From a virus, in IMG/VR virus record IMGVR_UViG_3300036945_000677, positions 1 through 58,928 of that record: 58,928 nt of DNA, one strand, 5' to 3'. Position numbers and translations under genes: made by a program. Numbering within the stretch: position 1 is the first letter of the stretch; every line of letters begins with the position of its first letter. Shown piece after piece: positions 1 to 58,928 of the stretch. The notes under the pieces are model-generated. The model was not told the DNA's origin, did no database searches, and worked only from the letters and a program-made list of their open reading frames with translations.

Positions 1-2635
1 CTACTTTAGCATGTTCTGCATCATTCATCTTGTCAATGTATGTAACAGCAGATTGTTCAAGAAGTCTTGCAGTTTGCGTATTGATTTCAGAGACTCCGGT
101 AGGTTCTTCGCTAATGGTGTTTCCATTATCGTCCTGGAGAGTAATATACACCATGCCGTTGCTTTTTGAAAAACCTCCATTGACACCACGCACTTTCATA
201 TATTCTGGGAACTGTACAAAGTTACTACCTCTGTTTAACGAAAGCAACGTAGAAGAGAAAGGACTTTCTTCAGCTGCATTTTGTGCTTTACCAACCATGT
301 AGCTGCCAATGTCTGCGTTTTGTACAATACTACCGTTAGCAGTTTTCATCAATCCACGGTTCATACCCAGTTCATTTGCTTTTTCAGCAGGAACCATAAA
401 GGTAATAGAGTTGCTTCCTTCCGCAGCTTTTGCTACACTACTTGGTATTCCCATACCTGCAAGAGCAATTCTGTTTTTCTCTCCTTTGCGTAACAATGGA
501 ATGGTTACACGAACCATTGCTTTTCCACCGTATCTGTCTCCAGGAACAAGGGTAATGTTTGCATCAAGAGACTCTCGCATGTTTTCGGTTCCCATGTTAC
601 CCATTGCCATTTTAAGTTTTTGTACATCTTCTGCGTCAAACGGAACAAATTTTCCTTGGTCATCATAATACCCCGCAGACGTTGCTTGTGTCACCGTGCG
701 CGTAATATGACTCATGTCACTCTTTTTACCATCAACACTATATGTCAATGATGGAAGGGTTTGTCCTACGGTATTCTCGTATGCTTGTCTGTTAGGAACT
801 GTACCAGCCAACACAGGATCAGCTGCATGATTACCTACACGAACGTACTTACCATTTTCCAGTTTAAATTTATCAGGATAATTCTTTGCATATTCACGCA
901 TTACCGCTTGCTCATCTGTTGCAAGCTTGTTTGCCTGGTCAAATAAGAACATACCTTGCGAAAGTTTATTCATAGCACTCTTACGCAATGGATGATTTTT
1001 ATGATCTTGTACACCTTCACGTATAATGTTGTGTACTTGTGCAAAACTTTTGAAATCCTGACCGGTAGTATTTTTTGTAAACTCGTTTAATACTTTACTT
1101 TGTTGTGGAGTAAGTGCAATGCCACGGTAGTAATTAAGTGTTCCTGAACGAATAGCATCTTCCAGGACAGCAAGACTACCTCCCGGTATCTTTCCACCAC
1201 CTTTTTCATTTAAGTTTAATGCTACAGACAATACATCACGATCAGTTTCGTAATTAGCTGCCTGTGCTACTTTAGTGGTAATATCTTTTTCAAATGCTTC
1301 TACAGGAGTAATGTTTTCTGTTTGATAACCCGCAACTCCTTGGGTAATTATACCATCAGCTTCAAGTTGTTTTTTATATTTTTCTTCTTCCTTACGATAA
1401 TAATGTTCCAGTCCTTTCATGCGCACATCGTGGTTAAATCCACGTTGTTGACGCATGTTTTGTTGTGCCTGGTCGTACTGGTTTACTTTCCATGTGTCGA
1501 CCCTTAACTCTTCTTCACTGTGAACATCTGCATACGTACTTGCCCAGTTACGAGAATCTTTACTACGTAAAACCTGTGCCTGGTAACCAGTAGGATTTGC
1601 AACAAAGTTCTGAACAATTTTGTCAGCACCATTTGCTACACTTTCCGGTTTTTTCATTGCGTCGTCTAACTTAGCTTTAGTCTCCTTGTATCGAGTACCA
1701 ACTTCTTGTAGTTGTAACGCTACTTCAGGTGGAACAGAATTTCCGTATTCATGTATTGCCGCAGCTTTCATTTTCTCCATCTGCACTATATTATAGCGCA
1801 AAGAGTTTACATACGCACTGTGACTGGTGTAGATTTCTGGTAAACTTGCTTGAGCTATTTGCGCTAAAGCTTGTTCGCGTGTCACTCCAGGAGCAGAAGA
1901 CATGATTTGATCCACACCTCTGTCCACTGTCACACTTGCTGCACGGTTATAATACTCAGCATACTGACCACTACCCAACAGACGATCTGCCCATTCAGTA
2001 AAATCCTGTTTTGCATCTGGACCATTAGTTTGTTTTAAAATGTACATTCCTGTACTTTTATCTCTGACAATCTTTAAATCTTGTGCTTTAGCCTGCGCAT
2101 CTAAATATGTTTGTGGATCTTCAACTGCCAGGTAATTACGTACACTGTGACTAGGTATCTCATCAAACTTTGCTTTCTTTAGACCTTGCATACCACGCAT
2201 GACGTATTCTTCCATCAAAGGATTATACAGTTTACGGGTCTTTTCGTCTGTGCTGTTTTTGTATTGGTTAATAGTTGAAGCGGTTTGCTGGTACTGACGG
2301 GTGAATCCCATGTCTGCAACAAAGCTTCTGTTTTCAACCAACGGATCAAAACTGCTCATTGCACTGGATACATTGCTTTGAATTGCTAAGTCAACGTGTG
2401 AATATTGTTTTAAATTTTCATTGTTCTTTTTAAACCAGTTCTGACGCATAGCTTCTACCTCCGGGTTTGTTACCGGAGAGTTGAGCAATGATCCATACAT
2501 AGTTTTAAGTTTATTAAAACCAACGTCGTAACGCTGTGTTAACGCTCCGAGAGCTTGACTCATCAACTGGTAGTTGGGAGCAGCATTCTCTGCTTGAGGA
2601 AATATATCAGTTGAATTAGGTAAGTAGGTTGCCAT
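1..2635 (-). CDS. Large internal virion protein, C-terminus outside window
   Basis: From an ATG at 2635 the frame stays open to the window edge, giving at least 878 residues with the C-terminus missing. The protein is hydrophilic, rich in Gln, Asn, Tyr and Lys, with long stretches that look helical and no signal peptide or membrane segment. I see no enzymatic motif. It is the last gene in the late minus-strand series and follows three other large proteins. In crAss-like phages that position holds cargo or ejected virion proteins, so an internal virion protein is my inference. A promoter-like motif ends 3 nt before the ATG. Confidence 0.75.
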   Translation of the reverse strand, partial: MATYLPNSTDIFPQAENAAPNYQLMSQALGALTQRYDVGFNKLKTMYGSLLNSPVTNPEVEAMRQNWFKKNNENLKQYSHVDLAIQSNVSSAMSSFDPLVENRSFVADMGFTRQYQQTASTINQYKNSTDEKTRKLYNPLMEEYVMRGMQGLKKAKFDEIPSHSVRNYLAVEDPQTYLDAQAKAQDLKIVRDKSTGMYILKQTNGPDAKQDFTEWADRLLGSGQYAEYYNRAASVTVDRGVDQIMSSAPGVTREQALAQIAQASLPEIYTSHSAYVNSLRYNIVQMEKMKAAAIHEYGNSVPPEVALQLQEVGTRYKETKAKLDDAMKKPESVANGADKIVQNFVANPTGYQAQVLRSKDSRNWASTYADVHSEEELRVDTWKVNQYDQAQQNMRQQRGFNHDVRMKGLEHYYRKEEEKYKKQLEADGIITQGVAGYQTENITPVEAFEKDITTKVAQAANYETDRDVLSVALNLNEKGGGKIPGGSLAVLEDAIRSGTLNYYRGIALTPQQSKVLNEFTKNTTGQDFKSFAQVHNIIREGVQDHKNHPLRKSAMNKLSQGMFLFDQANKLATDEQAVMREYAKNYPDKFKLENGKYVRVGNHAADPVLAGTVPNRQAYENTVGQTLPSLTYSVDGKKSDMSHITRTVTQATSAGYYDDQGKFVPFDAEDVQKLKMAMGNMGTENMRESLDANITLVPGDRYGGKAMVRVTIPLLRKGEKNRIALAGMGIPSSVAKAAEGSNSITFMVPAEKANELGMNRGLMKTANGSIVQNADIGSYMVGKAQNAAEESPFSSTLLSLNRGSNFVQFPEYMKVRGVNGGFSKSNGMVYITLQDDNGNTISEEPTGVSEINTQTARLLEQSAVTYIDKMNDAEHAKV

Positions 2636-2637
2636 GG

Positions 2638-2654
2638 GTACACTTATAATTTAC
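2638..2654 (-). promoter_or_regulatory. Promoter-like motif, late minus-strand type
   Basis: The minus strand reads GTAAATTATAAGTGTAC just before the ATG at 2635. It matches 14 of 17 positions of the motif at 5951-5968, with relatives at 17358-17375 and 23173-23189. TAAATTAT resembles the Bacteroidota -7 box TAnnTTTG. If it is a promoter, the transcript would be nearly leaderless. Confidence 0.4.
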
Positions 2655-2698
2655 AAAAAAAACTTCAAAGATTTATAACTCTTAAAAGTTTAAACTTA

Positions 2699-5600
2699 TT
2701 AGAACGGATTATATCCTCCTGTCATACCAGAAAGTGCCATTCCAGGATTTGCACGAAGTGCTGCTCTGTGATCAATGTTTGCATTCTGTTGTTGTGATGC
2801 CATGTGTTTTTCTGCAAACTTAATTGCTGCATCATCCAACTTGTCAGGAGCTACACTTCCTTCAAGTTGTTTCTTGTAGTAGTTTACTAACTCTCCCATG
2901 TTCTGGGATGATGCACCTGTAGTAGCGTAACCAACACTAGGATTTGTAAAGTCCATTCCCTCATTAAATCTGTATGCACCACTATTAGGATCAACGTCAT
3001 ACTGAGGATAAATTGCACGGAACATGTTACGGTTTTGAATTCCCTGAACACCTCTGTTAAATGCATTTGCCATTTGCATCTCTTTTTGGTTCTCAAAGTT
3101 TTGCAGATTTTGTCCATAAACGTTTGTCTCATCAAAGAACTGCTTACGAAGTTGAGTGTTTGATGCGTTCTCCTGGTTTTGAATTCCTGCATTGAATTTT
3201 GCAAAATCGTTTGTAGTATTGACGTTTCTGTTTTGTATGTTAGCAATCTCATTAAGACCTTGTTGATTGCTTTGACCAACTATAGCTGCAATGTTTGCAC
3301 GTGCTGCTGTAGGATCTGCACTCTGGTTGATCTGAGAAGCTGCCATAGAAGCGTTGCTTTGAATCGCTGCGTTCTTTGCAGAGTATTCCTCCAATTGAGG
3401 ATTAGCACCCATTAAATTAGTTTGGAACATTGCTGGATTACCATAATATGGGTCCATTCCTGCAACTGCTGCCATAGAAACTTTATCTTGTAACCACATG
3501 TCTTGCGGAGCAGCAGGTTTCTGTCCAGGAATAGCTTTAACAGACGCACATTCGGTATGACATTTTGCTTGACTCTCATAGTCACCTGCTGCCGGTTCTC
3601 CGGTAATTTGAACTGGTTGACAATCAGGACAACGGTAAACTGTTTTAGGACTTGCTACTACTGGTGCCGGTGGTTGTTCATCTATATCATACGTTGGACG
3701 AGACCATGTATATTCACCAAATTGCTTGTCAAATTTATTTGGACCTTTGGAACCTTCAATAAATCCGTGTTTTTTAATTTCAGCTTGAATTTTATCTTCA
3801 GACCATTTCAATTTATTACCTACTTCACGAATGTGATTATTATAGTAGTTTTGAAACCTGCCATCTTCTTTGTTTTTTGCAGGATTAAAATCCGGATTTT
3901 GCTTAATAAATCCTGAAAAACGACTTTCAAAATCTGCTTTATAGTCTCCACCCCAATAGTCATTTTTACCAAAAGTTCCTGAGTTACCTCGCTGTCCTTG
4001 ACGTCCAGGAATCATTACATTTGCATAACTGTTTTCAAACTGCTTAGGAAGAACGACTTTGATTCCTTGCTTTTTGTATTCATCAATTGCAGCAGGATCG
4101 TATGCAGCACTGTCAGCTGTAATCTTTTTTTCAGATAACACTGTTCCATCTTTGTCTACAACTTTAATAACATTTCCCTGGGTAACACGTTTAACCTTAC
4201 CTTTTCCTTTTAACTCATACTCTTCAACAAATTCTTTTTCACCATCGTTTGCTGGAACAGTTCCAGCAGTTTGCATAACTGGTACCATCCTGCGTTGTAC
4301 AGGATCGTATCTGTATTGAGGTTCAGCAATTGAACCACCGTCAGCATAAATGTTACCACCCATAGCATGGTCTTGCAACTCTTGCCATTTGTCATTAATC
4401 ATGTCATCGACATTATCGTAAACTTTTACTTTAGAAGGTATCTTTTTAGGTAATGTTTTAGGAGTACCACCTGGATTATTTCCAGAAGTTTTTTTACTAT
4501 TAAATTGAGCATTAAATTCATTTGCTTCCATATAACCTGGAGGAGCAGAAACCTTTGCAGACCATTGAATTGCTTTTCCTTCAGGAGAATAGATAGTACG
4601 AACGTTTACAGGTTTAGGTGATTGAGATTTTGTTTTAGATAGATCGCTTGTATCTAATCCCTCAGAAGTTTCACCTTGTGTTTGTGCTGCACCTTTTATA
4701 GATTGTATTTCTCCTAATCCCTTTTTTACATCTTCGATAACAGCTTTAACAGAAAGCGTTGTAAGTTTTCCTTTTTCATCCATTACTTGCATAAAGTTAT
4801 ACAATGGATTAGGATGTGGTAAATATTGCGGATTAACCACTTTGAACGTTCCGCTTCTTGTAGTAATCTGATCACCTACATTAAAGTTTTGATTGTCAGC
4901 TTGAATTCCAGGAATAGTTCCTCCAGGAGTAGTGGAGAACTCAAACTTTTTCATTCCGTCACCTGTCCACCAACTTGAAGCTTTTGAACCATCAGTAATG
5001 ATTTTCTTATTTGACCGTAGATCTTTAAACTGGTCAAAGTTTAAGTAGTATTCTTCTCCGTTATTTCCTTTAAAATACGCTCCACCCGGATCTGCCATAA
5101 AGTTTGGTGTCAAGTAATCAGTCCAACTGTCGTCTTCATAACGTGCTAATTTGATAGGTTGACCGTTAATGTAATACACAGATCCAACTTTTGGAGGGAC
5201 TGTACCTGCGTTTTGCATTTTAATCATTCCACCATACGCCATTTCAAGTTCATCCATTTCAGGTTGACCTTGTTGCTGCATCATCATTTGTTGCATCATA
5301 GCTGGATCTTCCATCATTGGAGGTTGTGCTGTTTGCGACATTTGCTGTCCACCGTCAGGTAACATTTGCTGTGACACTGCTGGCGGTTGCTTTCCTTTCA
5401 TTCCCTCCTGGTATGCAGCAAGTTCTGATAACTTTTGCATGTTGTTGTTTAACATCATCTCAGCAGTACGACGGGTCAAAGGATCACTTTTAGGATCATT
5501 TACCTTCTTCATGAAATCGTTCAACTGATATTGTTTTGCAATGGCAGCAGGCGTATAACCCCCGGTTTTACCACCCATACCAAAATGCTTAAGAACCGCA

Positions 5601-5914
5601 GGGTCCTTAATCTTCATTTTGTTGGTATCAGAGAATACGAAAGATCCTGGAGGAATCTGTAAAGGCACACCCCCTTGTGTATGTCTCTTACCGGTAATGG
5701 TCATGTGCTCGATGTTACCATCGTTATTGATATCGCCAAGGACAGTTTCACCACCTTCAGCTTCAATGTTTGCCATGTGACGAGGTACTGCACCAATTGT
5801 ATTTCTGGTAGCATCCGGGTCAGCAGTGTTAGTTGGAGACCATGGTCTGTGTGTAGTCAACGAGTAATCACGTTGATCACCGGTTTTAGGGGATTTTTTG
5901 ATACGGACTTTCAT
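2699..5914 (-). CDS. Large virion protein with repeated Gly-Gly motifs
   Basis: A 1071-residue protein starting MKVRIKKSPKTGDQRDYSL. A Met/Gln-rich stretch lies at about residues 190-235. Short segments of the form YGGMIKMQNAGTVPP and ADGGSIAEPQ occur inside it, and similar GG segments appear in the two upstream neighbours. The C-terminal 250 residues are Gln/Asn/Ala-rich and probably helical. A CPDC...C..C cysteine cluster sits at about residues 740-770. I recognise no enzyme. By position it is a virion cargo or ejection protein of the crAss-like type, which is inference. The start is supported by the promoter-like motif about 37 nt upstream. Confidence 0.75.
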   Translation of the reverse strand: MKVRIKKSPKTGDQRDYSLTTHRPWSPTNTADPDATRNTIGAVPRHMANIEAEGGETVLGDINNDGNIEHMTITGKRHTQGGVPLQIPPGSFVFSDTNKMKIKDPAVLKHFGMGGKTGGYTPAAIAKQYQLNDFMKKVNDPKSDPLTRRTAEMMLNNNMQKLSELAAYQEGMKGKQPPAVSQQMLPDGGQQMSQTAQPPMMEDPAMMQQMMMQQQGQPEMDELEMAYGGMIKMQNAGTVPPKVGSVYYINGQPIKLARYEDDSWTDYLTPNFMADPGGAYFKGNNGEEYYLNFDQFKDLRSNKKIITDGSKASSWWTGDGMKKFEFSTTPGGTIPGIQADNQNFNVGDQITTRSGTFKVVNPQYLPHPNPLYNFMQVMDEKGKLTTLSVKAVIEDVKKGLGEIQSIKGAAQTQGETSEGLDTSDLSKTKSQSPKPVNVRTIYSPEGKAIQWSAKVSAPPGYMEANEFNAQFNSKKTSGNNPGGTPKTLPKKIPSKVKVYDNVDDMINDKWQELQDHAMGGNIYADGGSIAEPQYRYDPVQRRMVPVMQTAGTVPANDGEKEFVEEYELKGKGKVKRVTQGNVIKVVDKDGTVLSEKKITADSAAYDPAAIDEYKKQGIKVVLPKQFENSYANVMIPGRQGQRGNSGTFGKNDYWGGDYKADFESRFSGFIKQNPDFNPAKNKEDGRFQNYYNNHIREVGNKLKWSEDKIQAEIKKHGFIEGSKGPNKFDKQFGEYTWSRPTYDIDEQPPAPVVASPKTVYRCPDCQPVQITGEPAAGDYESQAKCHTECASVKAIPGQKPAAPQDMWLQDKVSMAAVAGMDPYYGNPAMFQTNLMGANPQLEEYSAKNAAIQSNASMAASQINQSADPTAARANIAAIVGQSNQQGLNEIANIQNRNVNTTNDFAKFNAGIQNQENASNTQLRKQFFDETNVYGQNLQNFENQKEMQMANAFNRGVQGIQNRNMFRAIYPQYDVDPNSGAYRFNEGMDFTNPSVGYATTGASSQNMGELVNYYKKQLEGSVAPDKLDDAAIKFAEKHMASQQQNANIDHRAALRANPGMALSGMTGGYNPF

Positions 5915-5950
5915 AGTAAACTTGAAAAGTTTAAATTTTGTTGTACAGGG

Positions 5951-5968
5951 GTACTATTAGAATTTACG
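5951..5968 (-). promoter_or_regulatory. Promoter-like motif upstream of the 1071-residue gene
   Basis: The minus strand reads GTAAATTCTAATAGTAC, the best copy of the late motif. A TTG lies about 19 nt further upstream, matching the Bacteroidota -33/-7 layout. It sits in the 82-nt gap between two large virion genes, 37 nt before the ATG at 5914. Confidence 0.5.
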
Positions 5969-5996
5969 CATAAATTGTGAAGAATCAATGTCTTAT

Positions 5997-7304
5997 TTAT
6001 ACAAACTCGATTTCTCCACCGTCTGCAAGGAATTGATGTATTTGTTCAGGAGTCCAGTCGTACTCACCGCCTTCTTCATATTGAGATGCCATTTGCTGTC
6101 CGGCATACTGCACAGGGGTGTACAAGTTTGGTGCTTGTGTTTGACCAGGACCGGTGTTAAGCGTGTCATAACCCATTGGCATCCAGTTGCTGTCATCAGG
6201 TTGGTAAGCAAAATCACTCATACCTTGCTGCACTTGCGCCATACGGTTTTGTTTCTTAGCTTGTCCCATTCCGACTACCTCGTTGAACATGCTTAAACCA
6301 GCGTTTGCTCCAAGGGTGCGTTGTAATCCCAAAGGATCTACATTTAATTGATTTTTACCAATGCTGATTTTTGTAGGGTCCACATTAGGATTCAATGAAT
6401 AATTAAATCCGTCAGCTGCTTTGTAAAGCTGTCCACCGTATGCTGCGGTGTTGTTTAAATCAACTGCTGGATTAGGGATGGCATTGATTGGTGAAGTAGA
6501 CATTGGAGGATTAACTTGCTGTTGTTGTTTGCGTTGTGCTTCCTGGATAGGAGACTCTTGCATCATTTCAGGTTTTTGATATTGAGCTGTTGTTTTGTCA
6601 GCTCCCGGTACATCTTCTTTACGTCCTTTAAAACCTCTCCATGCATTGTCTAATCCAGTCATCATACCACCAATACCGCTCATCATACCAAGTCCTGCTT
6701 TTAAGTAACCACTTAGACCGTCATTATCTAACATTCCTGTTCCCATAAACGGCATCAAAGCTGCATCGCTTGCAAAGCTGTATGCTTTGTTGTTTAACAA
6801 TTGATGATTAGCAAGTGGACGAGCATAGATAGTTTGTTGAGCAGAAAGATTTTTTCCGTTAGGATCTCTTAATTGACTGGTTCCTACAGCAGGAGTTGTT
6901 GCTGGTTTAGCACCTGTGTAAGGAGCAACTTTAATCTCAGGTAACGGTGTACCAGAAGTTGGAGCAGCACCAGTAAAATTTGTAACACCAGCATTGTCTG
7001 CATTTTTAAAAGTTTGTGGTTGTTGTGGTATTGCCGGTGTTTTACCAGACCATGGATTTCCACCTTCATATTGACCAGCCCACTGAAACTCAGGTAACAT
7101 ATCAGGATACATTCCACCATTTTCCATAATGTTGGTCTGGATAAACCGGGGTTGGTTGTAGAACGCATTTAAGTCCACAGCACCACCTTGTTTCATTTCC
7201 ATCGCTTCAGGATGTGCTGTGAAAAAAGCTTCCTCTGTAGGATACTTTTTATAAAATTCGCTTTCGGATGTTACACCCGCTATTTGTAAAAATTTATCTT
7301 TCAT
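5997..7304 (-). CDS. Virion protein with repeated Gly-Gly motifs
   Basis: A 435-residue protein. Motifs of the type MKQGGAVD, MENGGMYP and, at the very C-terminus, EEGGEYDW and ADGGEIEFV tie it to the flanking virion proteins. The central region is rich in Gln, Pro and Asn. There is one Gly/Met-rich stretch (GLGMMSGIGGMMTG, about residues 208-222) that could insert into a membrane. No enzyme motif is visible. It begins 1 nt after the stop of the 718-residue gene, so the two are co-transcribed and probably translationally coupled. A structural or ejected role is inferred from position only. Confidence 0.7.
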   Translation of the reverse strand: MKDKFLQIAGVTSESEFYKKYPTEEAFFTAHPEAMEMKQGGAVDLNAFYNQPRFIQTNIMENGGMYPDMLPEFQWAGQYEGGNPWSGKTPAIPQQPQTFKNADNAGVTNFTGAAPTSGTPLPEIKVAPYTGAKPATTPAVGTSQLRDPNGKNLSAQQTIYARPLANHQLLNNKAYSFASDAALMPFMGTGMLDNDGLSGYLKAGLGMMSGIGGMMTGLDNAWRGFKGRKEDVPGADKTTAQYQKPEMMQESPIQEAQRKQQQQVNPPMSTSPINAIPNPAVDLNNTAAYGGQLYKAADGFNYSLNPNVDPTKISIGKNQLNVDPLGLQRTLGANAGLSMFNEVVGMGQAKKQNRMAQVQQGMSDFAYQPDDSNWMPMGYDTLNTGPGQTQAPNLYTPVQYAGQQMASQYEEGGEYDWTPEQIHQFLADGGEIEFV

Positions 7305-7305
7305 G

Positions 7306-9462
7306 TTAATTGTATTTGTTTAACCATCCGGGAGTTCTACCTGATTTCTGTTCTGGTAATTGAGAAGCACCTAATCCTAATCCTACGCCTATAGGAGCAA
7401 CTGCGGGTAATTTGTTAAGAACATTTGAAAGCTGTGAAAAATTACTTTTACTAGGTTTCATAAAATCTAGAATACGAGTGCTACTTAAAAAGCTTCCAAA
7501 ATCTTCAGGAAAGTATGTACCCATTGGATTTGCTTTAAAATGCTTGTGCGCTTTCTTTAGAATATCAGGGGTGATTTCATCATAAGTATCTTTTATAAAC
7601 CCTTTTTGAAGTAATGATTCTCTCAACTCATTCGCAAAAGCTGAAGGTTCCAATCCCCCAGAACCTTCTCTGAAATATTCATAACTGTCTGCTTCTATAG
7701 AATTTAGATTGGATTTAGGAGTAATTGTGTATCTCAATTCACTATCTATAGGTAGTACTCTTCCTCGTTGAATACCATGTCCAATTTCATGCATGTGTAT
7801 TGGGGTAGAACCTGCTAAGTTATATCCAATACCTACAGTCCCCGGTTCAGGGTTTGCATAATTGATAGGCATTTTTTTAGATAAATTAATACTACCAGGT
7901 GTCTTATTTATTACATTTGACAATTTATCAACTATTGGTCTATCATAATAAGCATTTGAGTACAAATAATCATTAAAAATAGGTTCTGGAATAAGAAAAC
8001 TCTTACTGTCATAATCCTTTATTTGCAAATTCACATTGTCAATTGTTTTTAATTCTTGAATTCTTGCTTTTGCTTGCAACCTTCCCAATCGTTCTGCCAC
8101 AAGAGGGTCTTCTCCAGAATTAATTAATGTTTGCTTTTCTTGTTTAACTAATCGTTCAAAACCAGTTGGTGATTCTAAATCAGCAATTCGACGCTCAATT
8201 GAGTTTTGTAACGCTTGCCCTTCTTCCTTTAAACCACTTAAAAACTTTACAGTATCATTTATCCTTTTGTCACGAGGAATATTTTCGTCTAACATGTTTT
8301 TAGATTGCATTCCTGGACTAATAACAACATCATCCATTGATGAGGGTAAGCGTCTTTGCAATGCAGCAAATGCTACTTTAGGATTTTTAAGTGCTTCACG
8401 TACCGCTTTTTTTGCCACTTTATTTAAACCAGCTGCTGCTTTTACAGGGATTTTGGTTAATCCTGCTCCAAAAATATTTGAAGGATCTAATACAGAATCA
8501 ATTAAAAATGCACCGACAGGATTTTCAATATTTAATGCTTCGGAAGGAGTCTGAACTTTACCAGTTGCTGCATATACTCCAGTGTATTGTGGTGCGTTTA
8601 ATAACTCCAAAGCAAGATTCATAAATGGATTACTTTGTTTATACCAATCAGCTCCACCTGTAGCATCACTTATTCTTTGAGCATATTGACTACCAAAATC
8701 ATGTAATTTTTTATCAATAGGTCTCCATGCCATTCTAGGATATCTTTCATACCATGGATCTTTTTTAGTTTGAATCTCAATAGGATTCATTCTTTCAGGA
8801 TTCTGTTCTGTAGATACTTCTCCTGCATTTTGATATTGTTGCAACCAACCACCTTCTTGCATCTTAGCTTTGATCTTACGTTCCTGGTCAAGCATTTCTT
8901 TAGTAGGTTGTTTACCGCTACCTTTGTTTGCACGAATGTTATCCCAGAGTCCACGTTGAGAATATGACCCATCAGCACGACGGATCATTTCACCACCGTT
9001 TTGCATCATCATTACATCAAATTCATCAATCTCTCCACCTTCTTCCCAAGTCTTTCTTGCAAATGCACGGAAATACGGATTGTTCTCTAAGTTCTTTTTA
9101 TGACGTGCATAAAACGCTGCTTTTCTTTCAGGATCTTTTGGATGCTGACCTAACTCAGAATCACCAAAGTATTTTACCGTTCCATCGGGACCAGTAACCT
9201 TATGAGTTTTTCCTTTACGGTCGTTACTCTTGGTAACAACGTATCCACCTTGTTTCATCATAGGTGTTTCATACACCATGTCTCCTGGAAAAGAGTACTC
9301 ACCTCCCGGCATCATCATCATGGAGTGTCCAGTGTTATCCATACCCATTACCGGATATGGTACACCTTTCATAGTGATCTGTCCAGAAGGAACAATGGTA
9401 TCCATCCCCGGATAATCCCATTGTCCTCTGTTAGTAACAGGTACGTTTTTTAATTTTTTCAT
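7306..9462 (-). CDS. Virion protein with HExxH metallopeptidase-like domain
   Basis: A 718-residue protein. The N-terminus has a Met/Gly-rich part (PMMKQGG) and then a segment ending in YARHKKNLENNPYFRAFARK, a sequence type I recall from virus and phage structural proteins (similar to DUF5754). Residues 558-562 are HEIGH, inside HMHEIGHGIQRG, a zinc metallopeptidase signature (HExxH). A possible third ligand lies further downstream (EADSYEYF). The C-terminal tail is hydrophobic and Gly-rich. Its stop overlaps nothing, but its start overlaps the end of the 1837-residue gene by 4 nt. It may be a virion-borne peptidase; activity is not shown. Confidence 0.7.
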   Translation of the reverse strand: MKKLKNVPVTNRGQWDYPGMDTIVPSGQITMKGVPYPVMGMDNTGHSMMMMPGGEYSFPGDMVYETPMMKQGGYVVTKSNDRKGKTHKVTGPDGTVKYFGDSELGQHPKDPERKAAFYARHKKNLENNPYFRAFARKTWEEGGEIDEFDVMMMQNGGEMIRRADGSYSQRGLWDNIRANKGSGKQPTKEMLDQERKIKAKMQEGGWLQQYQNAGEVSTEQNPERMNPIEIQTKKDPWYERYPRMAWRPIDKKLHDFGSQYAQRISDATGGADWYKQSNPFMNLALELLNAPQYTGVYAATGKVQTPSEALNIENPVGAFLIDSVLDPSNIFGAGLTKIPVKAAAGLNKVAKKAVREALKNPKVAFAALQRRLPSSMDDVVISPGMQSKNMLDENIPRDKRINDTVKFLSGLKEEGQALQNSIERRIADLESPTGFERLVKQEKQTLINSGEDPLVAERLGRLQAKARIQELKTIDNVNLQIKDYDSKSFLIPEPIFNDYLYSNAYYDRPIVDKLSNVINKTPGSINLSKKMPINYANPEPGTVGIGYNLAGSTPIHMHEIGHGIQRGRVLPIDSELRYTITPKSNLNSIEADSYEYFREGSGGLEPSAFANELRESLLQKGFIKDTYDEITPDILKKAHKHFKANPMGTYFPEDFGSFLSSTRILDFMKPSKSNFSQLSNVLNKLPAVAPIGVGLGLGASQLPEQKSGRTPGWLNKYN

Positions 9463-12400
9463 CGTGGTGAATAAAGTTTTCTAGTAGTAAACAACTTCAT
9501 GAGCATTTTGACATTACCTGAGATGGTACGTATCAATAAGAACCTGTCGGAGTAGTGACGGAACTTCTTACGTTCAATAGGGGGTTTATTATAATTTACG
9601 TAATCTGCGTTGATTTTCCGCGTATATCCGTTACAATCTGTTATCCACATAGGAAATCTGTTTGTTGTGAACTCACCTCTGTCATTTGTAATGTCAAAAA
9701 ATTGATTGATACGGTACTTGTTTTCTTCCTTACTAAAATGAGTATCGATTGAACCTATATTCACTCTAGGGAACAATAACAAACTCAACGGATCATTTTT
9801 AGGTTTGATAAACAAGTTCAAGACTCCGGAGATCTGTTCATTATTGTAGACAATCGCCTGGTCAAAGTTATGATCCAGTACTTCGTGTGCGTTTAATCCG
9901 TCAGGACTGAAGATGTAATTTTCCAGGATATATTCCCCGCTTCTGATTGTAGTAACAGTTGGACCGGTAGAAGTAGGTAATTCAACTTCCCAAGGATAAT
10001 TAACCCCGTAGAAATTACAATAACTTTGTGATGTCTGGTTGTGCTTATACACACTAGGACCTTTTACAGTCATAAAGTGCATGTTTGGTTGTATCACTAA
10101 ACCAGGGTGCCAGTCATGAAAACTCAACCACATCTTTTGTTTTGGATCATAAGATACCGTCCATGCGCATTCTTTAAAGTACGTAGTATCCTGAAGGGAA
10201 ATACGGGTACGCTTGTACACCAATTTGTCCACTTCATTTCCTGGAATTTCTACTTTAGGACTAGTAAGTGTTTTAGTACATTTACATTGACAATTTTCAT
10301 CAATACCTAGAATGTATTCGTCAGGACATGCCACATCAGTCTTAGTAAATTTTCCTCCTCTTTTGGTAAAAGATGTAATAGGTACTCCAGCACTAAATGC
10401 GTATTTTAACGAAAAGACTGTTGAAGTACTAACAGGATTTGACCAAAAACCTGGAGTTCCAGTAGTTGTATTTGGAGGAGTATATATTGGAGTAGCAGCA
10501 TTGTTTACAGCAATCAATTCACTTTTAGTCATATCAAACAAAGAATAAGCAAACATGTCAGGACCTCCTATGTTAGAATATTCAAAATTGAATAAATGAT
10601 TCCCTTTAGTTATAGTGATAGGATAAATGTGCAATGAATTATAAAGGTCGCTTCCTTTTGTCCAAGGGGGTGCTCCTTCGTCTATTGTTGGAGTCAATGG
10701 ATTATCCACAGTTGTAATACCTGTCATGTCTAGTACAAGTTCTCCATCAATACTTACTTTAAGTGAATCATCACCAGACACAGCAATGTAGTATAATTTT
10801 GTTTCATTAATACAGACAGTTTCTTGAAAACTGTATGAAGTCCCAACAACCGCTCCACTAGCACGAACACTTATAAGTTTAACATAAGATGCCGCAGAAA
10901 TACTTGAGTCTGAGTTAGGTCCCCATGTAGGATTTGATAATAATGTCAACGTGGGTGATGAAATTACAGGAGCAACTTCACCATGCTTCGAATACCCAGG
11001 TTCATATAATTTTGGTTGCCATATTCCATGATATGCAGCAGTAGGTCCAGCAATTGCATCTACTGTTTGAGAAGAACTGTTAACATTTGTGTATTCATAT
11101 TTTACACATAATTGCTTTACAGCGTCATACGTATATCCCGCAGGACATTCGTAAGTGCTTGGCAGCTTTACTTTTACAGTTGTTGCATACTCTTTGTAGA
11201 ACCCATAATCCGGATCATATTTTACTTCAGTATCTAGTGGAATATAATCTCTCTTTGAGAAATACACCAGTTCGTACTGAGAATCATACACGGTCTGTGT
11301 TCCAATTCCTGCAACCGGATTATCAATCCATTGGTAATTTGGGAATCGTTGTAATAACCTGCTTGGTAGATGTTGCTGAAACCAGAAATTTAAACCGTTC
11401 CTGGAAATCTCGTCAATACCTCCACCGGAATACAACATTATTTTACCGTTCTGCTGAGATACATAGAACATTCCATGAGGAGTGTTTACTACAGAACGAC
11501 CGCTCAAACAAGAACCGTATTGAATAGTATCGTCAGCATTAACAAGAGACTGCAATGCCTGGTTAAATAATCCACCGTCTCCGATAGTAATCTTGGTTCC
11601 TGCATCCGTTTGCAATTGATCCACACCCACAAACTGGGTCGGTTCCGCATTCTCATAAAGAATGATTGCACCGGTCTTGTTGATTCCTTTGATTGCAGTT
11701 ACCCTGCTATTAAAATCTTTATAGTTGTTTACCAGGTATGCACGCCAGTTGTCACGCTTTCCTTCAGATTGCTGTTGCAATGAATACAACACCCGCTTTT
11801 CACGGTTTGCAAAACACGTACTGCTGACATAAGGGTCATAGCTGTTTGGGAGAATGAAACCCCAGCTTCCATACTGGTGGATAAACTTGGTCAAACTCAG
11901 TGAGTAATCGTACTTAAAATAATTACCTGTCTGGATAATATCTGAACGAAGCAGTTCGTCGGTACTGGTAAAAGTATAACGATCATAGTGACGTTCACTT
12001 GTACGCTCCCCCCAGTCACGTTGTGCTAAATTGATTTCACTTTCACAAAAGAACTCCCTTATACCAGAATTGTATAAATAAAAGTAAGCTCCCTGGACAG
12101 AAAACAACCCTGTGCTGTTACCATTTAACCTGCGGTAATCCGATGGAAGATTAAAAATAGAACCACTTTCCCCACTAAGCAATCCTTCAAGTTTGTTAGA
12201 GTCTACCCAGTAACGTGGATATGGAATGTTAACTCCTAAACGATAATCAAAAGATGAGTTGTCAGGTAAACCACACGCGTTTGTGTTAAAAAACGGCATA
12301 GTGTTCTTTTCTGTAAAACGGTTGATGTACACATCCCCGCCAAACAATACAGGACTTGCGTGTTTAACTTTTTTCTGTGCAGTTGTTTTATAAACACAAC

Positions 12401-14972
12401 TTGTCACCGGTACCTGTGAGATATTTGCTAACTGACCATACTGGTTCTGGAAATCTACTTTTAAAGATGCGTAATATGAACTAACATTTTTATAATAACT
12501 TTCTCCGACTTTAACACCCACTTCAGTAATGAGTTTACGAGATTCATCGTTAACAGAAGGATTAGCAATCTCACGATCTACTTCTACTCCGACAAAACGA
12601 TTACGGAATAAATTATTTACCCTGTGATTTTCTCCAAATTGCATTAAAGTAGGATCAACGTAGTTACTTCGTTTAACGCGTCTGCGGACGTTTCCTTTAA
12701 CGTTCTCTGCTGAACGGTTGTAATCCCCCACTGCATCCATTTGAAGGGCGTACTGACGCTCTTTGACCATTGCAATAAATGTTTGCAAAACTGTCTCATT
12801 GATCATATTAAAAGCAATACCCACAAATAGAAACGCTACCACAGCTTGCGCAGCAACACTAACCGCGTTAGTGGTTGTACCTAAAGTTACTGAATCGGTA
12901 CCGGCAGTAAGTGGAGTGCTCATTGGTACATTTTCTGATCCACCAATAGTGATCGGTGTACTAGAAGTAACAGCATTTGCCATTACCAGACCTGCAATCA
13001 AGCTAGCAATTACCATTGCGCTATCACTTAGCAATTTAATTTCAGGATGTTTGTACACATATTTAAAACGACCTTCCATGGTACCGTGGGCAACATGGTG
13101 CATTTTAAGTTCGTAAGTACTTAAATACGGATTGCGGAAGTTAGTCTCCGGACTGTGAAAACTGAACATGTCCTTACGGTATTCAACCAATGCGTCTGAA
13201 TTGGGGTCATCAAATCCTCGTCCACTTTTAATAAAGTTGTCATGGTTTGAAAAATACTCATGGTATTTGTCAGGACCCAAATCGTTGAATGGGTAATTCT
13301 GGTACAAACCTTTTCTAGCTTGTCCTGGAATATTGTACTGACGCATGTTGTTGATCAATCCTTTTGCAACAATCGTACGATTGCCTTCACGCGTACCGCG
13401 CAGGATTTCATAACCTACAATTTCGGTAATAGGGTTTCCATTGATATCCAGTGGATGCTCAATGTTTTCAAAACGTACACCCAAGATCCGGATCTTGTCT
13501 CCACCCTGGTTATACAAATTTGTCGTATCAGATCCGTCGGTATAAGTGTCCGGAAATTTGTGGTGACGAATAGGTCTTCCGCAAAGGTCTCCCCAGATCT
13601 GTGGTTTATCAGCAGGATACTTCTCTGTAGACTCCCAATATCCCATGTCTCCTTCTGCAATTGGAATACCTCCATCATCAATACCAATTCCAGAAAGTAA
13701 ACGGGTAATGCGTGCAGTGTTATGTGCTTGCCAGTATTGTTGTTCTGTTGCATTGTCCACTACATCTGCATCAGCGGAACTGAGTAATACACGGTCACTT
13801 GGTTCTGCTAATCTTCCAGGAATATGGTAAGACGCACTTTTATGACCGGTGTTGTATATCCATCTTATAAAAAATGAGTACTGTTCATCCCGGAGGTAAC
13901 TGGTCAAATGTCCACCGTTTACATAGTAATCGCTTGGATATTCAACGCTGACCCATTTGGTATGAATTTTATTTGCTAATGGTTGATAGTTAAAATCAGG
14001 TTTGGTTGTAACACCACTGCGTAATAAATACCCATTTAGGGTAAACATCTTGTGACTTTTCTCATACACCGGATTAAGCAATGGTAACAACTGCACCGGA
14101 ACCACTTCCAAAGACGCAGAATAGTTATCCAGCATAATGGTACGCTGAGAGGTAGAATACAATCCGATCTTACGAGCTGTGGTGTTGTTTGCAATATTTG
14201 CAACCATTACCAGTTCAAACTCATCAAACTGTTCGTCCAGTTCACTTATGTTTAACTCCAATGACCCTGACACGTTCTCATGAGAAAACAAAGTCTGTAC
14301 ATTACTAGGGGTAAAATAATCCGTTACACGTACTCCGTTCACACTGTAGGCAATAGCTACCTGGTATGCACCGTTTGGTAATTGTCCTGCACCTCTTGCT
14401 TTTCTAAGCGACATGCAAGGTGCTATCAGGTAAGGATGTAACAAAAGTCTGTTACAGTCCAGGAAGGTAGTGTATTTCTTTACAATACAAGTTGGGTTAC
14501 CAGGTTCAGGTACCAACGTGTATTTATAAGGAATATTAGTAAGGTTCATCCAGCGATCTGCATTGAGGTCATCCGCCCAATACGCTGAATAAGTGCAATC
14601 ATAGTTCATCTTGACAGCACCTGTAATAAGGTTTGTCTTTTTGAATCCTAGACAGCGGTCATTGACTAATTTTGTGTATTTACAATCATGCTCTGTCAAT
14701 ATCCCAATCTCATTGTCGGTATCATTGGTTGAGTAAATCAACCATTCTCCTGGTTTAATATCCAAAACCCCGATAATGTCATAAGGAGCAGATGCACACA
14801 GTACATTGCTTTGTTCATTTCCAAGGACACCAGATTCGCCAAGGTGAGAGTTGTTCACAGCGTTTCGTGCATGTGTCCACAGACCTTCACCAATGTAGGT
14901 GTCGTTAAGGTCCTTAACCATACCTTTGTTAAAGGCGTTTACGGAATTTATAGGATTAGATTGATCAGGCAT
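9459..14972 (-). CDS. Very large tail protein, crAss-like muzzle-type
   Basis: At 1837 residues this is the largest gene in the window. The N-terminus (NSVNAFNKGMVKDLND, then WTHARNAVNN and GVLGNEQSN) matches a pattern I recall from the large tail-end ('muzzle') proteins of crAss-like phages. Two hydrophobic segments occur at about residues 650-680 and 710-735 (SAMVIASLIAGLVMANAV; AAQAVVAFLFVGIAFNMI), unusual for a tail protein and suggesting membrane contact during DNA entry. The C-terminal third carries beta-rich, Cys-containing segments. It ends in TGA overlapping the next ATG, so the genes are coupled. Confidence 0.75.
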   Translation of the reverse strand: MPDQSNPINSVNAFNKGMVKDLNDTYIGEGLWTHARNAVNNSHLGESGVLGNEQSNVLCASAPYDIIGVLDIKPGEWLIYSTNDTDNEIGILTEHDCKYTKLVNDRCLGFKKTNLITGAVKMNYDCTYSAYWADDLNADRWMNLTNIPYKYTLVPEPGNPTCIVKKYTTFLDCNRLLLHPYLIAPCMSLRKARGAGQLPNGAYQVAIAYSVNGVRVTDYFTPSNVQTLFSHENVSGSLELNISELDEQFDEFELVMVANIANNTTARKIGLYSTSQRTIMLDNYSASLEVVPVQLLPLLNPVYEKSHKMFTLNGYLLRSGVTTKPDFNYQPLANKIHTKWVSVEYPSDYYVNGGHLTSYLRDEQYSFFIRWIYNTGHKSASYHIPGRLAEPSDRVLLSSADADVVDNATEQQYWQAHNTARITRLLSGIGIDDGGIPIAEGDMGYWESTEKYPADKPQIWGDLCGRPIRHHKFPDTYTDGSDTTNLYNQGGDKIRILGVRFENIEHPLDINGNPITEIVGYEILRGTREGNRTIVAKGLINNMRQYNIPGQARKGLYQNYPFNDLGPDKYHEYFSNHDNFIKSGRGFDDPNSDALVEYRKDMFSFHSPETNFRNPYLSTYELKMHHVAHGTMEGRFKYVYKHPEIKLLSDSAMVIASLIAGLVMANAVTSSTPITIGGSENVPMSTPLTAGTDSVTLGTTTNAVSVAAQAVVAFLFVGIAFNMINETVLQTFIAMVKERQYALQMDAVGDYNRSAENVKGNVRRRVKRSNYVDPTLMQFGENHRVNNLFRNRFVGVEVDREIANPSVNDESRKLITEVGVKVGESYYKNVSSYYASLKVDFQNQYGQLANISQVPVTSCVYKTTAQKKVKHASPVLFGGDVYINRFTEKNTMPFFNTNACGLPDNSSFDYRLGVNIPYPRYWVDSNKLEGLLSGESGSIFNLPSDYRRLNGNSTGLFSVQGAYFYLYNSGIREFFCESEINLAQRDWGERTSERHYDRYTFTSTDELLRSDIIQTGNYFKYDYSLSLTKFIHQYGSWGFILPNSYDPYVSSTCFANREKRVLYSLQQQSEGKRDNWRAYLVNNYKDFNSRVTAIKGINKTGAIILYENAEPTQFVGVDQLQTDAGTKITIGDGGLFNQALQSLVNADDTIQYGSCLSGRSVVNTPHGMFYVSQQNGKIMLYSGGGIDEISRNGLNFWFQQHLPSRLLQRFPNYQWIDNPVAGIGTQTVYDSQYELVYFSKRDYIPLDTEVKYDPDYGFYKEYATTVKVKLPSTYECPAGYTYDAVKQLCVKYEYTNVNSSSQTVDAIAGPTAAYHGIWQPKLYEPGYSKHGEVAPVISSPTLTLLSNPTWGPNSDSSISAASYVKLISVRASGAVVGTSYSFQETVCINETKLYYIAVSGDDSLKVSIDGELVLDMTGITTVDNPLTPTIDEGAPPWTKGSDLYNSLHIYPITITKGNHLFNFEYSNIGGPDMFAYSLFDMTKSELIAVNNAATPIYTPPNTTTGTPGFWSNPVSTSTVFSLKYAFSAGVPITSFTKRGGKFTKTDVACPDEYILGIDENCQCKCTKTLTSPKVEIPGNEVDKLVYKRTRISLQDTTYFKECAWTVSYDPKQKMWLSFHDWHPGLVIQPNMHFMTVKGPSVYKHNQTSQSYCNFYGVNYPWEVELPTSTGPTVTTIRSGEYILENYIFSPDGLNAHEVLDHNFDQAIVYNNEQISGVLNLFIKPKNDPLSLLLFPRVNIGSIDTHFSKEENKYRINQFFDITNDRGEFTTNRFPMWITDCNGYTRKINADYVNYNKPPIERKKFRHYSDRFLLIRTISGNVKMLMKLFTTRKLYSPR

Positions 14973-14983
14973 TTTAACGGTTA

Positions 14984-16081
14984 TTAAATTCTAGACTTAA
15001 ACATGTCAATGTATTTGTTTGACATTGCTCTGCGGTTCATTTCCCACAAGTGTCTCATTTCATGGAAGTCAGGTGTATTGACATAGGACAATGCATTGTT
15101 TCTTGCACCACGCAGACGAGCGTCGGTCATTTGCAATAGGTTCACAGCATTCTCCCCGGAGTAAATCATGTTTTCAAATATGCGTTGTTTAAGTGCATAC
15201 TCGTAGTATTCGTTTACACGTTCGTTATCCATTACCAGCAAGTTTCCTTCATCGTCTTCCATCAGTGACTGATAGTTGATGTAGATAGTTCCCTCATCGA
15301 CATTGGTGTCTAAGAAGTTGTTTTTGATAGCTGCACGGTATGGACTTGGTACGTGACCATTCATGCATTCCGGTGCAACCGCTTTGTTCTTTTCGATTTG
15401 CATGCGCACAGGACGTTCATACGTTGTTACATTGTGCATGGTGCGCTCAGTAATCTTAGGACCAGAAGGTGTCCATTCGCAACCTACCTGACAACCGGAT
15501 TTGTCATTGACGTTAAACGTATTGGTACCAACCCCGATAATCACTACACGCACAGATGTAACAGCTACGTCAGTGTGGATCTGTACCTGGTTACCATCAA
15601 TAGCAGTGTATTCAAACGCCAGCGTTGCTTCACCTTCACGGTGTAATTGTACAACAATATCAGTGGTCTGAAGATTGTGCAGGATTACGTTGTCCCCAGC
15701 AGCAAGACTGATGGTTTTCATAAACGTTGGTAAACGGTGTTGTTCCACCATCTGTTCCAACTCATGAATTTTGTATTTAAGTAAATTCTCACGGACAACT
15801 GCAAAAGTTGCTCCTGGAGTGTCCCATACTTTTTTACCTTCACAAAGGACTGCAAAGTTCAATACATTAAAATCCAACGGCAATTTTGCTTTACCCTTGT
15901 GGATCTCGATGAGTTTTTCTCTGTTGGGATTAACTTTGAGACCTAAGTCATAGTTAACGTTGCGAGCAACTTTGATCAGTGCTTGCGGTTCAATCATGCC
16001 TTCTGCATCCTGGACGTGAAGGTCCAATCGGACACTGTCCAGCAAATCATCAAAGGTGCGGTATTTAACTTCAGTTAACAT
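14984..16081 (-). CDS. Ring/tail-tube protein, crAss-like
   Basis: A 365-residue protein starting MLTEVKYRTFDDLLDSVRLDLH. The segment EKLIEIHKGKAKLPLDFNVLNFAVLC (quoted in parts: IHKGKAKLPLDF) is one I associate with the ring proteins that extend the portal in crAss-like phages. Four Cys residues (CQVGCEW, CEGK, PECMNG) are scattered in the middle. The C-terminal half is helical and ends near the coat or neck in this family. It lies between the 224-residue adaptor and the very large tail protein, 8-11 nt from each, which fits a neck or tail-tube role. Confidence 0.65.
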   Translation of the reverse strand: MLTEVKYRTFDDLLDSVRLDLHVQDAEGMIEPQALIKVARNVNYDLGLKVNPNREKLIEIHKGKAKLPLDFNVLNFAVLCEGKKVWDTPGATFAVVRENLLKYKIHELEQMVEQHRLPTFMKTISLAAGDNVILHNLQTTDIVVQLHREGEATLAFEYTAIDGNQVQIHTDVAVTSVRVVIIGVGTNTFNVNDKSGCQVGCEWTPSGPKITERTMHNVTTYERPVRMQIEKNKAVAPECMNGHVPSPYRAAIKNNFLDTNVDEGTIYINYQSLMEDDEGNLLVMDNERVNEYYEYALKQRIFENMIYSGENAVNLLQMTDARLRGARNNALSYVNTPDFHEMRHLWEMNRRAMSNKYIDMFKSRI

Positions 16082-16089
16082 GGATAGGA

Positions 16090-16764
16090 TTAATTACGCA
16101 TAATGTGTTTCTTGTCTTCTTGAGGATCAGACGGGATACCAAGTGTTACACCCAGTTCTTTCATGACATTGGATTCGATTTCAGCATACAAATAGTCTAC
16201 AACCATCATTGAATCATCTTGTCTGTATCCGCAGTCATCGGTCTTATCACAATTGTATTTTGAGATATCATCTTCAAACAATGCTTCCACGCGTACCGCA
16301 TCCCATTCTACATTTGGAAAATATAGATGACCATCAAGATACCAGAAATACTTATGCTTGTTATATTTGAAATTCTTGTTGCGAGCAATCTGTTCCCAGC
16401 TGCGTGCAGTAGTACTAAGTACTTCTTGAGAATTGTCCAGGGAAGTAATTGTGCGAATCAACGGACCATAATAACCATCAATTAGACGAGGAAGTTTTTC
16501 AGCTGTACGTTTAAACGTACAATCACTGGTGATACATCGACATTGTGCTTCAACGGCACTCACATCAATTAAATCTACTACGTCCAATGCCTGAAAAGCA
16601 CTGTGCAATCTGAGGATCTTATTTGCAGCGTCTTCTCTACGTAATAACCATTTGGCGTGTTTCATCACCATGGAATACAAGAAACGATCTGTTAAGAACG
16701 CATCTTGCGCAGTCGATTTTACCTGGTTGCGCAGACGGTTGAGTACTTCACCTATGGTGTTCAT
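16090..16764 (-). CDS. Head-tail adaptor/ring protein, crAss-like
   Basis: A 224-residue protein starting MNTIGEVLNRLRNQVKSTAQDAFLTDRFLYSMVMKHAKWLLRRED (abbreviated: LTDRFLYSMVMKHAKWLL). I recall this layout, a helical N-terminus followed by an RxxD-type helix and a beta-rich middle with CRCITSDC, from crAss-like ring protein 1 homologues. It has no catalytic motif. It sits directly downstream of the 193-residue conserved gene and directly upstream of the 365-residue ring protein, all with gaps under 10 nt, so they form one transcription unit. The assignment to a ring of the portal-tail connector is inference. Confidence 0.6.
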   Translation of the reverse strand: MNTIGEVLNRLRNQVKSTAQDAFLTDRFLYSMVMKHAKWLLRREDAANKILRLHSAFQALDVVDLIDVSAVEAQCRCITSDCTFKRTAEKLPRLIDGYYGPLIRTITSLDNSQEVLSTTARSWEQIARNKNFKYNKHKYFWYLDGHLYFPNVEWDAVRVEALFEDDISKYNCDKTDDCGYRQDDSMMVVDYLYAEIESNVMKELGVTLGIPSDPQEDKKHIMRN

Positions 16765-16771
16765 GGTAGGG

Positions 16772-17353
16772 TTATATGTCCAGATCGTTATACGTCTGGA
16801 GGTTTTCTTTAGTTTTCTTGATAATGTAATCCCGTGCTTTCTGTTTTCTGTACAGTGCTGAGATTTTAAGGGTGTGGTCTACCTGGATATATCGTTTCCA
16901 ATTTTCCGGATAGGTCTTTGCAACTGTCCGTTTAAATTGACGGATTGGTGTAAACCCCCATAGTTCGTGATATTTGAACCGGTATTTGCTGGAGTAGTTG
17001 GTGTAAAAGATCTTTGCAATGTATTGGTCTGATTCCCAATTACGATGCTGAATGACCTTCATGTATTCCAGCGTTTTTTGAAAGTCAACGTTTTTACTGA
17101 CTTTCGGCAGGCAGGTACCTATGAAAATTGTTCCCAGTTGTTCAGGTAATTCTATACCGTCACGCAGGTCAATCACGCTTTCGTAGATGCATCCGTTGCA
17201 GTCGGTGAGGAACGCCTTTATTTGCTGATCACTCATTGACTTTGCTTCAGGAACTTCATTTCTTATATGCTTGTAGGATTCTTTACTGAGTGTGTTAAAA
17301 ACACGTAGTCGGAATCTGGGAGCATTAAGGTCTGGTTTTTTTGCTTCTTTCAC
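16772..17353 (-). CDS. Conserved crAss-like phage protein
   Basis: A 193-residue protein. The start is a GTG at 17353 (GTG AAA GAA), directly after a promoter-like motif; no better ATG is seen nearby. The segments QLGTIFIGTCLPK and VIQHRNWESDQYIAKIFYTN are ones I have seen in the same position in crAss-like genomes, but I do not know a function. It is basic, with a Lys/Arg/Tyr-rich C-terminal helix (ALYRKQKARDYIIKKTKE) that could bind nucleic acid. It lies between the phosphoesterase and the ring genes. Confidence 0.65.
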   Translation of the reverse strand: MKEAKKPDLNAPRFRLRVFNTLSKESYKHIRNEVPEAKSMSDQQIKAFLTDCNGCIYESVIDLRDGIELPEQLGTIFIGTCLPKVSKNVDFQKTLEYMKVIQHRNWESDQYIAKIFYTNYSSKYRFKYHELWGFTPIRQFKRTVAKTYPENWKRYIQVDHTLKISALYRKQKARDYIIKKTKENLQTYNDLDI

Positions 17354-17357
17354 AAGT

Positions 17358-17375
17358 GTACTATTAAAAAGTTAC
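17358..17375 (-). promoter_or_regulatory. Promoter-like motif before the 193-residue gene
   Basis: The minus strand reads GTAACTTTTTAATAGTAC, the third copy of the late motif with the shared core TAATAGTAC. It lies 4 nt before the GTG start at 17353, in the 74-nt gap after the phosphoesterase gene. Confidence 0.4.
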
Positions 17376-17427
17376 GAAAAAAACAGGAGAATCGGAAAAG
17401 GAATCTTCAGTTTCTTCAAATAGATCA

Positions 17428-18693
17428 TCAAATGATGTGGTGAAATTCCACGATTTTACCTTTCCTGTGATCGTGTAGCTCAAGAACTCCGGCACGTTTG
17501 TTCCCAGTAAACTTATTATGGTAGTGCCAGTAGTCGGTGTGACTGAGCGAAGGGAGTATCTTAATTGAAAATCCGTGCTCTTCGTTTTCGGTAACATATT
17601 CAGTTGTTTTCTTTTTATGGTAATGTCCTGTGTAAAGTGTTCGGTGTGTTGCTTGTCCCCATTGTTGCGGGAATTCTGTAGCATACACCAGTGGGGTATC
17701 TTTCTTTGCAATGTCACCATGTTCAAAACAAAACATATTGTCTCCGTATAAATGAACTTTACGTTCGCTGTACGAGTGGTCAAAATCAAATCCTGGTATT
17801 CCTTGAAATGATCTGCTAAGTGCGTGAACTAAATGGTAACTTGAAAGACGGTCATGGTTGCCTGGGATAAACAATACTTTCACGTTCGATACATATTGTT
17901 TGCTCAGTTGGAGTGCTTTGTGCATTGCGTCAAATGCAGATATATACACATCCTGTGCAGGAGCAGCGTTGTCAACTGGTGTACCTTTTGTGGTAGTTCC
18001 TAAAAAAGTATCCATGTTTAACAAATCACCACCGACCACAAAGATAAGCTCTTCAATCTGAAAATTATTAGCTGCTTTACTCAAGAGATTCTCAACACAC
18101 CCCAGTAATAGCTTCTCCATGTCATCATTACCAGGTTTACCAAAGTGTAAATCCTGTAAAGACATCACCGCAGAGATTTTCTCTTTGCTTGAATCTATAA
18201 ATAAAGGGGTGACACGTGGTTTGAATTTTGGGACCTTATGTTGCTCCAGCGTTTCAAGGAAACTATTTTCTTCTCTTTCCTGGAGAGGAAGACGTGATAT
18301 GAGTGCGCTGATCTGCCAGTACCCATTTTTTTCCTTGTTCCAGTACTGGGAAAGTTTCCAGCGGGTAGTGTCAATTTTAAGAAGTGCAATGATTTCCTCA
18401 ACACTCCTGGGTTCTGTCATGGATATCCCGGAGATGCGTGACGTGCCTTCATCGATATTGTTGTGCACTTCTACCACCTTTTGATCAGGCGAACCATCTG
18501 TTGTAAGCAGGTTCTTTATGTCAAAGTCAGCTTCAAGATAAGCGTGAATGTTCTGTTCAAATTTTTTAAGTTTTTTGAGAACCACGTGTTTGATGCGTTT
18601 GTATTCATGAACAGGAAGATTCATGATTTCAGCACCCTTTTCATTAGACATTTTACGTTTAATGATGTTGTAAACTTGTATGTTAACGTGCAT
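17428..18693 (-). CDS. Calcineurin-like metallophosphoesterase
   Basis: A 421-residue protein with the full set of metal-binding motifs in order: MSLQDLHFGK (D-x-H), FVVGGDLLNMDTF (GD), FIPGNHDR (GNHD), FEHGD and TGHYH (GHxH). The N-terminus (VYNIIKRKMSNEKGAEIMNL, then a basic helix) reads as a helix-turn-helix, which is why I keep the upstream ATG at 18693. Proteins of this SbcD/Mre11-like layout act on DNA or on phosphoester substrates; the substrate here is unknown. It sits between the fibre genes and the ring genes and is preceded by a terminator, so it probably has its own promoter. Confidence 0.85.
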   Translation of the reverse strand: MHVNIQVYNIIKRKMSNEKGAEIMNLPVHEYKRIKHVVLKKLKKFEQNIHAYLEADFDIKNLLTTDGSPDQKVVEVHNNIDEGTSRISGISMTEPRSVEEIIALLKIDTTRWKLSQYWNKEKNGYWQISALISRLPLQEREENSFLETLEQHKVPKFKPRVTPLFIDSSKEKISAVMSLQDLHFGKPGNDDMEKLLLGCVENLLSKAANNFQIEELIFVVGGDLLNMDTFLGTTTKGTPVDNAAPAQDVYISAFDAMHKALQLSKQYVSNVKVLFIPGNHDRLSSYHLVHALSRSFQGIPGFDFDHSYSERKVHLYGDNMFCFEHGDIAKKDTPLVYATEFPQQWGQATHRTLYTGHYHKKKTTEYVTENEEHGFSIKILPSLSHTDYWHYHNKFTGNKRAGVLELHDHRKGKIVEFHHII

Positions 18694-18766
18694 AAGGTCT
18701 TAGCAAAGGTCGATTGTAGAGTACGTTTTAAGTTTTAATTGTTGATTAGTTGTTTATAAATATAAA

Positions 18767-18786
18767 CCCCGATATTGCTATCGGGG
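18767..18786 (-). terminator. Intrinsic terminator after the fibre gene cluster
   Basis: An 8-bp GC-rich stem (CCCCGATA / TATCGGGG) with a 4-nt loop, followed on the minus strand by a T-rich stretch. It lies downstream of the 206-residue FN3 gene and upstream of the phosphoesterase. A second hairpin, CATCTGG/CCAGGTG on the minus strand, lies between it and the stop at 18840. Confidence 0.75.
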
Positions 18787-18839
18787 GTATATAAAGATCC
18801 CACCTGGAGTACCAACCAACCAGATGATCACTTATGCTA

Positions 18840-19460
18840 TTAGCTTCCGCCACCGGTAACACAACTGATACCGACAGTGTAGCCGTCATTGATCGGACTG
18901 CTCAAATTAGCAGGTCCCGTTTCAACAACTAATTTATAGTAAGTTACTAATGGATTGCGCGTTATATTCAATATACCGCTTGCGGTACTTGATAAACTGG
19001 ATCCCCATGGTCCTGCATACGCAGCTGTTCCTTTCCAACCGGAAGTAGCAATAAGGGCACCAGTATCATCATACACTTGAAAACGATTGGGACGGTCTAC
19101 AGCATCATAACTAATATTAACTTGACTTATTGCCGGGTTATATACATCCAAAAACACATCGGGATATACATAATACGCAGTCCCAGGGTAAGTGTTACTG
19201 ATGGTTGTACCACAGGAAACAAACGTCATTGCAGTAGCACTAAAAGATACAGGTGAACTAAACACTCCTGAATCACAAGCAGCTTCAACAGTCCCCTCGT
19301 ATGCTACGCCATTTTCCAATCCTGTAATTACAACAGGACTTGATGTAGCATATGGTGACAATGTGTTATAGGAAGTAGTCCCTACTTTACGATATTTTAC
19401 ACGGTAACCGTTTGCAGGTGCAGGGGATGTAGGAGTAAAGTTTATGGTTAATTTTGCCAT
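18840..19460 (-). CDS. Fibronectin-III tail/fibre protein
   Basis: A 206-residue protein. Residues 1-80 form a fibronectin type III module (INFTPTSPAPANGYRVKYRK ... VVITGLENGVAYEGTVEA). The rest is a second beta-rich domain with aromatic and Gly/Ser residues (YYVYPDVFLDVYNP), possibly a carbohydrate-binding jelly roll. FN3 modules on phage tails usually mediate weak surface binding. It is the last of four adjacent genes that share such modules (18840-22173) and ends shortly before a terminator. No signal peptide is present, in keeping with a virion part. Confidence 0.75.
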   Translation of the reverse strand: MAKLTINFTPTSPAPANGYRVKYRKVGTTSYNTLSPYATSSPVVITGLENGVAYEGTVEAACDSGVFSSPVSFSATAMTFVSCGTTISNTYPGTAYYVYPDVFLDVYNPAISQVNISYDAVDRPNRFQVYDDTGALIATSGWKGTAAYAGPWGSSLSSTASGILNITRNPLVTYYKLVVETGPANLSSPINDGYTVGISCVTGGGS

Positions 19461-19470
19461 GATGTGATCC

Positions 19471-20028
19471 TTAAGTTAAAGTTGCAGAAACCGACGTAGG
19501 TGCTGCGCATGTTCCGCCAGAAGTTGAAATGTTTGTCTGACCACAGGTCTCATTACTAAACGTACCAGCATAAACACTGACTTCGATCAGGTAACTGGTG
19601 CTTGCAGACAATCCTGTAAAAGTGTGAGAAACTGTCCCTCCTGTAGTGAAAGGACCAAGTTTGTCTACACTAGTAATCAATACACCTGCTGCTGTTTTGA
19701 TTTTAACGGTGTATTTGCTCACATCTCCTCCCAGGTGAGGGAAAGATACCGTTGCACTGTTAGAAGTCGTAGAAATCGTTCTTGTGACGCAAATGAGCTT
19801 TATTGCTTCAATGTTTGGAGAAGCAATTTCACCTCCACTGCATAAATTCACAATTCTGAATTCATAAATGACATTGTCCGTTAAGCTGTTTACGGTAGTA
19901 GTGTTGGTTGTAGAACTCACGGTTGCATGTGCAGTCCATGATCCACCAACCGTTTTTTGTCTGTATTCGATACGCTGACCGGTAGATGACCCACCGGCAG
20001 GAGTCCAGTTTATTGTTGCGCTTGCCAT
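19471..20028 (-). CDS. Tandem fibronectin-III tail/fibre protein
   Basis: A 185-residue protein made of two FN3-like modules: residues 1-80 (INWTPAGGSSTGQRIEYRQK ... NVIYEFRIVNLC) and about 82-170 (KYTVKIKT ... FTGLSASTSYLIEVSVY). The start MASATINWTPAGG parallels MAKLTINFTPTSP of the next gene, so the two are probably duplicates. It lies 10 nt from the downstream gene and 2 nt from the upstream one. A role as an accessory surface-binding protein is inferred. Confidence 0.75.
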   Translation of the reverse strand: MASATINWTPAGGSSTGQRIEYRQKTVGGSWTAHATVSSTTNTTTVNSLTDNVIYEFRIVNLCSGGEIASPNIEAIKLICVTRTISTTSNSATVSFPHLGGDVSKYTVKIKTAAGVLITSVDKLGPFTTGGTVSHTFTGLSASTSYLIEVSVYAGTFSNETCGQTNISTSGGTCAAPTSVSATLT

Positions 20029-20030
20029 GA

Positions 20031-20696
20031 TTAGCTAATTGTTACAGTTGGAACGTTAGGAATATTACAGATTGGTGGAGCAACAGGTGTTACAGTATCT
20101 GCTGATATTTCTGTTGACCATGAGCTTTCACTTCCGTCTGTACATAAAGTTTTTACTTGAATGTAATAAGCAGAACCGCTATCTAATCCGGTAATTACAG
20201 CAGAAGCTGTTCCAGTACTAAATGAACTGTTAGGTAACAATCCACCTACTTGTGTCCAGGATATAGAACTTGATTTTCTTACACGGATATAGTATCCACT
20301 GACACCGGTGATTTTTGTCCAGCTCACCGTAAACCCTTGACTAGTAGAATTTGATCTGGTAATTCCAGCAGGTATTTGACACAAAGTGATTGTTAGACAA
20401 TCCACACTGCATACAATCTGAGCAAATAAAGTCTTTAATGCGGAATCATCTCTGATCATGCGGAGTAATGACCGCACAAAGTTTTCGTCATAGCAGGTTG
20501 CCAGGTCGTTAATTACTTTGTCCAACCGGTCTCCGGTTTTAATTCCTTTACAAGGAATATCAGCACCAGCATACGAAATACACTTGGTGTCTAAAATCTC
20601 CTCGCAAGGTTCACCTACGCATGGTGGTGGTGCAGGTTGCTCAACAGGCGGAGTCTGTTGACATTCGTGGCAGTAATCGTTAGGATATATTGACAT
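20031..20696 (-). CDS. Fibre protein: Cys-rich N-terminal domain plus FN3
   Basis: A 221-residue protein. The N-terminus holds Pro/Cys-rich segments (YCHECQQTPP, APPPCVGEPCEEIL) and the motif KCISYAGADIPCKGIKTGDRL, which is shared in form with the next gene upstream (RCVVWNGPDISCLNLCHGDSV). Residues about 120-210 are an FN3 module (GFTVSWTKITGVSGYYIRVR ... LDSGSAYYIQVKTLC). The conserved N-terminus probably anchors the protein to the virion while the FN3 part faces outward. That division is inference. Confidence 0.7.
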   Translation of the reverse strand: MSIYPNDYCHECQQTPPVEQPAPPPCVGEPCEEILDTKCISYAGADIPCKGIKTGDRLDKVINDLATCYDENFVRSLLRMIRDDSALKTLFAQIVCSVDCLTITLCQIPAGITRSNSTSQGFTVSWTKITGVSGYYIRVRKSSSISWTQVGGLLPNSSFSTGTASAVITGLDSGSAYYIQVKTLCTDGSESSWSTEISADTVTPVAPPICNIPNVPTVTIS

Positions 20697-20712
20697 TGTT
20701 TAAAATATTAGA

Positions 20713-22173
20713 TTATGATACGGTAGCAGTTTTAACACTGGTAGAGCTTGCTCCACAAGTTCCGCTGTAATTAACAGTTACTTCTACTTTGTAGTTACCG
20801 ATACCCAATCCTGTTTGAGAGGTACTGATGCCGGTAATATTGTTCATGCTCACCAATGAGTATGATCCTGATACCTCTTTGTATACTGCTACAGTGTAAT
20901 AGTTTACAGGTACACCAATTCCAGTAGGAGCAGTGTAAGAAATAGCAAGTGATCCAGCTCCAGGAGTAACTGTCAAACCAGTAACCGGATTTTTGATACA
21001 AGGAAGGGTGATTATTTTCGTAGTCACTTTTGCACAGGTAGTAGAACCATTGACGATATTAGTTTCTAATGTCACTGTCAAGTCCTTGGTGATGTCAATA
21101 CCGTTTGCACTCAAGTTCACAACTGTACCAGAAGCGTTTGCAGTCAATGCAACCAAGTCTATTGTTAGCACATAGGAGTTTGTTCCGTCACTGATGGTAA
21201 ACTTATTTACTGTTCCATTTGACCATCCACCAGGAATGCTCATGTAACCATAGGTCTTAAGAGTTGCCTGGGTTCTGTCGGTACTAAATGCAAAGCTAAA
21301 ATCAGGTTTAAAGTTATCACACGCTAAAGTTGCGCTTGATGCTTTCAGTGTTGATACCTGTGTGCGCATGTCACATATTGTCAACCAAAGGTTGGTAATC
21401 GCGTCAGCACCGGTTACAGGGGTTGCCTGCCAACCTGAAATGCTGCTCATAATTCCTGAACCTGTAAGTTTATTCTCAGCTGCAAGTCCTGCACACTGTT
21501 TTGCAACAGCACTGGAAATAGCTGAAGCAGTGCCTGTAGCAACACGCAAAGCGCAGAACGCCTCTTCAATAGCTTCTACAGCTACGTCTATGTCAGTCAA
21601 TCCACTACCTACACAAGTAAGGTTTGCCTGTAAAGTGGTGTTACCTGCAAGTGCTTGCTGAAGATCTGCAACATCCTGTTCTAGTGACCCTACACGGGTA
21701 ACCAACGTATTCACAGTACTGTTGATGTTACAAAGTCTGTTTGCTACCAGGACAACATATTCGTCCACCGGTAAACTAACAACAGTTGTAGCACCTACAC
21801 TGTACTGAAGACAAGCTGGCAAGTTTACAACAGGAAGTGTCTGTATTGTACCGTTTCCGTCATTTACGCCACCTGTATTGATGATATCTTCAAGATTGCA
21901 TATTTTGTTGATTAACAACTGCAACACTATACGAAGTGTTTTTTGCGGTTCCGGACACGTGTTGCAAGATTCCACTAAACAACTCAAGTCAAGACTTGAA
22001 AGGTTCAATTGCTCTGCAAGCGCACAGTGTGCTGTACCTAATTTGTACAATACGTCTTCTACTGAGTCTCCATGACAAAGGTTCAGACAGGAAATATCTG
22101 GACCATTCCAGACTACGCAGCGAGATGATGTTTTAGCACAAGCTGCTTCTTTATGACGATCAACGGGTTTCAT
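20713..22173 (-). CDS. Large fibre/tail protein with shared N-terminal anchor
   Basis: A 486-residue protein. The N-terminus contains RCVVWNGPDISCLNLCHGDS and a Cys-bearing helical region (LDLSCLVESCNTCPEPQ), matching the N-terminus of the 221-residue gene in form. Coiled-coil-like helices follow (VNTLVTRVGSLEQDVADLQQ) and the C-terminus is an Ig/FN3-type domain (LAISYTAPTGIGVPVNYYTV). This order, anchor, stalk and tip, is typical of trimeric head or tail fibres. It leads the four-gene fibre group and is the best candidate for the main fibre. Confidence 0.7.
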   Translation of the reverse strand: MKPVDRHKEAACAKTSSRCVVWNGPDISCLNLCHGDSVEDVLYKLGTAHCALAEQLNLSSLDLSCLVESCNTCPEPQKTLRIVLQLLINKICNLEDIINTGGVNDGNGTIQTLPVVNLPACLQYSVGATTVVSLPVDEYVVLVANRLCNINSTVNTLVTRVGSLEQDVADLQQALAGNTTLQANLTCVGSGLTDIDVAVEAIEEAFCALRVATGTASAISSAVAKQCAGLAAENKLTGSGIMSSISGWQATPVTGADAITNLWLTICDMRTQVSTLKASSATLACDNFKPDFSFAFSTDRTQATLKTYGYMSIPGGWSNGTVNKFTISDGTNSYVLTIDLVALTANASGTVVNLSANGIDITKDLTVTLETNIVNGSTTCAKVTTKIITLPCIKNPVTGLTVTPGAGSLAISYTAPTGIGVPVNYYTVAVYKEVSGSYSLVSMNNITGISTSQTGLGIGNYKVEVTVNYSGTCGASSTSVKTATVS

Positions 22174-22180
22174 GTTACGA

Positions 22181-22405
22181 TTATAGGGTTTGAATTAATT
22201 CTTTCATACGGTCTAGGGTGCATGCACCTGTACTCATACATAGTGGGTCCAGTTCGATATTTCTCTTGTAAAGTTCACGGATGTCACTAATGTAATCCAG
22301 GTCGTAACGCAAGGCGCACTCGCGTAACCCAAATCGCTGAGTCATCAGTTTTTTCTTTGCACTCTTTGCAAATGCAGTGTCGACTTTATCAAGAAGTATA
22401 TCCAT
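22181..22405 (-). CDS. Small conserved structural-region protein
   Basis: A 74-residue helical protein (FAKSAKKKLMTQRFGLRECALRYDLDYISDIRELYKR, quoted in parts) with two Cys near the C-terminus (LCMSTGACTL). I do not recognise it. Its ATG overlaps the stop of the preceding gene (TAATG), so translation is coupled. It lies 7 nt before the large fibre gene and may be an assembly factor; this is only a guess from position. Confidence 0.55.
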   Translation of the reverse strand: MDILLDKVDTAFAKSAKKKLMTQRFGLRECALRYDLDYISDIRELYKRNIELDPLCMSTGACTLDRMKELIQTL

Positions 22406-22581
22406 TATCTGGTAAAATTTTGCAATTTAAGTTTGTTCAAGTCATCTATTGAAAGTGACTTTTTATTTACAATAGAGTTTTCATAGTTGCTTACACAGTT
22501 TGTGCAGCATTGTTTTCCATCGTTTGCAGTGCGCATTTGGCAGCTGCAACTGATCATTGTTTGACAATTAGGACAATTCAT
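22405..22581 (-). CDS. Small zinc-ribbon protein
   Basis: About 58 residues from the ATG at 22581, which I prefer because the frame upstream overlaps the neighbouring gene by 53 nt and the zinc motif begins directly (MNCPNCQTMISCSCQM). Cys pairs CPNC and CCTNC would bind zinc, with further Cys at CSC. It is followed by a short basic tail. The function is unknown; similar mini-ribbons occur among phage structural genes. Confidence 0.55.
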   Translation of the reverse strand: MNCPNCQTMISCSCQMRTANDGKQCCTNCVSNYENSIVNKKSLSIDDLNKLKLQNFTR

Positions 22582-22603
22582 GAATATGTTGGTTAGTTGG
22601 TTT

Positions 22604-23155
22604 TTAACAATCTGAACAACAGGTCTGATAGAAGTTGCGTAAGAGTTTGCTTGCATACTCGTACATTTCCATTCCCTGTTTTACAGCGTGACAAGACTCT
22701 ACCTGTGCTTTTGCAGCATCAATGTAAAGTTTGATCAATCTGAGTTTGTGAAGATTTGCTTCCATCTCAGCGGAAGGTTCACAAGGTTCTAAACGGATTT
22801 GACATAAAATACGGTAGTATTCATTTACCTGGAGCGTATTACGCAAGTGGTAATATTCAACGTACACTTTGTCATTGGGTGATACGCTGTATTGAATGTG
22901 ATATACTCCATCCAGGAGGATTACCGGAGAGGTATCACCTAATTGAACCAATCCCAGTTGCGTTGCATCAACGTTGTTTGCACTTGCCGGTTCTACATTT
23001 TCTATGAAAATCGGGGTAGCAAACCCAGGAAGGGTAATATCGAAACGTCCACAATCTACGCTTAAACCAGCTGCGTAGTTACTTACATCTACTATTCGAA
23101 GAGTGTAGGGATTAGAGGTTTCAGGAATGTCGATTGCGAGATTGTGTTTTGCCAT
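22604..23155 (-). CDS. Conserved structural-region protein
   Basis: A 183-residue protein. The first 110 residues look beta-rich (YTLRIVDVSNYAAGLSVDCG; SPVILLDGVYHIQYSV; VYVEYYHLRNTLQ) and the rest helical, ending CCSDC. I recall the YVEYYHLR-type segment from crAss-like genomes in the same place, without a function. It is preceded by a late promoter-like motif and by the terminator of the 446-residue gene, so it starts a new transcription unit that includes the fibre genes. Confidence 0.6.
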   Translation of the reverse strand: MAKHNLAIDIPETSNPYTLRIVDVSNYAAGLSVDCGRFDITLPGFATPIFIENVEPASANNVDATQLGLVQLGDTSPVILLDGVYHIQYSVSPNDKVYVEYYHLRNTLQVNEYYRILCQIRLEPCEPSAEMEANLHKLRLIKLYIDAAKAQVESCHAVKQGMEMYEYASKLLRNFYQTCCSDC

Positions 23156-23172
23156 GGGATAAGTAAGTAACT

Positions 23173-23189
23173 CTACTAATAGAATTTAA
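23173..23189 (-). promoter_or_regulatory. Promoter-like motif before the 183-residue gene
   Basis: The minus strand reads TTAAATTCTATTAGTAG, a relative of the late motif GTAAATTCTAATAGTAC. It lies 17 nt before the ATG at 23155 and just after a terminator, the expected place for a new promoter. Confidence 0.45.
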
Positions 23190-23222
23190 TCATTTTTTCT
23201 GTATAAAACAACAAAACAAAAA

Positions 23223-23243
23223 GGGATCGCAAAATGCGACCCC
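23223..23243 (-). terminator. Intrinsic terminator after the 446-residue structural gene
   Basis: On the minus strand GGGGTCGC pairs with GCGATCCC (one internal mismatch) around a short loop and is followed by TTTTTGTTTTG, a standard rho-independent terminator 27 nt past the stop at 23271. Confidence 0.85.
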
Positions 23244-23270
23244 AATTCGTATATAAAAACCAACCGAGGT

Positions 23271-24611
23271 TTAGTGGAGAGCTGTTGCGTCAACTACATC
23301 AAGTTTGTTGCTTCCAAGTTCAGTGAACTTAGTAAACCACGCTTCGAACGTTGAACTAAACGCTGTTACAACGATACGGATCAAGTATTGATCAGCATCC
23401 AATAAACCGTTTGAGTTACTGTTACGAGGAACGTTGTGCAAAATGTAGTAAGATTTGTAGCTAGTGCTACGAGACACATCAGACAATGAAGTATCGTTCA
23501 ATACTTCACGCATTCTTGGATCTTGCTGCCAAGGTTCTTGCAAATAACGTTTTTGCAAAATCAACTCACGCAATACTGTTTCACCTAAACCGTCAGCAAC
23601 TTGTGGTGCTTGAGTTTCAGTTACACAGAACGCCAATGCACTGCATGGGTTACCACTCTCATCTACCACAGATGGGTAAATTTGAACTGGTGCCATTTCC
23701 ACGAAGTCTTTAGGATTGAATGAACAATCACCAAAGGTAGTGTCTTGGTATGCAGCGTATAAGTCTAAATGCGCTTGAACAGCAGGAATGTTAGCTTGAA
23801 CAGTTACAGGAACATAAGTACCAGTAATCGCTTCAGTCCAGAATACAACAGCAGCGGTTGAACCAGCAGCAGTTGCAGCTTTACCAAAAGTGATGGTAGT
23901 ACCTGAAACAACAGTTACAAACGTGTTAGCAGGAATACCTGCTCCAGTTACTTTTTGACCAACTACAATACCAGTAGCAGAAGACACAACCATAGTTGTA
24001 CCAGCACTAGACCAGGTTGCAGTAGGAGCAGCAGTTTTAGAATAAACTTTAGGGTTTACAAACTGGTTAAGAATTGGATCAAGTTTGATTTGATCTTTCC
24101 ATGCTAAGAACACAACAGTTGGATCAACGATGTCAGTTGCTAAAGTGCAACAGCCAGTGAAACCGTCCATTGTTCTGTACAAGTTGTGCGTCAAGAAACG
24201 AAGTGCAGGAGAACCTTTTACGTCGATACGTAAACGGTAAGTTTTGTTACACAATAAACTGTAACCAGCGTCACAACCAACCTTTACGATTTGGTTAACA
24301 GCTGATTGACTGTCTACTTTGTAGAATTTGCTCACGTAACGTGGGTTGATACCTTTAGTCTTGATAGACTCTTTGTAACCACCGTGGAACGGACCAATTT
24401 TATCTACTGTGTGGAAGCTACCTTGTGCAAGGTAGATTTGCGGAATGTACGCGGAAGGAACTGTTCCAACTTTGTACACTGTCTGAGCTTTAGCGTCAAC
24501 GATACCAATTTGACCAGCGGTCAAAGTAGAAGTTGCAACACCAGCTGTTGAATCATAAAATCCAGCTGTGCCTATCAAGACTTTCTGGAATGCGTGTGGA
24601 AAATAAGACAT
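23271..24611 (-). CDS. Abundant-type virion structural protein with inserted beta domain
   Basis: A 446-residue protein starting MSYFPHAFQKVLIGTAGFYD and continuing LTAGQIGIVDAK, a pattern I associate with major tail or head structural proteins in Bacteroidota phages. Residues about 195-275 are a Thr/Ala/Val-rich block (TTMVVSSATGIVVGQKVTGAG ... TTITFGKAATAAG) that looks like an inserted beta-sandwich. The codons are highly regular and a strong terminator follows, both suggesting high expression. Its exact role (tail tube, sheath-like or decoration) cannot be settled by eye. Confidence 0.65.
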   Translation of the reverse strand: MSYFPHAFQKVLIGTAGFYDSTAGVATSTLTAGQIGIVDAKAQTVYKVGTVPSAYIPQIYLAQGSFHTVDKIGPFHGGYKESIKTKGINPRYVSKFYKVDSQSAVNQIVKVGCDAGYSLLCNKTYRLRIDVKGSPALRFLTHNLYRTMDGFTGCCTLATDIVDPTVVFLAWKDQIKLDPILNQFVNPKVYSKTAAPTATWSSAGTTMVVSSATGIVVGQKVTGAGIPANTFVTVVSGTTITFGKAATAAGSTAAVVFWTEAITGTYVPVTVQANIPAVQAHLDLYAAYQDTTFGDCSFNPKDFVEMAPVQIYPSVVDESGNPCSALAFCVTETQAPQVADGLGETVLRELILQKRYLQEPWQQDPRMREVLNDTSLSDVSRSTSYKSYYILHNVPRNSNSNGLLDADQYLIRIVVTAFSSTFEAWFTKFTELGSNKLDVVDATALH

Positions 24612-24636
24612 GATATATAAATATTAGGGGTTGTTG

Positions 24637-25056
24637 TTATTGTAAAAATATTAGTTTGTACTTTGCAGAGTTGATTGTAGATTTTGCTTCGTCTAGTGAA
24701 TTAACAATTTCTGAGTGAGGCATTATACCTTGCAGATTTTCAATCTTTACCTTTAGCTCTCTTAAATAAGATAATGCATCAGAAACACTTTTACAAGCAT
24801 ATTCTTCGCGCACTAGCGGTATATCTAAAATCTTTTCAGTTGCTCCTTGAAATTGTTCTACTAAGTTATCTGCATGACCTTTGATCGCATCGTAGAAATC
24901 ATTCAGTGCTTCATGCGCTGCATGACTTCCAGGACCAGTAATACTCAAATGCGTTTTATGCAAATGCGAAGACGCGTTTAACAATTCAGCAGCAAGCATT
25001 GCAGTACTGGTTTCTAATTGACCTCCTGGTCTCTTTAATACTTGTGGTATACTCAT
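24637..25056 (-). CDS. Helical structural-region protein
   Basis: A 139-residue, almost entirely helical protein (LETSTAMLAAELLNASSHLHKTHLS; DFYDAIKGHADNLVEQFQ, in parts). No motif is recognised. Its ATG overlaps the TAA of the upstream 233-residue gene (TAATG), so they are coupled. The position between an adaptor and a major structural protein suggests a head or neck assembly role. By position only, a DPS- or scaffold-like function is possible. Confidence 0.55.
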   Translation of the reverse strand: MSIPQVLKRPGGQLETSTAMLAAELLNASSHLHKTHLSITGPGSHAAHEALNDFYDAIKGHADNLVEQFQGATEKILDIPLVREEYACKSVSDALSYLRELKVKIENLQGIMPHSEIVNSLDEAKSTINSAKYKLIFLQ

Positions 25057-25757
25057 TAGTTATTCCTTTCTACTGATTGACTGGTTCTTTGAACTTGTAA
25101 CCCGCTTTCGATATCGGCAGCGAGAATAAAGCATGTTTCCTCTATTAGCAATTCCATTACGTCATCTTTGAACTCTCCGGTTATGTCTGCTCCACTGGTA
25201 CCTCCGGTTTGAAGGTTAGTACATCCTGCAAACTCCACCACACGTGGCATACGGTAGTACATCAATGACACAGTGTCCATGATCCATTCAGGTTCGTGAT
25301 AGATCCTAAAACGATTAGCTCCCATAACAGAAAATGTTTCACCCCATTCCCAGGAAGGATTGCGATGAGTATCTGCAAGTAAGTCAGCAACGTCAGCTTG
25401 TTCTGCGATATAGGTGTTTACCCTGTGCGCAGGACAGCATTCTTTTGCAACCATGAGGTCTAAACGTTTAAAAAACAAATAGTTACCTGGAAGAAGAGAA
25501 GTTTCAAAGAACGTTTCCTTTTTTTCTAATGTCAGAGGTGCTTCAGCAAGCAACGGTTGCAAATCATCAATCAGCACTTTAGAAGATTCGTCTCCTTCTT
25601 TACGCATGTTGTTTCCATGCACCTGGCGACGAACCCACTCAATTTGCGCTTTATTAAACGCTTCCAGGATCTGCCAACATTCAAAGTTGTCATAATCCAG
25701 GGAAGCTAGCTTGTTTAAGCGTTGCTTGATTTTGATTTGCAATGTTGCGTTATTCAT
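25056..25757 (-). CDS. Head-neck adaptor protein, crAss-like
   Basis: A 233-residue protein. The N-terminal segment ASLDYDNFECWQILEAFNKAQ and then IEWVRRQVHG is one I recall from a conserved neck gene of crAss-like phages. The middle is beta-rich with CCPAHR and FAGCTNL, and the C-terminus is helical (VMELLIEETCFILAADIESG). It lies two genes downstream of the major capsid protein, the usual place for connector proteins. The function is inferred from this position and recall. Confidence 0.6.
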   Translation of the reverse strand: MNNATLQIKIKQRLNKLASLDYDNFECWQILEAFNKAQIEWVRRQVHGNNMRKEGDESSKVLIDDLQPLLAEAPLTLEKKETFFETSLLPGNYLFFKRLDLMVAKECCPAHRVNTYIAEQADVADLLADTHRNPSWEWGETFSVMGANRFRIYHEPEWIMDTVSLMYYRMPRVVEFAGCTNLQTGGTSGADITGEFKDDVMELLIEETCFILAADIESGLQVQRTSQSVERNN

Positions 25758-25776
25758 TGAGTCAGTCTGTTACTTT

Positions 25777-26796
25777 TTATGCGTTCCACTGTTTTTCCAA
25801 AGACTTGGTCAAATCCATAAGGACTTGCTCGTTCAATGGGTTTTTCAAGAACTCAAGAACATCACTAGGGTTTCTACCCATCATGGTGCTCGACTTCATG
25901 TGATAGATACATCCATCACCACGGAAGCTGATCATCTTGTAATACGTAGCATCTTTGATAATTGCGCGAAGTTTTAACACCTCCATGCTCAAATCTGATA
26001 TTGTCAGGAACGTTTCTGCTGCACGGCGTTTGTTTGTCTCCAAAGACTCACCATTGATATAGCGGTCAAGGTTGTCATACATGACATCGTTTGGCGTACT
26101 CTTACGGTACTGTGCGCTATTAGGGTCAATAACCTTGCACACGTACATAAGTTTGTTAACGTTTTTGTCAAAGAGCTTCTGTAATTCAGCAAGAGCTTTA
26201 TTACGTAATTTCTTAAGTTCAGTTTTAGTACCGGCAGTTTCTTCGTATCTGTCCAGGTAAAACTTAGGTGGTTTTGCAAGCGTACGTGCATGCTCCATTG
26301 ATTTCGCTACCAAAGAGAAACCTCCTGCTTCGATCGCTTTGACTTTGATTAAGTCATACGGATCTTTTGCAGGATCCAGGAACAACGGATCGTTACTCAT
26401 GCGTAAGAATATCTTATCCCAAAAATCTCCGTTGTCAGGACGCAACACTTTTACTTTGTTCCAGAACTCAGGGTCATCGGTTTTGATGACATTTGATGCA
26501 AGTCTTTTTTCAAGGTCTACCACCATAATGCGGATTTCCTTAATTCTTGCTTCACGTTCATCTTCTGAAAGGTTCTGAACTTCTTCAGAGAATTCATTGA
26601 GACCAGTCATGTACTGTTTGATCCCGTTACGTTCTAAACATGCTAATTGTTCTTCATGGAAAATTCCATCGAACAATGCGATGTTGTACTTTTCAAGTCC
26701 CATATTTGTTGAACCTTGTTCAACATAAGGACGGATTGCAATTGCAGCACCCCTTTTAAAGGAGTTGTCTGTGCTTTCTACGATTGTTACACTCAT
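25777..26796 (-). CDS. Conserved head-region protein
   Basis: A 339-residue, mostly helical protein. Segments such as NIALFDGIFHEEQLACLERNG, LRPDNGDFWDKIFLRMSNDP and YKMISFRGDGCIYHMKSS (in parts) are ones I recall from the gene following the capsid gene in crAss-like phages. No catalytic motif is visible. It begins 41 nt downstream of a tRNA-like element and a competing hairpin, which therefore form its 5' untranslated region. Its function is unknown. Confidence 0.6.
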   Translation of the reverse strand: MSVTIVESTDNSFKRGAAIAIRPYVEQGSTNMGLEKYNIALFDGIFHEEQLACLERNGIKQYMTGLNEFSEEVQNLSEDEREARIKEIRIMVVDLEKRLASNVIKTDDPEFWNKVKVLRPDNGDFWDKIFLRMSNDPLFLDPAKDPYDLIKVKAIEAGGFSLVAKSMEHARTLAKPPKFYLDRYEETAGTKTELKKLRNKALAELQKLFDKNVNKLMYVCKVIDPNSAQYRKSTPNDVMYDNLDRYINGESLETNKRRAAETFLTISDLSMEVLKLRAIIKDATYYKMISFRGDGCIYHMKSSTMMGRNPSDVLEFLKNPLNEQVLMDLTKSLEKQWNA

Positions 26797-26815
26797 TTGG
26801 TTGGTTTGGTTTTTT

Positions 26816-26843
26816 AATATCGCGTATCGCGATTTGCGATATT
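26816..26843 (-). promoter_or_regulatory. Hairpin that competes with the tRNA-like acceptor stem
   Basis: On the minus strand AATATCGC (26843-26836) can pair over 8 bp with GCGATATT (26823-26816). The first arm shares six bases with the 3' acceptor strand of the tRNA-like element at 26837-26885, so the two folds exclude each other. It ends 20 nt before the ATG at 26796. A run of A follows on the minus strand, so it is not an intrinsic terminator in that direction. Confidence 0.5.
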
Positions 26844-26885
26844 GTAAGGATTCGAACCCTAAAATGACACCGACTGTCCAATACC
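26837..26885 (-). ncRNA. Minimal tRNA-like element after the capsid gene
   Basis: On the minus strand a 7-bp acceptor stem (GGTATTG / CAATATC, one G-T pair) encloses one 4-bp hairpin (GACA-GTCGG-TGTC), the spacer ATTT, and a T arm with 5-bp stem (TAGGG / CCTTA) and the textbook loop TTCGAAT, followed by a G as would-be discriminator. At about 49 nt it lacks room for separate D and anticodon arms, so it cannot be an ordinary tRNA. It lies between the capsid gene hairpin and the next gene. It could be a substrate for RNase P or RNase Z that sets mRNA ends, or part of a switch. Confidence 0.6.
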
Positions 26886-26900
26886 AATCCAGGAGAGGAA

Positions 26901-26922
26901 CCGGGTAGAAAATACTACCCGG
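26901..26922 (-). terminator. Strong hairpin after the major capsid gene
   Basis: A perfect 8-bp stem (CCGGGTAG / CTACCCGG) with a 6-nt loop lies 17 nt past the capsid gene stop. No T-run follows on the minus strand, so it may stabilise the capsid mRNA 3' end or cause partial termination and not be a classical terminator. Confidence 0.6.
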
Positions 26923-26939
26923 CGTGCTCCTGTTTAAGA

Positions 26940-28556
26940 TTACAATGAAGTTCCTGTGATAGGGTTTCTCATAACAATCTTCAACACCTTAGTGGGATCT
27001 TTAACCCAGATCGCAGGCATTGTTTGAGTCATGAACACTTTGTAACCGTTGAAGTTACCAGAGCTGTTGAACCCTTGTGAACGACCCATGTAGTCCATGG
27101 TACCGTTTTGGTAGAACCATTTCAATTCGTTATCCCATTTCAATTTCAACAAGTAAATGTTGTCATTGGTGTTGTCGGTGATATCGAACACGATGAAGTT
27201 GTAAGAAGACAATGGGAAACCGTCAACGATTGGGTTTTCAATGTCGTTAGTGTGAACGTTGTCGAACGCTGGGTTCAATACAAACTTCACGTTAGCTAAG
27301 AACGGAATAGTGTAAGAAGTGAACGCAAAACCGAAGTTCAAGTCCATTCCTTTACCAGTGATTGCCCCGATGTCAGCAGCTTGAACAACCAAACCTGCAC
27401 CTAAAGCTTCCTTCTTAATAGATTCGTTAACCATCTTCATACCAGCCATACCAGTTTGAACTATGATTTGACGCTTAGGATCTGGACCGTTGAACTCAAC
27501 TTTACCATTGTAGAAGTTGAAGATCTCAGAACGGAACAATTCTAAGTTGAAAGAACCTTTGTTGTACACACGTTTGTACGCGTTGTCCAACTGTTTCCAA
27601 AGACCCACAGATAATCTGATATCATCTGGACCGTCTTGTTTAACACGTCCACCTTGTCCCCACATTAAGTAGGTCTCGATGTCTGTTGCAATTTTGCTCA
27701 AATGAGCTGCTTCCAAATTGGTAACGAAAGTTCTAGACAAGTTTCCGTTTTCGTATGCTTTACGTACGAACTCTTTACCTTGCTTCTTAACCATGTCATC
27801 AATAGAAGTGATTGAAGGATCGATAGACTTATCGAAGTTTCTCCAGATCTCAGTTACAGGAACTGTACCATCTGCATTCATTCCACCTTTCATCATCAAT
27901 TCTGCACGAGAACTGATAGAATAGTGTACGTGTGCTTCAGCACCGCCTACGAAGTTGTAGAATTCACGGTAACCAGCAGAGATTTCCCCGATGTCAGAGA
28001 ATTTCTCACCATACTCACCTCTAGCAGAACCTTTACGGAAATACTTGGTGCCTGGTTTCAAGTAGTTCTTGTCGAAAAACTTGGTGTTGTCATTGTTTAC
28101 AATTTGAACTGTGTAAATGAATCCGTCACCAGCTGGAAGAATGTCTTCAGCAGTAACGTACAATTCCACACCGTTGTATTTGTCGTAGGTAACGATGTCA
28201 CCATGTCCGAAAATACGCTTGTTCAATTTGATTTTGAAAGTGGTTCCATCAACACCTGGAGTAGATGCTAATTCAACGTCCTCAGTGATGTACGGAAGAT
28301 CCTGTACTACAGGAACCTGCCATTTGTACTCACCGCGAGCGTTATCAACCATAATGGTGTTTTTACCACCGAAAGATGCCATCTGATAAAGAGGCATTTC
28401 TACCTTTTGAGACATTGCCCATAAGTCTACCGGACCTAAATCCATAGGTTCAGAAGATTTGAGCATGTTTACCAAATGGTAAGAGTCCAAATGTGATCCC
28501 ACCTTATATTGGGTGTCACGTAGGAACAGACCGTTGTTTAATACTGGAGTTGCCAT
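26940..28556 (-). CDS. Major capsid protein
   Basis: A 538-residue protein. The N-terminus (NNGLFLRDTQYKVGSHLDSY ... VEMPLYQMASFGGKN, in parts) and the later FYNFVGGAEAHVHYSI, MMKGGMNADG and DAYKRVYNKGS-type segments fit the HK97-fold capsid proteins of crAss-like phages as I remember them. The length fits that family. It lies directly after the scaffold-like gene and two genes after the portal. Codon use is regular and a strong hairpin follows, as expected for the most abundant virion protein. About 730 copies per capsid would be usual for this group, which I have not verified here. Confidence 0.85.
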   Translation of the reverse strand: MATPVLNNGLFLRDTQYKVGSHLDSYHLVNMLKSSEPMDLGPVDLWAMSQKVEMPLYQMASFGGKNTIMVDNARGEYKWQVPVVQDLPYITEDVELASTPGVDGTTFKIKLNKRIFGHGDIVTYDKYNGVELYVTAEDILPAGDGFIYTVQIVNNDNTKFFDKNYLKPGTKYFRKGSARGEYGEKFSDIGEISAGYREFYNFVGGAEAHVHYSISSRAELMMKGGMNADGTVPVTEIWRNFDKSIDPSITSIDDMVKKQGKEFVRKAYENGNLSRTFVTNLEAAHLSKIATDIETYLMWGQGGRVKQDGPDDIRLSVGLWKQLDNAYKRVYNKGSFNLELFRSEIFNFYNGKVEFNGPDPKRQIIVQTGMAGMKMVNESIKKEALGAGLVVQAADIGAITGKGMDLNFGFAFTSYTIPFLANVKFVLNPAFDNVHTNDIENPIVDGFPLSSYNFIVFDITDNTNDNIYLLKLKWDNELKWFYQNGTMDYMGRSQGFNSSGNFNGYKVFMTQTMPAIWVKDPTKVLKIVMRNPITGTSL

Positions 28557-28594
28557 TGTTAGTTAGGGTATAGATTTGTGTTTTGTGTTTATGA

Positions 28595-29833
28595 TTAACT
28601 GCGTCTGAAAATGTTTGCAGCAGGACGCTGTATAGTTCTCTTAGCAGGTTTGTTTGCGTTGTCGTCTATATCTTCTACAGGGTTAGAAGAAATACGATTT
28701 GATTGTTCGGTCTTCAGCTTTCTCACTGTGTCAGCAGCAGCAGCGTTTTGACCTTGTTGTTTGATTTGTGCTTTATACTCTTCCGGATTTGAGAGTAACC
28801 ACATTGCCTCAGCGATGATTCCGTAGTTTGGTTCAGTGTATTGGTATTTTTCCAATAGGTGTCCAAGTAAGTTTACTTTTCTACCACTCACCGAGTCATA
28901 CTTCGCTTGGGTCATTTCAGTGAAGATGAACGCCTGGGTTTTCTTGTCAAGCTTGATTCCGTTTAACTCACCAGCTTTCACTGTTTCGTAAACATTGTCA
29001 ACGTAGGTCTTCATTGCAACTTCACGTTGTTGCTTCATCTGCTCTTGTTGAGCAAGTTGCGCTTCAACCATTTGTTGCTGCATACGGTCCAATTTTGGTT
29101 TAAACCCGCCTGCTTTCTTTTCAAGGACACCTAAGTCGCTCCACTCCTGGATCTGTTCAGCAATCTCATCTTCAGTTCCAAACTGAGTTGCCATCAGGTA
29201 ATGTCTTGCAATTGCATCAGCGTCACTTTGAGGATCAAGTGAACGAGACTCTTCAACAGAGGCAAGCGCACGGAACAATCCTTTTAAGTCGTTTCCACCG
29301 TCTGCTACGTATTTAGCAGCGTATTGCAATTCTTCAGGTAATGATTCAAAGAACTCTTTAGGAGTTTGCTCACGCACTTGACGCTCACGCTCCTGGATGT
29401 TTGCTTCAAGAAGTTCTTCCCAGTCTTTTACTGAGTACTCTTCTAATTTCTTTTCATCTTCAAAAGGAATGATTGTTCCTTTTTCAATGAGTTTGGAGAA
29501 TGTTTCTACCAAACCGCTTTTGTCAATCTTTGCTCTACCTGGTTTCTTTTTATCCTGGTCGTCGTCGTCGTCACCGTCTCCGGTGATGTCGTCTAAGATG
29601 TCATCTGTTGATAATGCAGCTACCGGTGTTTTTTTACCGTCTGGATCATCATCATCATCCACATCCGTTTTTGACCCTGGTCCATCCAGGAAGGAAGTGT
29701 CTACCTGTCCAGGTTTACTGAACATGCTTGGTTTCTTGTCATCACCAGTCAGAATATCTTCTGCTCCTGGTAGTGGTAAAAAGTCGTCAATGTCTATATC
29801 GACATTTGTTGGTGTTGAACTAGGGGTTGTCAT
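28595..29833 (-). CDS. Scaffold-like capsid assembly protein
   Basis: A 412-residue protein. Residues 1-90 are acidic and disordered (VDIDIDDFLPLPGAEDIL; KTDVDDDDDPDGKKTP; DGDDDDDQDKKK), the rest is helical and Gln/Glu-rich (MQQQMVEAQLAQQEQMKQQR), ending in a basic tail (KPAKRTIQRPAANIFRRS). An acidic N-terminus, coiled-coil middle and basic C-terminus between portal and capsid genes is the classic pattern of scaffolding proteins. No protease motif is visible. The gene follows a terminator, so it likely has its own promoter in the 190-nt gap upstream. Confidence 0.7.
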   Translation of the reverse strand: MTTPSSTPTNVDIDIDDFLPLPGAEDILTGDDKKPSMFSKPGQVDTSFLDGPGSKTDVDDDDDPDGKKTPVAALSTDDILDDITGDGDDDDDQDKKKPGRAKIDKSGLVETFSKLIEKGTIIPFEDEKKLEEYSVKDWEELLEANIQERERQVREQTPKEFFESLPEELQYAAKYVADGGNDLKGLFRALASVEESRSLDPQSDADAIARHYLMATQFGTEDEIAEQIQEWSDLGVLEKKAGGFKPKLDRMQQQMVEAQLAQQEQMKQQREVAMKTYVDNVYETVKAGELNGIKLDKKTQAFIFTEMTQAKYDSVSGRKVNLLGHLLEKYQYTEPNYGIIAEAMWLLSNPEEYKAQIKQQGQNAAAADTVRKLKTEQSNRISSNPVEDIDDNANKPAKRTIQRPAANIFRRS

Positions 29834-29856
29834 TTCTTGGTTGGTTTTTTGACCGA

Positions 29857-29880
29857 GGTCTACATTAATAATCTACATAA
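29857..29880 (-). promoter_or_regulatory. Candidate promoter for the scaffold/capsid unit
   Basis: Between the terminator at 29978-29997 and the ATG at 29833 the minus strand contains GTAGATTATTAATGTAGAC, related to the late motif (GTA-ATT--TAAT-GTA-AC) and to the TAGATTTG box at 39722-39729. The rest of this 190-nt gap is AT-rich with no other feature that I can support. Confidence 0.35.
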
Positions 29881-29977
29881 TTTTAAACGTTCGAGAGTTA
29901 TATGTAGAACTAAAAAATTACAAAGACGTATTACATCGCTAAAGAAACTTGGATGAATACCTAATGAGCATAAAAAA

Positions 29978-29997
29978 CCCCGTCACAGTGGACGGGG
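29978..29997 (-). terminator. Intrinsic terminator after the portal gene
   Basis: A perfect 7-bp stem (CCCCGTC / GACGGGG) with a 6-nt loop is followed on the minus strand by TTTTTTATG. It lies 26 nt past the portal stop and separates portal from scaffold and capsid transcription. Confidence 0.9.
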
Positions 29998-30023
29998 TAG
30001 TTAAATTCGTAGTCTTGTAGATG

Positions 30024-32747
30024 TTAGTCTTTCTTCGATTTTGTGTCAAAACGGTTCTTGTTTTCGCGTGCTACCTGGATTTGTTTGTCAGCAATTTCTT
30101 TACGGGTTCTGAGTTCTTCGCGTTTAAGGTTATTGCGTTCACTTTCCATATTCTGCTTAGAGAGGTTCTCTTCACGTTTCAGGTTCATCTGATCCTGGTC
30201 TTTACGTCTGCGGTCCAATACGTCCAAAGAATCTAAATAATCGCTTTGTTGGTTCTGGTTGATATCCTGCATTGCTCCAAAACCAGCAGAACGAATTTCA
30301 GCCTCCTGGAGGTTGTTAACACGATCCAATTGCTTTTGCTCTGCTTCAAAGCGTTGCTTCGATTCCTGACGCTCTGTTTCAGCTTTCTGACGCATTTCCT
30401 CCATTTCCTTCTGAGACGCTTGCGATTGTTGCTGTTGTTGCTCCATTTTACGTTCAACACCTTTAAGAACGGTATTGATCTCCGCCATGCTTTCAGCTTT
30501 AACCAAATTACCCAGGTCATAGATACTTGCACCACTTGTATTATTGGATAACGCCAACTGACGGATCTGCTCCATGATCTGCCTGGTATTTACCTTGGTT
30601 GTACAGAACACGTTAAAATCACGCATAAGTAAATCAGTTCCGTTGATCTGGAAGTTCACACGCTCGTCCATGGTGGTCATGTACTGCAACCTAACACTTG
30701 GACGCTGTGAGTTATAAAACTGTGCAAGGTCCGTACGCATCTGATGCACACGAGGCATTAAGTATTCACTGTGCTGTACAAAGTACATTTCAGTCTGGGA
30801 ATAACTTTGATTAATTGCTTGTTCCACTCCAGTAGCAGACTCTTGTGCATTGACCGCACCCATACGCTGTGGAGAAATACCAATGGTTTCAAACGCCTGT
30901 GACTTGAAATAATTAGCAAGTTGGATACGACTCATCAAACGTTGAGATTGTTCCATGTTTAAAACCTGATAGTGGTTAAACCCTAAAGCGTTCTCTGTGT
31001 TACTGATAGAGGTATCAAGTGGAAGCATGTTGAAATTCTTCATTGCAACATATGCTTTTGCTAAATTGTTCTTACCCCAGTCTTCACCCATTGAATGTTT
31101 AGGAAGTGCATTCTGGTCAAGCATAATCACAGTACCTAATTCGTCGATCAGGATATCAGCAATCTGGTTGTTTACCATGTTGTATCCAATCTGGTAAGGT
31201 TTCATCTTGTCAACCAGGGATACAGATTTACTGTTACGGTCTGTGAATACAGACCCTTCAACCGGCAGTTTACACCCGTACAACGTAAAGTCACCTTTGA
31301 ACTGGAAAGGAATAGGTTTAAGATTGAGGTAAATTGGTTGTACACCGTTTACGTCAGCAGACCCGTAGAAACTTGGACGGTTAGGACCGACCTTAATTCC
31401 ACTCCAGGTCTGGTTGATCCAGATCCATTCAATGTGTTCTCCGTAGATTAACGTTTCAGAATTTTTGTTTTTATTGAGGGTAGTATTGTAAAGCGGTTTG
31501 TCAACAACCTTGTAATCCTCGGTAACTACTTGCTGGATAACCATACCGTCTTCAGAGATCTTAGTTAAATGTCCCACCATGCGCTGACTCTTCCAGTACA
31601 CTGTAGTTACACGAAGCATCTGGTAAGTACCGTAATCAAATAAGTCCTCACTTTGAGTAACGATCTGAGTAATCAAATCATCTCCCATGCTCAGGAAATT
31701 ATCAGTAACACTCATGAACTGACGCATTCCCAAAGAAGGCATATTAGTGTTCCAATCATGCGAGCGCGTAGCGTCGTAGAAAGAACCGTCATTTTGCTGA
31801 CCCAGGATAGGATATGCAGCAGATTTTACAGGATAGATGTGTTCAAGTGCCTGTAGCTGTTCATCGTCCATCATATAACCGTATTTGTCAATGATGTCTG
31901 CTAAGGTTATTAATTCAATTTTACCTACCCAGTTTCCTTGTGATACATAACGTACGTCCGGACTCTTGTGGTAAAACGTCAATACCGGATTCCATAGTTC
32001 GATTTCATAATCGTCTTCCATCATCCTGAAATGCCAGAACTCACGGTCTGCAACTAAGCTGTCTCTGAACCCTGTAGTTTCAAGTTCTTTCATTTTAAAA
32101 CGCTCCTCGTCTACTTTGTGCTGGTGGGTTGCCCACTGCTCATGAAGACTGCGATACGTCTTAGCATAATATTGCTGGATCTCCGGGAGGGATTGTACTT
32201 GTTGCTGCATTTGTTGCTGCACTTCTTCGTTAGACAAATCAGCACCCTGTTCCATTAAAGCTTTAGCAAGTTTGGACTCTGCCTGACTTACCAAATAGTT
32301 CTCAATATCTGCACGTTTCTCTTCTAACATTTCGTTATAAGACAAATCATCAACTGCACGATACAAGATGCGATCAGTACGTTTGGCAAACTCACCGGTC
32401 ATAACATTAACAACATTTGGAATAATAGGATAGAATTTAAGTTCCAATGCTGTTTCGTCTTCCCTGGTTAAAATGTCAACAAGATCAGCTTCTTCATTAT
32501 CTTCAGAAACAATGTAATCGGTCTTGTCAATGATACCGTTTGCAAGCTTGTAGTTTTTTAGCAACCTGCGTGCATTACGACGAAGTTGTTTAAGACCCTG
32601 CAACTCCAACCAGTCAACGTTCCACGCTGCCCACTCGTCGTTTTTTTCTTTCTGCGGTAAAAATTGAACAGGTTGGGTAATGGTACCCATCTTGTTATAT
32701 TCGGATTTTGCACCGTTTTTAAGTTGGAGTGCGTTATAGACTTTCAT
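30024..32747 (-). CDS. Portal protein
   Basis: A 907-residue protein directly downstream of the terminase and upstream of the scaffold and capsid genes. It has the portal-type layout: a mixed clip and stem region (FYPIIPNVVNVMTGEFAKRTDRILYR, in parts), long helices in the middle (MSRIQLANYFKSQAFETIGISPQRMG) and a long Gln/Glu/Arg-rich coiled-coil C-terminus (about residues 770-907) forming the barrel. The motif NAQESATGVEQAINQSYSQ is one I recall from crAss-like portals. It forms the dodecameric DNA entry ring. The confidence rests on context and recall. Confidence 0.85.
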   Translation of the reverse strand: MKVYNALQLKNGAKSEYNKMGTITQPVQFLPQKEKNDEWAAWNVDWLELQGLKQLRRNARRLLKNYKLANGIIDKTDYIVSEDNEEADLVDILTREDETALELKFYPIIPNVVNVMTGEFAKRTDRILYRAVDDLSYNEMLEEKRADIENYLVSQAESKLAKALMEQGADLSNEEVQQQMQQQVQSLPEIQQYYAKTYRSLHEQWATHQHKVDEERFKMKELETTGFRDSLVADREFWHFRMMEDDYEIELWNPVLTFYHKSPDVRYVSQGNWVGKIELITLADIIDKYGYMMDDEQLQALEHIYPVKSAAYPILGQQNDGSFYDATRSHDWNTNMPSLGMRQFMSVTDNFLSMGDDLITQIVTQSEDLFDYGTYQMLRVTTVYWKSQRMVGHLTKISEDGMVIQQVVTEDYKVVDKPLYNTTLNKNKNSETLIYGEHIEWIWINQTWSGIKVGPNRPSFYGSADVNGVQPIYLNLKPIPFQFKGDFTLYGCKLPVEGSVFTDRNSKSVSLVDKMKPYQIGYNMVNNQIADILIDELGTVIMLDQNALPKHSMGEDWGKNNLAKAYVAMKNFNMLPLDTSISNTENALGFNHYQVLNMEQSQRLMSRIQLANYFKSQAFETIGISPQRMGAVNAQESATGVEQAINQSYSQTEMYFVQHSEYLMPRVHQMRTDLAQFYNSQRPSVRLQYMTTMDERVNFQINGTDLLMRDFNVFCTTKVNTRQIMEQIRQLALSNNTSGASIYDLGNLVKAESMAEINTVLKGVERKMEQQQQQSQASQKEMEEMRQKAETERQESKQRFEAEQKQLDRVNNLQEAEIRSAGFGAMQDINQNQQSDYLDSLDVLDRRRKDQDQMNLKREENLSKQNMESERNNLKREELRTRKEIADKQIQVARENKNRFDTKSKKD

Positions 32748-32758
32748 ATTAGTTCTAA

Positions 32759-33067
32759 TTAAAATTTGGTGTTACTACCTTTCATTAAAGGTATGTCTGA
32801 CGTGTGAGTAATGTCTGCATAAACAAGTGAATGATTAATAGATACAGCACCACCAAGACCAGGTGTAGTACCACTTGATGACATAAATTTTTTGTAAAAA
32901 TCCAGGTCAAGTTTAGATTCAGTAGGTTCTGGTTCAAATGTAACCAATTCAGATTGCATAAGTGACAGTTCATCTCCACTGATGTGTCCTTTGTTAAACA
33001 GTCGTCCCAATATATTGACAATCGTCTCCTTTGGAGACAGGGTTGAGGTTACTTCATTAGGTTCCAT
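32759..33067 (-). CDS. Small protein between terminase and portal
   Basis: A 102-residue protein (PKETIVNILGRLFNKGHISGDE, then ESKLDLDFYKKFMSSSGTTPG, in parts) with one amphipathic helix and a loose C-terminus. Its ATG overlaps the terminase stop codon and it ends 11 nt before the portal ATG, so it belongs to the packaging operon. I do not recognise it. Confidence 0.6.
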   Translation of the reverse strand: MEPNEVTSTLSPKETIVNILGRLFNKGHISGDELSLMQSELVTFEPEPTESKLDLDFYKKFMSSSGTTPGLGGAVSINHSLVYADITHTSDIPLMKGSNTKF

Positions 33068-35283
33068 TATTTATAATTTTTATAAGGACTGCGTGAGACT
33101 TTGTATTTGTCATCGACAACAGTACGTTGACGACCCATATTACGAAAGGGGGTCATATTTAATTTACTCATATTATTTGACATTTGTTTACTTTCTTCGT
33201 TTTCATGTTCAGTTTTTCTTGCAACACCACGATTTGCTTGTTGCACTTTTGCAAATGCAACCAGTGCACAATACGATACTAACCTATCGACGTTCACTCC
33301 TTCACGGTATGCTTGCATCTCTTTTAAAATCATGATGTCAGGAATTCTTTCTACACCGTACCGGATGCTCAGGATGTTTCCCTCTGGGTCTACAGACTCG
33401 TCAATTTTCTCATTAAGAAACTGAATCCCGTATTCAATAAGGTTGGTTTTAAAAATTGTTCCTACGTTACGCCATCCGTAATCCTGGAAGACGTTGGTAT
33501 TACTACCCAGGTCTTTTAAGAATGCAATCTGGTTTTTAGGAACCAGGTATTTTTGTTTGCGCTGCCCAATCATATATTGAATGAATCCGGTAACGTTATT
33601 CTCACAAAGTGTCCAGGCATTGTACCATTCAATGATTTGTTCACAAAACCGGTGGGTATCGTTAATATCATCAAAACGACCACACCAGGAGGCAACTATC
33701 TTATCCTGCTCAATGACATGCTCTACCGTACCATCCATTTTATGGGTAGTAACTTCAAGTGGGTTTTTATAAATAATCAGTGAGCACAATGATTTTGACG
33801 TAGTAGTTTTACCGTCACGCACTGGATCCATAGAAGCATAGTACGTCCCCCATGGTGCATCCTTTACAGGACGTTCCCATACGACAAGACATCCTTCTTT
33901 ATCTACGGCCGTAGTGGACAATGGAAATTCGCTGATAGGTAGTTTGCGTGTTTCCTTTGCATCAATCTTTCCTTTTTCGTTACGTTCTAATTTAAGATGC
34001 TCGTAAAAGTATTCTTTCTCTTCAATGCGTCTAATTTGCTGAGTAACAAGATGTTGAGGGAACTTACTTTCTTTACGGTAAGCAAATGCTTCTTCAATGT
34101 TGGTAGGTTTTTGAGAAATACGAAGCTGGTAATCATCAGGTTTCATGTCCTTTTTCCACTGAGCACGTTCTTCCATGATCATTTTTAATGCTTCCTCCAC
34201 CAGGGAGTTTCCGTATTTATCAATACAAGGAAGCATGCTCCATTGCTCTGGAATAAACAATCCGCATTCTTTGATTGTTCCTTTGCTGTCAACCAGGTTG
34301 GTTTCTACTTTGAGAACGTCTTTAGCGTCAGGATTGAATATCATTTCTTTGAGCGGTTCACATTGCTCCAAGTCACCGACAGATCCTGCTGCTATGAACA
34401 TTCCGGTATAGATCATTCCGGATTTAAGTGCTGGCAACAAGTACTCAATAGTTTCATTCATCTTGGGAGCAATACCTGCTTCCTCGTGAAAAAAGAAACG
34501 ACAAGGACCACCGACACCATTGGTTGGATCTTTATCTAACGATAGACCTATCAAGACGGATTTTAAACCACGGTCCGTTTTACGACCCCCCGTGTTTACT
34601 TCGACTTTCTGTTCCCAGTTCAATACTTTATCCGGGTTACAAGGACGATACCACGCTGTATGCTCGTTCAGGAAATTTCGGTATTCTTCCAGAAAACGCC
34701 AGGTTCCTTTCTCATTGACATAATCTTTGAGTGACCCTGCCATTTTATTCATAGCACCTTCTTCAAACCAGAAGAGGTTTATCATCTTACCGGCATGATA
34801 GTACGAAGACGCAATCTGACGTTTCTTTAAAATGGCACCATGACGGTAACTCCACTCAGCAATTGCTTCGTAAAGACTCATGTGATACTGCGCGTCACGC
34901 ACGTCAGCAAACGTAAACCTTGCAACCTCTTTGTTATAGATCGGCAGGAAGTTCAACCACATGTAATAGTCACGGTTCAAAAACCATGTCTGTCCCTTGG
35001 TTCCGTAAAAGATTACACCTTTACGGCATTTCTGTTTCTGGTCGTCCCAATAGTCAACGTAGTCTTTAGTACGCACCGGAGCACGGCAGTAAATTCCTTC
35101 TTTACGGAACTTACGACTTTCTTCGTTAAATATTAAAGAGGTTTCATCAAATTCATACTTACCTGGTTCCTTCCAGATTGACCAGAGAAACGCTACAAAG
35201 TCTGCACGTGAAGAAAAGCTGGTTGTGGACCAGGTTGCAGTCTTTGCATCATAGGTAGGAATGTCTTCTAAAAATTCACTCAT
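33067..35283 (-). CDS. terL: Terminase large subunit
   Basis: A 738-residue DNA-packaging motor. Residues 153-167 (KKRQIASSYYHAGKM) take the place of the Walker A loop, in the degenerate form seen in related phages. Residues 261-270 (CRFFFHEEAG) are the Walker B segment with the catalytic Glu pair, followed by FIAAGSVGD as the coupling motif. The nuclease domain starts at about residue 478 (YYASMDPVRDG, D486 likely metal ligand), with LIIYKNPLE and later SYCALVAFAKVQQANRG. The C-terminus is basic. It cuts and pumps concatemeric DNA into the prohead through the portal encoded downstream. Confidence 0.92.
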   Translation of the reverse strand: MSEFLEDIPTYDAKTATWSTTSFSSRADFVAFLWSIWKEPGKYEFDETSLIFNEESRKFRKEGIYCRAPVRTKDYVDYWDDQKQKCRKGVIFYGTKGQTWFLNRDYYMWLNFLPIYNKEVARFTFADVRDAQYHMSLYEAIAEWSYRHGAILKKRQIASSYYHAGKMINLFWFEEGAMNKMAGSLKDYVNEKGTWRFLEEYRNFLNEHTAWYRPCNPDKVLNWEQKVEVNTGGRKTDRGLKSVLIGLSLDKDPTNGVGGPCRFFFHEEAGIAPKMNETIEYLLPALKSGMIYTGMFIAAGSVGDLEQCEPLKEMIFNPDAKDVLKVETNLVDSKGTIKECGLFIPEQWSMLPCIDKYGNSLVEEALKMIMEERAQWKKDMKPDDYQLRISQKPTNIEEAFAYRKESKFPQHLVTQQIRRIEEKEYFYEHLKLERNEKGKIDAKETRKLPISEFPLSTTAVDKEGCLVVWERPVKDAPWGTYYASMDPVRDGKTTTSKSLCSLIIYKNPLEVTTHKMDGTVEHVIEQDKIVASWCGRFDDINDTHRFCEQIIEWYNAWTLCENNVTGFIQYMIGQRKQKYLVPKNQIAFLKDLGSNTNVFQDYGWRNVGTIFKTNLIEYGIQFLNEKIDESVDPEGNILSIRYGVERIPDIMILKEMQAYREGVNVDRLVSYCALVAFAKVQQANRGVARKTEHENEESKQMSNNMSKLNMTPFRNMGRQRTVVDDKYKVSRSPYKNYK

Positions 35284-35537
35284 GGGAGTTCAGCAACAAT
35301 TTGTGGTATTTGTTTTTCAAGGGTACGATATAATCGTACAGTGATACCGTATCCTGCAAGTGCATAGAAATCAATAATCAATTGTAAAATTTGTTTGGTA
35401 GTGAGTGTTTTCATCTCCTGGAAATGGATCCTCAATTGCTGCGATTTTGCGTTAAACAACACTTCCTGAAAGGTTGCATCGTTAATGAATTGCATTTCGC
35501 TTATGAATTCTGGTTGTTCAGGTACTACGGTTTTCAT
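35280..35537 (-). CDS. Small protein upstream of terminase
   Basis: An 85-residue protein, helical (ISEMQFINDATFQEVLFNAKSQQ; QILQLIIDFYALAGYG, in parts). Its stop overlaps the terminase ATG by 4 nt and its start overlaps the previous gene by 20 nt. The position would suit a small terminase subunit, but I see no helix-turn-helix and do not claim it. Unknown function. Confidence 0.55.
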   Translation of the reverse strand: MKTVVPEQPEFISEMQFINDATFQEVLFNAKSQQLRIHFQEMKTLTTKQILQLIIDFYALAGYGITVRLYRTLEKQIPQIVAELP

Positions 35538-35751
35538 CTATCTCAGCGAGTTTAGTTTTGTCTCCGTCTGTTTGACGGATAATCTCCAGGAGGGTAGGAA
35601 TCTTTGAACTTTTAATAATTGCGTATTTTGATTCTGTTCCGTTCCAGTAAGCATCTTGGTCTTCGCGATGAAACGCAAACCATACATTCATGTAAGAATT
35701 GTAGTGGAATAACCAATGGTATAAATAGTTTTCTGACATATTATTGATCAT
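35518..35751 (-). CDS. Small conserved crAss-like protein
   Basis: A 77-residue protein. The sequence YLYHWLFHYNSYMNVWFAFHRED (in parts) and SSKIPTLLEIIRQTDGDK match a small conserved protein that I recall near terminase in crAss-like genomes, function unknown. It overlaps both neighbours, so all three are translated as a unit. Confidence 0.65.
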   Translation of the reverse strand: MINNMSENYLYHWLFHYNSYMNVWFAFHREDQDAYWNGTESKYAIIKSSKIPTLLEIIRQTDGDKTKLAEIDENRST

Positions 35752-36253
35752 AAGCTAGTGAAGCACCCCCACGGGTGTGACCTTTTTGTTCTTCTTGTAA
35801 ATCTTTATAAGCACCTTTAAAAGATGCACGTATCTGCTCAAACTTTGCAGCAGCATTTACCATTGAGTTAATGTTACCGTCACGACCATGTTCAATAGGG
35901 GTTTTTTCCATATAGGTTGCTAATCTGTCCAGCATGGTTTTAATACCCATGTATGCACGCATAGTAGGGGTCTCATATAATTTTTTACAAAACGCCAGTG
36001 CTTTAATGATTTCTAAATCTTCTACAGAAAAATCTGCATCGATTTCACGCAGAATGATTACTTCTTTGTCCTGTTCTGGTAAATCAAAAAATGGGTTAAT
36101 TTCCGGAGAAGGACACGCCATGTAAAACAAATACGCATAGACCTTCATAAACTCATCCGGGTAATGCTTCATAATTCCATGAAGCGTTGGTAAAGTGTAA
36201 CAATGTTCTGTTGGTACCACTTTTGAATTCTGAACATCAAAAAGTCTTATCAT
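35741..36253 (-). CDS. Conserved crAss-like protein near terminase
   Basis: A 170-residue protein. The segments YLFYMACPSPEINPFFDLPE, LYETPTMRAYMGIK and GRDGNINSMVNAAAKFEQIR are ones I strongly associate with a conserved gene in crAss-like late regions; the C-terminus ends in RGGASLAYDQ. No enzymatic motif is visible. It overlaps the nuclease gene by 4 nt and the 77-residue gene by 11 nt. Structural or packaging-related by context only. Confidence 0.65.
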   Translation of the reverse strand: MIRLFDVQNSKVVPTEHCYTLPTLHGIMKHYPDEFMKVYAYLFYMACPSPEINPFFDLPEQDKEVIILREIDADFSVEDLEIIKALAFCKKLYETPTMRAYMGIKTMLDRLATYMEKTPIEHGRDGNINSMVNAAAKFEQIRASFKGAYKDLQEEQKGHTRGGASLAYDQ

Positions 36254-37089
36254 TTGCGTTTGTAAAATTTAGTAGGATTATCCTGAACCATGTGCATAAT
36301 TGCAATCACTTCGTCACGCAAATACGGCATGTGGTATTCTTTAATGTCTTTCACAATAGGTTTACCGTTTTCGTCCTGGAGTGTAATAGGAAATCCGTAG
36401 ATGTCTTTTTGGTCTTTCTCTTCAAAGCTGATGTGGTGGATCACAATATCCCCAAACTCTAGTTTAGGGTTATGTTTAAGGATCATGTACATGTAAATTG
36501 ACAACTGCAAATTGTAATGGTTGTAATTACAGTCATCCAGGTGGGATACCGGTGCTAGCATTTTCTCGCTGATACCTTCCCAGTTTTTAAAACTTTGACG
36601 TTTGATTTCCTTATTAGTCTTATAGTCAGTTATATACACTTTACCGTTTACCACTTCTACCAAATCACTTTGACCACACACGCCTGCGGAACGCAAGTAC
36701 ACCATGTGTTCCGGATAGATACCGTCACCAAGTTTTTGAGAGGATGCCATCTTGCGACCCTGCTCATCGTATATAGGGGGGATAACAGGTAATTCTTTAC
36801 CTTTTTGTACAATTGTTTTAAAACTTAACAGTTCCTGTTCACGCTGATTATGGTAGTAAGTTCCAAGATCACATGCACGGTCTGCTTCTGCTTTCCATGC
36901 TTTCTGAATATCTTCAACAGACATTCCAAACCATTTACCTTTTGCATTCTTTGCGCTTTTAGTTGCAATGCTTTTACCGTCAAACGGTTTCTTGAAGTTG
37001 GATAATAAGGTGGTTACACTGATCCAGTTAATATCCGTTTCCGGCGATATGTAACTGTGGGTTTCGGGTTCAAATATTAAAACGTCCAT
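36250..37089 (-). CDS. PD-(D/E)XK family nuclease
   Basis: A 279-residue protein. The catalytic core reads SDLVEVVNG (D142) ... VYITDYKTNK (D155, K157), preceded by GTYYHNQRE and followed by the helix YNLQLSIYMYMI with its Gln, the standard RecB/Cas4-like arrangement. Such nucleases act in recombination or concatemer processing; related genes occur near terminase in crAss-like phages as I recall. The ATG at 37089 is 13 nt downstream of the tRNA-Gln 3' end, so tRNA processing would create its mRNA 5' end. Confidence 0.85.
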   Translation of the reverse strand: MDVLIFEPETHSYISPETDINWISVTTLLSNFKKPFDGKSIATKSAKNAKGKWFGMSVEDIQKAWKAEADRACDLGTYYHNQREQELLSFKTIVQKGKELPVIPPIYDEQGRKMASSQKLGDGIYPEHMVYLRSAGVCGQSDLVEVVNGKVYITDYKTNKEIKRQSFKNWEGISEKMLAPVSHLDDCNYNHYNLQLSIYMYMILKHNPKLEFGDIVIHHISFEEKDQKDIYGFPITLQDENGKPIVKDIKEYHMPYLRDEVIAIMHMVQDNPTKFYKRK

Positions 37090-37102
37090 AGGGTTGGATT
37101 AG

Positions 37103-37173
37103 TTGTCCCGAGAGGATTCGAACCTCTACGCTCTGAGTCAAAGTCAGATGAACTGCCATTATTCTACAGGACA
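37103..37173 (-). tRNA. tRNA-Gln (TTG)
   Basis: A normal cloverleaf on the minus strand: acceptor TGTCCTG / CGGGACA (one G-T), D arm GAA..GG..TTC, anticodon stem TCTGA / TCAGA with loop CTTTGAC (anticodon TTG), T arm AGAGG-TTCGAAT-CCTCT, discriminator A. CCA is not encoded. It reads codon CAA. It lies 6 nt after tRNA-Met. Confidence 0.92.
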
Positions 37174-37179
37174 ATGTAG

Positions 37180-37250
37180 TAGCGCAGAAGGGAGTCGAAC
37201 CCCTAGTCCAGGATCATGAGTCCTGTGTGTTACCGTTACACTACCGCGCA
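37180..37250 (-). tRNA. tRNA with CAT anticodon (Met, possibly Ile2)
   Basis: A normal cloverleaf: D arm GTGT-AACGGTA-ACAC, anticodon stem CAGGA / TCCTG with loop CTCATGA, T arm AGGGG-TTCGACT-CCCTT, discriminator A. The first acceptor pair is a T-T mismatch. The GGG/CCC pairs of initiator tRNA are absent from the anticodon stem, so it is an elongator Met, or an Ile tRNA whose C34 is modified. CCA is not encoded. Confidence 0.85.
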
Positions 37251-37255
37251 ATGTA

Positions 37256-37276
37256 TCCCGGATCACTGCTCCGGGA
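37256..37276 (-). other. Hairpin between a small gene and the tRNAs
   Basis: A perfect 7-bp stem (TCCCGGA / TCCGGGA) with a 7-nt loop lies 8 nt past the stop of the 97-residue gene. No T-run follows, so it is more likely a mRNA 3' stabiliser upstream of the tRNA pair than a terminator. Confidence 0.6.
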
Positions 37277-37284
37277 AGGCAGGG

Positions 37285-37578
37285 TTATTCTAAATCAATT
37301 TTTTTACCAACGAACTTGAAGTACGCAGCAAAAGCTGTTGGAGTAAATACTTCCAGTTCTCCGTTTTTATTAATTACAATCCAATCACCGTTTGTTACAG
37401 TTTCAATACCTGTTAGCGTAGGAACGTCATATTCAAAGTGACTACCTACAATACGATATTGAAAATCATGATTGCTTGTGCACAACAAATGATTAGTAAG
37501 GGTCGCATTGTTTCCTGTAAACTGATGAGCTACCAGGTGTTTTCGAGAACCCGCACGGGTGAAGAGATCGTAAAACAT
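37285..37578 (-). CDS. Small hypothetical protein
   Basis: A 97-residue, beta-rich protein (HQFTGNNATLTNHLLCTSNH; DVPTLTGIETVTNGDWIVINKNG, in parts). I do not recognise it. It lies 12 nt after the GroES-like gene and before the tRNA pair, in the operon that also contains the tmRNA. Confidence 0.55.
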   Translation of the reverse strand: MFYDLFTRAGSRKHLVAHQFTGNNATLTNHLLCTSNHDFQYRIVGSHFEYDVPTLTGIETVTNGDWIVINKNGELEVFTPTAFAAYFKFVGKKIDLE

Positions 37579-37590
37579 GTTAGTTAATAA

Positions 37591-37908
37591 TTACCAAATG
37601 ATTGCTACATCACGCTCTCCTAAAAGGAGTTTTACTTGACCGTCAATCATGACTTTGTCACCACTGACTGCAATTCCAGGAGGAACGTATACGTTATCGC
37701 CTTTCTTTACTTTGGTAACATCTTCGCCGGTAGCAAAAACTTCCAATGATTTAAGTGACATCACAAATTCCATGTGACGTGCTTGTTTTCCTTCTTCAGT
37801 TAATTCGATAACTGACTCTGGTGCTGCTGGTACAGATAACAAGATTCTGCTACCCAGTACTTGAAATTCTGTTTCTTTTTGTGTTGTTTGTGTTGTTTCT
37901 GTTGTCAT
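37591..37908 (-). CDS. GroES-like co-chaperonin
   Basis: A 105-residue protein of the size of GroES. After a Thr/Gln-rich start comes FQVLGSRILLSV, equivalent to the first GroES strand, and the C-terminal half KVKKGDNVYVPPGIAVSGDK ... KLLLGERDVAIIW follows the GroES pattern VKVGD-V ... DILAI. The mobile loop would be PAAPESVIELTEEG. Phage versions (T4 gp31 type) cap the host GroEL to fold the capsid protein. It lies next to the tmRNA and in the same direction as the capsid genes. Confidence 0.7.
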   Translation of the reverse strand: MTTETTQTTQKETEFQVLGSRILLSVPAAPESVIELTEEGKQARHMEFVMSLKSLEVFATGEDVTKVKKGDNVYVPPGIAVSGDKVMIDGQVKLLLGERDVAIIW

Positions 37909-37933
37909 AATATTGGTTTTTTAATAATGTTTG

Positions 37934-38294
37934 TGGAGATGGGCGGTATCGAACCGCCGTCCAATAAAGCAGCAGATATGTACAGTTATTTACATGCTTA
38001 GTACTTGAAATCACAAATTGTGATATCATGCACCGTAAGGGTTGACCGAAGTCAGATTCCACCACCTGGTTTTGACATCACCAGGAAAACGCTTGTCATT
38101 TTGGGTCAGGGATGACTCCCTGTGACTTAGGCTGCCATTTCGTATTCGTTCACGAATTCGATAGCTTTTTCAAAAGTCATTTCAGATAATTGTACGTTGC
38201 CGTTTAAATTTTTAATACGTGATTAAAGAGAACAGTATCATCTCTCTGCATGTGTACATGTCCCCGACAATACTGTCGAATCCATTTCATCCCC
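37934..38294 (-). ncRNA. ssrA: Phage-encoded tmRNA with a long tag ending in MAA
   Basis: The 5' end reads GGGGATGAAATGGATTCGACAG and the 3' end GGACGGCGGTTCGATACCGCC then CATCTCC. GGGGATG pairs with CATCTCC over 7 bp and the T arm GGCGG-TTCGATA-CCGCC is standard. A reading frame ends ...EFVNEYEMAA then TAA at 38127-38129. By analogy with the E. coli spacing of about 90 nt, the resume codon is near 38199-38204 (AAC or GGC), giving a tag of roughly 24-25 residues. The region downstream can form further helices (TCACAGGGAGTCATCCCTGA). It would rescue stalled ribosomes together with host SmpB; no smpB is seen here. CCA is not encoded. Confidence 0.92.
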
Positions 38295-38322
38295 ATAAAT
38301 CAAAGAACGTGTTTGCTGATTT

Positions 38323-38631
38323 TTACAAATCCAGCTTTTTGTTAATCATATCTTCCTCTTCCTGGGTCACTTCAGCTTTCCATTTACCTATAGGACACTC
38401 ACTAGCGAGAGCACGTGTCTTCCAGGCAAGCTTGCAACCACACTTGGAACAGCAAGGTTGTGTTCCGGGAACCAGACAGGTACTTCCTTTGCGGTCAAGA
38501 TGTTCACAACCATTACAAGCAAACATGCGTTTGTCAGCAATGATCTCCACATCCTGGCGACTAAAAATAGAATTGGTGATCCCCTCAAGGATGTTACCTT
38601 TTTCTTTCCAGATAGTTATCAATGATTTCAT
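38323..38631 (-). CDS. Cys-rich (zinc-binding) conserved protein
   Basis: A 102-residue protein. Cys residues are arranged as ACNGCEHLD, STCLVPGTQPCCSKCGCKL and SECPIGKW, typical of a treble zinc-binding protein. I recall PGTQPCC..CGC..  and CP-GKW from small conserved crAss-like proteins near the IHF-like gene. The function is unknown; DNA or protein binding is plausible. Its start overlaps the stop of the IHF-like gene by 4 nt, and its stop lies 28 nt before the tmRNA. Confidence 0.7.
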   Translation of the reverse strand: MKSLITIWKEKGNILEGITNSIFSRQDVEIIADKRMFACNGCEHLDRKGSTCLVPGTQPCCSKCGCKLAWKTRALASECPIGKWKAEVTQEEEDMINKKLDL

Positions 38632-38996
38632 AGTTTCTTTGTTTCTTTAAATACTTTCTTTTGGTAAGATTCTTCGGTTAACTTCTCCTGGAGGAGAAGA
38701 AGATTTTCCAGGTCTTTTTCACGGTCTTTCATAATAGCGTAACTAGTGGTGCTTCCGGAAAGGGGTAACAGATAATCCAGATATTTGCTAACATCTTTTA
38801 CCTTGCGGTCAACACTCCATGGTTTTGCTGTAAATGTTCCCAGATTGGGAAGCATTATCCTGGGATGTTCAATAGAACTCATTTTCTCCCGGACATACCC
38901 CCAGTAACTCTGAAGGATCTTTTCAGACAACTCCTTGGATAGACCATGCTTGTGAGCAATAGGAGAGATGACATCTTTTACCCTGGTCGGTTTCAT
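38628..38996 (-). CDS. IHF/HU-like DNA-bending protein
   Basis: A 122-residue protein. The helices KDVISPIAHKHGLSKELSEKI and YVREKMSSIEHPRI (in parts) followed by MLPNLGTFTAKPWSVDRKV match the HU/IHF fold, with LPNLGTF in the place of the conserved LPGFGTF-type turn. crAss-like phages carry such IHF-like genes as I recall. It would bend phage DNA in replication, packaging or transcription. Its start overlaps the stop of the winged-helix gene. Confidence 0.75.
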   Translation of the reverse strand: MKPTRVKDVISPIAHKHGLSKELSEKILQSYWGYVREKMSSIEHPRIMLPNLGTFTAKPWSVDRKVKDVSKYLDYLLPLSGSTTSYAIMKDREKDLENLLLLQEKLTEESYQKKVFKETKKL

Positions 38997-39382
38997 TATT
39001 CTGCTATGCTTAAGAACTGATAATCTAATAGTACGTTTCCTGCATCCATACGGATAAGTTCCGGTGCTACCATTACTTGTTTTTTACCATTTTTATGTTT
39101 CACCAAAAACCCTCTTTTCTCTAACTTTACAATACGGTTACGTACGTTTTGAGAACGCTTGGGTAGATCATAAGGATCAACATGCGGATAGGCATGCAAT
39201 GCCGCTTTTTCACAGAACACTGGTAAATCCATCGGACCCCACAATGCAAGAAGTGTTAAGAACTCAAGATCACTGGGGATCAAATGCTCTTTACGCTGGA
39301 ATGCAATCTCCACGAGCAACTGGCAGCGCAACATGTCAAAACGTGTTACACGCAGTTTCTTGGTGATTTTATTTACTTGCAT
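38996..39382 (-). CDS. Winged-helix DNA-binding protein
   Basis: A 128-residue protein. LRCQLLVEIAFQRKEHLIPSDLEFLTLLALWGPMD (in parts) followed by SQNVRNRIVKLEKRGFLVKHKNGKKQVMVAPE reads as helix-turn-helix plus wing. It sits directly before the IHF-like gene, overlapping its ATG by 1 nt, so the two may act together on phage DNA. A transcriptional role for the late block is inference. Confidence 0.6.
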   Translation of the reverse strand: MQVNKITKKLRVTRFDMLRCQLLVEIAFQRKEHLIPSDLEFLTLLALWGPMDLPVFCEKAALHAYPHVDPYDLPKRSQNVRNRIVKLEKRGFLVKHKNGKKQVMVAPELIRMDAGNVLLDYQFLSIAE

Positions 39383-39453
39383 TGTGGTCGTTGGTTTTCT
39401 TGTCGGATGGATAGGTCAGCATACTGCATTACACAGGATGTAACCATAAGGTG

Positions 39454-39702
39454 TTAGTCTTCTGACCCAGCTGTATCAGAAGCGTCTTGTGGACTTTGTG
39501 CTTTAGGAGGATTGGTATAGTACGCTGTTTTAGCAATTGCTTCAATGCGTTCTGCGTCAGCTTGCGCGATCTCTTTACGAAGAGTCACGTACTCTAATTG
39601 CAACTTTAACAGTGACAATTGTTCGGTGTAGAACTGTTTCATTGATTCTAATGAAATTTTTTCAGTTTCTTGTTGGGTTGTTTGGTTGGTTTGAGTTGGC
39701 AT
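39454..39702 (-). CDS. Small coiled-coil protein
   Basis: An 82-residue protein. A Thr/Gln-rich start (TNQTTQQETEKI) is followed by a coiled coil (LSLLKLQLEYVTLRKEIAQA) and a disordered acidic tail. The start resembles that of the GroES-like gene (TTETTQTTQKETE). It is the first gene of the minus-strand block and lies directly behind the divergent promoter. Function unknown. Confidence 0.6.
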   Translation of the reverse strand: MPTQTNQTTQQETEKISLESMKQFYTEQLSLLKLQLEYVTLRKEIAQADAERIEAIAKTAYYTNPPKAQSPQDASDTAGSED

Positions 39703-39783
39703 ATTGTAGACCTTTCTATTACAAATCTACAAAAAAAGTTTAAACTCTACAAATTTAACCTTAAAGTTCTTTAAATTTGTAAC
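39703..39783. promoter_or_regulatory. Divergent promoter region between the two gene blocks
   Basis: For the minus strand a TAGATTTG box (39722-39729) is preceded, 20 nt upstream, by TTTG (39750-39753), a good Bacteroidota -33/-7 pair. For the plus strand TAAATTTG (39772-39779) ends 4 nt before the ATG at 39784, implying an almost leaderless transcript. The middle carries ATCTACAAAA and CTCTACAAATTTAACC, which recur at 51635-51660. Confidence 0.6.
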
Positions 39784-40224
39784 ATGGAAATAATTGATGA
39801 ATTAAAATTCGTTCCTGTTGAAAACGGAACAGAGTTAACCAGCCTGGAAGGTAAGTGTCCAAAATGTGACTTCAACTTTGACGCAGGTGATGTGAGAGAT
39901 GTTCTTCGCGTAGAGCTTGCTAAACGTATTGTTCAGTTTGGGTTGGACAAAGAACTCACTGAAGAGGACTTGGATGAGGCATGTGCTTTATATGGTTGGA
40001 CCAAAGAAACTCCGGTTCACTTTAGTCACATCCTTGGAATTGATATTGAGGGTGCCGAAGACGGATTGATTTTGCATCAGTGTCCTGAATGCAGTACTAC
40101 CTGGGACAGGTTTACAGGTCGTGAAGGTACTTATATGCCTAATACTCCCACCATAGAGGATGCTGTGATTTTAGATGAAGAAGTGACTGAATCTAATGAG
40201 ACTAGTACGGATGCAGAAAATTAA
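39784..40224 (+). CDS. Zinc-ribbon protein
   Basis: A 146-residue protein. CPKCDFNF (residues about 25-32) and CPECSTTWDRFTG (about 101-113) form a split zinc ribbon. The middle is acidic and helical (RVELAKRIVQFGLDKELTEE). The C-terminus is acidic and disordered. It is the first gene of the plus-strand block and could be an early regulator; its true function is unknown. Confidence 0.65.
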   Translation: MEIIDELKFVPVENGTELTSLEGKCPKCDFNFDAGDVRDVLRVELAKRIVQFGLDKELTEEDLDEACALYGWTKETPVHFSHILGIDIEGAEDGLILHQCPECSTTWDRFTGREGTYMPNTPTIEDAVILDEEVTESNETSTDAEN

Positions 40225-40723
40225 GTTTGTTGATCCGGAAACAGAGTACGAGGTAATCGACCGTTTGTGCAAGGAAGTGTATGTAGCAAAACATGAGGAT
40301 TTCCATCCTGGAAATACAGTTATCTTAAACGTAAGTCCTGATTACTCTTCAACGGTTGCTATGCGTATGTCGCATGCAATGAGTGCCGATGGAGAGATTA
40401 TGGAAATGATCAACATTGATGTACCATACCCGGATGAGTTGGATGTCTTGTACAAACAAGAGTTCTTTTTAACTCTCAGACATTTGAAAAAAAGTATCAA
40501 GAAGTTTATCCTGGTAGAAGCTGCTGTATTAAGCGGTAAGAATTATACCTGGATGGTAAACATGATGCTTGATGAGGGGATTGCTCCGGAAAACATTGTT
40601 ACTACCGCTGCGTTTCAACGACATGACAGTGTGTTCTATTGTGAATACGTAGGAGAGGAGTTTAACCAGGATATGATTGAGTTCTACTGGGAGCGTTACA
40701 ACAAACATTGGGATAACGCATGA
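40211..40723 (+). CDS. Phosphoribosyltransferase-like protein
   Basis: About 170 residues from the ATG at 40211 (MQKIKFVDPETEYEVIDRL); an earlier in-frame ATG at 40196 lies deeper inside the previous gene and is less likely. ILNVSPDYSSTVAMRMSHAM and KKFILVEAAVLSGKNYTWM follow the fold pattern of type I phosphoribosyltransferases, where the second segment takes the place of the PRPP loop (usually VDD-DTG-T). The canonical DD acidic pair is not present (EAAVLSGKNY), so binding without catalysis is possible. It is followed by a peptidase gene overlapping by 4 nt. Confidence 0.55.
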   Translation: MQKIKFVDPETEYEVIDRLCKEVYVAKHEDFHPGNTVILNVSPDYSSTVAMRMSHAMSADGEIMEMINIDVPYPDELDVLYKQEFFLTLRHLKKSIKKFILVEAAVLSGKNYTWMVNMMLDEGIAPENIVTTAAFQRHDSVFYCEYVGEEFNQDMIEFYWERYNKHWDNA

Positions 40724-41145
40724 CGACTGCTAAAACTAAACCGAAAAAGAAAATTAAAGGATTTACATGGGTGACTGCTGACATTTACAAGCAGTCGCTC
40801 TTTCTCTCCGTCGGTCAGACCGATATGCAACTAAAGAATTCACTGCTCAAACACGTTGATCCATTCCAGGAGAAGGAAGCAAATGATGTTGTAGATTATC
40901 TCAAACGCAAACATGATCGCCACAACGGGTTATTTGCTGTTGTACAGGGACTACACATCATTCGTATTTACGAAGAGGCTGATTACTTTGATCATCATTT
41001 CCATGGCGTCCTTGCGCATGAAATACTTCATGCTACATTTGAACTACTCACTGCTCGTGGAGTGACCTACTCCGAAGACAGCGAGGAAGCATTTACCTAC
41101 CTACACGACTATTACACATCTAACCTATACAAGAACATCTTATAA
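40720..41145 (+). CDS. HExxH metallopeptidase-like protein
   Basis: A 141-residue protein with H100-E-I-L-H104 (VLAHEILHATFELL) and a downstream Glu (SEEAFTYLHDY, E122 or E123) as a likely third zinc ligand, the gluzincin arrangement. A Lys-rich N-terminus precedes it. Phages carry small proteins of this type whose targets are not known. It overlaps its upstream neighbour by 4 nt and abuts the thioesterase gene without a gap. Confidence 0.7.
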   Translation: MTTAKTKPKKKIKGFTWVTADIYKQSLFLSVGQTDMQLKNSLLKHVDPFQEKEANDVVDYLKRKHDRHNGLFAVVQGLHIIRIYEEADYFDHHFHGVLAHEILHATFELLTARGVTYSEDSEEAFTYLHDYYTSNLYKNIL

Positions 41146-41559
41146 ATGAAATTACTTTCTACCCATCCTGTAAAGAAACAGGATCTAGGCTTTCATGGTA
41201 ACCTCTTTGGAGGTACCCTCCTTGCTTGGCTGGACGCAGCTGCCGCTGCATACGCAATGGAATGCTGTCACACCAAGAACATGGTTACTATTGCAATAGA
41301 CAAATGCGTGTTTAAGAAACCTGCTAAAGAAGCGAACCTGGTAAAGATCTACGCACAGATGTCACACGTTGGAACCACCAGTGCTATTTTTGAAGTGCAG
41401 GCTAGGGTCTACAATGTATTTACTGGCGAGGAGACCATCATCCTGACTACTAACATCTCCTTTGTACGCGTTGATGACGAAGGTGGACCGATACCAATCT
41501 CTGACCAGGTACGTCGGAATTTTCAGTCATTACTTAACAAAAAGGAGGTTACTGCATGA
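41146..41559 (+). CDS. Hotdog-fold acyl-CoA thioesterase
   Basis: A 137-residue protein. HGNLFGGTLLAWLDAAAAAYA gives the hotdog helix with the catalytic Asp (D30); then VTIAIDKCVFKKPAKE and VGTTSAIFEVQARVYNV follow the YciA/acyl-CoA hydrolase pattern. It would hydrolyse acyl-CoA thioesters, a host lipid function that is rare in phages. It is fused into the operon by direct contact with the peptidase gene and by a 4-nt overlap with the deaminase gene. Confidence 0.8.
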   Translation: MKLLSTHPVKKQDLGFHGNLFGGTLLAWLDAAAAAYAMECCHTKNMVTIAIDKCVFKKPAKEANLVKIYAQMSHVGTTSAIFEVQARVYNVFTGEETIILTTNISFVRVDDEGGPIPISDQVRRNFQSLLNKKEVTA

Positions 41560-41954
41560 AACATGCTACATTGTACATGGATCTTGCAGATCGTATTTCT
41601 GTTGAATCCAAGTGTCTGCGACTAAACGTAGGTGCTGTAATCGTCAAAGACAAGAACATCATTGCCTTTGGTTGGAATGGTACGATTTCTGGATTTCCAA
41701 ATGAATGTGAATGTGATGGGGTTACAAAAGCTGAAGTAGTACATGCTGAAGCAAATGCTATATTTAAAGCAGCTCGCTCTACTGAGTCCACAGAGGGAGC
41801 AACACTGTTCTGCACCCATAGTTGCTGTATCGAGTGTGCCAAGATGATAATTCAGTCTGGAATTACTGAGTTCATCTATCGGACCCAATACCGAGATCAT
41901 GCTGGTCTTCTTCTCCTGGAGAGAGCTGGAATTAAAGTTACCCAACAACCCTAA
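41556..41954 (+). CDS. dCMP deaminase
   Basis: A 132-residue zinc deaminase. H63-A-E65-A-N-A-I (zinc ligand and catalytic Glu) and S-C-C91-I-E-C94 (zinc ligands) are in place; IAFGWNGTISGFPNECE is typical of dCMP deaminases. In most homologues the second motif is PCxxC; here the Pro is replaced by Cys. It supplies dUMP for thymidylate synthesis. It is the last gene of the metabolic cassette and is followed by a terminator. Confidence 0.9.
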   Translation: MKHATLYMDLADRISVESKCLRLNVGAVIVKDKNIIAFGWNGTISGFPNECECDGVTKAEVVHAEANAIFKAARSTESTEGATLFCTHSCCIECAKMIIQSGITEFIYRTQYRDHAGLLLLERAGIKVTQQP

Positions 41955-41980
41955 AAATTTTATACACCCTAATGACAACT

Positions 41981-42016
41981 CCCCCCCCTGGTACCCCTGG
42001 GGGTTTTTTATGTCCC
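41981..42016 (+). terminator. Intrinsic terminator after dCMP deaminase
   Basis: A run of C (41981-41988) can pair with GGGGG (41999-42003) around a short loop and is followed by TTTTTT. It closes the 39784-41954 operon. Confidence 0.7.
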
Positions 42017-42199
42017 CCCTATTTGACAGTCAGAATATATAGAGTGTGAGCATGCTTTTTTTGATTTTTAAATACACAGAGTGTTAGCGTGGTGGTAGCA
42101 CCTACCATTCAACTCCCCCCGTCCGCCTGCGATCGGACCTACCCCCTATGCTTTGCGGGGACTTCGTCTGGACAGAAAAACAACAAAGAACTGACTGCA
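42017..42199 (+). other. Hairpin-rich non-coding stretch
   Basis: No gene is visible. Two direct repeats of the form AGAGTGTNAGC-TG start near 42041 and 42078. Hairpins follow: TGGTAG-CAC-CTACCA (about 42092-42106), GTCCG / CGGAC (about 42120-42138) and CCCC / GGGG. This could be a small structured RNA or a remnant; I cannot assign it to a known family. Confidence 0.35.
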
Positions 42200-42259
42200 C
42201 AAGACTTCGTCTTGCTTGGGTTACAAGGAGCTTGACATGCTTGGTGTTACACTATAAAT
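42200..42259 (+). promoter_or_regulatory. Hairpin-promoter module, copy 1
   Basis: A palindrome CAAGAC-TTC-GTCTTG (42200-42214) is followed 15 nt later by GCTTGAC-N3-CTTGG-N8-TATAAAT (42230-42259). The same order and spacing occurs at 42602-42662 and 43510-43571. TTGACA and TATAAA resemble -35 and -10 elements. The ATG of the next gene is 10 nt downstream. Confidence 0.6.
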
Positions 42260-42268
42260 CTTACAAAC

Positions 42269-42544
42269 ATGAAAACAATGATTAAATACTTCGTCAAAGG
42301 ACTACTCACTGTAGTGGTACCTGTTACATTCTGTGTTATTCTTATTATCGGCATGAGTGCGTTATGCGCGTTCGTTGATACGTTAGCTAATAAGAATGAC
42401 ATCTTCACGGATAACTTCCGCAACATGGTCGGTTGCGGATTCGTGTGGGTCGTGTGTCTTCTTGCTACATTTGGAATGACAGTAATATTCTTTGCTGAAC
42501 AATCAGACAAGCGTCAGACAAGAAGCATGCAACGACATGATTAA
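42269..42544 (+). CDS. Small membrane protein
   Basis: A 91-residue protein with two membrane segments, about residues 8-34 (FVKGLLTVVVPVTFCVILII) and 54-75 (VGCGFVWVVCLLATFGMTVI), and a basic C-terminus (QSDKRQTRSMQRHD). It stands alone between its own promoter module and its own terminator, so it is likely made strongly or under separate control. I do not recognise it. Small two-span proteins of this kind in phages can act in exclusion or lysis. Confidence 0.65.
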   Translation: MKTMIKYFVKGLLTVVVPVTFCVILIIGMSALCAFVDTLANKNDIFTDNFRNMVGCGFVWVVCLLATFGMTVIFFAEQSDKRQTRSMQRHD

Positions 42545-42550
42545 GACATT

Positions 42551-42585
42551 ACAGCGTAGAGACTAATACTCTCTGCGCTGTTTCT
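42551..42585 (+). terminator. Intrinsic terminator after the membrane gene
   Basis: A 12-bp stem (ACAGCGTAGAGA / TCTCTGCGCTGT, one G-T pair) with a 7-nt loop, followed by TTCTT, starts 6 nt past the stop codon. Confidence 0.85.
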
Positions 42586-42601
42586 TAATGATCTACTGTT
42601 C

Positions 42602-42662
42602 GAATGACTCCGTCATTCTCACTTTTCATAGTGCTTCACGTACTTGAACTTACACTAAAAAT
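42602..42662 (+). promoter_or_regulatory. Hairpin-promoter module, copy 2
   Basis: A palindrome GAATGAC-TCC-GTCATTC (42602-42618) is followed 14 nt later by GCTTCAC-N3-CTTGA-N8-TAAAAAT (42633-42662), with the same spacing as copy 1. Even part of the spacer (TTACAC) is the same. The ATG at 42670 follows 7 nt later. Confidence 0.6.
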
Positions 42663-42669
42663 CAGCATT

Positions 42670-43092
42670 ATGTCTAACAAAACGTTCAAATTGAAAGCGA
42701 CTTTCGCTTACATGACTTCGACTGGCTACGCTTACACCGTATCGCCTGCTTCTAACGACAAGAAAACTGCGCAAGCGGACTTGGACTTCTTCGAAGAAAA
42801 TTACACCGAGCAGGGTAACCGAGCTCCGGGTGTTTTCTATTCGAACATGCTTCTCGAGGACGGCGAAGTCCAAACCTACGAGAACCAAGACGGCGAAATC
42901 CGCTTCGTGTTGCGTCCTTCTATGGACTTCATCCGCGAACAAGCTCACCGTCAGTTCGAGAATCGCACGAGTGCAGGACGTCGCCCAGCTGCGCGTACTA
43001 TCGTTGCGGAAACAACCGACGATGAAGCCGACTTCGACGATGCACCTGCTGCAAAAGCACCTGCAACGAAAGCTGCTGCGCCTAAAGCGTAA
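42670..43092 (+). CDS. Hypothetical protein with Ala/Lys/Pro tail, atypical composition
   Basis: A 140-residue protein from the ATG at 42670, chosen because the promoter module ends just before it; an in-frame upstream extension would run through the promoter. The body is polar and mixed alpha/beta (FKLKATFAYMTSTGYAYTVS; DLDFFEENYTEQGNRAPGVF). The tail is acidic (TTDDEADFDDA) and then AAKAPATKAAAPKA. Codons are clearly richer in G and C (TCG, GCG, CGC) than in neighbouring genes, suggesting recent transfer or very high expression. Function unknown; a DNA-binding accessory protein is possible. Confidence 0.65.
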   Translation: MSNKTFKLKATFAYMTSTGYAYTVSPASNDKKTAQADLDFFEENYTEQGNRAPGVFYSNMLLEDGEVQTYENQDGEIRFVLRPSMDFIREQAHRQFENRTSAGRRPAARTIVAETTDDEADFDDAPAAKAPATKAAAPKA

Positions 43093-43100
43093 TCACAGAG

Positions 43101-43132
43101 ACAGGGAGGGTAACACCTCTCTGTTTTCTTTT
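43101..43132 (+). terminator. Intrinsic terminator after the 140-residue gene
   Basis: A 9-bp stem (ACAGGGAGG / CCTCTCTGT, one G-T pair) with loop GTAACA, followed by TTTCTTTT, begins 9 nt past the stop codon. Confidence 0.85.
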
Positions 43133-43144
43133 AACGGTATCCGT

Positions 43145-43488
43145 TCTCTCTATAGAGAGAGAAGACACATCGCTGATCTTTCGCTGATTCTTTTACGTTA
43201 ACAAAAGCGGTCTCGCTGCGCTCGGCATTTTTGACACGGTGCAAACTAACGTTTGCTTACCGTGATCCAGCAACGACACATCATCGCCGAATCCCGATGA
43301 TAACCGTTGTACCCGCCACCGGTCCCGTACCCGCTCCCGGACTTGCCGTTGTCACCCGCATTGCGATCCGGCATATTGACTACGTTCTCCAGGAGAGAAA
43401 CAGTTCAGTTGCAGTGCGCTTGGAATAGTTTGTCTGCTTTCTCTATAGAGAGAGAGACAAGACACTGGTGTTAGATTACTCTATAGAG
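43145..43488 (+). repeat. Three copies of a CTCTATAGAG palindrome
   Basis: TCTCTCTATAGAGAGA (43145-43160, 16-bp perfect palindrome), TCTCTATAGAGA (43440-43451) and CTCTATAGAG (43479-43488) share the centre CTC-TATA-GAG. Related T/C-rich half-sites (TTCTCTATAG, TTTCTCTCTTAG) recur at about 43887-43950. They may be operators or RNA hairpins. Between them lies a long imperfect hairpin (43235-43264, CACGGT-CAAAC / GTTTG-ACCGTG). Confidence 0.55.
43297..43428 (+). CDS. Doubtful small ORF in a GC-rich patch
   Basis: From an ATG at 43297 a frame of 43 residues runs to TAG-type TAG at 43426-43428 (MITVVPATGPVPAPGLAVV ...). It is Val/Pro/Ala-rich and lies in a patch much richer in G and C than its surroundings. 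No promoter or clear ribosome site is visible. It may be non-coding; I list it only because the composition is striking. Confidence 0.2.
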   Translation: MITVVPATGPVPAPGLAVVTRIAIRHIDYVLQERNSSVAVRLE

Positions 43489-43509
43489 AGAGCGAATAAC
43501 CTTATGCTC

Positions 43510-43571
43510 GAATGCCTTCGGCATTCTCGCGTTAACATATTGCTTCACTTCCTTGAATCTAGCTTATTATA
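43510..43571 (+). promoter_or_regulatory. Hairpin-promoter module, copy 3
   Basis: A palindrome GAATGCC-TTC-GGCATTC (43510-43526) is followed 15 nt later by GCTTCAC-N3-CTTGA-N8-TATTATA (43542-43571), again with identical spacing. No ORF begins near it: the next gene starts at 43996. It may therefore drive a non-coding RNA or a long leader. Confidence 0.6.
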
Positions 43572-43900
43572 GTAACTGATCGGTACACGTTGTACCTGTT
43601 AACGCAAGAGTTATAGTGATATATAACGCGTTATTAACCCAAGTCTCAGTTAATACACCGATTGCAACTAATTGTTTGGTAATAAGTTGCGCGTGTTAGA
43701 GCGGGTGCAAGACATCACCACAACCCTTATTGATCCAATCGTCTCCAACACTAAAATGCACCAACACGTCTTTCTCGACGGTTGCATTAGATGGCTAGCA
43801 AGGTAGTTAGAGAGCAAGTACGGGTAGTAATTCCTGTATTGCAGTAGGATCATGAGTACTGACAGATGAGTACGACATTTAATTGTTTCTCTATAGTGTT
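43572..43900 (+). ncRNA. Candidate non-coding RNA or long leader
   Basis: Directly behind promoter module 3, over 320 nt without a credible gene. Local hairpins include GGTACA-CGT-TGTACC (about 43592-43606) and a 10-bp stem with one bulge, GCAA-TACGGG / CCTGTA-TTGC (about 43813-43842). No known RNA family is recognised. It ends near a second set of T/C-rich repeats before the gene at 43996, so it could also be that gene's leader. Confidence 0.3.
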
Positions 43901-43995
43901 TCTCTCTTAGTGTATTCTTTCTCTCTATATACTTGTTCTCTCTCTTAGGAGGAAAAAGATAGAGAACCACCGCCAGCACCCCAATAACCAGAACT

Positions 43996-44325
43996 ATGAA
44001 ACAACTAGATATACTACAAGACATGCTTGACCACCTTGCATCTGAAAAGATTACCTATGTCCTCATACCATGTAACAATCACACCACTGCTAAGTATCTC
44101 ATGAAAGCATTAGCAGAGAAAGGAATCAATTGGACTGACGGTACTGAGTTGACAGAGAATACTAATTGGGGGACATACGCAAAGGAAACTCTATATGCTA
44201 TTATCATCCGTAATCGTGAATTTTTCTTGATATGTGGTTGTATAGATAACATCGATAGTTTACACGATGCCATATACAAGTATGCAATGATAGCACCTCA
44301 TGCAATCTTTACTTCTTTAGTATGA
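43996..44325 (+). CDS. Hypothetical protein
   Basis: A 109-residue, mixed alpha/beta protein (LDHLASEKITYVLIPCNNHTTAKYLMKALAEKG, in parts; then TLYAIIIRNREFFLICGCID). The strand-helix order suggests a small sensor or nucleotide-related fold, but no motif is recognised. It is preceded by AGGAGG about 40 nt upstream and by the repeat-rich leader. It appears to be transcribed from promoter module 3 or a nearby promoter. Confidence 0.55.
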   Translation: MKQLDILQDMLDHLASEKITYVLIPCNNHTTAKYLMKALAEKGINWTDGTELTENTNWGTYAKETLYAIIIRNREFFLICGCIDNIDSLHDAIYKYAMIAPHAIFTSLV

Positions 44326-44690
44326 CGTTAAACTATTAAACATGAAAGGGTGATGACCAACATCAATCAAATCCAGGTTGTGAACATAAGCTAGTTCACG
44401 TAATACCACAACAAGGAGTAGCATCCTACAACACCTGAGCATGTGTAAACTGCTCAAGTAATGCACCATAACTCACGTGGATATATATAAAACCACACTG
44501 ATTAAAGTGTACTATGCATGTCTACTCATGTGTATAGTATCGACATCCTTTAATTAGTCTCCCAAGGGTGAGCAGTTGTAGTAGGAGACTCTTACTAACA
44601 GGAAAGATATCACGAAGAGAAGGTGATCAATGCCTATTACAACTGAGTGCAAAGGGATTCACCTTGTACCTAATAACGAAAAGATTACTT
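44326..44690 (+). other. Structured non-coding stretch
   Basis: No gene is visible in 365 nt. Hairpins include GTGAAC / GTTCAC (about 44381-44400), TGAGCA / TGCTCA (about 44436-44456), ACACT / AGTGT (about 44493-44513) and a perfect 7-bp AGTCTCC / GGAGACT enclosing 21 nt (about 44557-44591). No acceptor-plus-T-arm pattern is present. It could be a regulatory RNA or the decayed remains of tRNA-like genes. Confidence 0.35.
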
Positions 44691-45254
44691 ATGAATAAAC
44701 AACATTTCCACGAACTACTCGAAATGGTCTACAGAGACATGCATTCTGCCATAATAGGTGGTAGTGTAATGTTAAATCTGCGAGATCTGATTGCTCGAGC
44801 ACCCAATGACGTTGACATCATCATCCCTGAGCATCTCTCTTTTACTAAGTTCTTAATTGAACTGCCTGAAATAAATGCTGGTCATACTGGTGAGAGTACC
44901 CTTAGTAGTACCTGTACAGACGTGTTTGGTAACCGTATTCAACGCATTGCTTGTCAGTACAAAGACATCAAAATCTGTGTGTTTAAAGTACCAGTAGAAC
45001 AACTGATCTATGATACAGCGTTAGTAGAGTTAACTTACATTGACGCTATTGACGTACGCATTCAGAAACCTATGTTTGCTATTGAAGCCAAACGCCAGTA
45101 TGTCAAAGACCATTACTTGAAGAAAACCCTTTCAAATCCTTACATGTTAAAGCACATTCAAGATCTTAGGGATATTGCTTTAAGTATGGGGTTAAGTGAT
45201 GAAGATGCTCTCCTGAAAGAGTGTTTTTCTTCCTTGTACGAACCTCCATTTTAA
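44691..45254 (+). CDS. Nucleotidyltransferase-fold protein
   Basis: A 187-residue protein from the ATG at 44691; a longer frame upstream would run through the structured stretch. IIGGSVMLNL (G23-G24-S25) followed by NDVDIIIPE (D40, D42) is the active-site signature of the DNA polymerase-beta-type nucleotidyltransferase superfamily (GG-S ... D-x-D). The rest is helical. Members include tRNA CCA-adding enzymes and antitoxin-system transferases. It lies immediately before a tRNA-like element (its stop is 1 nt from it), which makes RNA a possible substrate; that link is inference. Confidence 0.65.
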   Translation: MNKQHFHELLEMVYRDMHSAIIGGSVMLNLRDLIARAPNDVDIIIPEHLSFTKFLIELPEINAGHTGESTLSSTCTDVFGNRIQRIACQYKDIKICVFKVPVEQLIYDTALVELTYIDAIDVRIQKPMFAIEAKRQYVKDHYLKKTLSNPYMLKHIQDLRDIALSMGLSDEDALLKECFSSLYEPPF

Positions 45255-45255
45255 A

Positions 45256-45423
45256 TGACCTCAGTGGCGGAATGCTTATATACTGGTCAATCATAAGAAC
45301 CCACTATATAACTTGGTAGACGCAAAAAAACTGTAATGAGGTATGTCCGAACCTCACATTAAATAAAAAAGGGTACAACGCAGAAGTGCGGAAGAGTTAC
45401 AGGTTCAATTCCTGTATGGTCCA
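45256..45423 (+). ncRNA. Expanded tRNA-Leu-like element
   Basis: The T arm is standard (ACAGG-TTCAATT-CCTGT) and GTGGCGGAAT ... TTGGTAGACGC is the D-arm signature of tRNA-Leu. But 40 nt are inserted in the D loop (45274-45313), forming their own 7-bp helix TTATATA / TATATAA. A class II variable arm is visible (CGCA-GAAG-TGCG). The anticodon region also holds an extra hairpin (TGAGGT / ACCTCA). The acceptor matches only GACC / GGTC. Instead TGACC-AGT can pair locally with ACTGGTCA (45282-45289). It ends 16 nt before an ATG. Confidence 0.5.
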
Positions 45424-45439
45424 CTAAACCACAATTATT

Positions 45440-45748
45440 ATGCAATACACAATTCACCACCCATTTGGTGGGGTTCTCAACACGGAATGTGTGAGGGGAC
45501 AGCACGAGTATCAGGAAGTAGCGTTCGTGCATGCCAACTCTTTGAGTGAAGCCTACTTCAAATCACAAAATGATTTCAATGTTCAGTACGCTGTGTTAAA
45601 CATTCGTTCTACAAGTGTAGGTGATATCATTACAGATCCTAGTGGTAAGCATCACATGGTGAAGCCATCTGGGTATGTTGAAGTACCTGGTAGTTTACTT
45701 AATCATGTAAACTTTAGTAACCATAAAAACCGTGTTGCCAGTTTCTAA
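45440..45748 (+). CDS. Small conserved phage protein
   Basis: A 102-residue protein (TIHHPFGGVLNTECVRGQHE, then FVHANSLSEAYFKSQNDFN and NIRSTSVGDIITDPSGKHHM, in parts). I recall the RSTSVGDII type of segment from hypothetical phage proteins. It may be a small beta-sheet protein. The ATG lies 16 nt after the tRNA-like element, so processing there would leave a very short leader. Confidence 0.6.
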   Translation: MQYTIHHPFGGVLNTECVRGQHEYQEVAFVHANSLSEAYFKSQNDFNVQYAVLNIRSTSVGDIITDPSGKHHMVKPSGYVEVPGSLLNHVNFSNHKNRVASF

Positions 45749-45753
45749 CGATC

Positions 45754-46182
45754 ATGATAATGCACGAAATCCTTAACAAAGCTTTTGACATACTGCCTTG
45801 CATAAAGTGGTATGGTAATGCCATCGTATTCTATGATGTCGATAATCAAAATGAGATTACTAGACGTGATGTTAGTACATTGTTTGTTGAACGTAACTTT
45901 GGTGACGCTGACACTATTGTCATTTTAAAAGTCAAGAACAATGAGCTTTTCATTAAGCAAATTGTTGTACCTAAAGTTAGTCTAAGAATGCTTAAAGTTA
46001 CTCAAGAAGACTTGACTGAGTTCTTCTTCCTGGAGATAGACCCAAACATGCAGTATCATTCTCTTATCTATAAGAACACCAAAGATGCTGGTAATCTTAA
46101 CAGATATGATAATGATCAATATATTGCTGATCTTCTCCTGGAACTGGAAGTCAAACCGGAAAACGTATTTATCGAACCCTAA
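45754..46182 (+). CDS. Hypothetical protein
   Basis: A 142-residue protein; a second ATG 6 nt downstream of the first (MHEILNKAF) is an equally good start. The sequence is mixed (WYGNAIVFYDVDNQNEITRR; TIVILKVKNNELFIKQIVVP), acidic at the C-terminus. No motif is recognised. It is followed by the next gene with an overlap of 1 nt (TAATG). Confidence 0.55.
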   Translation: MIMHEILNKAFDILPCIKWYGNAIVFYDVDNQNEITRRDVSTLFVERNFGDADTIVILKVKNNELFIKQIVVPKVSLRMLKVTQEDLTEFFFLEIDPNMQYHSLIYKNTKDAGNLNRYDNDQYIADLLLELEVKPENVFIEP

Positions 46183-46487
46183 TGTTTGATAAAGATTTAC
46201 CGGATGTAGTAATGAAACACTTCTATAAAGTCGTAAATAGCACCAATACAGATTACTATATCGCTACAGAACATCCTTTTCACAAAAGACAACTGTACTG
46301 TAAAAGAGACACAAACTTTATCGGTATCTCGTACAACAGATACAAAAAAAGCTGGTCAGTGTACAAAAACATGTACACTATCAACCAGGAATTGGATAAA
46401 CATATTTTCTATCCAATTACCAAAACTGATTTTGTTTACGAGTTCAACAAAGCACTTGTTGCTTTAAGTAATATAGAGTTTGAGTAA
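46182..46487 (+). CDS. Hypothetical protein
   Basis: A 101-residue protein, rich in Tyr, Lys and Phe (HFYKVVNSTNTDYYIATEHP; NRYKKSWSVYKNMYTINQEL). No motif is recognised. Its ATG overlaps the stop of the previous gene. It is followed by a 34-nt gap with a small hairpin (GAGGTG-A-CACCTC) and then a tRNA-like element. Confidence 0.55.
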   Translation: MFDKDLPDVVMKHFYKVVNSTNTDYYIATEHPFHKRQLYCKRDTNFIGISYNRYKKSWSVYKNMYTINQELDKHIFYPITKTDFVYEFNKALVALSNIEFE

Positions 46488-46521
46488 AATCAAGAGGTGA
46501 CACCTCCATAATCATGTCAAT

Positions 46522-46591
46522 TCCCCGTAAAATTTACGGAACTGAGGTCTAGCTAGTAGACGGAGGGAGTGTTCAAATCACTCACGGGGAG
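46522..46591 (+). ncRNA. tRNA-like element with perfect acceptor and T arm, odd centre
   Basis: A perfect 7-bp acceptor (TCCCCGT / ACGGGGA), T arm GAGTG-TTCAAAT-CACTC and discriminator G. The body between is 38 nt, slightly short, and contains a stem GTCT / AGAC with loop AGCTAGT. A normal 7-nt reading would put CTA in the anticodon place, but residue 33 is G and not T, so decoding is doubtful. The acceptor 5' strand can instead form CCGTAA-AAT-TTACGG. It ends 16 nt before the ATG at 46608. Confidence 0.6.
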
Positions 46592-46607
46592 CAAACATTT
46601 TATTCGC

Positions 46608-46835
46608 ATGAAAAGTTTTAAAAGAAAAAGAAGAGCAGCAGGTGGAATACTTGCAACTTCGCAGCACACATTCCCCAACGTAGTAGCTTTAGCTGAATGG
46701 ATCAGTACTAACATCTTTGACCAACAAAAGCAAGAACGCCTCATGTTGGAAGGAGTAAGAAATCAATGTACTATCACAGTTACCATGCTAGATCGTTGTG
46801 AAAAACTTACACGTCAAACTAAACCTGTATCATGA
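46608..46835 (+). CDS. Small hypothetical protein
   Basis: A 75-residue, basic N-terminal protein (MKSFKRKRRAAGGILATSQH) followed by helices (VVALAEWISTNIFDQQKQERL). The ATG is chosen at 46608 because it is the first after the tRNA-like element, exactly 16 nt from its end. It overlaps the next gene by 4 nt. No family is recognised. Confidence 0.55.
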   Translation: MKSFKRKRRAAGGILATSQHTFPNVVALAEWISTNIFDQQKQERLMLEGVRNQCTITVTMLDRCEKLTRQTKPVS

Positions 46836-47122
46836 TTGATCCAGAGTTAGAAAAATTGCTTATCCGTGAAGGGTATTTCTCATTAAGAGAGATACCCAAT
46901 CGCGGTATTGTCGGTCTTAGTCAGTTTATATTTACTGTAGGTATTGTCTATGGACTAAATGCTACTGGTTATGAAGGACGCTATTGTTACTCACGCATGA
47001 AAGATGCAATTGAAGCTTTCAAAACCTGGGACGGTGTCAATGACCCTGACGGTCCATGGATTAAACACAAAGGTCATTTCGAATATTCAAATCCTAAATT
47101 AGATGAAACAATTATTGATTAG
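46832..47122 (+). CDS. Small conserved phage protein
   Basis: A 96-residue protein. GIVGLSQFIFTVGIVYGLNA and YCYSRMKDAIEAFKTWDGVND with PWIKHKG (in parts) form a pattern I recall from a widespread hypothetical phage protein. It ends in TAG, a rare stop in this window, and overlaps the next gene by 20 nt. Confidence 0.65.
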   Translation: MIDPELEKLLIREGYFSLREIPNRGIVGLSQFIFTVGIVYGLNATGYEGRYCYSRMKDAIEAFKTWDGVNDPDGPWIKHKGHFEYSNPKLDETIID

Positions 47123-47444
47123 TTTATTATGTTTACTGTCTTTTAACATTAAAGCACAGACAGACACGTCCTGGTCGTTTCCAATTGAGTATTGTAAAGA
47201 ACCAGGAATGCTGGTACCTACGTTTGAAGATTCTTGTATGATCGACGGACTAGGTTTTGACGGTCCTATAATCAAAGCTTACCTGTTTAAATTCAGTGAA
47301 TTTAACATGGTGATTACTTTAAAGTATGAAAAGTACGATGTCGTATATGTCATAGATGATGGATTTATCAAAGACATCATTGAAATCGGAAAAAATCATT
47401 ATTATCGTTATCCCGATGAGGAATTAAATATTGATTATGACTAG
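47103..47444 (+). CDS. Small secreted or periplasmic protein
   Basis: A 113-residue protein with an N-terminal signal peptide (MKQLLISLLCLLSFNIKAQ, cleavage likely after KA-Q or A). The mature part is mixed and acidic (SWSFPIEYCKEPGMLVPTFE). Two Cys may form a disulphide. It starts inside the previous gene and ends in TAG overlapping the start of the next. Exported phage proteins of this kind may act on the host envelope; unknown. Confidence 0.6.
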   Translation: MKQLLISLLCLLSFNIKAQTDTSWSFPIEYCKEPGMLVPTFEDSCMIDGLGFDGPIIKAYLFKFSEFNMVITLKYEKYDVVYVIDDGFIKDIIEIGKNHYYRYPDEELNIDYD

Positions 47445-47991
47445 CAATGCTACACAACAAAAGAAGTACAAACCGTTGATCTTTACAGGTGTTATACCTG
47501 TCATTGAGAAAAACAAAAAGGTCAAGTTTATGAATGGTAACATTGTTGCCATTGGTAAGTATTGCTCTCTTTATGACAAAAATCCCGGCAGTACGTTTGA
47601 TCCTAAGCAGTACTGCGTCATGGTCATCAAGAAAATGGAAACAGATACTGAGACAAATAAACCGGTTGAAAAGACGATGCGTTTTATCACTGATCTTACC
47701 CAGGAGATGTTAACCAGTTACATCAAAGTTCAAAACCAAGCTCAATACCAAAAGACACGTCCTGCATTTGAAAGTTCATTAAAACCCGGTGACAAAGTAC
47801 ATCTGTTTTCCAAACAAGGAATTTATTCCATTGTCAGTATTTACGGTCATCCAGGATTGATGACAGCTAAACTCACTTGTAACCAATGGGTTATGCAAGA
47901 ACAACGAGGTGAAGGTAAAGCAGTACAGCAATTTTTTTTATCAGAAATCAAATGCCTTGCAGGCGGACTGCATAATGCAGTATTTAACTAA
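47437..47991 (+). CDS. Hypothetical protein
   Basis: About 184 residues from the ATG at 47437 (MTSNATQQKKYKPL), chosen because it overlaps the previous stop (ATGACTAG); an in-frame ATG lies 6 nt upstream. The sequence is beta-rich (LIFTGVIPVIEKNKKVKFMN; VHLFSKQGIYSIVSIYG). No motif is recognised. Confidence 0.55.
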   Translation: MTSNATQQKKYKPLIFTGVIPVIEKNKKVKFMNGNIVAIGKYCSLYDKNPGSTFDPKQYCVMVIKKMETDTETNKPVEKTMRFITDLTQEMLTSYIKVQNQAQYQKTRPAFESSLKPGDKVHLFSKQGIYSIVSIYGHPGLMTAKLTCNQWVMQEQRGEGKAVQQFFLSEIKCLAGGLHNAVFN

Positions 47992-48057
47992 TATAAGGCG
48001 GTAGACTAATAATTAACCATTATAAGTTTAACGCCTTATAGTTTAACTCTAAAACTT

Positions 48058-48693
48058 ATGAAAATACATACTAAACACTTCATCACACCACAAGCAAAGT
48101 TTGACTTCAGTCGCTTCTGCTTGTTACCAACCATCAACTTTTCAGTTTACAAAACCGGAAAAGATTTTGACGAAAACACTGACAGTGAACTCACTCAGAA
48201 ACATCGATTACTTCGATTTGAGTGGTTATTTTTCTCTTGCGGATTTATTTGGATGACTGCTATGCTAGACAAACCTTTCAGAGCAGCTGATCTAAAACAT
48301 CTTAAACACAAGACTAACCTCGGATGGCGACTGTTCATTGCGTTCTCTATTATCATCGCAGGTATGGTTATCAGCTTCATTTCTAAAAATGCTCAAGATA
48401 GTCATTTTCAATATTTTACAGTTTGTCTTGCTTTAATGATGATGCTTACAGTGTCTATGGACCGTAGCGACTACTTGTTAGACGAATATAGTGACCTGGC
48501 AAGTACTGAAGACGAATCAGTTTCAAAAGCGATTGACAGGATAATTGAAATGAAGACAGAGATTATGATATTAAAGTCTAATAATCAGTTATCAGAAGAA
48601 ACAATAGCACAACTTGAAACTGAAATCATTAAACTGAAATCAAAACCTGCTCCTAAGAAAAGAGCAGTAAAAGAAACCGTGTCTAAAGCGTAA
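48058..48693 (+). CDS. Membrane protein with C-terminal coiled coil
   Basis: A 211-residue protein with hydrophobic spans at about residues 59-67 (weak), 93-112 (LFIAFSIIIAGMVISFI) and 121-138 (FTVCLALMMMLTVSM), then a coiled coil (IIEMKTEIMILKSNNQLSEE) and a basic tail (KPAPKKRAVKETVSKA). The upstream AT-rich gap contains two copies of GTTTAAC-like sequence (AAGTTTAACGCC, TAGTTTAACTCT), a motif seen also at 39740 and 56055. Function unknown. Confidence 0.6.
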   Translation: MKIHTKHFITPQAKFDFSRFCLLPTINFSVYKTGKDFDENTDSELTQKHRLLRFEWLFFSCGFIWMTAMLDKPFRAADLKHLKHKTNLGWRLFIAFSIIIAGMVISFISKNAQDSHFQYFTVCLALMMMLTVSMDRSDYLLDEYSDLASTEDESVSKAIDRIIEMKTEIMILKSNNQLSEETIAQLETEIIKLKSKPAPKKRAVKETVSKA

Positions 48694-48704
48694 GTTTTAG
48701 ACGT

Positions 48705-48863
48705 AAACACTGTGGTTGCAGAGGATACCAAAGCGAAAGTTATAAGTACGCTAGTATATCAAAAGGCGAGTAAGATTCTTAATAAAAAGATGCTGAAACC
48801 GAGTCGATGAAAGGGTCAAGCTGACGATTACCTACAACGCCGGTTCGAACCCGGCAGTGTTTG
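48705..48863 (+). ncRNA. tRNA-like element with large central insertion
   Basis: A perfect 7-bp acceptor (AAACACT / AGTGTTT), D arm GGT-TGCAGAGGAT-ACC, T arm GCCGG-TTCGAAC-CCGGC and discriminator G. Between D and T arms lie 109 nt where about 22 are usual. Within this I see AGCG / CGCT, TCTT / AAGA and GTCA-AGC-TGAC helices but no convincing anticodon arm. About 159 nt in total. It is too short for a group I intron insert of normal size. It could be a tRNA with a small unknown intron or a new structured RNA. It sits 3 nt before the next tRNA-like gene. Confidence 0.55.
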
Positions 48864-48866
48864 CAA

Positions 48867-48951
48867 AGGGAAGTTGGGTATTGTGTATCCCAGTGATAGT
48901 CCTTGCAAAAGACTATTACAAGTGCCGGTTCGAATCCGGTCTTCCCTTCCA
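48867..48951 (+). tRNA. tRNA-Cys-like (GCA) with elongated anticodon helix
   Basis: A perfect acceptor AGGGAAG / CTTCCCT, T arm GCCGG-TTCGAAT-CCGGT, discriminator T and encoded CCA, both typical of tRNA-Cys, as is the loop TTGCAAA (anticodon GCA). But the anticodon helix is 9 bp, GTGATAGTC / GACTATTAC, plus a C-A mismatch next to the loop, where 5 bp are normal. The D arm (GGGTA ... TA-CCC) lacks a clear GG pair in its loop. It may be a functional tRNA that evades cleavage, or a decoy. Confidence 0.6.
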
Positions 48952-49082
48952 AACCCTCTATGCAGATAAAGAGGGGACATGCGAGAGTAAATTGTGGTAT
49001 TCATAGAAAGCACACTAACAACATCCCGGAGCTTCTGTACTCCGGGATTTGTGTGTTTTTAACCACCCAAACTATTAACATT
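48952..49082 (+). other. Gap with intrinsic terminator
   Basis: No gene is visible. A 9-bp perfect stem (ATCCCGGAG / CTCCGGGAT) with an 8-nt loop at 49023-49048 is followed by a T-rich stretch (TTTGTGTGTTTTT) and terminates the tRNA-like tandem. The part before it contains AAACCCTCT / AGAGGGG-type complementarity (about 48952-48976). Confidence 0.6.
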
Positions 49083-49349
49083 ATGAGTATAGACATAAAA
49101 GATGTAAGACGTGCATATATCCTTGCACGAGTGTTGAATGTGCAGTATCAGTTTATACGAGATTTTGTAAATCCTGACCTGCGCAAAGCAATTAACGAGG
49201 CAAAATCTAAGAACTCGTTTTTTATCAAGCAAATCGATGAGAAGTTTAACAAACATCATCAGAACAAAGTCATTGACGAAGATGAGGAATTGGGTTACCA
49301 ACTCCTGGAACATCTGGAAGCATTGATGGACCCAAAGAACAAACAATGA
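49083..49349 (+). CDS. Small helical protein
   Basis: An 88-residue helical protein (VRRAYILARVLNVQYQFIRD; FIKQIDEKFNKHHQNKVIDE). The ATG at 49083 follows the terminator. The stop overlaps the next ATG (ATGA). Unknown function. Confidence 0.55.
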   Translation: MSIDIKDVRRAYILARVLNVQYQFIRDFVNPDLRKAINEAKSKNSFFIKQIDEKFNKHHQNKVIDEDEELGYQLLEHLEALMDPKNKQ

Positions 49350-49552
49350 AAAAATTAATATTAGCAACATTGTTATGCGGAATGTTTAGCAGTTGCACAG
49401 AAAACATGAGTGGTCATAGAACTACTGAAGAACGTGGTAAACTTCCTTACTATACAGATGAGTTTACTTGGGAAAATCATAATTATATTAGTAATCCTAG
49501 AGGAGGTATTATTCATAGTGAGTCTTGTAAATGCAAAGGAGGTAACAAATGA
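49346..49552 (+). CDS. Small lipoprotein
   Basis: A 68-residue protein with a lipoprotein signal (MKKLILATLLCGMFSSCTEN): positive start, hydrophobic stretch and lipobox FSSC with Cys17 as lipid site. The mature part is short and polar, ending CKCKGGNK. It would be attached to the host membrane. Phage lipoproteins often act in superinfection exclusion, which is only a suggestion here. Confidence 0.65.
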   Translation: MKKLILATLLCGMFSSCTENMSGHRTTEERGKLPYYTDEFTWENHNYISNPRGGIIHSESCKCKGGNK

Positions 49553-49767
49553 AAAACGAAGAAATTAAAAAAAATGTATCTGTAAGTAGCAGACTAAAAG
49601 ACATCACAGACGAAAAAGACCTTAAAGTTGTAGACTTTATTTTAGACTACACTTTTAAAGATGACAAAGAAATCTATACTAATGGAACAATGTTAGTTCC
49701 TTTATATAGAGTATTAGATGCAATTGCTCAAAAAGGAGAAGAATACAGAAGCGGAGGTATCAAATGA
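49549..49767 (+). CDS. Small hypothetical protein
   Basis: A 72-residue, Lys/Asp-rich protein (EIKKNVSVSSRLKDITDEKD; YRVLDAIAQKGEEYRSGGIK). It overlaps both neighbours by 4 nt and is preceded by GGAGGTAAC, one of the clearer ribosome sites in the window. Unknown function. Confidence 0.55.
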   Translation: MKNEEIKKNVSVSSRLKDITDEKDLKVVDFILDYTFKDDKEIYTNGTMLVPLYRVLDAIAQKGEEYRSGGIK

Positions 49768-49889
49768 AATACATCACATTTATTGTTTGGTTGCTACTCA
49801 CAGCAGCAATGTGTCTACTCATAATACCAGCAGCTATTGCTGGAGCAGTAGGGTGGTTTGAATTAAGTGACAAAATACTTGAATCTTAA
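49764..49889 (+). CDS. Single-span membrane peptide
   Basis: A 41-residue protein starting at an ATG that overlaps the previous stop (ATGA) and following GGAGGT. Almost the entire chain is hydrophobic (ITFIVWLLLTAAMCLLIIPA, then AIAGAVGWF), ending in a charged tail (ELSDKILES). A small membrane protein, possibly holin- or exclusion-like. Confidence 0.6.
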   Translation: MKYITFIVWLLLTAAMCLLIIPAAIAGAVGWFELSDKILES

Positions 49890-49905
49890 CATACGGAGGT
49901 AACAA

Positions 49906-50061
49906 ATGAGCAACGAAAAACAAAGTATATTAAAACAATTCCACAATGCAATGATTCAAGCGTGTTATCCCATTCATCCATTCCCCATATATGTGTTTAT
50001 GGTACTAGCATTATTATGTCCAATTGTATGTTATTTTTTACAACAAAACATATCGAGATAA
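49906..50061 (+). CDS. Single-span membrane peptide
   Basis: A 51-residue protein from an ATG at 49906 with GGAGGT just upstream. A polar N-terminus (MSNEKQSILKQFHNAMIQ) is followed by one membrane span (YVFMVLALLCPIVCYFL). Small membrane proteins follow one another here (49764, 49906, 50065, 50789), pointing to a host-membrane programme. Confidence 0.6.
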   Translation: MSNEKQSILKQFHNAMIQACYPIHPFPIYVFMVLALLCPIVCYFLQQNISR

Positions 50062-50064
50062 TAA

Positions 50065-50415
50065 ATGAAAACATTTAATTTAATTACTTTCATCAAAGAA
50101 GAGTGGTTTAATATTTTGATTTGTCTTCTTGCATATTTCAGCTACTGGATAGTTTTTCTACATCAAGCACCTGTTTATAACTACACTGTCAAAGTCACGT
50201 TCTGTGACAACCGTCCTACCAGGACAATCCATGATTACACATGGCGTACACCAGGTATTGACAATCAAGATCATTCCAAATACCGTGAAGTATTGTCTAA
50301 GTATGAGTTTACTTCCCAGGATGGTGAGGATTACACACTGTTAAACGTGTGTGAACTGACTATTGTAAATAAACAATTCATGGGTGACTATACCCTTTAT
50401 TCCAATCCTTATTAA
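50065..50415 (+). CDS. Membrane-anchored hypothetical protein
   Basis: A 116-residue protein with one N-terminal membrane span (about residues 13-34, WFNILICLLAYFSYWIVFLH) and a soluble domain of about 80 residues outside or inside (VKVTFCDNRPTRTIHDYTWR). It has four Cys in the soluble part or span. Unknown function. It starts 3 nt after the previous stop. Confidence 0.55.
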   Translation: MKTFNLITFIKEEWFNILICLLAYFSYWIVFLHQAPVYNYTVKVTFCDNRPTRTIHDYTWRTPGIDNQDHSKYREVLSKYEFTSQDGEDYTLLNVCELTIVNKQFMGDYTLYSNPY

Positions 50416-50420
50416 ATCCT

Positions 50421-50792
50421 ATGAAAATCCATAAAGTAAAAGAGTCTACTGACTCTACTCTGTATGCATTGAGCGAACCTGCTCATAATTACGTTAATTG
50501 TGTTCACTATGACGATGATGAAGTAAACAAAGCGAACCTAGTTGATGTTCGTGAGTGTGCTGACATTGTCTACAATTATTTGCTTGTACGTGCAGTAAAC
50601 GACAAGTTGGTATTCTATCCTGCTGACAACCAAGGTCACGGTTTGTCCAGTCCATTATTGATTGCAGATCCAGGAGTAAAGTTCGAACATCACTTTGTAA
50701 CCTTATACGGTAACAGGGTTGTGTTTGAAGACAAACTCGTTGTTTCAGCAAACTTTGACGACTACAACTGGAGTCCCGACCACAAATTATGA
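50421..50792 (+). CDS. Hypothetical protein
   Basis: A 123-residue acidic protein (YALSEPAHNYVNCVHYDDDE; NDKLVFYPADNQGHGLSSPL). No signal peptide or motif is recognised. It overlaps the next gene by 4 nt. Confidence 0.55.
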   Translation: MKIHKVKESTDSTLYALSEPAHNYVNCVHYDDDEVNKANLVDVRECADIVYNYLLVRAVNDKLVFYPADNQGHGLSSPLLIADPGVKFEHHFVTLYGNRVVFEDKLVVSANFDDYNWSPDHKL

Positions 50793-51019
50793 TGACCAAT
50801 GTTATCTTGTACATCACATTGCTGATGTTAGTAAGATATCTTATTTGGTGTTATCTATTTATGACTATTTACATCGGCATTGCTGCTTTTAGAACTAAAA
50901 GAATCAGCAGGTATCATGTTTATATATGGTTAACTGCACCAATCAGTACACCCTATCATTTATTACTCATGGTAGCAAGTTTTTTGACCAATCTGGACGA
51001 TGACTCCAGTGACAATTAA
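50789..51019 (+). CDS. Two-span membrane protein
   Basis: A 76-residue protein with two hydrophobic spans, about residues 4-28 (VILYITLLMLVRYLIWCYLF) and 44-66 (VYIWLTAPISTPYHLLLMVA), and an acidic tail (LDDDSSDN). Its size and topology would suit a holin-type protein, but no lysis gene is adjacent; the glucosaminidase is 7 kb downstream. Confidence 0.55.
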   Translation: MMTNVILYITLLMLVRYLIWCYLFMTIYIGIAAFRTKRISRYHVYIWLTAPISTPYHLLLMVASFLTNLDDDSSDN

Positions 51020-51051
51020 TTTTTTTCATTCACATTTTAATCAAATCTATT

Positions 51052-51552
51052 ATGCAAAGTGCAACAGCTCCAGGGAACGTTACGTTCTCTAAACCCACAG
51101 TAATACCTACAGATGCAGGTATGGTGGTTCGTGTAAACAAAGAAAACAAAGCTTTCGGTCATATCGTTCTTAAACACGCTCGTTTAGAGTTTAGTGAGAA
51201 CGGTTTTATGGACGAGAAGTTTGTAACCTGTCTTGTAAAAGGACCCATTGAAGTGCTTTCCCGCATGAACTGGAAACCATGGCAGGAATTACCAGGTAAA
51301 ATCGTTATTTCAGAATCTTTGACTCCATTCAGAGACAAAAGCTTTGAATACGACATCAAGATGAGCAACCGTGAAGACGGTGTAATCTTGCGTGTTGACG
51401 ACGAACCTATTTTCCGCAGGACATATTACTCTAGAAGTGAGTCCCGTGAAGACGTGTTAATCCAACATACTAACACCGATGAAGTTCGTGCACACATTGC
51501 TGCACGTGCTGACGTTGTCCGCGAAGAAATCGGAGCAGACTTCGATGATTAA
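51052..51552 (+). CDS. Conserved phage protein, possibly ssDNA-binding
   Basis: A 166-residue protein. The order FGHIVLKHARLEFSENGFMD, TCLVKGPIEVLSRMN, LPGKIVISESLTPF and VDDEPIFRRTYYSR is one I recall from a conserved phage protein family sometimes placed near replication genes. The beta-strand pattern and acidic C-terminus (EEIGADFDD) resemble single-stranded DNA-binding proteins, but this is a weak inference. It is followed by a strong terminator. Confidence 0.5.
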   Translation: MQSATAPGNVTFSKPTVIPTDAGMVVRVNKENKAFGHIVLKHARLEFSENGFMDEKFVTCLVKGPIEVLSRMNWKPWQELPGKIVISESLTPFRDKSFEYDIKMSNREDGVILRVDDEPIFRRTYYSRSESREDVLIQHTNTDEVRAHIAARADVVREEIGADFDD

Positions 51553-51582
51553 TAATCGTTAACATCACCAATTAACCTAAAA

Positions 51583-51607
51583 CCCCGGCAATTGTCGGGG
51601 TTTTTTG
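51583..51607 (+). terminator. Intrinsic terminator after the 166-residue gene
   Basis: CCCCGG pairs with TCGGGG (one G-T pair) around loop CAATTG, followed by TTTTTTG. It closes the operon that ends at 51552. Confidence 0.9.
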
Positions 51608-51634
51608 TATCTAAGTGTAGAAAATTTTGTTGAT

Positions 51635-51660
51635 ATCTACAAAACCTCTACATTTAACCC
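51635..51660 (+). promoter_or_regulatory. Repeat of the divergent-promoter motif
   Basis: ATCTACAAAAC-CTCTACATTTAACC repeats the order ATCTACAAAA ... CTCTACAAATTTAACC found at 39725-39760. It lies 38 nt before the ATG at 51698 and just after a terminator, so it is probably a promoter or operator for the next operon. Confidence 0.5.
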
Positions 51661-51697
51661 CCATTTATCAACCACCTATTATCAAAACTACAATCAC

Positions 51698-52201
51698 ATG
51701 TCAAATACTAAAAGCATCACAGCAACCGCTCAGGGATTGAATATCTACTACGAGCGCACCCAGCAGACTACACAGGTTAAGTACGAGAAATTGTACCAAA
51801 ACCAGCGTAACAATTCTACAAACCGCCACAACGGTCTACATCTTAACCCTATTCAGCGAAACATGTATCGCAGGGTTATGTATGGTTTAGGTGAATTCAC
51901 ACCAGAACAACTCCAAACTATGGATAAGGTGACTAAAACAGCTATTGAAGCAGATCACAACAGAGCAAAACGTGCTATCGAAAAATTGAAGTACGATATG
52001 ACCTATGCACCTGTGGACAAGTTGTTTAACGCCATTTTCCCCCATGTCAAAATTGGTAGCAAAACCTATGATCATCACGTGTCTTTACCATCACTCCGGG
52101 AATTGAGAATTTCAACGGAAACCGTGTGTCAGACATTGATTAACGCAGGATTGCTTCCTACTAACTTTTTTGGTCTTACCCCTGAAAAACTCGCATTATG
52201 A
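51698..52201 (+). CDS. Hypothetical protein, replication-region
   Basis: A 167-residue protein from the ATG at 51698 (MSNTKSITATAQGLNIYYER), preferred to an upstream start that would run through the promoter motif. It is basic and Asn/Tyr/Gln-rich at the start (YQNQRNNSTNRHNG), then helical. It overlaps the next gene by 4 nt and sits two genes before a helix-turn-helix protein. Unknown function. Confidence 0.55.
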   Translation: MSNTKSITATAQGLNIYYERTQQTTQVKYEKLYQNQRNNSTNRHNGLHLNPIQRNMYRRVMYGLGEFTPEQLQTMDKVTKTAIEADHNRAKRAIEKLKYDMTYAPVDKLFNAIFPHVKIGSKTYDHHVSLPSLRELRISTETVCQTLINAGLLPTNFFGLTPEKLAL

Positions 52202-52524
52202 ACATAAAAAATCTATTATCCAACGAGGAACTCCTCATGATCCACGCTCGCTTTGCTGAGCACGTAGCTGCCATTGAAGAAGCTGCAAAATCCAAGTTTA
52301 TCATCCGCACAGTAGAAATTGCTGATGCAGGCGTTGCAGCTACCAGGTTTCCTATTTCACAGGAACAAGCTGACAGTTTGTTAAATACAGAACAGTATTT
52401 AACTTCTAAATCGTTGATAAACAAGCTTGCACCAATGGTAGACTTGATCAAGGACGTTGGAATTACTGAACCCAAAATGCTTTCCGATGAAATTTGGAAG
52501 AATTCCGGTATCAGTCATTCTTGA
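52198..52524 (+). CDS. Hypothetical protein
   Basis: A 108-residue helical protein (NLLSNEELLMIHARFAEHVA; PISQEQADSLLNTEQYLTSK). It overlaps its neighbours on both sides. No motif is recognised. Confidence 0.55.
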   Translation: MNIKNLLSNEELLMIHARFAEHVAAIEEAAKSKFIIRTVEIADAGVAATRFPISQEQADSLLNTEQYLTSKSLINKLAPMVDLIKDVGITEPKMLSDEIWKNSGISHS

Positions 52525-52774
52525 TGAAAGTGTCCCGTTATCTACAAAAGGACTATACAGTATTCTCGTGTGCTTATGCGGTGCACGGGACTACTGTTAT
52601 CCAGGAACAGATTACCTCATCAATCTGACCGGGATGAGTCGTGCAACGCTGTACCGGCATCTGAAAGATCTGGAAACACGTGGTCTCATTCACAGGGCGT
52701 ATGACCCTTCAAAGAAGAAAATCATTACAAGGAACCTAGCATTCCTACAAGACAATTTGCTAGCAAACAATTAA
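52487..52774 (+). CDS. Helix-turn-helix (HTH_36-like) DNA-binding protein
   Basis: A 95-residue protein from the ATG at 52487 (MKFGRIPVSVILDESVPLST). The segment KGLYSILVCLCGARDYCYPG, TDYLINLTGMSRATLYRHLKDLETRGLI (in parts) is a winged HTH of the type found in replication initiators and phage regulators. It overlaps the previous gene by 38 nt in another frame. The three 16-bp inverted repeats 0.5 kb downstream are possible targets; inference. Confidence 0.75.
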   Translation: MKFGRIPVSVILDESVPLSTKGLYSILVCLCGARDYCYPGTDYLINLTGMSRATLYRHLKDLETRGLIHRAYDPSKKKIITRNLAFLQDNLLANN

Positions 52775-52778
52775 ACGC

Positions 52779-53285
52779 ATGAAAATATCAAAAATAGAAC
52801 AGATTCAAAAAGTGTTGTCCTCTTCAGGAGAAGAAAATACTCATGAGTTTATGGTTGCAAGTTTGGAACTCAATGAAGAAGGAATGCCTTCAAATCTTGG
52901 TTTTCAGTTCAGCGCATCTCCAATCACGTGTCTGGGAATGATCGACATGTTAATTGAACACCTCCAGGAACAGAAGAAAAATGTTTACAAGGTACTCAAG
53001 GAAAGACAAACCAGTGACACTAATGGACCGTTGTTCGGTATTGAGCAAGATCCTAAATCCGAAATAGAAGCTTCTAAGCAACGTTTGAAAGATTTAATGG
53101 ATAAACTGCCACCCGACATGAGAAAGTCTATTAAAAAGATCACAGATGTACTAGACAACGATCTTAGTGGTATTCTAAAGAAACGTGATCAAGAACAAGG
53201 TTCAAATGTAATGGATCAGATCATGAAAGAAATAAATAGTCGTTTCGGAAATGAAGGCAACAGTTACAAAGTCGATAATGACTAA
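52779..53285 (+). CDS. Hypothetical helical protein
   Basis: A 168-residue protein (EEGMPSNLGFQFSASPITCL; SEIEASKQRLKDLMDKLPPD; KKITDVLDNDLSGILKKRDQ). Mostly helical, acidic and Lys-rich. It ends 4 nt before the first inverted repeat. Unknown function. Confidence 0.55.
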   Translation: MKISKIEQIQKVLSSSGEENTHEFMVASLELNEEGMPSNLGFQFSASPITCLGMIDMLIEHLQEQKKNVYKVLKERQTSDTNGPLFGIEQDPKSEIEASKQRLKDLMDKLPPDMRKSIKKITDVLDNDLSGILKKRDQEQGSNVMDQIMKEINSRFGNEGNSYKVDND

Positions 53286-53289
53286 GATT

Positions 53290-53400
53290 GTCTCACCAGT
53301 GAGACACTGTGAAATTTTTCGCTCTATATAAGTACTCTATATAGTATATATATATAAGGGAAGTCTCACCAGTGAGACAACACTGTCTCATCAGTGAGAC
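53290..53400 (+). repeat. Three 16-bp inverted repeats, probable operator cluster
   Basis: GTCTCACCAGTGAGAC at 53290-53305 and 53363-53378, and GTCTCATCAGTGAGAC at 53385-53400. Each has 7-bp arms GTCTCAC / GTGAGAC around CA. The first pair flanks an AT-rich stretch with TATATAAG and TATATATATA that would melt easily. The set lies just upstream of a small DNA-binding-type gene. It is most likely a repressor or activator site; a replication origin with iterons is an alternative. Confidence 0.7.
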
Positions 53401-53468
53401 AACACAAGGGTAAAAAAACACCCTGTTTTGACAATAACCGGAGTTCCGGAAACTTGAAGATTACACTT

Positions 53469-53699
53469 ATGATAGACGATCCATTTGAAGGTAAAGCGAT
53501 CCTGGTGTATGACCTGTCGATCCCGTTAGAGAAACGTGTTGCTATTGAATTTCCAACCCAGAGACTGGCATCAGTGTACCTGGGAATATCAGAGAAAAGA
53601 ATCAATAATGCACTTAATCCTCTAAAGAAACGTAAAATTCTAAGTCCCATTCACAACAAAGAGTTCGCTGTGCGACTCAAAAAATTAAAGCAAAATTAA
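53469..53699 (+). CDS. Small DNA-binding-type protein
   Basis: A 76-residue protein from the ATG at 53469 (MIDDPFEGKAILVYDLSIPL); a GTG at 53394 would start inside the third repeat and is less likely. QRLASVYLGISEKRINNALNPLKKRKI reads as a helix-turn-helix with a basic end. It could bind the operator cluster 70-180 nt upstream and regulate itself and the ATPase gene that starts 5 nt later. Confidence 0.6.
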   Translation: MIDDPFEGKAILVYDLSIPLEKRVAIEFPTQRLASVYLGISEKRINNALNPLKKRKILSPIHNKEFAVRLKKLKQN

Positions 53700-53704
53700 A
53701 AAAC

Positions 53705-54502
53705 ATGTCAAACACAATATTTTTCAAAATCGATTTTAACGTAAAATCATTCAGACCAGTTTTACTTCCTGCACAAGAGGAAGCTTTATCAGAAACACTT
53801 GAAAGCTACGCAGACATTGCAGAAATCGTCATCCCTGACGAAGTTTGTATGCGTTATCCTATGAAAAGTGTATTTGCAACCAATGACTACACATACGGTA
53901 CAGACCGTGTACTTAAAATCAATTCAGTACACATCCTTCACTATGAAGAAGTAACGTATTACCATGGTGTGGACACTGCCGTTCAACCCAATCTTACTGA
54001 CCTGGACAAGTACTTTGAGTATTTGATCAATCAAGGTCAGGAAGCACTTGCCACCAAACTTAATTCTGGTTTTGCAGGTGCAGGATTGGTGTATGATTTA
54101 GCAGCTAAAGTTGCTGAAATCAAATCTGTTCCTGGAACCACTGCCGCAGTTGCAGGTTTCAGAGAAGAACTACAAGCAAAGTATCCTATCCCAGCACTTA
54201 AAGCTACTGGTTTTCACATCGAGCAAGACACCTGGGATCTTATGATCCGTAATGCAGTGCGTATGGAAAATACTTTGATGGTCGGGGCAACCGGAACTGG
54301 TAAAACAGAGTTGATCCAGCATTTAGCAGACTCTATGGGTAAAAAGCTTTACATCGTAGATATGGGTACTGTACAAGACGCACAATCAGCGTTGCTTGGC
54401 GTACACAGATTGAACGATAAAGGTTTCTCCGAGTTTGATTATGCTCCATTTGCTAAGTATATCCAGGAGGATTGTATCATCTTGTTAGACGAATTGAGTC
54501 GT
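53705..54502 (+). CDS. MoxR/CobS-like AAA+ ATPase, exon 1
   Basis: Residues 1-266 of a 430-residue protein that continues at 55558 after removal of a group I intron. After an N-terminal domain of about 170 residues, Walker A is G194-A-T-G-T-G-K200-T-E and the last residues are CIILLDELSR (Walker B, D262-E263). The next intron base gives an immediate TAA at 54503, so unspliced message makes a truncated protein without its C-terminal ATPase half. Phages often carry this ATPase with a VWA partner, as here with the gene at 56120. It would remodel protein complexes. Confidence 0.85.
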
Positions 54503-55557
54503 TAAAAAAAAGTAACAATTTATTGTATAAACTCTTCCAATACATTATATTATATATAACAAGTATATGTAATGTCAAGAATGGAAAAGCTCTTTGAAAA
54601 AAATGTAAACTGCTTAATAAACGCTTCAGGTGTTTATTATATTAAAGCAAATGAATGCAATTACGTCGGTAGTTCTGTTAACGTTAAAAATAGAATGTTA
54701 GAACACAGAAACAAACTGAAAACCAAAAAACACGAAAATTCGAGAATGCAGAACATTTTCAATAAGTACGGTGAAGAAAAGTTTTCATATTCCATTTTGG
54801 AAGTTTGTCCTGATATCGACACTAAAGATTTGTTAGTTAAAGAAAAGTACTGGATTGATTTATTACATCCTGTATTAAATAACAAATTAGATCCTGTTAC
54901 ACAAACTAATTGTGCTGTAAATAGTAAAACAGTATATCAGTTTGGTAAAGATGCTAAATTATTAAACAGTTATCCTTCTTGTAGTGAAGCTGAAAGAATT
55001 ACAAAAATTAGTAGTTCTGGCATTTCAGCTTGTGCAAGAGGTAAACTTCTTTCAACAGGTGGTTATCTTTGGAGTTATGACAATCGTTGTATTACAAAGT
55101 ATGACTTAGAAAGAAGTAAGTGGAAATGGAAAACTGTTAAAATAATTAACACTGAAACAGGTGAAGAATTAAGATTTGCAAACATTGCTAAAGCAGCTAG
55201 ACACATGTTGAAACCTGATGACAATTTTAATTCAATATGTGCAACTATCTCTTCTTTATGTAAAGGAAGAGGTAAGTTTTTAAAGAAAATATACAAATGT
55301 TGTTACGTGGAGTAGCGTCTCATTAAAAATTCTGTGAATTGCTGGAAAGCCCGATGGGGTAATCAGCAGCCAAGCTTCTCAGTAATGAGTTGAAGGTTCA
55401 ACGACTAGGTTATGGAATCCCACCAGGTAATGCTGAGGATAGTAAAAACCCACGAGCGCAGAACATACAGAAATGTATGATGATATAGTCTGAACTGTAG
55501 ATATATATATGAAACTACAGAAGTATGAGATAAAGAACTCATACGATAACATAATTG
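54503..55557 (+). mobile_element. Group I intron with homing endonuclease
   Basis: 1055 nt inserted between codons for DELSR and APLSAAN. The last exon base is T and the last intron base G, as group I splicing requires. The core elements lie after the endonuclease gene: P-like AATTGCTGGAAA (55337-55348), Q-like AATCAGCAGCC (55361-55371), R-like GTTCAACGACTA (55396-55407) and S-like GATATAGTC (55482-55490). GTTCA and TGAAC (55491-55495) give P7. The order and spacing suit subgroup IA. It is self-splicing and mobile by its endonuclease. Confidence 0.92.
54572..55315 (+). CDS. GIY-YIG homing endonuclease of the intron
   Basis: A 247-residue protein. G20-V-Y-Y-I, Y31-V-G-S-S, R41-xxx-H45 and E91 (LVKEKYWIDLL) are the GIY-YIG motifs in order. 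The C-terminal half has the NUMOD-type DNA-binding repeat VYQFGKDAKLL ... SCSEAERITKISSSGISACARG. It cuts intronless copies of the ATPase gene so that the intron is copied in. It ends in TAG, unlike most phage genes here, and is more AT-rich than its host gene, as expected for a mobile gene. It lies before the catalytic core. Confidence 0.93.
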   Translation: MSRMEKLFEKNVNCLINASGVYYIKANECNYVGSSVNVKNRMLEHRNKLKTKKHENSRMQNIFNKYGEEKFSYSILEVCPDIDTKDLLVKEKYWIDLLHPVLNNKLDPVTQTNCAVNSKTVYQFGKDAKLLNSYPSCSEAERITKISSSGISACARGKLLSTGGYLWSYDNRCITKYDLERSKWKWKTVKIINTETGEELRFANIAKAARHMLKPDDNFNSICATISSLCKGRGKFLKKIYKCCYVE

Positions 55558-56052
55558 GCTCCACTTAGTGCTGCAAATATCCTGTTCCCATGTCTTGACA
55601 GACGTCGTTACTTGCCAGTTGACATCGCTGGTGATGGTGAAGAGCGTCACATCGCTGTTCATGAAAACACCATGTTCTTTGCAACTGCCAACCTTGGTAG
55701 TGAGTACACTGGTACCCATGCTATTGACAGAGCGTTGTTAGACCGTTTCTTCCCGGTAGAATTAGACTATCCGTTGGAGAAAGCAGAGATCGACATCCTG
55801 AACAAACGTACAGGTGTTGACAAAAAGACTGCTAAAGCAATTGTCAAAGTAGCACGTCAGATCCGTCAACAGTTCAAAGAACAAGAACTATCGACTACTG
55901 TTTCCGTTCGTCACACGTTACAAACTTCATCGTTGGTAACAGACGGATTTGAATTAGGTAAATCCCTTATGCAGGTATTCTTACCATTGTTTGACGATGG
56001 TAATGGTGCAGGTGAACGCTCTAAAGTAAAGAGCATCATCGCTGCATTGTAA
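55558..56052 (+). CDS. MoxR/CobS-like AAA+ ATPase, exon 2
   Basis: Residues 267-430 of the spliced protein: APLSAANILFPCLDRRRYLP completes the helix after Walker B, then NTMFFATANLGSEYTGT is sensor 1 and DRALLDRFFPVELDYP the arginine-finger region. The MoxR-type pattern DEx-R-AP continues perfectly across the splice, which fixes the junction at 54502/55558. An ATG-like start at 55555 in the unspliced DNA is an artefact of the intron end (TTG GCT). A terminator hairpin follows. Confidence 0.9.
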   Translation, partial: APLSAANILFPCLDRRRYLPVDIAGDGEERHIAVHENTMFFATANLGSEYTGTHAIDRALLDRFFPVELDYPLEKAEIDILNKRTGVDKKTAKAIVKVARQIRQQFKEQELSTTVSVRHTLQTSSLVTDGFELGKSLMQVFLPLFDDGNGAGERSKVKSIIAAL

Positions 56053-56076
56053 AGTTTAACTCTTATCAATTTAACA

Positions 56077-56106
56077 CCCTCTGATGTAACAGTCAGAGGG
56101 TTATTT
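56077..56106 (+). terminator. Intrinsic terminator after the ATPase gene
   Basis: A perfect 8-bp stem (CCCTCTGA / TCAGAGGG) with an 8-nt loop, followed by TTATTT, starts 25 nt past the stop. A GTTTAACTC ... ATTTAACACC motif like that at 39740 lies between stop and hairpin. Confidence 0.8.
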
Positions 56107-56119
56107 AACTTATCACATT

Positions 56120-57979
56120 GTGGAAACAGAAAAAAGTAAAGTACAAAAATTTAAAGACTGGTTTGGTCGTAAATCAAGCGACTCATTCACCTTCCGGAAT
56201 GATGAAAACAAAATGGTCAATTGGGAAAGTGGATATGAAAACTATTCAGATTTCTTATTAGGAAGTGCAAATACACCTGCTGAATCAGCAAACTTGCTAT
56301 ACAGCATGTTCAAGATGATGGGTGTTAATAAAAAAACAAAGCTTAGTAACAAACTAGATCCAGGAACTGGAACCATCATGCTTCCAACTGATTTGTTAGA
56401 TGACAAAAAACATGGTGAACTACCTAAAGGTGTTCGTTCAGATGCATTTTTAGGAGGTGCTATCCGTAATGCTGCTATCAGCGCATTCGAGTCAGAACGT
56501 AATGCTAACGCTATTCAAAGTGTAAGATATGAAGTTGCGCGTGAGGACTCAAAAAGTTCTGATCCCACTACTAAGATAACAGGATTGTTTCAAACTGTTC
56601 TTCATGACGAGCGTACTGACCGCAAAGTTGCTGAGAAGTTTCCAGGTTATTCCCGTTTTATCTCCAAATACAAGGAGTACAAGTTTAATAACTCTTACGA
56701 AAAACAGGAGTTCGAAAACGATTACCAGGAGTTTATGGATCTTGTATTACGCATGATTCAGTTCCCAGGTTCTGTCGAAGACGAATTGGTTGACAAGTAC
56801 GCTTCTCATATCAATGACGTAAGGGATATTATGGACACCTATGGTGGTATTCCTGATACTTTCAAAGACACTGAATTGTTGGGTTCCCGACTTGCACAGT
56901 ATGTTTTGAACATGGTTCCTCCAAGTCCACCACCACCACCTGATGGCGGCGGAGGTGAAGGTGAAGGTGAAGGTGACGGTTCTGGTACTCCTCCTCCAGG
57001 TGGTGCTCCTCCGATGACAGCTGAAGAAAAAGCAGAAAGTCTTGTCAAAGCTGCAAAAGAGTATGCAGAATCCATGCTTACCGAAAAAGACGGTTCCAGT
57101 AAAGATGAAATGATGGATGCTGTTGACCAGGTGATTGAAGATGCAGGTGCTGGTCAGGAAGAAGGTGCTTCTGACAAGAAAACATACTTTAAAGTAGTTG
57201 AAGACGACAAGCATGCATACATGACCGCTCGTGACAGTGTAGACCGTGCTAAAGCAAACACCGTGGCAAACTTACTCAAACGTAAAGCTAGAGATTTCAA
57301 GTTCTCTATTAAGGGTATGCGCTCCGGGAGGTTAGACACCAATAAATTAGTAGAAGCTCGCCAACATGTTCCTACTGTGTATGAACGTATGGGTGAAGTA
57401 AAAACTGATAAACTTGCTGTTTGCATCTTAATTGACGAATCCGGTTCAATGAGTGGTAGTAAAATTGACAAAGCAAGACAAGCTGCAATCTTCTTAAACG
57501 AAGCTTTTGGTAGTCAACCTGACGTTGAACTTTACATCTACGGTCACACTGCTGATCACAATCACTCTGAATCTACTGAAATCATGGTTTATCGTGAACC
57601 TGGTGTGCGTAATAAGTACAACCTGGGTAATGTAAGAGCAAGATCTAACAATCGTGACGGTCATGCAATCTTTCAAGTCGGTAAACGTGTTCGAAAGTTC
57701 AGCAAAAATCCTGTTGTTATGATTGTGATTTCTGACGGTCAACCTGCTGCAAGCGACTACGGTGGAACGCAAGGTATGGAACACACCCGTAAAATGGTTC
57801 TTAAAACTGAAGGACTTGGTATGCAAGTAATTCAGGTAGCAATTGACTCTGTATCATCAGAGAAGATGTTTAAGAACTATATTAAAATGACAAAAATGTC
57901 AACGTTCCCTAACGATTTGGTAAACTTCCTTCGGGTAAGAGTTAACAAGAACATTAAGGAACATGTAACAGTGTCTTAA
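56120..57979 (+). CDS. CobT-like VWA-domain protein
   Basis: A 619-residue partner of the ATPase. It starts at a GTG (56120), no ATG being available nearby. The N-terminal half is helical; residues about 275-305 are a Pro/Gly/Glu-rich linker (PPSPPPPPDGGGGEGEGEG). The C-terminal VWA domain has the MIDAS D439-E-S441-G-S443 (LIDESGSMSG), then a Thr/Asp region and VVMIVISDGQPAA. In CobS/CobT and RavA/ViaA pairs the VWA protein binds metal and targets for the ATPase. In phages the target is unknown. Confidence 0.85.
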   Translation: METEKSKVQKFKDWFGRKSSDSFTFRNDENKMVNWESGYENYSDFLLGSANTPAESANLLYSMFKMMGVNKKTKLSNKLDPGTGTIMLPTDLLDDKKHGELPKGVRSDAFLGGAIRNAAISAFESERNANAIQSVRYEVAREDSKSSDPTTKITGLFQTVLHDERTDRKVAEKFPGYSRFISKYKEYKFNNSYEKQEFENDYQEFMDLVLRMIQFPGSVEDELVDKYASHINDVRDIMDTYGGIPDTFKDTELLGSRLAQYVLNMVPPSPPPPPDGGGGEGEGEGDGSGTPPPGGAPPMTAEEKAESLVKAAKEYAESMLTEKDGSSKDEMMDAVDQVIEDAGAGQEEGASDKKTYFKVVEDDKHAYMTARDSVDRAKANTVANLLKRKARDFKFSIKGMRSGRLDTNKLVEARQHVPTVYERMGEVKTDKLAVCILIDESGSMSGSKIDKARQAAIFLNEAFGSQPDVELYIYGHTADHNHSESTEIMVYREPGVRNKYNLGNVRARSNNRDGHAIFQVGKRVRKFSKNPVVMIVISDGQPAASDYGGTQGMEHTRKMVLKTEGLGMQVIQVAIDSVSSEKMFKNYIKMTKMSTFPNDLVNFLRVRVNKNIKEHVTVS

Positions 57980-57987
57980 AACCGGTA

Positions 57988-58012
57988 CCCCAGCGGATAA
58001 TCTGGGGTTTTT
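57988..58012 (+). terminator. Intrinsic terminator after the VWA gene
   Basis: CCCCAG pairs with CTGGGG around an 8-nt loop and is followed by TTTTT. It begins 8 nt past the stop codon. Confidence 0.9.
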
Positions 58013-58018
58013 AAAATT

Positions 58019-58522
58019 ATGGTAAAACGTATAACAACAATAGATCAAAATCTTCAGATAAGTACCAGGTGGGACCTGCGTAAACTATTTGTCATTTCAG
58101 TACTACTAAACGTGGTATTGATTGCTGTAGTTTCTTTCAGAGAAATCAAAGTACTACATCATCACACTAATCAGCAAGTTATTGTTGAACGCCTCGTTGA
58201 TGATATCCCATTAACTGATTCTGCTATTTTAGGTGAACTGGTAAAATTGCATTGTGTTCTTCCTGCTGTTGCTTTAGCACAAATGAAACTGGAAACAGGT
58301 CATTTTAAAAGTAACATCTGTAAAGAAAACAAAAACATTGCAGGCATTAAAACAAGTCGCTCAGAGTATGTACTAGGTATGAAGAACGATCATTGCGTTT
58401 ATTCAAGCTATCGTGACTGCCTTAGAGATTACATCCGTATTCAAAACAGATACCTCAAAAACATTGACGGTAAATATGCTGAATCTGGAGACTACATTAA
58501 ACTTTTAAAACAAATAAAGTGA
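58019..58522 (+). CDS. Membrane-anchored glucosaminidase (GH73-like)
   Basis: A 167-residue protein. One membrane span at about residues 22-40 (KLFVISVLLNVVLIAVVSF) anchors a catalytic domain: LPAVALAQMKLETGHFKSNI with the catalytic Glu (E92), IAGIKTSRSE and VYSSYRDCLRDYIRIQNRYL, the pattern of bacterial N-acetylglucosaminidases. It would cut the host peptidoglycan, either for lysis or for cell-wall opening at entry. The signal-anchor form suggests regulated release at lysis. Stop overlaps the next possible start (GTGA). Confidence 0.85.
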   Translation: MVKRITTIDQNLQISTRWDLRKLFVISVLLNVVLIAVVSFREIKVLHHHTNQQVIVERLVDDIPLTDSAILGELVKLHCVLPAVALAQMKLETGHFKSNICKENKNIAGIKTSRSEYVLGMKNDHCVYSSYRDCLRDYIRIQNRYLKNIDGKYAESGDYIKLLKQIK

Positions 58523-58928
58523 CCAGCGACAAAACAAAAATGCTTGTTGACTTCAAAGAGTCATTACTCAAGTCAATTACTCGGTTAATCACTGAAGATG
58601 GCAGTTTATCACCTATGGGTGCATTATTACTTCATGACAAAAACTCCGATGAAAAAGAAATAACGTTTATTCCTATTCCAGGAGATATAGTAAACAGTAA
58701 CGAACACAAGGAACATCTTGCAAAAGTCCTTTTCCCGGATATATTCAAAACCGTGGAAACAGAATACAATAAAGAGATCCTTATGTTCTCGTTCAGTTCT
58801 GAAATCTGGATCCGTGAAGGTCAGGGTGAACCTATGATACCTGTCAACTACCAGGATTTACCTAAAAAAGAGGGAATCATGTTGCAGATTGAAACTGAAG
58901 AGGGGTCAGAAATGATCATCAAACAGGT
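58519..58928 (+). CDS. Hypothetical protein, C-terminus outside window
   Basis: The frame is open to the window edge, at least 136 residues. A GTG at 58519 overlaps the previous stop; an in-frame ATG lies at 58540 (MLVDFKESLLKSITRLITED) and either could be used. The visible part is mixed and acidic (GALLLHDKNSDEKEITFIPI; MFSFSSEIWIREGQGEPMIP). No motif is recognised. Confidence 0.55.
   Translation, partial: MTSDKTKMLVDFKESLLKSITRLITEDGSLSPMGALLLHDKNSDEKEITFIPIPGDIVNSNEHKEHLAKVLFPDIFKTVETEYNKEILMFSFSSEIWIREGQGEPMIPVNYQDLPKKEGIMLQIETEEGSEMIIKQ

Follow-up and report, generated by a model that had tools for sequence, protein, structure and literature searches.

What kind of RNA has the ends of a tRNA but an abnormal centre? 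The question is raised by the window analysed here, a 58,928-nt genome fragment from an environmental crAss-like phage. An earlier note, made from the sequence alone, described five loci sharing a tRNA-type T arm, four of them with a good acceptor stem, and asked whether they form a resistant tRNA kit, a processing system or a new RNA class.

Layout of the elements and their surroundings

An independent scan, which looked for TTCRANN enclosed by a 5-bp T-stem and, immediately 3' of it, a 7-nt strand pairing upstream, recovers the set: full-acceptor matches are B (46522), C (48705), D (48867) and E (26885, minus strand), and the T-arm of A (45399) is found without a full acceptor. Shuffled windows yield 0.225 such matches per window, on which a chance origin was rejected. 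The elements and the features discussed with them are:

45257-45423, plus strand: element A, D-arm and T-arm matching the AGTCAGG class
46522-46591, plus strand: element B, acceptor TCCCCGT/ACGGGGA, T-arm 46567-46583
48703-48864, plus strand: element C, 9-bp acceptor GTAAACACT/AGTGTTTGC (48703-48711/48856-48864)
48866-48951, plus strand: element D, 8-bp acceptor AAGGGAAG/CTTCCCTT (48866-48873/48941-48948)
26838-26885, minus strand: element E, minimal (48 nt), acceptor GGTATTG/CAATATC plus hairpin and T-arm
26901-26923, minus strand: strong hairpin without a T-run, between the capsid stop codon and element E
37102-37173, minus strand: ordinary tRNA-Gln (TTG), for comparison
37179-37250, minus strand: ordinary tRNA-Met (CAT), for comparison
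44461-44656, plus strand: R2, a second RNA class, ~600 nt upstream of element A

The abnormal centres are as the earlier note described them, whereas the acceptors needed refinement, to 9 bp in C, 8 bp in D and only ~4 bp in A. Apart from the acceptor of A, the elements carry at least the 7-bp acceptor and 5-bp T-arm with a TTCRANN loop. Element A starts just past the stop of ORF 44568-45254 and has a Leu-type D-arm (halves 45265-45273 and 45313-45323), in whose loop a 39-nt insert (45274-45312) contains a 7-bp helix, TTATATA/TATATAA. A ~75-nt centre leads to the T-arm (45399-45415), A15 and U48 are both present, and the remaining acceptor pairs, GACC/GGTC, are followed by A-C-T-A; with most of its acceptor lost, A may be dead or rearranged. 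Element B has a central hairpin (GTCT-AGCTAGT-AGAC), no D-stem, and G73 and C74. Element C has a D-arm-like GGT..ACC, a 109-nt centre with ~85 extra nt, and its T-arm at 48839-48855. Element D (z -4.68) has a 9-bp central helix, a T-arm at 48924-48940 and an encoded CCA (48949-48951). Element E, its centre reduced to a 4-bp hairpin (GACA-GTCGG-TGTC), sits ~55 nt past the stop of the major capsid gene. The hairpin preceding it, possibly a protective 3' structure, is kept in the relative G066 and, as a hairpin, also in many other relatives.

The two normal tRNAs of the earlier note are indeed present, together with a phage tmRNA (37931-38294) that it did not mention. R2 has a conserved shell, TGCACCATAACTCAC/CCCAAGGGTGAGCAGTTGTA/TACAACTGAGTGCAAAGGG, with two variable inserts; G066 and other phages also have this shell, for which Rfam gives no convincing match. 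A pattern search with the proteins adjoining A and C gave no relatives, and a DNA-level search of 44.5-49.5 kb against cultured phages found nothing.

Known RNA models do not account for the elements. Neither ARAGORN nor Rfam reports any of the five. The best score of D, 22.3 bits to tRNA-Sec (E-value 0.49), lies below the threshold of 47, and this identity was rejected. The Rfam tmRNA model recognises no element, its sole match in the window being the separate tmRNA gene; the only group I intron of the window lies at 55245-55512, with no group I core inside any element; and Rfam scans of the window elements and of other loci match no ribozyme family. At loci outside the window, the tRNA model alone among Rfam families fires, and some AGTCAGG-class members exceed its threshold, the window elements staying below it. 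A known Rfam family was rejected as their identity, and no family described in Rfam 15 or in the literature searched fits them.

Compensatory change in a syntenic relative

The sole close relative found in the collections, L210/G066, is syntenic (MCP 96% identical); in the intergenic sites that hold B, C, D and E in the window it has orthologues of all four, so that the comparison of B-E covers two sequences each. Of the 55 base pairs compared in acceptors, T-stems and hairpins, 12 are changed on both sides (11 if one base of E able to serve two helices is left out), three on one side and none is broken; the null expectation is a mean of 14.5 broken pairs, with a minimum of 6 in 20,000. The orthologue of B (L210 2373) has one compensatory pair, and its loop changes from AGCTAGT to AAAA. 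That of C (L210 4029) has two compensatory pairs around a centre so diverged that it is barely alignable, which neutral filler fits as well as cargo. In D (L210 4913), four acceptor pairs are compensated and the long central helix is rebuilt around a different loop (CTTGCAAAA to TATAAGTC); the GCA-like loop is lost, and a tRNA-Cys reading of D was rejected accordingly. Element E is found in the same place (G066 109976, minus strand) with acceptor and T-stem re-made.

Centres diverge faster than shells. The paired changes place the element ends under selection and hence argue for working RNAs; with ends compensated and the anticodon not kept, the elements are neither decaying nor decoding tRNAs. 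The earlier note's view that the set is not chance decay, which random uncompensated changes in relatives would have contradicted, survives this comparison. Judged from sequence, then, the elements are functional RNAs without a codon-reading role. Sequence patterns of C and E match only this one relative, and E was not seen downstream of the capsid gene among the first 80 relatives, many of which have other structures there.

The AGTCAGG/CCTGACT class

Element A belongs to a large class defined by the acceptor AGTCAGG/CCTGACT, a Leu-type D-arm and T-arm, and a hypervariable centre. The class occurs on at least 300 viral contig stretches, and a crAss-type terminase went undetected in 35 of the 40 carriers tested. 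It is restricted to viral or virus-like contigs: across 84,980 cellular genomes, its T-arm and acceptor appear in only 12 contigs, all from uncultured assemblies and with aberrant centres. The class sequence is not a host tRNA; both a host tRNA origin and a partial host tRNA left by integration were rejected.

Members selected by their 3' side mostly have AGTCAGG or a wobble version as the 5' acceptor half, which lay outside the search pattern, and sites selected by their 5' side have the T-arm with an exact CCTGACT in 181/234 cases, deviations being mostly wobble-compatible. The D-arm, TGGCGGAATTGGTAGACGC, is identical to that of bacterial tRNA-Leu. Elbow positions are retained (U8 159/165, A14 146/165), the 15-48 pair covaries (A15/U48 114, G15/C48 6; Fisher p=8e-6), and A73 is present in 150/165. 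C74 is found in 257/269 non-canonical elements, as it is in 211/212 canonical tRNAs.

A normal anticodon arm is possible in only 2/169 members, where shuffled centres give 1.1. Since the loops of B and D also vary between orthologues, a nuclease-resistant decoding tRNA kit is unsupported; the other two options of the earlier note, a processing system or a new RNA class, have both gained support and both remain live. Within the centres, a helix ending near the T-stem is enriched (mean z 0.71 +/- 0.13), and a 5' helix shows no enrichment relative to shuffled centres (z 0.22 +/- 0.14). Four clusters show compensatory changes, mostly in centre helices, and conserved loops also occur inside centres. 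By eye, MFE folds of class centres are unremarkable.

Placement is intergenic and mostly co-directional: 16/190 elements overlap a long ORF, against 61% at random positions; both neighbouring genes are co-directional in 105/134; and a stop codon lies within 30 nt upstream of 40/140 elements, against 20/178 canonical tRNAs. The intact minihelix between co-directional genes is the arrangement expected of an RNase P substrate or punctuation signal.

Probable non-decoding tRNA shells and their possible roles

The elements are probably tRNA shells that are peculiar to viruses and have no decoding role; host enzymes would mature them, cutting mRNA and/or releasing small RNAs. Selection keeps the acceptor/T-arm minihelix, which RNase P, 3' tRNA nucleases and the CCA-adding enzyme recognise, and, for members of the large class, the D-arm and elbow contacts as well; the anticodon arm is missing or replaced with variable RNA. 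Host RNase P would make the 5' cut, and the 3' side would be cut and given its CCA by 3' tRNA enzymes. The polycistronic transcript could thereby be severed between genes, and/or a stable tRNA-ended small RNA freed with the centre as its cargo. Cutting best fits E and B, which have little cargo, and carriage fits A, C and D together with the AGTCAGG class. Because cargo changes fast, an arms race with hosts or with competing phages is suggested. A bolder version, less likely than not, is a natural, virus-specific class of tRNA-scaffolded small RNAs with a common shell across unrelated phages, whose fast-changing effectors (antisense, decoy or anti-defence) would be matured and capped by tRNA enzymes.

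Pure mRNA punctuation, with cleavage by RNase P and 3' tRNA enzymes between genes and a functionless excised piece and centre, is an unlikely account. It agrees with the intergenic, mostly co-directional positions near upstream stop codons, with centres free to vary and with element E, which is nearly a minimal RNase P substrate and comes after the strong hairpin that follows the capsid gene; however, it predicts neither the conserved Leu-type D-arm and 15-48 pair nor the compensated helices and conserved loops within centres, and leaves the recurrence of AGTCAGG/CCTGACT in unrelated phages unexplained. In Leu tRNAs, a helix ends 2 nt before the T-stem. The enriched class helix typically ends there too, and A73, A14, a class-II variable arm and the Leu-identical D-arm likewise recall bodies that host LeuRS, an enzyme that ignores the anticodon, could charge as decoys or amino-acid donors. 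Such aminoacylated non-decoding tRNAs are nevertheless improbable, the Leu-type features being absent from B, C, D and E.

Functional tRNAs with small spliced introns are very improbable. Some centres do lie inside a 5-8 bp helix at the place of the anticodon stem (L110, L153, L167), and 7/40 carriers encode a T4-type RNA ligase; but no ligase was found in the other 33, RtcB occurs in 0/40, the 5' helix is unenriched, orthologue loops are not conserved, and inserts also occupy the D-loop and variable arm. Splicing was rejected as a general explanation on the helix, RtcB and ligase results. Decaying tRNA genes or integration-left fragments are hardly credible: tools call no tRNA and the acceptor of A is damaged, yet no pair is broken, both ends are present, elbow contacts are kept and the class sequence is no host tRNA, so that decay is already contradicted.

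Non-decoding shells have several partial counterparts. Like canonical tRNAs (RF00005), the elements have an acceptor/T-arm and C74, to which members of the large class add the D-arm and the U8-A14 and 15-48 contacts; unlike canonical tRNAs, they have variable RNA of up to ~140 nt in place of an anticodon arm, and those of the window score below the model threshold. tmRNA (RF00023), of which the same window holds a phage copy, also joins tRNA ends to a non-tRNA domain, but its model misses the elements, which are much shorter and whose class members keep the D-arm. In mitochondrial tRNA punctuation and plant t-elements, tRNAs or tRNA-like structures between genes set mRNA ends, whereas the phage elements carry hypervariable cargo; tRNA punctuation in phages was not found in the literature searched. 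In biotechnology tRNA scaffolds, foreign RNA replaces the anticodon arm and the ends are matured as in a tRNA; these are man-made, and the phage elements would be their natural counterpart. RNase P reportedly cleaves model substrates that have nothing but an acceptor stem, a T-stem and a T-loop (PMC11143913), of which element E is a natural look-alike. Unlike these substrates and plant viral tRNA-like structures, the elements are internal, multi-copy, in DNA phages and variable in their centres. Theta ribozymes adjoin phage tRNAs as a maturation device, including in phages of Bacteroidota (PMC10879173), but are self-cleaving RNAs beside tRNAs rather than altered tRNAs.

Because tRNA finders leave most elements uncalled or give them meaningless isotypes, a widespread phage RNA class has probably been overlooked, and tRNA counts of such phages are unreliable. 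AGTCAGG...CCTGACT offers a simple sequence handle for hundreds of uncharacterised phage RNAs. If this is confirmed, phages would uncouple the maturation signal of tRNAs from decoding and put it to new use in transcript cutting and RNA carriage, a natural version of the biotechnology trick.

The element set and its orthologues in a related phage

The window (58.9 kb) is part of the genome of a crAss-like phage from the environment. Its genes for the major capsid protein, portal and terminase match PHROG head/packaging families, the terminase is ∼25% identical to those of gut crAss-like phages, and 80 relatives of the capsid protein (79-87%) were retained from IMG/VR. A blind scan for a T-arm with a pairing acceptor recovers elements B, C, D and E complete and element A by its T-arm only, against 0.225 T-arm plus acceptor matches per dinucleotide-shuffled window. 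The tRNA-like set proposed in the earlier note is thus real, and the abnormal centres match its description. ARAGORN and Rfam called only two ordinary tRNAs, one tmRNA and one group I intron on the window.

45257–45423 (+): element A, a few bases past the upstream stop codon
46522–46591 (+): element B, ∼35 past the stop codon
48703–48864 (+): element C, ∼10 past the stop codon
48866–48951 (+): element D; two more conserved hairpins, CCTCTATGCAGATAAAGAGG and CCCGGAGCTTCTGTACTCCGGG, lie between it and the next gene (48952–49050)
26838–26885 (-): element E, ∼55 past the capsid stop codon, with a strong hairpin in between

A BLAST comparison of the elements with all retrieved DNA identified L210, part of a relative's record (G066, 128 kb) syntenic with the window (capsid protein 96% identical, DNA ∼65-80% identical over most of the window), in which the orthologues occupy identical intergenic sites.

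Table. Stems in the window and in G066
B acceptor: TCCCCGT/ACGGGGA; TCCCTGT/ACAGGGA
C acceptor: GTAAACACT/AGTGTTTGC; GTAAGCACT/AGTGCTTGC
C T-stem: GCCGG/CCGGC; CCCGG/CCGGG
D acceptor, -1:73 pair included: AAGGGAAG/CTTCCCTT; GACGGGTG/CACCCGTC
E acceptor: GGTATTG/CAATATC; TGAACTG/CAGTTCG
E T-stem: TAGGG/CCTTA; CAGTG/CACTG

The earlier note had proposed a search of relatives for compensatory changes, and G066 supplies them: among 55 pairs, 40 are the same, 12 changed on both sides (11 without one base of the G066 E element that fits either the acceptor or a small hairpin), three changed on one side and none is broken. When 3' strands were changed randomly by an equal amount, 20,000 trials gave a mean of 14.5 broken pairs and a minimum of 6. 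The conserved part of the elements is the acceptor/T minihelix.

Compared across the two phages, the elements are not decoding tRNAs, as the orthologues do not preserve the loops that would hold an anticodon. The B hairpin changes from GTCT-AGCTAGT-AGAC to GTC-AAAA-GAC, and the D loop from CTTGCAAAA to TATAAGTC, which led us to reject the window loop's appearance of a Cys GCA anticodon. The long helix of D is rebuilt in G066 at 8 of 9 positions, with one T-T mismatch. The 109-nt centre of C aligns only weakly (gapped identity 0.62; score 9.5 against -1.4 ± 3.9 for shuffles), compared with an identity of 0.76 for the flank of D.

The AGTCAGG class and its distribution

Relatives of the window encode many further elements of this kind. 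The commonest, the AGTCAGG class, combines the acceptor AGTCAGG/CCTGACT, the D-arm TGGCGGAATTGGTAGACGC, which we take to be the sequence of bacterial tRNA-Leu, and the T-arm RCAGG-TTCRANT-CCTGT. Element A carries the class D-arm and T-arm; in its place G066 shows three elements, of which two belong to the class, one of these with the acceptor AGTTAGA/TCTAACT, two compensatory changes away. Three exact-pattern scans of IMG/VR place the class on at least 300 contig stretches, with up to seven copies per 5 kb (L155). Selected by the 3' end only, members have exactly AGTCAGG as 5' strand in 145 of 165 cases and wobble-compatible variants in the rest, members without any AGTCAGG-like strand upstream being left out; selected by the 5' end only, the T-arm is followed directly by CCTGACT at 181 of 234 sites, and the majority of deviating sites can still pair. 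After the D-arm, only 2 of 169 members could form an anticodon arm of 5 bp with a 7-nt loop (1.1 for shuffled centres). U8 (159/165), A14 (146/165) and the 15-48 pair (A-U 114, G-C 6; A-C 10, A-A 5, G-U 1; p=8e-6) nonetheless remain, and with them the L-shaped core, even though the anticodon arm is absent. Of 269 non-canonical elements, 257 have C74.

A second sub-family in relatives is marked by the acceptor TGTAGAG or a variant of it, a GTCTC loop, G73, a D-loop insert and a 60-85-nt variable domain. Class-II tRNA bodies resembling tRNA-Leu, whose anticodon loop is built around GTCT, occur on L010, L011, L013, L016, L022, L027, L034, L041, L046, L056, L064, L070, L157, L190, L208 and L257; they mostly read YTGTCTC (anticodon GUC, with G73 and C38, an Asp-type identity), some with D-loop inserts and many with a 60-85-nt variable-arm domain (GGGTTGACCAC...). 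A 42-nt minimal element in G066 (L463 19838-19879; ACTGGTA, 11 nt, T-arm, TACCAGT) is smaller than E.

The class is restricted to viral or virus-like contigs. In 84,980 bacterial and archaeal genomes the T-arm plus acceptor pattern occurs on 12 contigs only, all uncultured assemblies with aberrant centres, and a looser pattern, applied to 296 genomes of the phylum of one Flavobacterium-labelled assembly, found the class sequence on no contig other than the one from that assembly. Some carriers are contigs of 160-270 kb. Since crAss-type terminase is undetected in 35 of 40 carrier contigs, many of them fragments, it is very likely that unrelated phages share the class. One acceptor sequence may recur because a specific protein recognises it or because it spread recently.

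Neighbouring structured RNAs

A second RNA class, R2, lies at 44461-44656 (+) and also on L122, L125, L127, L150, L161, L315, L391, L441 and L463 (∼2940-3040); at times, as on L147 and L360, it immediately precedes an AGTCAGG element. Its shell (CTCAC-TTCCCAAGG-GTGAG, CAGTTGTAAT[insert]ATTACAACTG, AGTGCAGAGGG) is conserved around hypervariable inserts, helices such as CAGTATG/CATACTG and CAAGTTGTAATACA/TGTATTACAACTTG covary, and Rfam gave no convincing match. AGTCAGG elements on L155 (1425-1350, minus), L193 and L145 share a centre with an R2-hairpin-like CTC-CCCAAGG-GAG hairpin, which hints at modules moving between shells.

Many relatives (L003, L032, L035, L037, L044, L048, L068, L071, L075 and others) have other structured RNAs at E's place, just 3' of the capsid gene, e.g. 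CTCCACCTCCTC..hairpins..CTCCTGAGAAGCAACTACCTTGACGTGGTTCAGGAG, CCTATTGTACGCGTACCATG..AGGTTCTA and CAGTACTCAG..CTGAGTC; the capsid gene 3' end is, by these predicted structures, an RNA-structure hot spot. The phage tmRNA (37931-38294, minus) has an unusually long, acidic tag, GNVQLSEMTFEKAIEFVNEYEMAA; that of the relative (G066, L469 13587-14015) has GNVELSEMTFEDAIEFVNEYDMAA. The group I intron (55245-55512) overlaps the end of a homing-endonuclease ORF (54572-55315), with a further ORF (55555-56052) downstream.

Gene context, centres and proposed role

AGTCAGG elements lie mostly between genes: 16 of 190 overlap a long ORF, against 61% of random positions, both neighbours are co-directional in 105 of 134 cases, and an upstream stop falls ≤30 nt before the element start in 40 of 140 (20 of 178 for canonical tRNAs). 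The strongest rival explanation is pure punctuation of mRNA, in which the elements are only cleavage sites between genes and the excised piece has no function. Only 49 of the 169 centres group into 19 similarity clusters, four of which contain compensatory changes (e.g. GATAAC/GTTATC vs GGTAAC/GTTACC, and a variable-arm helix that takes three forms across L290/L361/L362/L395). Helices ending near the T-stem are enriched (z 0.71 ± 0.13); for a helix resembling an anticodon stem there is no enrichment (z 0.22 ± 0.14). One centre occurs with different acceptors in L256 (AGTCAGG) and MW202828 (AGTGCAG/CTGCACT), as do others in L240/L269 and L155/L214; because the scan required pairing acceptors, these shared centres are supportive only.

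Rfam 15 has no family covering the window elements, and the open-access literature searched holds no anticodon-less tRNA class in phages, though a report elsewhere is possible; it does hold work on integration-derived tRNA fragments, phage tRNA clusters and theta ribozymes beside phage tRNAs, and a review of non-canonical tRNAs that does not mention phage.

Model substrates of acceptor stem, T-stem and T-loop are reportedly cleaved by RNase P (PMC11143913); since the conserved part of the elements is this minihelix, we infer that host RNase P and 3' tRNA enzymes would cut at them. Under this cleavage and cargo reading, the cuts would sever polycistronic mRNAs between genes and free tRNA-ended RNAs that may receive CCA and, with the centre aboard, may have a cargo function.
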